Of a stretch of DNA of 36,121 bases, positions 1 through 36,121 are shown piece after piece. The notes beneath the pieces are model-generated. The model worked only from the letters and a program-made list of their open reading frames with translations, did not search any database and was not told where the DNA came from. The position numbers and the translations under genes are program-made. This DNA comes from Oscillospiraceae bacterium. Lineage in GTDB: Bacteria; Bacillota; Clostridia; Oscillospirales; Acutalibacteraceae. The stretch is from contig JAQUHC010000006.1 in assembly GCA_028683785.1 (NCBI GenBank), forward strand, positions 1-36,121, in the 5' to 3' direction. Positions within the stretch are counted from its first letter, which is position 1. Each line of letters starts with the position of its first letter.

Positions 1-124
1 TACTATAGTATCCTTGACCGGTACGAGTCCCTGCACTCATGCGGTTGAACCGCCGTGTACCGAACGGTACGCACGGTGGTGTGAGAGGTCGGTCACTCAA
101 CTAATGGGTGACCTCCTACTCGAT
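1..124 (+). ncRNA. 3' end of a group II intron (domain V and domain VI); intron body lies upstream of the window
   Basis: GAACCGCCGTGTACCGAACGGTACGCACGGTGGTG (about 47-81) folds as a domain V hairpin with GAAC loop and 2-nt bulge. It is followed by a domain VI-like stem GAGGTCGGTCACTC-AACTAAT-GGGTGACCTCCT and the typical 3' terminus CTACTCGAT. No reverse transcriptase ORF is in the window, so only the 3' end is present. Confidence 0.85.
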
Positions 125-161
125 TTACGCTGCTTTAAATTTGAAAGTTCTTAAAATCTGA

Positions 162-2858
162 TTATTTAGCTTTCTTGAAAAAACGTTTTTTCTCAAGGAT
201 GATGAACAGGGCAACCGAGCCTGCTAACAAAGCAACCAGGAGAAGCCTTAATTCCGAATAACCGGTCTTGGGTGAATTTGAGTCTCCGTCGGTAGTATCT
301 TCGTCATCCGAGATGGTTACCGTGGTCTCTTCTGTGGTGGCTGTTGTTGTTTCATCTTCGATGCTTGTTGTTGCCTCATTGTCTTCGGTAGCGGTCGTAG
401 CGCTTGTGGTTGTGGCGGCGGTTGTGGTTGCCGGCGGCGGTGTGGTTGTAGTATCTTGTGCTTGAGGAACCAGAGCCACAATATTTCTAAGCTGAATGGT
501 GTAACCGCCGGTCGCGGTGTAGGAACCGATGAAGTTCATTTCATGTACTTTAAACACCTTGATATTGGCAGGTTCAAAAAGATTTAAGGAGCCAGCCAAT
601 GTTGCATCATTCAAATCCAAAATGACGGTATTCCAGCCGGGAGTGAAGTCCTTTAGCCCTGTCGCCCCAATGTTCCAATAGCATTTCTCGTTATCGGTCA
701 GGTTACCGGAAGCCAACAAAATCTTTCCTTGGGTACCATAATTAATTGTTTTAGGATCTGAAATATAAATATCAAATTTAATCTTTTCAGCACCCGAAAT
801 ATTGACAGATGATCCGTCGTTTCTGAAGTATTCTAATACCCATTCACCATTACTATCGTACCAAGGACCGGTTGGTTTTAAAAATTCTCCCTTAATGGAA
901 TTGGAATCGAGTGTGAATGTTCCTTTGTCAACATTCTCGCACCAGAAATCCATAGTATCTGTGGGTATGAAGGGGATGGTATCATAGTTCGATATATCTT
1001 CAAGGGTTGTTGCGGTTACGGTTGTGGTGGTAGTGGTGGTTGTCATGGTTTTCGGGATAAGAGCATTGATGTTTTTAAGTTGAACGGTATATCCGGTATC
1101 TGAGGTGTAAGAACCAATAAAATTCATCACATGGACTTTGAAAACTGCAAATCTGTCCTGTTGAAAAGCGGCACCTTTTGTTTCATCGTTAATGGGCAGG
1201 GTTATCGTATTCCAACCTTGAACAAAATCATTTTTACCACTGGCGCCTATTGCCCAGATACAGCTTTCTTCAGTAGTAAAGGTACCTGATTTGAGTTCAA
1301 CAAAGCCTTGTGTTCCGGCATTGATTACAACCGGATCCGAGACATATATATCCAGCATGATATATTCGGCATTTGTCAAATCCATATAGGTATAATCGTT
1401 TCTGAAGTACTGCATTATCCATTCGCCGTAACCGTATTGCTGTCCGTACCAGCTGCCGGTAGGTTTAACAAAATCGCCCTTGAAGGCGCCGTTGTCAATT
1501 GAGAAGGTTCCCCCCTGTATTTCTGTATCCCAAAATCCGATTTCATCTGTGGATATGAAAGGCACAACTGCATAATCATCCATATTAATCGGTGTTGTGG
1601 TCGGAGCAGTGGTTGTGGTGGTCGTTGGGGCGGTGGTGGTCGTGGTCGTTGTGGTGGCGGCTGCGCTTGAGGTGGTTGTTGTTGGGGCAGCGGTAGTTGT
1701 TGTGGTAGCAGGCTCGGGCATCAAAGCTGCCACATTCCGCACTTTAACGGTATAGCCGATTTCTGCGGTGTAGGAGTCAAAGAAGGCAACACCGGTTATC
1801 TTGAAGGTGTTGATGTTTGCAAGATTAAAACTGGCTCCTAATGATGTTGCATTACTAAAGAAGAAAGTGGCGGTATTCCATCCTTGTACAAAATCTTTCT
1901 TACCGGTTGTGCCGCCCAGATTCCATACGACGGTTTCGGCTGAGGTTATACCGCCCGACTTCATGGAGACATTTCCCTGACTTTCAGAACAATTATTGAT
2001 TACGACCGGGTCTGAAACATAAACATCCAGCTTGATTCCGACGGCCCCTGTAATATCAACGTGGGCAGCGGGATCGTGCCAATCAAACACCCATGCACCG
2101 CCGGGATACCAATGCCCGGTAGGTTTGGCAAAATCACCGCTTATGGTGTCATCACCCTCGAGTGAAAAAGCACCCGGGTGGTTAATATTCCACTTGTCGA
2201 GGGTATAAGTGGGGGCTATCCTGCCTTCGAGGAGGGGGACAGCCACATCCTTGAGGGCTACAATATTTCTAATTTGAACCGTATATCCGGTTGTTGCGGT
2301 ATAGCTACCAAAAAAAGCACCTGCAAAAACTTTAAATACTTTGATGGCGTTGTAGTCAAAGTCTGCACCTACCGTGGCATCGGCGATATTTAATGTAACC
2401 GTGTTCCAGCCGGTAGTAAAGCCTCGTCTTCCATTAAACCCGACTTTCCATTCCATTTTTTCGGTTTCGCCGAGAGCTCCGGAAATAAAAACAATGCTTC
2501 CGTACCATGCGTTGTTGATGACGATTGGATCAGAAACATATAGTTCCAGTCTAATCTTGGTGGCGTCTGAAATGTCGATAAAGGTACCGTCATTTCTGAA
2601 GAATTCAAGACCCCATTCTCCATCATCAGCATAGTAATTTTCCACCGGCTTCGGGAAAGTACCCTTGAGAGCATTACTTTCTATTACTGTCGTACTGTTT
2701 GGAGTGTAGTTCTGCTTCCAATAGCCCATTGATTTGGTGGGTGCAAAGTTGGTGAAAACAACCTCTTCTGCCTTGCTTTGCATGACCGGTACAAACGGGA
2801 AAATTACAAAGACCAAGACCAAGGCGGATACTACGCTTGCCAGAATTTTTTTCTTCAT
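162..2858 (-). CDS. Secreted cell-wall-anchored protein with four ~170-aa repeats (putative carbohydrate-binding beta-sandwich modules), Thr-rich linkers and C-terminal sorting signal
   Basis: Signal peptide MKKKILASVVSALVLVFVIFPFVPVMQSKA. Four repeats share 'YFRND..D...A..I.LDIYVSDP..IN', 'G..DF..GWNT' and 'F.GSYTA..GYT.QLRNI.AL'. Linkers are poly-Thr/Ala. C-terminus SPKTG + hydrophobic segment + KKRFFKKAK. Confidence 0.9.
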   Translation of the reverse strand: MKKKILASVVSALVLVFVIFPFVPVMQSKAEEVVFTNFAPTKSMGYWKQNYTPNSTTVIESNALKGTFPKPVENYYADDGEWGLEFFRNDGTFIDISDATKIRLELYVSDPIVINNAWYGSIVFISGALGETEKMEWKVGFNGRRGFTTGWNTVTLNIADATVGADFDYNAIKVFKVFAGAFFGSYTATTGYTVQIRNIVALKDVAVPLLEGRIAPTYTLDKWNINHPGAFSLEGDDTISGDFAKPTGHWYPGGAWVFDWHDPAAHVDITGAVGIKLDVYVSDPVVINNCSESQGNVSMKSGGITSAETVVWNLGGTTGKKDFVQGWNTATFFFSNATSLGASFNLANINTFKITGVAFFDSYTAEIGYTVKVRNVAALMPEPATTTTTAAPTTTTSSAAATTTTTTTTAPTTTTTTAPTTTPINMDDYAVVPFISTDEIGFWDTEIQGGTFSIDNGAFKGDFVKPTGSWYGQQYGYGEWIMQYFRNDYTYMDLTNAEYIMLDIYVSDPVVINAGTQGFVELKSGTFTTEESCIWAIGASGKNDFVQGWNTITLPINDETKGAAFQQDRFAVFKVHVMNFIGSYTSDTGYTVQLKNINALIPKTMTTTTTTTTVTATTLEDISNYDTIPFIPTDTMDFWCENVDKGTFTLDSNSIKGEFLKPTGPWYDSNGEWVLEYFRNDGSSVNISGAEKIKFDIYISDPKTINYGTQGKILLASGNLTDNEKCYWNIGATGLKDFTPGWNTVILDLNDATLAGSLNLFEPANIKVFKVHEMNFIGSYTATGGYTIQLRNIVALVPQAQDTTTTPPPATTTAATTTSATTATEDNEATTSIEDETTTATTEETTVTISDDEDTTDGDSNSPKTGYSELRLLLVALLAGSVALFIILEKKRFFKKAK

Positions 2859-2961
2859 TTCTTTTACCCCTTTTCATAAAATTTGTAGATTTCTGCGACC
2901 CGGGTTTTATTTATAACCGCCGAAAGTGCACGGTTATGGCGACTTGGTTGTAAATGAAGGA

Positions 2962-3984
2962 TTAATAGTCTAACGCTGATTTAATCATTGCCATAAATTT
3001 TTCGTATGGGATATAGTCGGGAATGCTGTTGCCAGATCCGAGAGCATAACCGCCGTCTTCCATTGATGTATCAATCATATTTCTGCATCTCTTGGTGATT
3101 TCTTCTTCCGAGGATGTAATAAGGAAATTTACATCAATTCCGCCGAGTATGGCAATTCGCCCGCCCCAACGCTTGTAGGACTCCTCGACAGAAAGAATAT
3201 TATCTTCATATGAATGCTTTCCGTCAAAGCCCATATATGTGATGATATCTTCCATAACATCATTCATATATCCGCATGAGTGGAGCACAGCAGGCTTGGA
3301 CGCCTTGTGAATAACCTCCACAATCCTTTTGTGCCACGGGAAAACATATTTACGAAGGTCGTCCACCGATAAAAGAGTTTGGGAGTTAAATCCCCAGTCG
3401 TCATTGGAAATAAGTACGCCTACACTATTATATTGGGCAGCTATTTCATAATATTTAACAAGGCGACTGCCCACAGAGTCAAAAATTTCTTGTACAAGCT
3501 CGGGATCGTCAAACAACATATAACACAGGTTATCGTAACCGACCAGCTTGGTCACATTCTCAAGAACACCGTCCGGCCCCATAATCATGAGCTTCATATT
3601 GTCGCCAAGATAATCTTCTATTTTTTCGAGCCTTGAGTAATCAAAACTTTCCGGGTCAGGCCAATCGTAAGCATCAAAGGAGGCTCTGTCTGTGATAACC
3701 ATGCCTTCATTAAGCGACAGGGTACTTTTATGCTCCTTATTATTAATAGAAAACTTAAAGTCGCTTGCATAAACGGTTGCGTAGTCATATCCGGCGTTAC
3801 GATAGGCATCAATTATTAATTTCATGATGTCAAGATATGAGTTGTAATGTTCTTTCCTGCCTGCAAGCTTCTCGTACAGCGGAATGTTCATAAAAAACTC
3901 AAATAATGTGGGTCTTTTCGGGACCTCACACCGAAGCACCTTTAAAAGATTTTGAAACTCTGGTTGCCTGTTACTGATAGTCAT
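2962..3984 (-). CDS. Uroporphyrinogen decarboxylase (URO-D) superfamily / MtaA-CmuA-like protein
   Basis: 340-aa ORF with URO-D-type features: 'KLMIMGPDGVLENVTKLVGYDNLCYMLFDDPELVQEIFDSVG', 'ISNDDWGFNSQTLLS', 'PAVLHSCGYMNDV'. Lacks the HemE N-terminal RQAGRYLPEY signature. Confidence 0.85.
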   Translation of the reverse strand: MTISNRQPEFQNLLKVLRCEVPKRPTLFEFFMNIPLYEKLAGRKEHYNSYLDIMKLIIDAYRNAGYDYATVYASDFKFSINNKEHKSTLSLNEGMVITDRASFDAYDWPDPESFDYSRLEKIEDYLGDNMKLMIMGPDGVLENVTKLVGYDNLCYMLFDDPELVQEIFDSVGSRLVKYYEIAAQYNSVGVLISNDDWGFNSQTLLSVDDLRKYVFPWHKRIVEVIHKASKPAVLHSCGYMNDVMEDIITYMGFDGKHSYEDNILSVEESYKRWGGRIAILGGIDVNFLITSSEEEITKRCRNMIDTSMEDGGYALGSGNSIPDYIPYEKFMAMIKSALDY

Positions 3985-4015
3985 CTTAGTCCTCCAGCAT
4001 TAATTATAAATAATA

Positions 4016-5077
4016 TTAGCGACAATATTTAACAGATGATCGTATGATGAGATTAACCGGCAGATACATTCTTGAATAAGCGGTTGATTTGCTATGATTT
4101 AATACAGCTTTGGCGGCTTCAATCCCCATCCTTAAAAATGGCTGCTCGATGGTTGTAAGAGCCGGTATAATCTGGGAGGCTGCCGAGAGATTATCAAAAC
4201 CGACGATTGAAAGTTCGTCAGGAATTACCATACCTAAATCATAAGCAGTATCGTATATGTTAAAAGCAACAGAATCGTTTGTGCAAAAAATAGCCGTTGG
4301 CGGGTCGGGCGATGTAAGTAATTCTCTTCCGCAATTTTTGTTCATACCGTAACATTCCAGGACATAGGAAGGGTTGACATCAATACCATAATCGCGTAAT
4401 GCACAGCGATAGCCTTCGTATCTGTGCTTGACCGTTTCAAACAGATTAAGTCCTGAATTAATGATTGCGATTTTCTTATGCCCATGTTCAAGTAAATGTT
4501 TGGTTGCCAAATAGCCTCCTGTGAAACCGTCGGTGGTGATTATGTTGCATGGGAGGTCGATTGGTGCCCTGTCAAGAAAAACGAGAGGATAACCGTCTCG
4601 AATAAGATTTCTGAATATCTCGTCATTTACAAAGGGCTCGCTGGGATAAAAAATAATTCCGCGTGAATTACTGGATATTGCTTTTTTAACCGCTTCCAAC
4701 TCCAGATGAGGGTCGTTGTCTGATAACGAAATTGAGGTGTGAATATTCTCGGAAGACAGATGCTGTTCTATTCCGCGCAGGAAAAAAAGCGACTGCATTT
4801 GGTTGGCCATTATTACGGATACAAAAGAAGATTTAAATATGTTCTCGTTATAATCGGGGAAGCTTGAATTGAATTTAACAAATGTTCCCCTGCCGGGTTT
4901 CCTTTCCACATAACCGTTGCTCGCCAACTTGTTGAGCGATTTTTGCGCGGTTATTCTTGAGACCTTATATTTGTTCATTATCTGGTGCTCGGTGGCCACC
5001 TTGTCGTTTTCTTTCAATACACCATTACGAATATCAGATAATATATCCTGATAAATTTTCTCATATTTTAGCGACAT
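4016..5077 (-). CDS. GntR-family transcriptional regulator with LacI-type ligand-binding domain
   Basis: N-terminal wHTH 'IYQDILSDIRNGVLKENDKVATEHQIMNKYKVSRITAQKSLNKLASNGYVERKPGRGTFV'. C-terminal periplasmic-binding-like domain '...IIFYPSEPFVND...TDGFTGGYLATKHLLEHGHKKIAIINS...AIFCTNDSVAF...DELSIVGFDNLSAASQIIPALTTIEQP'. Confidence 0.93.
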   Translation of the reverse strand: MSLKYEKIYQDILSDIRNGVLKENDKVATEHQIMNKYKVSRITAQKSLNKLASNGYVERKPGRGTFVKFNSSFPDYNENIFKSSFVSVIMANQMQSLFFLRGIEQHLSSENIHTSISLSDNDPHLELEAVKKAISSNSRGIIFYPSEPFVNDEIFRNLIRDGYPLVFLDRAPIDLPCNIITTDGFTGGYLATKHLLEHGHKKIAIINSGLNLFETVKHRYEGYRCALRDYGIDVNPSYVLECYGMNKNCGRELLTSPDPPTAIFCTNDSVAFNIYDTAYDLGMVIPDELSIVGFDNLSAASQIIPALTTIEQPFLRMGIEAAKAVLNHSKSTAYSRMYLPVNLIIRSSVKYCR

Positions 5078-5116
5078 ACAAGTCCCCAGCTTTCACTATT
5101 CATAATCAACGTTAAT

Positions 5117-5146
5117 ATAATAGCACTAAAACATAACAATTGTCAA
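5117..5146 (-). promoter_or_regulatory. Predicted sigma-A promoter of the GntR/LacI regulator
   Basis: On the minus strand TTGACA (5146-5141), 18-nt spacer, TATTAT (5122-5117), about 40 nt upstream of the regulator start. Confidence 0.65.
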
Positions 5147-5251
5147 TACCTTTATATAAAAACTTTCTAAATAACTTCACTAAATAATGCTATGTCATAA
5201 TGCACTAAAACAAGACAGCGATTTTTGAGGGGCACAAATTATATGGGGCGA

Positions 5252-5280
5252 TTGACAAAGAAGTATTGAAATGTTATTAT
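5252..5280 (+). promoter_or_regulatory. Predicted sigma-A promoter of the plus-strand operon
   Basis: TTGACA (5252-5257), 17-nt spacer, TATTAT (5275-5280). Implies a 5' leader of about 150 nt before the TTG start at 5438. Confidence 0.7.
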
Positions 5281-5437
5281 AAATGCGCAAACAAATGAAG
5301 AAATAAGATGAATTATTATAGGAACTATGTCTAAATGGCGATTTCTAAGCGTTTAAAGACCTAAAAAGATCGAAGATTTAAAAACCATAACAAACAAATG
5401 TATTAATGACATAACAATACAAGGAGGCTGGTCTTAA

Positions 5438-7579
5438 TTGAAAAGACAGAGGATTGTATCGCTTTTTTCTGTAATTATTATTATCCTTTCATTATTTGTC
5501 GGGTGCGGCGGCACTGGCAACGATACAAGCGGAGGCAAAAAGGCTCCGGGGGAAACCCAAAAAGGTGATTCTACCACGCAATCGGGTTATTCATCGAATG
5601 ATGAGGTGACCTGGGGTACAGATGCCTTTGGGAGTACAATTACCGGTATAAATACTTCTACCAACGGTCAAACCCCGGGCGGGAGCAGCAATCAAAATCC
5701 GGGCGGGAATGGTAATAAAACCAATCCCGACGGTTCAAGCATATATGGCAGTACAACAGTCGGTTCAGGCGGCACCACCGGCACGACCAAGCCACCGGTA
5801 AAACCGCGTGAGATTTATCATGTTTACATAAATGATATGATGCTTCAAAATATCAGCGATAGAGAAAAATATGATCAATTTACTTTCGTCACAAGCTTGC
5901 AAGGCTCTATTAATAGGAATAATCCCAGTATATTTACCGAATGGGATATGGAGGTTGACAGGTTTTGGTTCGATTATATCACCGGAGCCGGCAAACCTTT
6001 TAATGGAGTCAAGAGAAATATTATAGGGACATTTGAAAAGTTTGTTGATACATTTTTAAATGAGATAAAACAAAGAGGATTGGTGGTATGGGATAAAAAT
6101 GTTCCCTCTACATCAAATGTAGCTGCCACGGCTTGCAGTGTTGACGGATATCTTCCCGTCAGGTATGAAACAGATTCAAAAAGCGTATACCAGATGCTGA
6201 CCAAGGAATATAATATTCCGGTCAAGTTAAATCTTGTGGGTAAATTTACGGGTAATGGAACAATTCCGGATACCAACAGGCAGTCAAGCAGCAGCACAAA
6301 ATGCGATGCGTATATATGGGCTATCGAGAAATATATGGATAAAACAAGCGACGAATACATGGCATATTATCTTGACGCGGCAACCTGGGGCAGCGATACG
6401 AAAAATCCGAGCTATTCAAATTTCAGAAACACCGGTCTTCCGAACCGAGATTATGCTGTTGCCAGAAAAGCCTTTTTCTTTGATTTATCATCCTGGGGAG
6501 ATGAAAAACCCTGCGATGACCCCAACCAGCCTCTTGGTACCGACCTGAAGACATTAAAAGAAATTCTGCAGCGACAGTACAACAAAAGCGGCGGAAAAAA
6601 GATTACCCAAATAAGCGGATATACCCCTTGGCAGATAAAGTATACTACATGGCAGAACAAGGGAAAGCACGACGGAGTTCCAACAGAATGGGAGCTTACA
6701 GAAATAATATCGGCATACAACTGTGTGCTTGATGCCGATTCCGCAGATTACAGTCAGCTTTCGAATGCATCGTTTTATATGCATTATCCCCTTAAGAACT
6801 CATATACGAACAGTAAGCCTTTAGTGGCCAATCCTGTAAATAACAAAAACAAAAAATATGTATACATCTATATGGGGGATTATGATTCCGCAGCTTGGCT
6901 TACAAAGTTCGTTCCGAAAATGTTCACCGATAAAAATCGCGGAAAGATACCTCTTGCATGGCCGTTCAACCCCAATCTTTCAAAAAGAGTCCCCATGGTG
7001 TTTGATTATGTTTACGAAAATAAGACGACCAGAGACTTCTTTACATCAGGCGACTCGGGTGCAGGCTATCTTAATCCATCCCTTCTGCTTGCCGGACAGC
7101 GGCAGCATTCCAATAATCCATCTGGCATGGATGCCTGGATTTCTTGGAACAAGACATTTTATAATAAGTTTGACCTTTCAATTACCGGTTTTTTATTGAA
7201 CGGCAGCAATAACATACCCGATGAGGTTTTTGATGCATATTTACAGTTTTCACCAAACGGCATCATGGTGAACAGAAGTGTTGACAAATACAGCCCGCGG
7301 GTCTATAAGGGTATGCCTCTTGTAATAAATGCATTGGACATTGCACATGACAACAAATCCATTCAAAAGCCGGCCGGAACGCTCAATGAGAATGCGGTAA
7401 ACACCGCCGATAGAATTTTATCCCAGATAAGCAGCACCAGTACAAACACGTACGCTTTCAGAACCATACTCTGTACACCCACATTTATGTACGAGGTTTA
7501 TAAAAAGGTAAGGGCAAAGAATTCAAATGTTGAGTTTGTTGATCCCTACACCTTTTTCGAAATGGTAAAGCAGCAGTAA
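5438..7579 (+). CDS. Lipoprotein, GxGYxYP-family putative glycoside hydrolase (copy 1)
   Basis: Lipobox LSLFVGCG. Low-complexity Gly/Ser/Thr linker. Full-length similarity to the other two copies, including 'EKYDQFTFVTSLQGSINRNNPSIFTEWD', 'ATSNVAATACSVDGYLPVRYETD', 'GDYDSAAWLTKFVPKMF' and 'SGDSGAGYLNPSLL'. TTG start preceded by AGGAGG. Confidence 0.8.
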   Translation: MKRQRIVSLFSVIIIILSLFVGCGGTGNDTSGGKKAPGETQKGDSTTQSGYSSNDEVTWGTDAFGSTITGINTSTNGQTPGGSSNQNPGGNGNKTNPDGSSIYGSTTVGSGGTTGTTKPPVKPREIYHVYINDMMLQNISDREKYDQFTFVTSLQGSINRNNPSIFTEWDMEVDRFWFDYITGAGKPFNGVKRNIIGTFEKFVDTFLNEIKQRGLVVWDKNVPSTSNVAATACSVDGYLPVRYETDSKSVYQMLTKEYNIPVKLNLVGKFTGNGTIPDTNRQSSSSTKCDAYIWAIEKYMDKTSDEYMAYYLDAATWGSDTKNPSYSNFRNTGLPNRDYAVARKAFFFDLSSWGDEKPCDDPNQPLGTDLKTLKEILQRQYNKSGGKKITQISGYTPWQIKYTTWQNKGKHDGVPTEWELTEIISAYNCVLDADSADYSQLSNASFYMHYPLKNSYTNSKPLVANPVNNKNKKYVYIYMGDYDSAAWLTKFVPKMFTDKNRGKIPLAWPFNPNLSKRVPMVFDYVYENKTTRDFFTSGDSGAGYLNPSLLLAGQRQHSNNPSGMDAWISWNKTFYNKFDLSITGFLLNGSNNIPDEVFDAYLQFSPNGIMVNRSVDKYSPRVYKGMPLVINALDIAHDNKSIQKPAGTLNENAVNTADRILSQISSTSTNTYAFRTILCTPTFMYEVYKKVRAKNSNVEFVDPYTFFEMVKQQ

Positions 7580-7694
7580 TAGTATAATAATAGGTATATA
7601 AATAAACAAAAATTTGATTTATTAACCGTTGTTCAGCTTTTATATTTGACAAGTGAGTGCCGTGGTAATTGCGGCACCGAAAGGCGAGGATTAT

Positions 7695-9809
7695 ATGATA
7701 AGTATTTATAAAAGAATTGCTGCACTTGCGCTTTGTATGGTTATGGCTTTAACTGCTATAGGGTGCAAGCCCGAGGACGACACATCGGGAATAAGCTCAA
7801 AAACAGGAATAATTACAAATCCTTCAGGAGAAACAGGTGGTCCTTCATCAACCGACGGAAACGGTACTACAGACGGCCAACCGAGTGGTTCAACACCGGG
7901 CGGAAATTCAACCGGCAAGATAGATTCAACAACAAGTAAAAACACATCCTTAACCGGAACCAAAACTACAGCCGCTCCAACTCCCGGTCCCATAGGTGTG
8001 TATAGTCTGCCTGCAAACCCGAAGATTACAAAGCAATCAACCATGTATTATGTCTATGTCAATGATATGTTGCTTAAAAATGACAGCCATAGAGAAAAAT
8101 ATGATCAAATAAGCTTAATAACAAGTCTTCAGGGCTATGTCAACAGAACCAAGCCCAGTATATTTATTGAGTTTGAAAGCGAAATTGATCGTTTTTGGTA
8201 TAATTATGTTACGGCTGACGGAAAAATATATGACGGAATGACCGTAAAGAAAATTAGCTCATTTGAAGTATTTGTAGAGACCTTTCTGGCCGATATCAAA
8301 AAAATGGGATTGGTTGCTTGGGACAAGAATGTTCCCGCAACATCGAATGTAGCAGCCACGATATGCGGAGCTGACGGCTATCTTCCCGTGCGGTATGAAA
8401 CAGATCCTAAAAGCGTGTACCAGGTTCTTACAACAAAATATAAGGTTCCGGTTAAGATGAATTTGGCAGGTAAATTTACCGGCAAAGGTACCATTCCTGA
8501 TACAAACATAAAATCAAGCGGCAGTACAAAGTGCGATGCTTATTTGTGGGCTGCCGAGAAATATCTACATAAGACCAGTGTTGACTATATGGCATATTTT
8601 CTTGATGCCGCAACATGGGGAGATGATCCTGACAACCCGTATTATGGCGATTTCCTGAATGTATATCTTGCAAACCGTGATTATGCCATTGCACGCAAAG
8701 CCTTTTTCTTTGATCTGTCTACTTGGGGGGATGAAAAGCCTTGTGATGATCCCGACCAGCCAATGGGTACGGATTATAATACAATGAAAAAAATCCTTCA
8801 AATGCAGTATAACAGGCATAACGGAAAGAAGATGACCCAGGTAACCGGCTTTACTCCTTGGCATATCAAGTACACCAATTGGAAAGATAAAGGTTCACAC
8901 GCAGGTTATGAGACCGAATGGAAGTTGGTTGAGATTTTATCAGCGTATAACTGTACTCTTGATGCCGATTCTGCTGCCATAAGTTCATTGGCAAACGCAT
9001 CCATGTATATGCATTACCCACTGAAAAGCTCTTATAAAAACAGCAAGCCGCTCGTAGCCAACCCCAAAAATGATAAAAACAAAAAATATATATATATATA
9101 TATGGGGGACTATGATTCGGCGGCATGGGTCGCAAGATTTGTACCCAAGATGTTCAACGATAGCAGGCGCGGTAGTATTCCGCTGGCATGGGCGTTTAAT
9201 CCCAACCTTTCACAGAGGGTTCCGATGGCTTTCGATTATTTCTATTCCAAGAAAACACCCAAGGATTTCTTTGTCTCGGGAGATTCGGGTGCGGGATATG
9301 TAATGCCATCATTCTTATTGGAGGGGAAACGACAGCATTCGAATAATCCTTCGGGAATGGATACATGGATATCGTGGAATAAATACTTTTTCAATAAATT
9401 CGACCTCTCTATAACCGGTTTTATAATCAATGGATTCACCGGCATACCCGATGAAGTATATGATGGATACAAGCAGTTTTCACCAAACGGCGCCATGACA
9501 AGCATAAGCGTCAATATATATGAACCTCGTGTATATAAAGGAATGCCGTTGGTCGGGCACATTTACAGCCCGGCTAAGGACGACATCTGTGCTCCTAATC
9601 CCGCAGGTACATTTGCAGGAAATATCGAAAACACAGCAAACACGATATTGTCTCGAATTAAGTCAAATACCACCAACACATACGCATTCAGAATGGTAAC
9701 CTGTACGCCTGACTTCATGTTTGAGTTATACAAAAAGCTCAGATCCAAAAATCCGAACATAGAATTTGTCGATCCGTACACTTTTTTTGAAATGGTAAAA
9801 CAGCAGTAA
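7695..9809 (+). CDS. Lipoprotein, GxGYxYP-family putative glycoside hydrolase (copy 2)
   Basis: The ORF track begins at 7653, but ATG 7695 (MISIYKRIAALALCMVMALTAIGCK, lipobox) follows an RBS (AAGGCGAGGA). Highly similar to copy 1 after the linker. Motif GDSGAGYVMPSFL. Confidence 0.8.
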   Translation: MISIYKRIAALALCMVMALTAIGCKPEDDTSGISSKTGIITNPSGETGGPSSTDGNGTTDGQPSGSTPGGNSTGKIDSTTSKNTSLTGTKTTAAPTPGPIGVYSLPANPKITKQSTMYYVYVNDMLLKNDSHREKYDQISLITSLQGYVNRTKPSIFIEFESEIDRFWYNYVTADGKIYDGMTVKKISSFEVFVETFLADIKKMGLVAWDKNVPATSNVAATICGADGYLPVRYETDPKSVYQVLTTKYKVPVKMNLAGKFTGKGTIPDTNIKSSGSTKCDAYLWAAEKYLHKTSVDYMAYFLDAATWGDDPDNPYYGDFLNVYLANRDYAIARKAFFFDLSTWGDEKPCDDPDQPMGTDYNTMKKILQMQYNRHNGKKMTQVTGFTPWHIKYTNWKDKGSHAGYETEWKLVEILSAYNCTLDADSAAISSLANASMYMHYPLKSSYKNSKPLVANPKNDKNKKYIYIYMGDYDSAAWVARFVPKMFNDSRRGSIPLAWAFNPNLSQRVPMAFDYFYSKKTPKDFFVSGDSGAGYVMPSFLLEGKRQHSNNPSGMDTWISWNKYFFNKFDLSITGFIINGFTGIPDEVYDGYKQFSPNGAMTSISVNIYEPRVYKGMPLVGHIYSPAKDDICAPNPAGTFAGNIENTANTILSRIKSNTTNTYAFRMVTCTPDFMFELYKKLRSKNPNIEFVDPYTFFEMVKQQ

Positions 9810-9855
9810 TTAGTATCCGATTTCAACAAAAATTTTTGAATCAGGAGGAGAGCAT

Positions 9856-11391
9856 ATGAAAAAACGTCAAGTCAGTAGTTTGTCACTGTTAATATGCCTG
9901 GTAATGGTTATTACAGTATTTATCACAGGGTGCGGTGGCAATGGAGCTAGCTCGGGTGGTTCTTCGTCCCAAAAAACGAGCAACACCCAGACAATCGGGG
10001 GAGATGATACATCCCAGACCGGTGACGGAACCCAAGATACAAGTAACGGAGAAACGACTGAAATTGACGAAGATGGTCAGACAGGTCCAACCGGAAGCAA
10101 ACCCGGGTCATCCGGAAATACCACAACCAAACCTTCTACCGGTGGAACAAAAGCGCCCGTTCGCGAGGTGGACTTAAAAGGCCGGACGATTAAAATCGGC
10201 ACCGTATTCAGCGAGGAATACAACCAAGAGCCCGGTCAGTCGGTTTACAGTGATTTATTCAGGCAAAAGGAAATCGAAGTTGAAAACATGTTCAACTGTA
10301 AAATTGAGTTTGTCAGGATTGCTCCCGGAAGCGTTGAAACCATAATTGCAAATGCTGTACAGGCAAATTCGGCTCCGTATGATTTGGTTGAAGCCGATAT
10401 AGCATCCGTCCGTAACCTGTCAAGGGCTAAAGCCTTGATTGACCAAAAAACACTCAGCGCTATTAATCTTAATGATAAACGGTTTATCAAGGCGGTTAAC
10501 GATAGCTATACATTCAACGGAAAGGTTTTCGGCTCCGGCTTTGAAAACGGCTCTATCACAGGTGTGCTTTTCAACAAAAGGATATTGCAGGCAAATAAAC
10601 AACCCGATATATACAAGCTTTATGATAAGGGTGAATGGACATTCGAAGCTTTTCGACAGATTGCAAAAGCAACCACAACACCTTATAAAGATGATAAAAC
10701 AAGGGATGTTTATGGTATAACAGGTGCTACAAACATAATCGGCCTTGCCCTGACATCCAATGCGGGGGCAACCGTGTCCAGAAACAGCAGCGGAAAGTAT
10801 GTCATTGATATGGCTTCAGAAAAGGGTGTCGACGCCATGAACTGGGTCAGACAATTAATGTTTGAAGATTCCGTATATGACTATACGCTTACCGATTGGA
10901 AGGGCGCCGTTAATCATTTTGCTGAAGGTAAAGCGACATTCTTCCCTTTCTATGCTTGGATTGCGCGCGATTTATCACAGACCATGATTGATGATATTGG
11001 ATTTGTACCATTTCCGAAGGGACCCGGTCAGAGTACATATATTAACGGCCTATATGGAGGCAAAGCGTTTATCTTCCCTAAGGTTGTTAAAAACCCCAAT
11101 GATGTAGCCAAGGTTTATTATGAATACGCATCTGTATCTGCAAAGCTGTGGCAGGTACTTGAGTCTCAATATAAGGGTTGGGGCTTTGATGACAAGTCTT
11201 TCACTATTTTCAAGGATGTAGCCACCAAATACAGCCGACCGGAATTTTCTGTAGGACCCGACTATTCAGGTTTTTCAAAAGAGATGAATGAAAGCGTTTT
11301 CAAGAGAACAGGGAATCCGGCATCTGTGATGGCCAGTGTTAAGAGCAAGTTCCAGAAAGCAACAGACGATTATTATAATGCATTCCCATAA
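9856..11391 (+). CDS. ABC transporter extracellular solute-binding lipoprotein (sugar type)
   Basis: Lipobox FITGCGG and Ser/Thr/Gly linker. 'GRTIKIGTVFSEEYNQ...QKEIEVENMFNCKIEFVRI...ANSAPYDLVEADIASVRNL...LYDKGEWTFEAFRQIAKATT' is typical of family 1 SBPs. RBS AGGAGGAG. Confidence 0.85.
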   Translation: MKKRQVSSLSLLICLVMVITVFITGCGGNGASSGGSSSQKTSNTQTIGGDDTSQTGDGTQDTSNGETTEIDEDGQTGPTGSKPGSSGNTTTKPSTGGTKAPVREVDLKGRTIKIGTVFSEEYNQEPGQSVYSDLFRQKEIEVENMFNCKIEFVRIAPGSVETIIANAVQANSAPYDLVEADIASVRNLSRAKALIDQKTLSAINLNDKRFIKAVNDSYTFNGKVFGSGFENGSITGVLFNKRILQANKQPDIYKLYDKGEWTFEAFRQIAKATTTPYKDDKTRDVYGITGATNIIGLALTSNAGATVSRNSSGKYVIDMASEKGVDAMNWVRQLMFEDSVYDYTLTDWKGAVNHFAEGKATFFPFYAWIARDLSQTMIDDIGFVPFPKGPGQSTYINGLYGGKAFIFPKVVKNPNDVAKVYYEYASVSAKLWQVLESQYKGWGFDDKSFTIFKDVATKYSRPEFSVGPDYSGFSKEMNESVFKRTGNPASVMASVKSKFQKATDDYYNAFP

Positions 11392-11433
11392 TGAAAATGA
11401 TTTAAAATTTCAATATAAAAAGGAGAGTCAATA

Positions 11434-13527
11434 ATGAAAAGAGTACTTAGCACGGTCATTTTTCTGTCACTTATGTTTACGCTGATTATCTCGCAGGTGT
11501 CATTCAACTCATCTGCGGCAGCAGCAATCACAATAGACGGACAGATGGATGCGGCTTACACAGAAAATGGTTTTGAATTTAAGCTAAACCCCATTGCTAA
11601 GGACGGATGGCACAACATAATGAGTGACCATCTTCCCAATACTGCAAATTTATCCGGCTCCGGGCGTTATACCTTTGATGATGAATGGGTTTATGTATAT
11701 GTAGAATGCAAACAGCCTAACGCCTTTGCAGCCGGTGAGCGCGGACTTTTCGGTAACATGGTGGTACTTGCAAATGCAAAGCCATCTATTGCCAACTACA
11801 AGAATGACGGTATAAATAACGCAGCGATAACAGGCGACTATAGTCTGCCGGAAAAGGGTTTCCAGCGCATGAACATAACCAACCTGGAAACAGCAACCAC
11901 AAGTGAAGCAGACGGAATATTCAGTGATTCGGTTTTTGACAGTAGAACAGAATGGTTCTCCACATGGTTCAGAAACGAGCAGAATGACCGTGAGGGCGTT
12001 GCTGTTAAACGCACTTCTGATAACAGAGGTTATGCTGTAGAGTTCAAGTTCAAGAGGGACGAAGCCGAAACCAGTGCGATGTTTCTTGTAAGCTTTAGGT
12101 TTGCATCCGCTTCAGGTATACAGTATGTTATGGCTTCCGGCGGAGGCGAAATGTATAACTACAGCGGCACGACAAGAGTTTATTTTGACGAAAACAAAGA
12201 TGCTCCCATAAAGATTGACGGTATCAGGGAAGACGCATATACCGCGGGTAACTCGGTCGAGCTTGTCATGGAAGAGACTTTCCCGGTCAGCTTCCCCGAT
12301 CCCGATGAAGACTTAAAGGCAACTGCATATATGAGATGGGACCGCCAATATATTTATGCCTGTGTCGTTGCTGAATACAACAGGCCTATGATAATGCCTC
12401 CTGACAATCTTCATGAAAACAAACTGCTTCTTAACGAAAACAAGGTTGACTCAATTCAGTTCGGAATGGATGTAAATCCTGACGATTCCAACAGTGTTAT
12501 AACAGGAAACCGCGCAGAAAACATTTGGTTTGCCATGAGCCCCAATGCATGGGCAACACAAGGTCCCGAGCCATATGTATATATGCCGCATCTTGCAACA
12601 CTTTTCGCTGCTCCTAATCAGACCGACCCTTACGGAGCAACCTCGATGCATCTGGCGCCATATCATTATGAATACTGGCAGCAGCCAAACTTTGCGACCT
12701 CTCTGAGCCAAGATCAAAAGACTTATACCGTTGAATTTCGTGTTCGCAGAGACCTATCCTCAAAGAACTTTAACTATTTGTTTATTGCAAACATGGCAAT
12801 GCCGGATGGCAGCGGTTCACGCGTCATTCGGTCTACCAGCGGAAATAAACCATATTTCCGTTCACAGTTTTCGCTCTTAGAGTATTCCGAACATACCGCG
12901 CCGGTTGTTGATGCAGCATCGGGCATTGGATATAAAGATTTTAATGAGACATTGCCCGAGGGAGCAACCTTGAAGGTTACACCTGTAACCAGCGGTACAG
13001 ATTATAATGCAGCTGTCCAAAGAGCCGGAGACGGCAGATTGGTTTCGGTAAATAAATTGTCGTTCATGGATGGAAGTGCAGAAGTAACACAGACAGCTCA
13101 GGAAATCGGAATTGGTCTCCCGTTGCCCGAAGGCAGAGATGATGAGTTGGATATTATTGTATATGATACAACAAATAACAGACAGTTGGATGTCATGCTT
13201 GAGGATGGCAAGATGTATTTCTATACCAGCAGCTTTTCAACCTATGCAGTTATTGATATGAACGAGGAAGAGCCGAACATTCCGGAGGATCCTGATGATA
13301 CCGACGATCCTGATGATACCAAGGATCCCGATGACACCAAGGATCCCGATGACACCAAGGATCCGAATGATACCAAAGACCCGGACGATACAAACGATCC
13401 TGACGACAATGGTGAAGATACAGATGCTCCTAAAACAGGAGATACTGTATTACCCGGAATAGGTCTGTTGGCAGTTCTCGGTGGAGCGGTGCTTATTTAT
13501 ACACGCAAGTCCTTTAAGAAAAAGTAA
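11434..13527 (+). CDS. Secreted cell-wall-anchored protein with two CBM9-like (DOMON-type) sugar-binding domains, Asp-rich repeat linker and C-terminal sorting signal
   Basis: Signal peptide. 'ITIDGQMDAAYTENG' and 'APIKIDGIREDAYTAG' are CBM9-like domain starts. (DPDDTK)n linker. C-terminus APKTGDTVLPGIGLLAVLGGAVLIYTRKSFKKK. Confidence 0.82.
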   Translation: MKRVLSTVIFLSLMFTLIISQVSFNSSAAAAITIDGQMDAAYTENGFEFKLNPIAKDGWHNIMSDHLPNTANLSGSGRYTFDDEWVYVYVECKQPNAFAAGERGLFGNMVVLANAKPSIANYKNDGINNAAITGDYSLPEKGFQRMNITNLETATTSEADGIFSDSVFDSRTEWFSTWFRNEQNDREGVAVKRTSDNRGYAVEFKFKRDEAETSAMFLVSFRFASASGIQYVMASGGGEMYNYSGTTRVYFDENKDAPIKIDGIREDAYTAGNSVELVMEETFPVSFPDPDEDLKATAYMRWDRQYIYACVVAEYNRPMIMPPDNLHENKLLLNENKVDSIQFGMDVNPDDSNSVITGNRAENIWFAMSPNAWATQGPEPYVYMPHLATLFAAPNQTDPYGATSMHLAPYHYEYWQQPNFATSLSQDQKTYTVEFRVRRDLSSKNFNYLFIANMAMPDGSGSRVIRSTSGNKPYFRSQFSLLEYSEHTAPVVDAASGIGYKDFNETLPEGATLKVTPVTSGTDYNAAVQRAGDGRLVSVNKLSFMDGSAEVTQTAQEIGIGLPLPEGRDDELDIIVYDTTNNRQLDVMLEDGKMYFYTSSFSTYAVIDMNEEEPNIPEDPDDTDDPDDTKDPDDTKDPDDTKDPNDTKDPDDTNDPDDNGEDTDAPKTGDTVLPGIGLLAVLGGAVLIYTRKSFKKK
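13288..13413 (+). repeat. Seven in-frame copies of an 18-bp tandem repeat encoding DPDDT[KND]
   Basis: Units GATCCTGATGATACCGAC, GATCCTGATGATACCAAG, GATCCCGATGACACCAAG (x2), GATCCGAATGATACCAAA, GACCCGGACGATACAAAC, GATCCTGACGACAATGGT. Confidence 0.95.
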
Positions 13528-13543
13528 AATTCAAAAGCAAATA

Positions 13544-13591
13544 ATCACGAAATGTCATCTGCCTGCAGAATGGCAGGTGACATTTCGTGAT
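13544..13591. terminator. Strong intergenic hairpin (20-bp stem, 8-nt loop), possible terminator or mRNA-stabilising structure
   Basis: ATCACGAAATGTCATCTGCC-TGCAGAAT-GGCAGGTGACATTTCGTGAT; one G.U pair, otherwise perfect. No downstream T-run on the plus strand. Confidence 0.6.
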
Positions 13592-13665
13592 ATTGCATAA
13601 TCAAATTGAGGATTTATTATCTAATAAGTATCAGGTTATGAAATAGGAAAGGCGGAGTTAAGGGA

Positions 13666-16554
13666 ATGCCTAAGCTGACATGGAAACGGGTAATATCATT
13701 GGCAATTGTAGCCTTTATTATTTCAGGAGAATTTGTATTTGTTTCAGCAGATACTGTTGACAATAACAATGTCACACTTGAGGCTGAAACCGACTGGGAC
13801 TTTATATCAGTACCGTCCTATTCCGAATATTTGAATTTACATAAAGATGCTGATTCATCGGTTCCGGAGATTAGTATTGATATTTTTGATTACGAAAAAG
13901 ACAGTACGGGATACGCAAAATCTGAAATCAAGTATAAAAATAAAGATGCCTTATTAACTCATGAGTATTCGGACATGGGTTGGTCTTTTCCTGTTGAGAA
14001 AGCCGGGTTTTACACGGTTTATATCGATTATTACACCATTTCCGGAAACGGCAACAGTATCGAAAGATCGATACTGTTTGACGGCAAAGTTCCATTCAAA
14101 GAAGCCGGTTCGTTTATGTTATCAAGAACATGGGAAGACAAGAATAAAGAGCCGGTTTATCTTGGCCAGAACCAGGTGCGCTCCGAACAAATTCAAGTTG
14201 AAAATTGGACAGGTTCATATTTATTAGATACTTCCGGATATTACACCACACCCTTAAAATTCTACCTTTCTGAAGGTGTTCATACATTGCGGATTAGTGC
14301 AGTTCGTGAGCCTATTGTGCTGGGCGGTATTACACTGCGCAGTTCACCCGAGTATTCTTCTTATGCCGATGTGCTGAAGGGATACCAAGATAAGGGCTAT
14401 AAGCCTTCTACAAAAGATTACAAGCATCAAGCTGAGCAGATGAATCTTAAGTCTGACCCTACAATTTACCCTGTATGTGATTTCGGCTCTGCAAGTATGG
14501 AGCCGTATACAAACAGTGTTATAAAGTTGAATAAAATCAGCGGTGATAAGTTTAAATTAGTCGGGCAGTGGGTTGAGTGGGAATTGGATGTCCCGGAAAC
14601 CGGCTTATACGATATCACTCTTAAATATAAACAACAATACTACGATGGCGGATTCTCGAGCAGAGGATTGCTCATTGATGGTGAATATCCTTTTGAGGAA
14701 GCCAGATATATCAGATTTCCATATAATGACAAATGGTATATTAAGCCGATTGCCGATAATGACGGCAACAGCTATCAATTTCATCTGCCGGAAGGCAAGC
14801 ACACTTTGCGGCTGAATGTCACGCTGGGAGATATGGCCGATGCAATCGGTCAAGTCCAGGATATTGTCTACGAACTAAACGGTGTTTACAGAAAGATTGT
14901 TACCATAACCGGAGTGACACCTGATATATACAGGGATTATGAATTTCCTGTTCTTATTCCCGAGGCCATCGAAAAAATCGGAGATTGTTCAGATGAGCTC
15001 GAAAAAATTAAAGATGAGATATCAAAAATCAGCGGAACCAGCGGTTCATATGTTGCTATCTTTGAAAAGCTGATTGTTGACCTTGATATCATGTATAAAA
15101 ACCCGAGAAAGATTGCAGGCAAGCTAAAAAACATGAAGGACAATGTTAGCGGGCTTGCATCTTGGATGGCAGAGGCACAAAATCAACCTTTGGATATTGA
15201 TTGGATTAAGATTGTTCCGGCGGGTACTGCTGTCACTGAAAAGGCGGAAAATACATGGGATAATATTGTTCATGCAGCAAAGGTATTTGTTGCATCATTC
15301 AATATGGATTATTCGGCAATCGGCAGTCAGTATGAAAGTGATAGCGAAGAGGAAATAAAGGTTTGGATAGGCAGTAACAGCATGATTACAACCGTAGCCG
15401 GTGCCGGTCGAGACCAGTCCCTGATTATCAAACAGATGGCTGATAATATGTTTACGCCAGAGCATAAAATCCGGGTCAACCTTCAACTTGTGGCTCCCGG
15501 AACCCTACTGACTTCAATAATTGCAGGAAGGGCACCCGATGTTTCTTTGCAAAGTGCAAACACCGAGCCCATGAACTATGCAATTCGTGATGCGGTATGT
15601 GATTTATCGGTACTGAATGGTTTTGATGAGGTAAAACAAAGATTTGAACCATACGCATTGACACCGTATACATTTGGCAAAAAAACATTCGGTTTGCCTG
15701 AAACACTGCAATATCCTGTGTTGTTTTACCGTAAAGATATTTTTGAAGAACAAAATTTAAGCTTACCGAATACCTGGAAGGATACTTATAGACTTATCAT
15801 TGCTCTTCAGAAAAATAACATGCAATTCGGTATGCCTTCGGGATGGCAAAGCTATTTAATGCTCCTATATCAGAATGGCGGACAGCTTTATACCGAAAAT
15901 GCAGATAAAACCCTTATGGACAGCGATACATCGTTACAATCATTCAAACAGCTGACAGATTTGTACAACAGCTACGGCCAACCCGTCCAGTACGATTTTC
16001 TTAATCGATTCAGAAGCGGAGAGATGCCGGCTGCCATCGCAGATTTCACTACATACAACCAATTAAGTGTTTTTGCACCCGAAATAAAGAACCTGTGGGG
16101 ATTTGCACCTGTTCCGGGTACAGAGGATGCAAACGGCAATATAGACCGCGCGGTTGCTTCATCAGGAACAAGTTGCATTATATTGTCAAGCTCTAAGAAA
16201 ATCAATGAGTCTTGGGAATTTCTGAAATGGTGGACCGATACTCCCGCACAGACTGCATACAGTCGCGAACTTGAAAGTATTATGGGTGTTGCTGCACGTT
16301 ATCCCACTGCAAATAAAGAAGCATTTTCGAGGATTTCATGGTCAAAGGACAATTCAGAAAGCTTAAAAAAGCAGGCACAGTACGTATTTGGGGTGCCTGA
16401 AGTTCCCGGAAGTTATATCACTCCGCGATATCTTGATTTTGCATTTCAGGCGGTTATAAATCAAAAAGAAGATGCCGGCGACACGATCTTAAATTATGCA
16501 AAGCAGATAAACCTGGAAATTTCACGAAAACGCAAGGAATTTAACCTAAACTGA
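13666..16554 (+). CDS. Extracellular solute-binding protein with N-terminal carbohydrate-binding-like (CBM6/35-like) domains
   Basis: Signal-like N-terminus. Two 'EA...GWSFPVEKAGFYTVYIDYY...LPEGKHTLRLN' beta-sandwich-like domains. C-terminal SBP 'EEEIKVWIGSNSMITTVAGAGRDQSLIIKQMADNMFTPEHKIRVNLQLVAPGTLLTSIIAGRAPDVSLQSANTEPMNYAIRDAVCDLS'. Confidence 0.85.
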   Translation: MPKLTWKRVISLAIVAFIISGEFVFVSADTVDNNNVTLEAETDWDFISVPSYSEYLNLHKDADSSVPEISIDIFDYEKDSTGYAKSEIKYKNKDALLTHEYSDMGWSFPVEKAGFYTVYIDYYTISGNGNSIERSILFDGKVPFKEAGSFMLSRTWEDKNKEPVYLGQNQVRSEQIQVENWTGSYLLDTSGYYTTPLKFYLSEGVHTLRISAVREPIVLGGITLRSSPEYSSYADVLKGYQDKGYKPSTKDYKHQAEQMNLKSDPTIYPVCDFGSASMEPYTNSVIKLNKISGDKFKLVGQWVEWELDVPETGLYDITLKYKQQYYDGGFSSRGLLIDGEYPFEEARYIRFPYNDKWYIKPIADNDGNSYQFHLPEGKHTLRLNVTLGDMADAIGQVQDIVYELNGVYRKIVTITGVTPDIYRDYEFPVLIPEAIEKIGDCSDELEKIKDEISKISGTSGSYVAIFEKLIVDLDIMYKNPRKIAGKLKNMKDNVSGLASWMAEAQNQPLDIDWIKIVPAGTAVTEKAENTWDNIVHAAKVFVASFNMDYSAIGSQYESDSEEEIKVWIGSNSMITTVAGAGRDQSLIIKQMADNMFTPEHKIRVNLQLVAPGTLLTSIIAGRAPDVSLQSANTEPMNYAIRDAVCDLSVLNGFDEVKQRFEPYALTPYTFGKKTFGLPETLQYPVLFYRKDIFEEQNLSLPNTWKDTYRLIIALQKNNMQFGMPSGWQSYLMLLYQNGGQLYTENADKTLMDSDTSLQSFKQLTDLYNSYGQPVQYDFLNRFRSGEMPAAIADFTTYNQLSVFAPEIKNLWGFAPVPGTEDANGNIDRAVASSGTSCIILSSSKKINESWEFLKWWTDTPAQTAYSRELESIMGVAARYPTANKEAFSRISWSKDNSESLKKQAQYVFGVPEVPGSYITPRYLDFAFQAVINQKEDAGDTILNYAKQINLEISRKRKEFNLN

Positions 16555-16605
16555 TAATACTCAGCACATTGCTAACTGCGGCTGATAAGCTGCATCGACA
16601 GCATA

Positions 16606-17556
16606 TTGATTACCGGCGATGGGGAGATGGAGAGTATAATGGCTGTTACAGAAAAAATAGGTTTCAAATCAAGATTGGCTATGATAAAAAAAGACCAAGT
16701 TGGGTATTTGTTTGCATTACCCTATCTGATTTTGTTCTTTACCTTCACGGTATTGCCGATTGGCATTTCTATCTTCTTCAGTCTTACAGACTTCAATTCA
16801 ATATCAATTCGGAATTTCGTAGGATTTGATAATTATATTCGCCTCATTCTAAACGACGATATTTTCATAATTGCTCTCAAAAACACACTGATATTTGCCT
16901 CAATAACCGGTCCGATCGGATATTTGTTATGCTTCTTCTTCGCGTGGGCGGTCAACGAAATAAGACCCAAGCTAAGGGCTTTTCTTACATTATGTTTTTA
17001 TGCACCCTCTATTTCAGGCAATGCATACTTAATATGGACACTTCTGTTCAACGGTGACAGCTACGGATATGTCAACTCAATTCTATTGAAAATGGGGCTC
17101 ATAAATTCGCCGATACGCTATTTTCACGACCCCAAGTACATGATGACGATATGTATTTTGGTCGTTTTATGGCTCAGTTTGGGCACAAGCTTTTTGGTGT
17201 TTATCGCCGGCTTTCAGGGCATTGATAAGACACTTTACGAGGCCGCGGCGGTCGACGGAGTCAGGAGCAGATGGCAGGAGCTTTGGTATATTACCGTACC
17301 GTCAATGAAGCCTCAGATGATGTTCGGCGCAGTTATGAGCATAACATCCTCGTTTGGTATCGGTGATGTTTTGACCGGACTGGTTGGTTTCCCGAGTACA
17401 CAGTATGCCGTTCATACCATACAACATCATCTTCAGGACTACGGCGGGGCGAGATTTGAGATGGGATATGCATCCGCAATTGCCACGGTGTTGTTTGCTT
17501 TGATGCTGGGGTCAAATCTGCTGGTGCAAAAGATGCTATCGAAGGTGGGGGAATGA
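16606..17556 (+). CDS. Carbohydrate ABC transporter permease (MalF/UgpA-like); true start may be the internal ATG encoding MAVTEKIGF
   Basis: Multiple TM segments and permease EAA loop 'LYEAAAVDGVRSRWQELWYITVPSMKPQ'. Confidence 0.9.
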   Translation: MITGDGEMESIMAVTEKIGFKSRLAMIKKDQVGYLFALPYLILFFTFTVLPIGISIFFSLTDFNSISIRNFVGFDNYIRLILNDDIFIIALKNTLIFASITGPIGYLLCFFFAWAVNEIRPKLRAFLTLCFYAPSISGNAYLIWTLLFNGDSYGYVNSILLKMGLINSPIRYFHDPKYMMTICILVVLWLSLGTSFLVFIAGFQGIDKTLYEAAAVDGVRSRWQELWYITVPSMKPQMMFGAVMSITSSFGIGDVLTGLVGFPSTQYAVHTIQHHLQDYGGARFEMGYASAIATVLFALMLGSNLLVQKMLSKVGE

Positions 17557-17560
17557 AGCA

Positions 17561-18421
17561 GTGAATAAGGTAATTCATAAAAAGCTTAACCGTTCCCTCG
17601 GCGGCAGCGTTGTTCTTTTCTTGATTATCGGTGTGTTTGCTTTTTTCATGATGATACCGTTAATATATGCCATAAGCAATTCGCTGAAACCATTGAATGA
17701 GTTATGGATTTTCCCGCCGAGGATAATAGTAAGTAATCCGACCTTAAAGAACTTTAATGACCTGTTTAACCTCATGTCCGATTCATGGGTTCCGTTTTCA
17801 AGATATATATTCAACACTCTTTTTATATCCCTTTGCGGAACATTCGGTCATGTGCTGCTTGCATCCATGTGCGCATATTCGTTAGCCAAGCTTCGTTTTT
17901 ACGGCTCTAAAACGATTTTTAAAATTATTGTCTATTCTCTGATGTTTAGCTCGTCGGTTACAACCATTCCTAATTTTTTGATTATTACCAAGCTGAATTT
18001 GATTAATAACTACCTGTCGATTATTCTACCTGCATTCGCAGCCCCCCTCGGGCTATACCTGATGAAACAGTTTATGGAGTCGATGATACCCGATACCCTT
18101 CTGGAGGCAGCAAAGATAGACGGTGCCAGTGAGTGGCGGATTTTCTTCACCATCGTAATGCCAATAGTAAGGCCCGCATGGCTCACCCTCATTATTTTCT
18201 CTTTCCAAGGATTATGGAATTCAGGCAGTAATTTATATATCCAAAGCGAGGAATTAAAAACTTTGAATTATGCGATAAGCCAGATATTGGCCGGCGGTAT
18301 TGCACGAGCGGGGGTTGGCTCTGCATCGGTTGTGGTTATGATGGTTTTACCGATCTTGGTCTTTATCTTTTCACAGAGTAATATTGTAGAAACCATGTCG
18401 ACATCCGGTATAAAAGAGTAA
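17561..18421 (+). CDS. Carbohydrate ABC transporter permease (MalG/UgpE-like)
   Basis: Multiple TM segments and EAA loop 'LLEAAKIDGASEWRIFFTIVMPIVRPAWLTL'. Confidence 0.92.
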   Translation: MNKVIHKKLNRSLGGSVVLFLIIGVFAFFMMIPLIYAISNSLKPLNELWIFPPRIIVSNPTLKNFNDLFNLMSDSWVPFSRYIFNTLFISLCGTFGHVLLASMCAYSLAKLRFYGSKTIFKIIVYSLMFSSSVTTIPNFLIITKLNLINNYLSIILPAFAAPLGLYLMKQFMESMIPDTLLEAAKIDGASEWRIFFTIVMPIVRPAWLTLIIFSFQGLWNSGSNLYIQSEELKTLNYAISQILAGGIARAGVGSASVVVMMVLPILVFIFSQSNIVETMSTSGIKE

Positions 18422-18526
18422 ATTAATTCGGCCGTAAATAATGCTAATCACAAATAAGCGCGACGATAATACTACTGATTAGTATAAAATTCTTGCCGCA
18501 CGGCACAGGGGAGATGGCAGCTGAAT

Positions 18527-20656
18527 ATGCTTAAAAAAACCATGAGATTAATAATGACGGTGGCTATACTCTGTACAGTATTGTTACCCCATAGTGCTTC
18601 GGCATTTGAATCATATGAGACAACCACATTTCAGTTTGACGGTACTCGTATCAAAACACCGCATGCTTACGAAACAAAACAAGTGTTGGGGGCTTTAGAG
18701 TTACAGGTTGATAGTTTAAACCAGCCAAATGATGTATTTGTGGATGAAAAAAATAATGTTTATATTGCGGATACAGGGAACAGTCGAGTATTATGCTACG
18801 ATGAGTCATTCAAGCTTATAAAAATCATCGAAGAATTTGAGACCCAGGATGGGAATGATTACCTAACCGAGCCGAGAGGTGTTTTTGTAACCCAAAAGGG
18901 TGAAATTTACATTGCTGACACCGGCAATGAGCGGATTGTTCATCTGGGCGCGGATTATAAATTGATCAGAATTATCGGGAAACCCGATACTAATCTGCTG
19001 CAGGAGAGTTTTGTGTTTTCACCCACATCCGTTACGGTGGACGATTATGGGAGAATTTTTGTCGTTGCCAGCAACGTAATATACGGTCTTATAGAATTAG
19101 ACGAGTCGACAGGTGAGTTCAAAAGCTTTTTCGGAGCAAAAAGGGTGGTATATAATCCGATTGATTATTTGTGGCGCTCCTTTATGACCGAAGCTATGAT
19201 ACAGCGGGTAGACTCAAATGTTCCCACAGAATATAACAATGTGGTGGTTGACAAGGAAGGCTTTGTTTATGTAACATCAAGCGCATATGATGTCAACGGA
19301 TTACTGGCCGATATCCAGGCACGCAATAACGCCGGCAGAAATACACCCATCCGCAAGCTTAATCAGAACGGCGACGATATACTTGTGCGCAAGGGATATT
19401 TTCCGCCCGTCGGCTATATTCCGGTAAATGATAAAGACCCCGAAAAAAAATTATCTAATATGATTGATATTACTTTGGGGGAACATGGGATTTATTCTGT
19501 TCTGGATTCCAAAATGAACAGAATATTCACATATTCTCAGGAAGGCGATCTGCTCTATGAATTCAGTGGGTTCAGCGCACAGAACGGTTGTTCTCATATA
19601 CCCATGTCAATATGCTATAAAGGCAATGATATTCTGCTTTTGGATTCCGGACTTAATCGCCTTACAGTTTTCAAACAAACAGAATACGGCAGCTTGATAT
19701 CATCGGCATTGGAGATGTATCAAAAAAGTAAATACGATGAATCCACGGTATATTGGCAGCAAATTCTGACCGAAAACGCCAACTTTGATATTGCTTATGA
19801 CGGTATCGGAAGGTCGATGCTCAATAAAAATGAGAACCGCGAAGCAATGAAATACTTCCAACTTTCAAATAACAGGAAGCTATATTCAAGGGCTTTTAAG
19901 GAATATCGTAACGAATTAGCAAACCGTTATCTGCTTTTGATTGTTGTAGTCCTTGCGGCAATTATTGCGGCAATTGTTCTTCTTCACCGCTGGATAAAGG
20001 CTCGAAATTATTCAGATAAGTACAAGTCAAAACGCGGCGGGTTGTTAAATCAAATACTGTATGCTTTCCACCTCCTGTTCCATCCCTTTGACGGTTACTG
20101 GGATGCCAAGCATGAAAAGCGCGGAAGCCTGAAGGCTGCTAACATAGTACTTGCTGCTGCTACAATCACGATTATTCTGCAAAAAATCATGACGGCATAT
20201 CTTTTTAATCAGAATTATTTTGAGCCGATTAATGTTTTTTCAACAGCTCTGGGAGTATTGGGGCCGGTATTCCTCTTCGCCATTGCGAACTGGTGCTTCA
20301 CTTCTTTGATGGACGGTAGCGGAAAATTTAAGGATATATATGTTGTTACTACATATTCATTGTTCCCGATTGTACTGCTGCGTTTGCCCCTGATTCCTTT
20401 ATCTTATCTGTTTATACTGGATGAAGGCGTATATATAACAGCCATCAACTCTTTCTCTCTTATATGGGTGGTTTTCTTAATCTTTTGCGGCATCCTGGTT
20501 GTTCATGAATTTACATTCGGGAAAAATGTCGGCATCTGTATACTTTCAATTGTGGGAATGGCAATAATCATATTTATAATATTACTGTTACTCACGACAT
20601 TCCAGTATATTATTTCGTTTATTAACACGATCATATTGGAGATTGTGCTTCGCTGA
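18527..20656 (+). CDS. NHL-repeat beta-propeller membrane protein with C-terminal YIP1-like domain
   Basis: Signal peptide. NHL motifs 'LNQPNDVFVDEKNNVYIADTGNSRVLCYD' and 'LTEPRGVFVTQKGEIYIADTGNERIVHLG'. TPR-like segment, then multi-TM C-terminus starting 'FHLLFHPFDGYWDAKHEKRGS'. Confidence 0.85.
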   Translation: MLKKTMRLIMTVAILCTVLLPHSASAFESYETTTFQFDGTRIKTPHAYETKQVLGALELQVDSLNQPNDVFVDEKNNVYIADTGNSRVLCYDESFKLIKIIEEFETQDGNDYLTEPRGVFVTQKGEIYIADTGNERIVHLGADYKLIRIIGKPDTNLLQESFVFSPTSVTVDDYGRIFVVASNVIYGLIELDESTGEFKSFFGAKRVVYNPIDYLWRSFMTEAMIQRVDSNVPTEYNNVVVDKEGFVYVTSSAYDVNGLLADIQARNNAGRNTPIRKLNQNGDDILVRKGYFPPVGYIPVNDKDPEKKLSNMIDITLGEHGIYSVLDSKMNRIFTYSQEGDLLYEFSGFSAQNGCSHIPMSICYKGNDILLLDSGLNRLTVFKQTEYGSLISSALEMYQKSKYDESTVYWQQILTENANFDIAYDGIGRSMLNKNENREAMKYFQLSNNRKLYSRAFKEYRNELANRYLLLIVVVLAAIIAAIVLLHRWIKARNYSDKYKSKRGGLLNQILYAFHLLFHPFDGYWDAKHEKRGSLKAANIVLAAATITIILQKIMTAYLFNQNYFEPINVFSTALGVLGPVFLFAIANWCFTSLMDGSGKFKDIYVVTTYSLFPIVLLRLPLIPLSYLFILDEGVYITAINSFSLIWVVFLIFCGILVVHEFTFGKNVGICILSIVGMAIIIFIILLLLTTFQYIISFINTIILEIVLR

Positions 20657-20729
20657 TGTAGAATATCCGGTTTGAAATAAATCAGGGCTGCATTGGACTT
20701 CAAATACGGCAATGAAAGGAATATGTGCG

Positions 20730-23285
20730 ATGGTGAAATCAGGTAACAAGATTGTAGCAATATTTTCAATATTTGCTCTAATAATATTGTCGCTCAGTGC
20801 ATGCAATAACAAAAGCAACACCGGAACCGGCCCGAAAAGTAAGGATGAAACACAGATTGTTGAAACGCCGTTCACACCCTTAGGAAATGAAGACGGGTTT
20901 GACATAGCCGCACAAGACTCAGAAATATCTCTTCTGCTTAACAGAGAGTACGGCTTGATTTTATTAAAAAATAATAAATCGAGCGCAATAATCCCGACCA
21001 CCGGCTACGACAAAGATTTGTCGGGTATTGCACTTGAAAACACAAAAAATGTAGTGAAGTCAAACATTGTTTTGGAATTTTACGATAATCGAAATAAAGA
21101 GACAATTTTTAACAGCTACGAGCACAGCATCAAGGACAATCAGGTTAAATACAGCAGTATAAAAATCGAAAATGACAGCGGTATTGAAAATGGTTTCCGG
21201 GCTTACTACACGATAGGCAAGCCGGATACAAGGACGGCATTACCGGATGTGATGACCGCGAAAACGATGGATGAGCTTGTATTTCCCAAGATCGATAATG
21301 AGCAAAAAGAAATGATCAAGCTCTACTACTCCTACTTTGATCCTGCCGAGCTTGATGAAGCCACGATAAATGAGTTGGTTAAAAAATATCCGCTCGTCAA
21401 AGAAGAGCCGATTTATGTAGCCAAAAAAATCGGAATTCGTTTTCAAATAAGGCTCACCCAGATTTTTGAAAACGCGGGTCTGACGATTGATGTAATACAA
21501 GAGGAATATGAAAAGATAGGATATAAAACCGCCTATGAGGAGCAACCTTGTTTTGAGGTACCGGTCGATTATACAATTATCAACGGTTCTCTCACAGTTT
21601 CGGTTGATTGCTCACGAATCAAATACAACAATAAACTATATAGACTGACAACACTGCAATTGATGCCGTATTTCGGTTCGATGAATTATAATCCGGACGG
21701 TTATATGTTTGTACCGGACGGTTCAGGGATTTTGATAAATGGTGATTCATTAGACAAAGAATTAATGGATTTGAGTCTGTATGGGGTGGATATTAACGAC
21801 AATTTAACGAAAGCCGACGAGGAAATTGTAGTCAGAAACGCCATTATGCCGGTCTTCGGGGTAAAAAATCAATCAGAAGCACTGTTTGCAATTATTGAAG
21901 AGGGCTCGGGTATTGCTGCTTTGTCGATCGGGACATCTGCCCATCCCACAACGCTTAATCACATTGCACCTACGTTTAATCTCATGCATCGCGAATCAAC
22001 CGAATCAAAGGGAATGGTTATAGGAACAAATATTGTCAGATATTCGACCGAATCGTATCTCGGAAACATTTCCATTCGATATAACCTTTTATCCCAAGAC
22101 AAGGCGAATTACACGGGGATGGCGGAGTATTACCGAAATTATTTGTTTTCTGACAGAGATTTGCAGGAAAAAGAAACACCCTTCTATATTACCAGCATCG
22201 GCACTGTAAACAGAAATGAAAGATTTCTGGGTATGCCGGTTGTAAAGCAGCGGGCACTGACCAATGCAAGTCAGGCAAAGCAAATGCTGCAGACGTTTAT
22301 AGATAAAGGCGTTGACAACATAACCTTCAATTATAATAACTGGATAAATGATGAGCTCGATTCCAAGGTGCCTACTCGCGCCAAACCTTCAAGGGCGATT
22401 GGCGGTAAAAAGGGCTTAAATGAACTAAGCAAATTCGCAAAGCAGAACGGCATAGAGCTTTTCTTAAATCTGCAATTGACACATGCCTCAAAGGACAGCT
22501 ATCTTGGAGGATTCAATAAGTGGTCACATTCTGCTAAGGCTTTGGATGGTTCGAATACTTTTGAAGAAGGTTTTTATTTATCGCCGGATAATACTTATAA
22601 AGCGGCAGAAAAATTAAAAAAAGATGTATCCGGTTTAGATTATTGTAAAATATCGCTTAACACCTTAGGCAGCTATCTCTACTCGGATTATTCTGAAAAC
22701 AATGTAATACTGCGTGATGAAGCGATAATCGAGTATCAGAGAACAGCCGAAGCGTTATCTGGTGATTCCTTGCTCATGACAGATGTAGGGAATGCATATA
22801 TACTCCCTTATGTTTCTGATATTACCTACCTGCCGCTTACAGGAAGCCGCTATTCCGCCGAGAGCAAAAGTGTTCCCTTTGTACCCATGGTTTTACACGG
22901 CTATGTAAACTATGCCGGCGAACCGCTCAATCTCCAAACCGACAAGAAACAAGACTTTCTCAGAAGCATCGAATATGGAGCGGGCTTACTCTTCCTTTTA
23001 AACGATGCAAAAGCAGAAATGTTAAAGAATACGCTCTATACCGATTTATTTTCTTCAGAATATTCGGTTTGGACGGATGCCGCAGCAGGGTATTATAATC
23101 AAGCGAAAAAGGTATACGAGTCGACAGCGGGAGCAAAAATGATTGGCAATCAAGAGGTTGATAAAGGCATCTTTGTTACCGATTATGACAACGGAACCAG
23201 CGTATATGTAAATTACAACACCGAAGACAAAGCGATTAACGGTCATGCGGTACCGAAAGAATCATATGTGGTGGTAAAAAGATAG
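20730..23285 (+). CDS. DUF5696-like secreted lipoprotein, possible TIM-barrel glycosidase-like protein
   Basis: Lipobox LSLSACNN. ATG at 20730 is preceded by AAAGGA (the track starts at 20712). Region 'NASQAKQMLQTFIDKGVDNITFNYNNWIND...KKGLNELSKFAKQNGIELFLNLQL' resembles the (beta/alpha)-barrel section of DUF5696 proteins. Confidence 0.7.
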   Translation: MVKSGNKIVAIFSIFALIILSLSACNNKSNTGTGPKSKDETQIVETPFTPLGNEDGFDIAAQDSEISLLLNREYGLILLKNNKSSAIIPTTGYDKDLSGIALENTKNVVKSNIVLEFYDNRNKETIFNSYEHSIKDNQVKYSSIKIENDSGIENGFRAYYTIGKPDTRTALPDVMTAKTMDELVFPKIDNEQKEMIKLYYSYFDPAELDEATINELVKKYPLVKEEPIYVAKKIGIRFQIRLTQIFENAGLTIDVIQEEYEKIGYKTAYEEQPCFEVPVDYTIINGSLTVSVDCSRIKYNNKLYRLTTLQLMPYFGSMNYNPDGYMFVPDGSGILINGDSLDKELMDLSLYGVDINDNLTKADEEIVVRNAIMPVFGVKNQSEALFAIIEEGSGIAALSIGTSAHPTTLNHIAPTFNLMHRESTESKGMVIGTNIVRYSTESYLGNISIRYNLLSQDKANYTGMAEYYRNYLFSDRDLQEKETPFYITSIGTVNRNERFLGMPVVKQRALTNASQAKQMLQTFIDKGVDNITFNYNNWINDELDSKVPTRAKPSRAIGGKKGLNELSKFAKQNGIELFLNLQLTHASKDSYLGGFNKWSHSAKALDGSNTFEEGFYLSPDNTYKAAEKLKKDVSGLDYCKISLNTLGSYLYSDYSENNVILRDEAIIEYQRTAEALSGDSLLMTDVGNAYILPYVSDITYLPLTGSRYSAESKSVPFVPMVLHGYVNYAGEPLNLQTDKKQDFLRSIEYGAGLLFLLNDAKAEMLKNTLYTDLFSSEYSVWTDAAAGYYNQAKKVYESTAGAKMIGNQEVDKGIFVTDYDNGTSVYVNYNTEDKAINGHAVPKESYVVVKR

Positions 23286-23315
23286 GCAACTTTTAATGTC
23301 AGGGGTTGATGACGG

Positions 23316-24239
23316 TTGGAATTAATAAGAAAAAGAAACTCTCGCGGCTTGACAATGAGGAGTAAAAAAGCGATAATAGGCCTTATTTTCGTGTCGCCTT
23401 TTATATTTGGATTAATTTTTATCTATTTCGGAGCAATAGCCGAGTCTATCGCATATAGCTTCGGAAAATTCGATGAAAATTATAATAATATTATTATCGG
23501 ATGGGACAATTACAGGCGAGTTCTGTTTGTTGACCCCGACTTTGTGAGGAATGTGGTAGAGTCGACCGGAACATTATTTGTCAATACCGCAGTTATCATT
23601 ATTTACGCGATTTTCGTATCCGTTCTGCTTAACAGAGAACTGAAAGGGAAAGGAATATTTCGTGCCATCTTATTTTTACCGGTTATAATTTCTGCCGGTG
23701 TTATCAGTAAAATACAGACTGGTGATATGGCCAGCTTGTTTTCACAAATAAGCAGTGCCGGAGGTGATGTTTCGCAGGTATCAAATGGGTTATTTCAAAT
23801 TGAAACCATTAAAAAATATATTATGTCTCTCAACATAATACCGCAGATTTCGAGTATTGTTGCGTCCGCCATACAGAACATTTACACCATAATTAACAGG
23901 TCGGGGGTTCAGATTGTCATTTTTCTGGCGGGTTTACAATCCATTTCGCCGTCTTTATATGAATCTGCCAAGGTAGAAGGCGCAACCGGTTGGGAAACCC
24001 TGTGGAAAATTACCATGCCGATGCTGAGTCCGCTTATTCTTGTAAATGTAGTGTATACGGTAATCGACTCTTTTACGAATTCAAATAATCCGGTTATAAT
24101 TAAAATCTACCATTACACCATGAAAACAATTGATTACGGATTCTCATCCGCAATGGCTTGGATATATTTTATTGTAATAATTGTCATTTTAAGTATAGTG
24201 TTGGCCATAATTTCGAGATTTGTTTACTATGAAAACTGA
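23316..24239 (+). CDS. Carbohydrate ABC transporter permease (second system, MalF/UgpA-like)
   Basis: Multiple TM segments and EAA loop 'LYESAKVEGATGWETLWKITMPMLSPLILVN'. Confidence 0.9.
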   Translation: MELIRKRNSRGLTMRSKKAIIGLIFVSPFIFGLIFIYFGAIAESIAYSFGKFDENYNNIIIGWDNYRRVLFVDPDFVRNVVESTGTLFVNTAVIIIYAIFVSVLLNRELKGKGIFRAILFLPVIISAGVISKIQTGDMASLFSQISSAGGDVSQVSNGLFQIETIKKYIMSLNIIPQISSIVASAIQNIYTIINRSGVQIVIFLAGLQSISPSLYESAKVEGATGWETLWKITMPMLSPLILVNVVYTVIDSFTNSNNPVIIKIYHYTMKTIDYGFSSAMAWIYFIVIIVILSIVLAIISRFVYYEN

Positions 24240-24315
24240 TAACCATAACACTTTTATAACATTTTTTAATGAGAAAATTAATATGATTACGACAAATAAT
24301 AATTTATAAGGGCTG

Positions 24316-25266
24316 TTGATTATGGAGCTTAACAAAGTAAGTCATAAAACAAAATCGCGTCTTAATTACAAGAATTTTAAGATGTGGGGAATCAATTTAA
24401 TATGCTACAGCATATTGTTGTGCATCTCTTTTCTTATTATTTATCCGTTCATAACTAATATCGCAAACTCATTTAAAAGCGAAGCGGATTTGCTGGATAA
24501 GACGGTTGTATTTATACCGAAAGAACTGAGTACAAATACAATTCACCTGACAATGAGGGCTATGCATTATCCGGAGGCTTTAAGAAATTCGTTTTTACTC
24601 TCTCTGTTAGTAGGTATTCTTCAGACGTTATCCAGTGCTGTAATCGGATATGGGTTTGCAAGATTTAAATTCCCGTTGAAGAGGGTATTATTTGGCCTTT
24701 TGATATTCACCATAATCGTGCCTCCGCAAATTATTATGACGCCGCTGTATATGCGTTTTAAAGAGTTTGATTTTTTTAATGTTATAAAAATAATTACCGG
24801 CTACTCCCCAAATATATTAAATTCCTTTATACCGTTTATTATCCTCTCACTTACAGGTCTGGGTCTCAAAAACGGACTTTATATATATTTGATACGGCAA
24901 TTTTTCAAAAACATGCCGCGTGAATTGGATGATGCCGCCTACATAGACGGGGCTAACGAGTTTACCGTTTTTGCCAAGATAATGCTTCCCAACGCAATTC
25001 CAATTTTGATAACGAATTTCCTGCTGTCCTTTTCATGGCAGTGGACCGATAATTATTTCACTCCTTTGATAATACAGGAATTCTATACTTTGCCGTTGGC
25101 AATAGGTTCTATCGCGAACTACCTTTTATATGATATTGACCCGATTGTGAGATCGGCAATGATGGGAACCGGCATTATTCTGGTCATTTTGCCCATCCTG
25201 ATTATTTATATCTTTTTACAGAGATTTTTTGTTCAGGGTATAGAGCGAAGCGGAATAGTAGGGTAG
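24316..25266 (+). CDS. Carbohydrate ABC transporter permease (second system, MalG/UgpE-like)
   Basis: Multiple TM segments and EAA loop 'ELDDAAYIDGANEFTVFAKIMLPNAIPILIT'. Confidence 0.9.
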   Translation: MIMELNKVSHKTKSRLNYKNFKMWGINLICYSILLCISFLIIYPFITNIANSFKSEADLLDKTVVFIPKELSTNTIHLTMRAMHYPEALRNSFLLSLLVGILQTLSSAVIGYGFARFKFPLKRVLFGLLIFTIIVPPQIIMTPLYMRFKEFDFFNVIKIITGYSPNILNSFIPFIILSLTGLGLKNGLYIYLIRQFFKNMPRELDDAAYIDGANEFTVFAKIMLPNAIPILITNFLLSFSWQWTDNYFTPLIIQEFYTLPLAIGSIANYLLYDIDPIVRSAMMGTGIILVILPILIIYIFLQRFFVQGIERSGIVG

Positions 25267-25358
25267 AGCGGATAAAATAAGATGCACAGTTTTCATTAAC
25301 TTAAAACAACCTGGCTTTGGAGTTCTCCTATGCCTTATACGAAAGGATAAAAACTCAA

Positions 25359-28091
25359 ATGAAACTATTTTGCGTTATTTCACACACACACTGGGACAGA
25401 GAATGGTATCAACCTTTTGAGGTGTTCCGTTTACGCCTAGTAGATTTGATCGACAGATGCTTAGAATTACTGGAAACCAGTCCGGATTATATTTTTCATC
25501 TGGACGCACAAACCATTGTTCTTGAAGACTATCTCGAAATCAGAGAAAGCAAGAGGCAGCAACTAGAGAAATTCGTGCAGCAAGGAAGATTAATTGTCGG
25601 CCCATGGTATCTTCAAAATGATTTCTATCTTACCAGCGGTGAATCGACAATCAGAAATCTACTTTTCGGTCATAGGATTGCTGAAAAATTCGGAGCATGT
25701 CAGAAAGTAGGATATGCGGCCGACCAATTCGGCAATATATCCCAATTGCCGCAAATTTTGTCCGATTTTGATATTAAGAACTTTGTATTCGGCAGAGGCT
25801 ATACTCAGTATAAAAAAGAGGATGACGGTCAATATTACCGCAAGACCTTACCCAGCGAATTTATTTGGAAGGGTGCCGACGGAACAGAGGTACTTGCAAT
25901 AAATATGCCATATTGGTATAATAATGCCCAGAGATTTCCAAGCGATATTGATAAATCAATCGGTATGCTAAACAGGATAGAGGGCCTGTTCGAAAATGTT
26001 GCAACTACACCATATCTTCTTTTGATGAATGGGGTAGACCATCTTGAAGCGCAGGATGATTTACTTCCGATTATAAATAAAGTAAACAGCAGGCTGGGCG
26101 ACGAGAAGCAAGTGTTGCAGTATAAATTGGATGACTATATCCGTCATGTGAAAAGCTATATCAAAGAGAATGATATTAAGCTTAAGGTTTGTGAGGGTGA
26201 ATTGCACGATGGAGGCGATTTTGATTTATTAAAGGGAACCCTCTCGTCACGCGTATATCTGAAGAACTCTAACGTAAAGGCACAGAACAGATTGGAATGC
26301 CATCTCGAACCTTTATACTCCATGCTTGAGTTATCGGGTATGCAAGGTGTATATTCACTTGATTACTTTAATTTTATGTGGAAAGAATTGCTCAAAAACC
26401 ATGCGCATGATTCCATTTGCGGTTGCAGTGTTGATAATGTTCACACACATATGGAAGATAATTATCTGCGTCTGAAAGAGGTTTACGGTGAGCTTCTGAA
26501 CAGAGGGTTGGAGATTGCAGCCGAACATATTGATATTCCGCAATATGACAATGACAACTATGTCATTGTTGCCGCAAATACAACTGAATTTAAACAAAGC
26601 ACTTTGGTAAGGGTCAGCTTGGATATATTGAAAAAGGATGATTACAAAGGTTTTGTTATCACCGATGGTCTCGGAAATCGGGCAGATTATGCCATAATTT
26701 CACGCAGGGATGCGGCGAGGGATGTGTACAGCCCTCTTAATCTTCCGGGTAAGCTGGATGTGGACAGATACGATATTTATCTTTATGTCAAGGATATTAA
26801 TCCGTTTTCATTCAAGGGTTATGTTGTATCCAAGGATGATATCTCCCAAGATGATATGATTGATAATAAACCAATCGGTAAATTAGATTCCGAATTTCAG
26901 ATCGGCAATGAAAATCTCATTGTTAAGATTCACAAAAACGGTCAGGTTGATTTATGCGATATCGAAAAAGATAAATGGTATATTGACATAATTGATATTG
27001 AGGAAACGGCTGACCGCGGTGATGCATATGTATATTTTGCAACGCAGGATGATGTTATAAAAGGCTCGGATTTTGATGCTTCGGTATCTGTCCTGGAAGA
27101 TAATGAGATGGTTTCCCGTATAGAAATAATAAGGGATATGTTGGTTCCTGATCATTATGATTTCGAGAATAAAAAGCGGTCGGAAATTGAGACATTATGC
27201 CGTGTTACATTAGAGTTATGCCTTGAAAAGGGTGCCAAGACTCTTTCAGTCAACTATAAAATTGATAATACCGCAAAAGACCACAGGATGCGCCTTGTTA
27301 TTCGCACAGGAGTAGACACCGATTCAATCATTACAGATATCCCGTTTGATATTTTACAGCATAAAGACAACGCTCATTTTGAAGTAACAATGAGCAAGGT
27401 GGTAGCCAATACATCATTCGCACTTCTCGAAAATGACCGAAACGGTATGGCTGTCTTTACAGAGGGTATGCATGAGGCCGAGCATCTACCCGACGAAAAG
27501 GCAATTGCTCTTACCATGGTTCGTTGTACCGGAGTTGTCAGCCGCCACGCCGATTTGTCAGAGGGCGGAGGCGAAAACTGGAGAGCGCCGGAAAATCAGT
27601 GCATTCGGACGGTTACGGGCAGAGCAGGAATATTACCTTACACGGGCGGATATATAAACACCGGAGTATATAAATACAGCAAGTTGTTCAGAAATAAGCC
27701 GCTTGCATATTTTACTTCCTGCGATTCAAGAAAATTCAAGGTGGGAAGGGCGACGGTACAAGAGACCGATTTACAGGATTACTATTACATCCAGGACCCG
27801 TATGCCAAGGTTAAAATCAAGGACAATAGTTCCTTGGTCGAAGTTCTCGGAACAGGTGTATCGGTTTCTGCTCTTAAAAAATCCGAGGGCGGAGACGGCA
27901 TCATATTGAGGGTGGTTAATTTGGATGAAAACACTCAGGATTTGAATGTAAAGGCAAAGGGCGTTATCTATAAAACCACAATGCATGAGAAACGCAGGGA
28001 TTATATTTGCTCTAATTCATTTAAGTGCAACCTGCCGTCAAAGAAAATAGCAACCTATTGCATAGACAAAAATTACGGCGAAAGTGAATGA
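25359..28091 (+). CDS. Glycoside hydrolase family 38 alpha-mannosidase-like protein (MngB-like), no signal peptide
   Basis: Zn/active-site motifs 'ISHTHWDREWYQPFE', 'VGYAADQFGNISQLPQIL' and 'KNHAHDSICGCSVDNVH'. ATG 25359 follows an AAAGGA RBS; the track start at 25317 is less likely. Confidence 0.92.
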   Translation: MKLFCVISHTHWDREWYQPFEVFRLRLVDLIDRCLELLETSPDYIFHLDAQTIVLEDYLEIRESKRQQLEKFVQQGRLIVGPWYLQNDFYLTSGESTIRNLLFGHRIAEKFGACQKVGYAADQFGNISQLPQILSDFDIKNFVFGRGYTQYKKEDDGQYYRKTLPSEFIWKGADGTEVLAINMPYWYNNAQRFPSDIDKSIGMLNRIEGLFENVATTPYLLLMNGVDHLEAQDDLLPIINKVNSRLGDEKQVLQYKLDDYIRHVKSYIKENDIKLKVCEGELHDGGDFDLLKGTLSSRVYLKNSNVKAQNRLECHLEPLYSMLELSGMQGVYSLDYFNFMWKELLKNHAHDSICGCSVDNVHTHMEDNYLRLKEVYGELLNRGLEIAAEHIDIPQYDNDNYVIVAANTTEFKQSTLVRVSLDILKKDDYKGFVITDGLGNRADYAIISRRDAARDVYSPLNLPGKLDVDRYDIYLYVKDINPFSFKGYVVSKDDISQDDMIDNKPIGKLDSEFQIGNENLIVKIHKNGQVDLCDIEKDKWYIDIIDIEETADRGDAYVYFATQDDVIKGSDFDASVSVLEDNEMVSRIEIIRDMLVPDHYDFENKKRSEIETLCRVTLELCLEKGAKTLSVNYKIDNTAKDHRMRLVIRTGVDTDSIITDIPFDILQHKDNAHFEVTMSKVVANTSFALLENDRNGMAVFTEGMHEAEHLPDEKAIALTMVRCTGVVSRHADLSEGGGENWRAPENQCIRTVTGRAGILPYTGGYINTGVYKYSKLFRNKPLAYFTSCDSRKFKVGRATVQETDLQDYYYIQDPYAKVKIKDNSSLVEVLGTGVSVSALKKSEGGDGIILRVVNLDENTQDLNVKAKGVIYKTTMHEKRRDYICSNSFKCNLPSKKIATYCIDKNYGESE

Positions 28092-29214
28092 GATTTATAG
28101 TATGAATACTGATCTTTTGGAGCTTAACAGAGCTGTCATACAAAGAAAAGCAAACGGAAAAACAATCTGGCAACCTCGTATCGGATGTTGGTATGATGAC
28201 AGGGTATTCCGAGGTGAGCAATTGCCCGGGGACTTCAAAGGATTTGATAAAAAAGGCATTTATGAAAAGATCGGCTGCTCAGACAGGTTATATAATTTTA
28301 ATCATTGCTTTGAAATTAAGTATGACAGCTCTGTTAAGGCATACAGAAATAAAATTGATGAATTGACCTGCGAATACATTTATGAAACACCGGTAGGAAA
28401 AATTAATCAGATCATAAAGGGAAACACAAGCAATCCGGGACAGATGCCTGTAAAATGGTGGATTGAGAATAGGCATGATTTAAAGGTTTACAGCTATATT
28501 GAGGAAGCAGCGACATATTCATTTAATATGAATACATATAATAAGATTTATGCTGAATATGCTCATCTGGGGCTGCCCACCATGTTTTTGCCGAGGGTAA
28601 ATATGCAAAAGATGTTTATCGACCTTTCGGGCGTCGAAAACGCGATATATCTTCTGTCGGACGATAAGGATTATGTAGAAGGATATTTTAAAGCGCTTAG
28701 CATTGGACAAGAAAAAATGTTAAGGGTTGTTGCAGACAGCCCGATCGAATGGATAAACTACGGTGATAATATTCACTGCAAATTGTTACCGCCCGAGATT
28801 TATAAGAAATATGTGCTCCCCGAATATGAAAAAAGAGGAGATATATTGCATGCCTCCGGCAAATTCACATTTTCGCATTGGGACGGTGATGTAAAGGATC
28901 TTCTCCAATATGCAAAAACCAGCTTTCTCGACGGAATTGAAGCCATAACACCCGTACCCCAGGGCGATGTCACCTTGGAAGAGGTAAAGGAAGCGCTTGG
29001 AGACGAAGTGTTTTTGATTGATGGTATTGCATCCATATTATTCAACAATACATACCCGTTAAATATGCTTAGGGAACAAACCAAAAAAGTTTTAAATCTT
29101 TTCGAAGGACAATTGGTGCTGGGAATATCGGATGAATTTCCATCAGACGGTCTATTGGAAAGAATTGAATATGTTAATGAAATGGTGAATGACTTTAACT
29201 CAAAAAGAGATTAA
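28084..29214 (+). CDS. URO-D superfamily / MtaA-like protein (copy 2); GTG start overlaps the GH38 stop
   Basis: URO-D-like organisation 'IEWINYGDNIHCKLLPPEIYKKYVLPEYEKRGDILHASGKFTFSHWDGDVKDLLQYAKTSFLDGIEAITPVPQGDVTLEEVKEALGDEVFLIDGIAS'. Confidence 0.82.
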   Translation: MNEIYSMNTDLLELNRAVIQRKANGKTIWQPRIGCWYDDRVFRGEQLPGDFKGFDKKGIYEKIGCSDRLYNFNHCFEIKYDSSVKAYRNKIDELTCEYIYETPVGKINQIIKGNTSNPGQMPVKWWIENRHDLKVYSYIEEAATYSFNMNTYNKIYAEYAHLGLPTMFLPRVNMQKMFIDLSGVENAIYLLSDDKDYVEGYFKALSIGQEKMLRVVADSPIEWINYGDNIHCKLLPPEIYKKYVLPEYEKRGDILHASGKFTFSHWDGDVKDLLQYAKTSFLDGIEAITPVPQGDVTLEEVKEALGDEVFLIDGIASILFNNTYPLNMLREQTKKVLNLFEGQLVLGISDEFPSDGLLERIEYVNEMVNDFNSKRD

Positions 29215-29246
29215 AGTATGGAGTAAGGTTATCTATTTTTCTTTTA

Positions 29247-29374
29247 ATACTAAATCCATTCTAAAACATTCCAGAATAGAGCGATGCGTTCCTAATACTA
29301 ATTTAAATTAAATTAGTATAGGAAGAACGCGCCATGAGCGATAATTATGGAATAGTTATAGTTGGATTTAGTAT
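29247..29374. mobile_element. MITE-like, near-palindromic element (about 128 bp) with 12-bp perfect terminal inverted repeats
   Basis: ATACTAAATCCA (29247-29258) and TGGATTTAGTAT (29363-29374). Arms stay imperfectly complementary to a central palindrome ATACTAATTTAAATTAAATTAGTAT. Confidence 0.7.
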
Positions 29375-29400
29375 AATATGGGTGTAAAAGTGGTGTAAAA

Positions 29401-30519
29401 ATGAAGCGTTTCCGGAAAGACTATATTAATTATATGACGTACCAGCAGGTTGAACGTCCATTTTTCTGTGAGCTGTTCGGCCCTTTAATAGGCTTGGAAA
29501 AAGAATGGGAGGAACAAGGGGCGACATCTGACCAATTGAATTTAACTGAATTTTGCTTCGACTATATGGATATATTTACGGTTGGTAACACGGGTGCAAT
29601 TAACTGCTTTAAGGAACAAACACTTGAAGATACCCAAGATTACATAATAAAAACCGATTATTTGGGAAGAACCGTAAAAATGTGTAAGGGTACATCTACA
29701 ATCCCGCTTCCCCTAAATTTTCCGGTTAAGGATATGGAAAGCTGGTATAAAATCAAACACATGTTTGAATATGACAGCTGTAGGGTGGATTCTAAGCAAA
29801 TAGAACGTGCAGCTGATTTACAGGAAAAAGGTGTATTAATCTGCGCAAATATACAAGGTGGCTTTGACATGCTGCGGGAGCTAATGGGCGAGGAAGTTAC
29901 TTGTATTTCTTTCTTTGAGCAGCCAGAATTGATTGAGGATATTTTAAGCACAATTTCTGAAACAAATATTAAAGTATTAGACAGAATAAGCAGTAAAATC
30001 ACCATAGACCAATTGGGAGTCCATGAGGATATGGCAGGAAAACATGCACCTTTGGTGGGCCCAAACATAGTTAGGGAATTTATTAAGCCTTATTACCGAA
30101 AAAGCTGGGATTTGCTTAATAAGAGGGGTACAAAACTATTTAGTCAAGACAGCGACGGAAATATGAATGCCGTAATTGACAGCTTTATTGAATCCGGAGT
30201 TAATATTTTTTATCCATGCGAGCCGGCTGCCGGAATGGATATCGTTCAACTTCGTCTAAAATACGGTAAGAAGATAGCCTTTAAAGGAGGTATTGATAAA
30301 CACATATTACGAGAATCAAAAGCGAGCATTAGAAAAGAACTCGAATATAAGATGCAGCCCAATATGCAGACTGGAGGGGTTGTATTTGGGCTTGATCACC
30401 GAATACCGAATGGAACGCCTTTGAAAAATTATATTTATTATGTTAAAACCGCAAGAGAACTTCTTAATCTCCCACCTATAGAGCTAAGCGAAATGGGTTG
30501 GGGAAGAATGGCATTTTAA
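29401..30519 (+). CDS. URO-D superfamily / MtaA-like protein (copy 3)
   Basis: 'RPFFCELFGPLIGLEKEW...CANIQGGFDMLRELMGEE...FFEQPELIEDILSTISE...GTKLFSQDSDGNMNAVIDSFIESGVNIFYPCEPAAGMDIVQLRLKYGKKIAFKGGIDKHIL'. Confidence 0.85.
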   Translation: MKRFRKDYINYMTYQQVERPFFCELFGPLIGLEKEWEEQGATSDQLNLTEFCFDYMDIFTVGNTGAINCFKEQTLEDTQDYIIKTDYLGRTVKMCKGTSTIPLPLNFPVKDMESWYKIKHMFEYDSCRVDSKQIERAADLQEKGVLICANIQGGFDMLRELMGEEVTCISFFEQPELIEDILSTISETNIKVLDRISSKITIDQLGVHEDMAGKHAPLVGPNIVREFIKPYYRKSWDLLNKRGTKLFSQDSDGNMNAVIDSFIESGVNIFYPCEPAAGMDIVQLRLKYGKKIAFKGGIDKHILRESKASIRKELEYKMQPNMQTGGVVFGLDHRIPNGTPLKNYIYYVKTARELLNLPPIELSEMGWGRMAF

Positions 30520-30533
30520 AAGGAGAAGGCAAA

Positions 30534-31652
30534 ATGCTTGATTTAGATTTAGAACAATTCTGGAAAGATGACGAGCTGGCCCATAAGGATAACTGCTTTA
30601 ATCCTGATGCACCGCAGGCAGCATTGGGGATTAGAATGAGCGATGAATGCGTATTTGCTGAATTGAATGAACCGGGTGAACCGTGGGGGCATACTCCGCT
30701 TGAAAGAAGAATAGAGCTAAACAAAAGATATAACGATAAAGCTGAAAAAATCGTAGGGAAGCGGCTTCTGCGAGAGGAGTTTCCGGATTCGGACCCGGAC
30801 AGCAGGTTCCCGGGAAGAAAAAGTATCGAAGAAATATTTGAAGGCAGACATGTTTTTCGGGGAGGCTCTAACTGGGTTGAAAGCGACTGCGATACACCGA
30901 AGAAGCTGGAAAAATTGTTGGACAGGGTAGAAAATCTGGAGCTCAGAGAATTCTTATTGCCCCCTAACTGGGAAAGCGAAAAGAAAAAAATATTTGAGAA
31001 ATATGGTAAAAAGCCAGATGTATTAAGAGGCATAAGAGGTCCGGTTACTTTGGCAACCTCGATATACGGTGTGGAAAATCTTATTTTTCTTATTATGGAT
31101 GAACCAGATCTTGCAAGACGCTTCAGTCAGGTAATTTCGGATACCCTTTTTAAAATGGTTACAATATTTGATGAAGAAGCAGGTTTTACTTATCCGAAAG
31201 CACCCCGCTATTTTTGGTTCAACGATGACAACTGTTGTATGTTGACCCCTGAAATGTACGAATTGTTCGGCTATCCGATTTTGAAGAGGATATTTGAACA
31301 TTGGGCTCCGCAACCCGGAGATTATCGTTATCAGCATTCTGATTCCGAAATGGGGCATCTGCTTCCGATATTATCAAGGCTAAACCTCACTGGCTGCAAT
31401 TTCGGTCCCACCGTCACCATTACCGAAATTAGAAAACATATGCCGAAAACAAGAATTGACGGTCAGCTATCACCCTTTACTTTTATGAGAAATGATGAGG
31501 ATGCGATTATTGCAGAGGTAAAAAGAGATTGCGAAATGGCAAAGGAATGCAGGGGACTCAATTTGAGCACAGCCGGTTCTATCAATAACGGCAGCTTATT
31601 GACAAGTATGCGTACAGTTATGTACGCAATTCAAAAATATGGCAGATATTAA
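30534..31652 (+). CDS. URO-D superfamily-like protein (copy 4)
   Basis: ATG 30534 follows AAAGGAGAAGG. 'IRGPVTLATSIYGVENLIFLIMDEPDLARRFSQVISDTLFK...WFNDDNCCMLTPEMYELFGYPILKRIFEHWAPQPGDYRYQHSDSEMGHLLPILSRL'. Confidence 0.8.
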   Translation: MLDLDLEQFWKDDELAHKDNCFNPDAPQAALGIRMSDECVFAELNEPGEPWGHTPLERRIELNKRYNDKAEKIVGKRLLREEFPDSDPDSRFPGRKSIEEIFEGRHVFRGGSNWVESDCDTPKKLEKLLDRVENLELREFLLPPNWESEKKKIFEKYGKKPDVLRGIRGPVTLATSIYGVENLIFLIMDEPDLARRFSQVISDTLFKMVTIFDEEAGFTYPKAPRYFWFNDDNCCMLTPEMYELFGYPILKRIFEHWAPQPGDYRYQHSDSEMGHLLPILSRLNLTGCNFGPTVTITEIRKHMPKTRIDGQLSPFTFMRNDEDAIIAEVKRDCEMAKECRGLNLSTAGSINNGSLLTSMRTVMYAIQKYGRY

Positions 31653-31731
31653 ATTGTAATTGGCAACATATCCATTTTAATCTTTCAGCCCGTAATATTG
31701 CGAATCAATTTATTAAAACAACTATGTTTGT

Positions 31732-31747
31732 CTGCCGATATCGGCAG
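31732..31747. promoter_or_regulatory. 16-bp perfect palindrome CTGCCGATATCGGCAG, possible protein-binding site
   Basis: Self-complementary over 16 bp, ending 2 nt before the GTG called as the start of the esterase ORF. Confidence 0.35.
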
Positions 31748-31749
31748 CC

Positions 31750-32712
31750 GTGGCTTCGAATGTAATGGATGCGCTTTCGTACACGGATGAAGATAATACC
31801 GTGTTACACTATCGCTTATACGTTCCGGACGATTACAGCGCCGAAAAGGAATACCCGCTAGTGTTGTTTTTACACGGTGCAGGTGAGCGGGGAACCAATA
31901 ACTTTTCTCAGATTAATAATGTTGGGATTATTAACCGTATTATCAATAGTGATACTGCCGACTTTGACTGTATCATAGTAGCTCCCCAGTGTGCTACCAA
32001 CAACCAGTGGGTGGATACTCCATGGGCTTACGGCTCTTATGTTCAAGATAATATTCCAATAAGCAAATATATGAAAGCCACCAAGAGTCTTATATCTCAT
32101 ATTGAGAGCATATACAGTGTTGACAGTAAGCGGCTTTATGTAACAGGCCTTTCCATGGGAGGGTACGGCTCATGGGATATAATTACTCGATACCCCGATA
32201 TGTTTGCAGCTGCAATACCCATTTGCGGGGCAGGTGATCCCTCAAAAGCCGAGCTTATTAAGGATGTAGCCATATGGGCTTTCCACGGAAGCGACGACAA
32301 TGTTGTTCCGGTAGAGGGAACACGCCAAATGGTAGACGCACTGGAAGAGCATGATGGCAATATTCAGTATACTGAATACCCGGGTGTTGATCACGGAAGC
32401 TGGGGGCTTGCATATGCAGAAGATAATCTGTTGACATGGCTCTTTGCACAGGAGCAAGCAGAACCCGATCCAACTACTGCGTCAACCACAGAACCAACAA
32501 CCGAGTCTACTTCAGAACCAACAACCGAACCTACCACGACCGATGATGATATTTCATTGACAGAAACATTGGCTCCTAAAGACGATGATTCAAAATCACC
32601 CAAGACCGGGAAAGATTCAATCCGTTATGCTCTTATTTCAATAGCATTGTCATTGTCTGTATCTATCTTTGGGCTCAAAGCAATGACTAAATCAAGGAAC
32701 ACACAGGTATAA
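31750..32712 (+). CDS. Alpha/beta-hydrolase esterase (CE1/dienelactone hydrolase-like) with TEPTT linker and C-terminal sorting signal; N-terminal secretion signal apparently missing
   Basis: Catalytic motifs GLSMGG (Ser), GSDDNVVP (Asp) and GVDHGSW (His). Linker 'TTEPTTESTSEPTTEPTTT'. C-terminus SPKTGKDSIRYALISIALSLSVSIFGLKAMTKSRN. Confidence 0.82.
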   Translation: MASNVMDALSYTDEDNTVLHYRLYVPDDYSAEKEYPLVLFLHGAGERGTNNFSQINNVGIINRIINSDTADFDCIIVAPQCATNNQWVDTPWAYGSYVQDNIPISKYMKATKSLISHIESIYSVDSKRLYVTGLSMGGYGSWDIITRYPDMFAAAIPICGAGDPSKAELIKDVAIWAFHGSDDNVVPVEGTRQMVDALEEHDGNIQYTEYPGVDHGSWGLAYAEDNLLTWLFAQEQAEPDPTTASTTEPTTESTSEPTTEPTTTDDDISLTETLAPKDDDSKSPKTGKDSIRYALISIALSLSVSIFGLKAMTKSRNTQV

Positions 32713-32791
32713 CACCCTGTGTAAAGGGTATATGTCTGCTGAGTTCTACGGGAAATTTCTCCTTCCTGCACTTTGTGTCGGAGTGTTATAC

Positions 32792-32956
32792 TATAGGTCA
32801 CCTCTAAAAACCCCTTCCGGCGTATTCCGGCATAATTTCCGCCGGACGGCGTCAAGCCTCCTTGTAAGGCTGAAAGCCTTGCTTCGTCGGCTTTCCTTGT
32901 CCGACAAAAATTCAGCTCGGAATCCGTTCAAAACGGGTTATTAGAGGTAACCTATA
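32792..32956. mobile_element. MITE-like element (165 bp) with terminal inverted repeats
   Basis: TATAGGTCACCTCTAA (32792-32807) versus TTAGAGGTAACCTATA (32941-32956): 15 of 16 complementary, with weaker complementarity extending to ~25 bp. The interior is GC-richer and hairpin-rich, with no ORF of note. Confidence 0.68.
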
Positions 32957-32980
32957 ATAATTCAAGATAAGGTGATTTAA

Positions 32981-34795
32981 GTGGCACAATTAATTGATAA
33001 TAAGAGCGATATGTTCAGCAAAACAAAGAGTTTATATTATGTTTATATGGAGAAAATACTGGAGTCTCAAATGAGCGATGCCGAAAAATATGATCGCTTT
33101 AATTTCATATGCAGCCTTCAGGGTTTGGTAAACCGCGATGCCCCGACGTTGTTTATTGAATGGCAAAAAGAAACCGATATTTTTTGGTTTGACCATCTTA
33201 CAAACGGCAGCAGTGTTTTTCATAAAATCCCACCGATTCAAATCAACAGCTTTTCAGAGCTCCTGAATGAATTTCAAACAGAAATAGAGCGCAGAGGTCT
33301 GGTAGTATGGGATAACATGATACCGGCAACCTCTAATGTTGCGGCAACGGTATCCGGAGTTGACGGTCTTTTGCCTGTCCGATATAATTCATCGGAGGAC
33401 AGCTTATATTCTATTCTCACAAAAAAGCTGAATATTGCCATTAAACTAAATCTATATAATAAATTCACCGGCAGCGGTACTATCCCCGATATTGACCGTA
33501 AATCGAGCGGAAGCAGGAAATGCGATGCGTACATATGGGCAATGGAATTATATTTAGATAAAACCAGTGTGGATTATATGGCCTATTTTGTGGATGCTGC
33601 GACATGGGGGGACGATCAACAAAATCCCGAGTATCCGAATTTTCAAAATATCAATCTGCCCAACCGTGATTACTCAATTGCCAGAAAAGCATTCTTCTTT
33701 GATTTATATTCTTGGGCGGATGAAACTCCGTGTGATGACCCGACTCAACCGCTTGGCAGCGATTTAAACACCCTGAAAGAAATTTTTCAAAGACAGTACG
33801 ATAGGCATAAAGGCTCCAAAATGGCGCAGATTAGCGGATACACACCATGGCAATGCAAATATACAACCTATCATAGTAAGGGCAAGCACGGCGGGGTCGA
33901 GACCGAATGGGAGTTGACAGAGATTGCATCGGCTTACAACTTTGTGCTGGATGCGGATTCAGCCGCGTTTAGTGATTTGAGCAATGCATCAATATACATG
34001 CATTATCCTCTCAAAAATGAATATAAAAATAATAAACCCGACACAAGCAGTATTAAAAAAGAAAAAGGGAAAAAGTATGTTTACCTCTTTATCGGCGATT
34101 ATGATTCTGCTGCTTGGTTAGCTCGGTTTGTCCCAAAATTTTTTAACGATCCTGCCAGAGGCTCAATTCCGATGGCATGGGCATTCAATCCCAATTTATC
34201 TGACAGGGTACCCATGGTTTTTGACTATATCTATTCTCATTTGACTGAAAATGATTTTATTACGTCCGGCGCTTCAGGAGCGGGCTATATCAATCCGTCA
34301 TTGCTGATGGAGGGGCAGAGGGTTCATTCTGATAACGGGGACGGACTCAAAGCATGGGAGCAATGGAATATTAATTATTTCCGTAAGTTTGATCTGTCAA
34401 TTATCGGGTTTTTAATCAACGGAGATAATGAAATCCCGTTTGAGTTATATAATAGCTATTCGAAGTTTGCGCCGGTAGGAATCATGTCAAATCAAACTAT
34501 TGATAAAGAAAAACCGCTTGTATACAAAGGCGTTTCGTTGGTGCGCTGTGCTTTGGATATAGCCCATGAAAATCGCTCGATACAGAATCGTTCAGAATCA
34601 TTTGACGAAAACGCAAAAAATACGGCGAAAACGATCGTCTCTCAGGTTAATGGTTCAAAGGTTGATACTATGGCATTCAGAACCATACTTTGCTCGCCTT
34701 CTTTCATCAAAGCAGTATATGATTATGTAAAAGAATACGATGAGAGCATAGAAATCGTTGACCCATATACCTTCTATGAAATTGTAAAACAATAA
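32981..34795 (+). CDS. GxGYxYP-family putative glycoside hydrolase (copy 3), no signal peptide
   Basis: Colinear with copies 1 and 2 ('EKYDRFNFICSLQGLVNRDAPTLFIEWQKETDIFWFDH', 'IGDYDSAAWLARFVPKFFND', 'SGASGAGYINPSLL', 'VDPYTFYEIVKQ') but starts MAQLIDNKSDMFSKTKSLYYVYMEK, without leader or lipobox. Confidence 0.8.
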   Translation: MAQLIDNKSDMFSKTKSLYYVYMEKILESQMSDAEKYDRFNFICSLQGLVNRDAPTLFIEWQKETDIFWFDHLTNGSSVFHKIPPIQINSFSELLNEFQTEIERRGLVVWDNMIPATSNVAATVSGVDGLLPVRYNSSEDSLYSILTKKLNIAIKLNLYNKFTGSGTIPDIDRKSSGSRKCDAYIWAMELYLDKTSVDYMAYFVDAATWGDDQQNPEYPNFQNINLPNRDYSIARKAFFFDLYSWADETPCDDPTQPLGSDLNTLKEIFQRQYDRHKGSKMAQISGYTPWQCKYTTYHSKGKHGGVETEWELTEIASAYNFVLDADSAAFSDLSNASIYMHYPLKNEYKNNKPDTSSIKKEKGKKYVYLFIGDYDSAAWLARFVPKFFNDPARGSIPMAWAFNPNLSDRVPMVFDYIYSHLTENDFITSGASGAGYINPSLLMEGQRVHSDNGDGLKAWEQWNINYFRKFDLSIIGFLINGDNEIPFELYNSYSKFAPVGIMSNQTIDKEKPLVYKGVSLVRCALDIAHENRSIQNRSESFDENAKNTAKTIVSQVNGSKVDTMAFRTILCSPSFIKAVYDYVKEYDESIEIVDPYTFYEIVKQ

Positions 34796-34843
34796 GCTGC
34801 AGATGGATGAGTTCCACATTCTGTTTTTAGGGGAAAGAACATT

Positions 34844-35821
34844 ATGAATAAACTCAGTGAAAAGCAACGGTTTATTAAGGCATTAAAACGTGAGAAGTTG
34901 GTTGGTCGTGTACCGCATTTTGAGTTGGTATTTTATTTAACCATGGAATCAATTGGAAAGGTTCATCCTTTGCACCGCTCGTATTACCAATGGAACCAGA
35001 TGAGTGATGTTGAGAAGACCGCACAGATTAAAGATGTGGCGGAATGCTATACTGAAATTGCGAGGAAATACCATCACAGCGCGATATTTGTACATGCAAA
35101 TCCCGGTGATTTTGAGAACACAGTCAGGCTACTTCGGGAAATTAGGGAACAAACGGGTAATGAATACTTTTTAATGATGCACGGAGACCCTACATTCCCC
35201 ATCCCTGACGGAGACAACATGATGGAATTCTCTTGTATGCTGTTTGATGAGAAATCCAAAGCAAAAGAGATGGCACAAAAACGAGTGGAAGACAGTATAA
35301 GATGGGCTGAAAACATGGCAAAACAGCCCGATTTATTGGATGGATTTGCTTTGTGCTCCGATTATTGTTTTAACACCAATCCCTTTTTCAGCCCGTCCAT
35401 GTTTGAAGAGTTTATCAGCCCCTATCTTTTAAGGATTATAAGCGAATATCGGAGTATGGGTTTTTATTCAATCAAACATTCGGACGGGAACATAGTGCCC
35501 ATCGTCGACCAAATCCTTGAATGCAAACCGGATGCACTGCATTCCCTTGACCCGCAGGGCGGGGTGGATTTGGGTTATATGAAAAAACACTATGGAAGTA
35601 AAGTGGCAATGATAGGGAATGTCAATTGCGGATTGTTGCAGACGGGAACTACCGAGCAGTGTGTGGAGGATATTCGTCGTTCATTGAGAGAGGGCATGGA
35701 TGGTTACGGGTATATCTTCTCAACATCAAATTGTGTCTATAAAGGTATGCCGCTGGAACGGTATGAGCTGATGAATTCCATTTGGCAACAAGAGGGTATT
35801 TATCCGGACGAGAAAACTTAG
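34844..35821 (+). CDS. URO-D superfamily / MtaA-like protein (copy 5)
   Basis: 'RVPHFELVFYLTMESIGKVHP...FALCSDYCFNTNPFFSPSMFEEFISPYLLRIISEYRSMGFYSIKHSDGNIVPIVDQILECKPDALHSLDPQGGVDLGYMKKHYGSKVAMIGNVNCGLLQTGT'. Confidence 0.88.
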   Translation: MNKLSEKQRFIKALKREKLVGRVPHFELVFYLTMESIGKVHPLHRSYYQWNQMSDVEKTAQIKDVAECYTEIARKYHHSAIFVHANPGDFENTVRLLREIREQTGNEYFLMMHGDPTFPIPDGDNMMEFSCMLFDEKSKAKEMAQKRVEDSIRWAENMAKQPDLLDGFALCSDYCFNTNPFFSPSMFEEFISPYLLRIISEYRSMGFYSIKHSDGNIVPIVDQILECKPDALHSLDPQGGVDLGYMKKHYGSKVAMIGNVNCGLLQTGTTEQCVEDIRRSLREGMDGYGYIFSTSNCVYKGMPLERYELMNSIWQQEGIYPDEKT

Positions 35822-35840
35822 ACAAAATAATTATGATAAC

Positions 35841-35882
35841 AACGGGGTTGACATACGTTTTTCATTGTGTGTCAGCCCCGTT
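35841..35882. terminator. Hairpin downstream of URO-D copy 5, probable terminator
   Basis: AACGGGGTTGACA (35841-35853) pairs with TGTCAGCCCCGTT (35870-35882), with one G.T wobble. Located 20 nt after the stop codon. Confidence 0.55.
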
Positions 35883-36053
35883 ATCAACGATAATTTTATC
35901 GCCGCTTTTATTTGAGATTAGTATAACAATTATGCCTGAACATTTTTGCAATGTCAATTTGATAGTAAATGGAACTGCCTACAGTGCTGTCTGCGGTTGT
36001 CAAACATATGGTCCATTTTTATTTTAAGAAGTATGTGGTAAGGTAAGCGGTAT

Positions 36054-36110
36054 CGGGTATTCGGCTTTTTGGAGTGGAGCGTAGCGGAACGGAGAAGAGC
36101 CGAATACCCG
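36054..36110. repeat. Long inverted repeat/hairpin at the window edge
   Basis: CGGGTATTCGGCT (36054-36066) is perfectly complementary to AGCCGAATACCCG (36098-36110). Loop is the purine-rich TTTTGGAGTGGAGCGTAGCGGAACGGAGAAG. Confidence 0.7.
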
Positions 36111-36121
36111 CGTGCCCCGGG

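Follow-up and report, generated by a model that had tools for sequence, protein, structure and literature searches.

A glycan utilization locus of an Oscillospiraceae bacterium and its five URO-D-superfamily proteins, candidate corrinoid-dependent methyltransferases for O-methylated sugars

Genes and features of the locus

The window analysed here, that is, the whole stretch of 36,121 nucleotides, is an entire contig (C76) of a metagenome-type assembly (2.0 Mb, 185 contigs, 88.9% complete). Genes were obtained by gene calling and assigned to families by Pfam and NCBIfam profile scans of the window (Table 1); g01–g03 are divergent, and g04–g21 all lie on the + strand and share one direction across 30 kb. 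The original prediction had listed, between positions 2962 and 35821, three GxGYxYP proteins, five URO-D-superfamily proteins, a GH38 enzyme, two permease pairs and two binding proteins, together with wall-anchored proteins and an esterase, and every one of these classes was recovered, with SPKTG or APKTG ends in g01, g07 and the esterase g19. Beyond this list, the scans identified g03 as a GntR/LacI regulator, g11 as an NHL-Yip1 protein and g12 as a DUF5696 lipoprotein. Neither g01 nor g07 matched a family in the Pfam scan; from its sequence, g01 is a probable glycan-binding surface protein. The N-terminal signal of g19 is missing or truncated, and this protein, weakly similar to feruloyl esterase models, is assigned only to a broad fold. 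Rfam and tRNA scans gave no match, and promoter and terminator scans gave sites no commoner than in shuffles.

Table 1. Genes called in the window, with the features and evidence on which their assignment is based
Gene	Position	Strand	Feature	Evidence
g01	162..2858	-	Secreted; four copies of one domain, Thr-rich linkers, SPKTG wall anchor	sequence
g02	2962..3984	-	URO-D superfamily, H-S-C-G motif	PF01208 1e-21; TIGR01463 6e-17, below cut-off
g03	4016..5077	-	Transcriptional regulator, GntR N-terminus and LacI-type sugar-binding domain	Pfam
g04	5438..7579	+	GxGYxYP lipoprotein	PF14323 3e-34; lipobox
g05	7653..9809	+	GxGYxYP lipoprotein	PF14323 1e-31
g06	9856..11391	+	Solute-binding lipoprotein	PF01547 2e-8
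g07	11434..13527	+	Secreted, APKTG anchor, CBM9/DOMON-like by eye	sequence
g08	13666..16554	+	Solute-binding protein, long N-terminal extension	PF01547 8e-20, residues 589-862
g09	16606..17556	+	CUT1-type permease	PF00528 1e-5
g10	17561..18421	+	CUT1-type permease	PF00528 5e-6
g11	18527..20656	+	NHL repeats and Yip1 membrane domain	profile scan; generic transport module member
g12	20712..23285	+	DUF5696 lipoprotein, GH129-like fold	PF18952 3e-157; structure model
g13	23316..24239	+	Permease	profile scan
g14	24316..25266	+	Permease	profile scan
g15	25317..28091	+	GH38 alpha-mannosidase, cytoplasmic	PF01074 3e-37; 3LVT 5e-104
g16	28084..29214	+	Divergent URO-D superfamily member, invariant H-x-D-G-D	TIGR01463 8e-6; profile comparison
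g17	29401..30519	+	URO-D superfamily, Q-D-S-D-G	PF01208 over cut-off
g18	30498..31652	+	URO-D superfamily, Q-H-S-D-S	PF01208 over cut-off
g19	31750..32712	+	Esterase-like alpha/beta-hydrolase, SPKTG anchor	profile scan
g20	32981..34795	+	GxGYxYP protein without export signal	PF14323
g21	34844..35821	+	URO-D superfamily, H-S/T-D-G	PF01208 over cut-off

The import module and the glycan-processing genes

The gene order solute-binding protein, permease, permease, NHL-Yip1, DUF5696, permease, permease also occurs on two other contigs of the same genome (C117 and C164), whose copies carry neither GH38 nor URO-D genes. The transport core is a generic import module, and the GH38, URO-D and GxGYxYP genes are window-specific additions to it. 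DUF5696 was considered as a specific marker and rejected, because it is too common (161 of the 295 genomes of the order). Part of the locus is present a second time in this genome, on contig C69, in collinear order and with 71% nucleotide identity over 8.4 kb; this copy comprises the NHL-Yip1 and DUF5696 genes, two permeases, GH38 and g17, the two versions of g17 being 92-94% identical; g16 and the adjoining MITE-like element are missing from it. Because this copy has diverged and is still collinear, the core, GH38 and g17 have been kept together during divergence, and the grouping of the genes is more than chance. In the window, MITE-like elements flank g17 and g20. The model of the DUF5696 protein g12 (pLDDT 83) found GH129 first in Foldseek (5opq, E 3e-29, TMt 0.71) and GH101/GH36 after it, so the predicted fold resembles that of GH129/GH101-type glycosidases such as 5opq and NagBb. 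In the barrel part, no acidic residue is invariant among 27 homologs, a possible difference from GH129, and catalysis by g12 is therefore uncertain.

The three GxGYxYP proteins are mutually 59-62% identical and match PF14323 with E-values from 3e-34 to 1e-31. All retain the acids E272, D331 and D333 of BT2193, proposed as catalytic (PMC4071793), which correspond to E417, D481 and D483 in g04; both the domain and the proposed acids of the putative GxGYxYP glycoside hydrolases are thus present. The tie of this family to alpha-mannan PULs and to GH38/GH92 was published in 2014 (PMC4071793), and the window resembles PUL69 of B. theta and the GH92/GH38 loci of Caldithrix in combining GxGYxYP with GH38 and other mannosidases, whereas its Gram-positive ABC-importer layout and its URO-D genes set it apart from the alpha-mannan PULs. 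GxGYxYP is rare in the order (12 of 295 genomes), and the related-locus search with it returned a single Armatimonadota contig. The original prediction had taken GxGYxYP and URO-D proteins as parts of one system and had proposed their co-occurrence as a check; in the order sample, a URO-D gene lies within 10 kb in only one of the 17 other GxGYxYP loci (0.89 expected), no better than chance, and we rejected a conserved pair in the order. On one contig of another genome (G152:C38), a GxGYxYP gene comes immediately after a URO-D gene, together with GH116, a fucosidase and a glycyl radical enzyme.

The GH38 protein g15 has the catalytic domain and the zinc and nucleophile motifs HWD, AADQFGN and NGVDH. 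URO-D genes lie within 10 kb of GH38 in 6 of 66 loci (3.75 expected, p=0.18), so a general pair was rejected as not significant at this distance; within 2 kb, 4 such loci compare with 1.03 expected (p=0.02, or 0.09 when the window is left out). Given this weak proximity, a mannoside substrate rests on GH38 and GH92 in the same genome and on the GxGYxYP literature rather than on a general rule. In general terms the window is of a known kind, a locus of Gram-positive type for the utilization of a glycan that most likely contains alpha-mannosides.

The URO-D-superfamily proteins and their orthologs

Four of the five proteins (g02, g17, g18 and g21) exceed the PF01208 gathering cut-off, and g16, which falls below it, joins the superfamily by profile comparison (hhalign to the g21 family, E 3e-9). 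Since g16, g17, g18 and g21 are only 17-23% identical to g02, they are old paralogs. The best score among the five is 20.2 bits against the HemE model (TIGR01464, equivalog cut-off 302.95 bits) and 61.9 bits against the MtaA/CmuA model (TIGR01463, cut-off 235.4 bits). Nor is the His-Cys-Cys zinc site of MtaA/CmuA present in any of them: g02 has H-S-C and lacks the later Cys, and the others have H/D-x-D. At the position of the MtaA His-x-Cys ligands, His-x-Asp is invariant in the g16, g18 and g21 families and the g17 family has Asp-x-Asp, and hhalign aligns these columns across families; g17 itself carries D-S-D-G and D-H-R and no His-x-Cys site. In UroD-superfamily O-methyltransferases, one or both Cys ligands are replaced by Asp/Glu or by non-coordinating residues (PMC10418091), and g16, g17, g18 and g21 share the Cys replacement with these O-demethylating relatives; CdmB functions without zinc (PMC13222342). 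Searched against the PDB, the g21 family profile matched CdmB (4e-8) and a methylcobalamin:CoM methyltransferase (3e-7) but not UroD; for the g21 model, Foldseek scored UroD and that methyltransferase about equally. No PDB chain was matched by the profiles of the g16, g17 and g18 families, and the relatives with the best annotation are very remote.

Compared with OdmB, VdmB and CdmB (PMC13222342), g21 likewise has a UroD-like barrel, with the profile match to CdmB, and orthologs of the window genes are likewise in operons with a corrinoid protein and RACo; the window proteins differ in their very low identity, in lying in sugar loci and in having the corrinoid protein encoded elsewhere. As in the Type 1 mlp clusters (PMC10418091), the same genome has MtaA-like proteins with His-x-Cys..Cys, a corrinoid protein and RACo, here on C171 and C99, but the window proteins are not MtaA-like, missing all cut-offs and having the Cys ligands replaced in four of five. 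The original prediction had held that, as no corrinoid protein lies in the window, classical methyl transfer is not supported. A corrinoid protein and RACo are indeed absent from the window, but this argument proved wrong, because contig C99 encodes a 210-aa corrinoid protein (B12-binding domain 2.5e-27, motif DLHDIG), RACo (E 2e-69) and DUF1638, contig C171 encodes two MtaA-like URO-D proteins and CobW, and corrinoid proteins or RACo accompany orthologs of g02, g16, g18 and g21 in other loci. MITE-like copies that are 98-99% identical are common to C76, C99 and C171, which argues that these contigs belong to one genome.

In the order sample, 14 other genomes have g21 orthologs (54-63% identity). 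RACo is no more than 5 kb away in 6 of 16 loci, which come from 3 of 10 genera (p=3e-5 by genus). Every one of the 15 genera in which g21 orthologs occur carries RACo, against 68 of the 149 genera overall (p=3e-6), and so do 16 of the 17 genomes that have g18 orthologs (p=1.6e-6). Part of the association with RACo may stem from anaerobic lineages with many methyltransferases. A proximity of g18 orthologs to RACo in one genus (g50) was discounted, as housekeeping genes lie in between. In a genome of another family (G122, locus L050), orthologs of g02 (58%), g21 (58%) and g16 (48%) lie inside 13 kb, in the order g02 ortholog, P-type ATPase, AraC regulator, URO-D (HSCG), DUF2284, RACo, corrinoid protein, g21 ortholog, two URO-D genes and, last, the g16 ortholog; from the HSCG-type gene onward the gaps are 15-65 bp, and it is the g16 ortholog that closes this RACo/corrinoid-protein operon.

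Orthologs of g18 (56-66%) sit in sugar loci. One of these (L032, genome G086) carries, on a single strand, CUT1 permeases, a solute-binding protein, DUF2284, a corrinoid protein (60%), a clade-B/C6-type URO-D, a g17-like URO-D, a XylI-like barrel, the g18 ortholog (59%) and a rhamnosidase-like enzyme; another g18 ortholog is near MtaB (L085). In L082 (genome G169), the g18 ortholog (66%) is flanked on one side by GH10, permeases, a lipoprotein in the position of the solute-binding protein and GH43, and on the other by two XylI-like barrels, Gfo/Idh and a glucuronate isomerase (UxaC). 4-O-methylglucuronate is the natural methyl sugar of glucuronoxylan, and this neighbourhood suggests it as a substrate there. 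In L072, g18 and g17 orthologs adjoin, with XylI-like and Gfo/Idh genes; that such genes often accompany g17 and g18 orthologs could mean non-methyl chemistry. Among the relatives of g21, one paralog of genome G104 belongs to a RACo operon and a further one lies 11 bp upstream of GH38, an ortholog adjoins GH38 in L056, and a g21-like gene adjoins GH92 in L065; on contig C6 of the same genome as the window, a g21-like gene follows a GH92 alpha-mannosidase, there with another GntR/LacI-type regulator. The contexts in L032, L082, L072, G104 and C6 support the sharing of a corrinoid protein in trans among sugar loci. That the window is a locus for glycan capture, import and processing with URO-D-like proteins as recurrent members, as originally predicted, is borne out by the C69 copy, by GH38 in L056 and by GH92 on C6 and in L065.

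A possible route for the removal of O-methyl groups from sugars

How might these proteins act together? We favour, with moderate confidence, an alpha-mannoside-type utilization locus with corrinoid-dependent methyltransferases that act in trans on O-methylated sugars. From the observed gene content, the import-plus-hydrolase layout, the paralogous copy, the corrinoid machinery of the same genome and the linkage of orthologs to corrinoid proteins and sugar importers, we infer metal binding, methyl transfer, an O-methylated sugar substrate and a mannoside glycan. The surface CBM-like proteins, the GxGYxYP lipoproteins and the GH129-fold lipoprotein would capture and trim the glycan, the generic CUT1 module would import its fragments, and GH38, with or without the cytoplasmic GxGYxYP protein, would cleave them. 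The five URO-D-superfamily proteins would be divergent paralogs of corrinoid-dependent methyltransferases, in which the putative His/Asp (perhaps zinc) site of g16, g17, g18 and g21 would activate the methyl-ether oxygen. The methyl group would then pass to a corrinoid protein supplied in trans from C99 and recharged by RACo, and the MtaA-like proteins of C171 or g02, of the His-x-Cys type, may serve the acceptor side. Corrinoid-dependent removal of O-methyl groups from sugars appears to be the most economical explanation of the URO-D set. Several observations weigh against it: the window has neither a corrinoid protein nor RACo, the well-annotated relatives are remote and the paralogs diverged, XylI-like and Gfo/Idh genes often accompany g17 and g18 orthologs, Foldseek does not separate UroD from the methyltransferase, and URO-D genes are only weakly associated with GH38 across genomes.

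Could the URO-D barrel instead have been kept while its corrinoid chemistry was lost? The proteins would then be metal-dependent isomerase-, lyase- or decarboxylase-like enzymes that act on keto- or deoxy-sugars and cooperate with Gfo/Idh oxidoreductases and XylI-like epimerases, as the neighbours of g17 and g18 orthologs in L072, L082 and L083 (XylI-like and Gfo/Idh/MocA) and in L086 (Gfo/Idh), the g17 motifs that replace His-x-Cys and the lack of a corrinoid gene in the window would allow. We nevertheless consider this unlikely, given the linkage of g16, g21 and g02 orthologs to RACo and a corrinoid protein, the g18 orthologs adjoining a corrinoid protein (L032) or near MtaB, and the co-occurrence with RACo at the genus level. 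It is less probable still that the substrates are methoxylated aromatics, such as lignin or feruloyl units freed by the anchored esterase: known UroD-superfamily O-demethylases do use aromatics (PMC13222342) and g19 is weakly similar to feruloyl esterase models, but g19 is assigned only to its broad fold, and the neighbours are sugar importers, alpha-mannosidases, GH10/GH43/GH78-like enzymes and glucuronate isomerase, with no aromatic-specific gene seen among them.

An ordinary mosaic, in which mobile elements brought unrelated genes to a generic CUT1/NHL-Yip1/DUF5696 module and the URO-D proteins have no joint function, seems to us the most improbable of these readings. The module copies on C117 and C164 that lack URO-D and GH38, the MITE-like elements beside g17 and g20 and the chance-level association of GxGYxYP with URO-D are what such a mosaic would explain; it accounts poorly for the C69 copy, which has diverged yet retains the module together with GH38 and g17, for the common direction of the + strand genes over 30 kb and for the recurrence of URO-D in sugar loci of other genera.

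The unusual part of the locus is its set of UroD-superfamily proteins, whose orthologs are linked to corrinoid systems on the one hand and to sugar breakdown on the other. Plant and algal glycans are rich in O-methylated sugars such as 4-O-methylglucuronate, and we found no relevant description of corrinoid demethylation of sugars in the open-access literature. We tentatively propose a new anaerobic route for O-methyl sugars, somewhat less securely than the reading of the window itself, in which sugar-specific UroD-superfamily methyltransferases in glycan loci would use a shared corrinoid protein, with O-methyl mannose as an example substrate here and 4-O-methylglucuronate in the g18/GH10/UxaC locus. 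We found no described anaerobic removal of O-methyl groups from sugars in that literature; these loci name specific candidate enzymes and their partners. The route would also offer a role for the many 'uroporphyrinogen decarboxylase family' proteins, most of them unassigned, of which single genomes in our sample encode up to 43.

MITE-like elements and the two cluster copies

A palindromic MITE-like element of about 167 bp lies directly upstream of the GxGYxYP gene g20, and its copy on contig C171 of the same genome is 98.8% identical. A second one, of the inverted-repeat type, separates the URO-D-superfamily genes g16 and g17; 98% copies of it occur on C171 and on C99, where the copy adjoins the corrinoid protein gene. 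The diverged cluster copy on C69 lacks both g16 and this second element. Identity between these clusters reaches 92% over the g17 region, against 71% elsewhere, which suggests gene conversion or recent exchange at g17.

Coordinates of the features
Feature	Location	Position
MITE-like element, g16/g17	window	29247-29374
g17 region	window	29375-30311
g17 region	L135 (C69)	1-942
Start of g19 and the frame upstream	window	31700-31760
MITE-like element, g20	window	32795-32960
Its copy	L137 (C171)	12985-13151
RACo fragment	L022 (C171)	4596-5003
Stretch with g18 ortholog and MtaB	L085 (G026:C29)	9260-13616

The esterase gene g19

The g19 product carries an SPKTG anchor and no signal peptide, and the frame upstream terminates in an AVA-like signal-peptide tail; the gene may therefore be truncated or misassembled.

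Corrinoid-system and URO-D genes elsewhere

On C171, a 135-aa RACo fragment (71% to the RACo of C99) lies between CobW and DUF1638 on the opposite strand and looks like a decayed gene. In genome G026, MtaB (methanol:cobalamin methyltransferase) occurs near a g18 ortholog, with ThuA and a phosphorylase-superfamily gene intervening. URO-D-superfamily genes are expanded to 43 in G048, of the same order, and number 18 in G152. In L025 (G152:C38) and L032 (G086:C53), a PFL-like glycyl radical enzyme, its activase and glycosidases share runs with URO-D genes.
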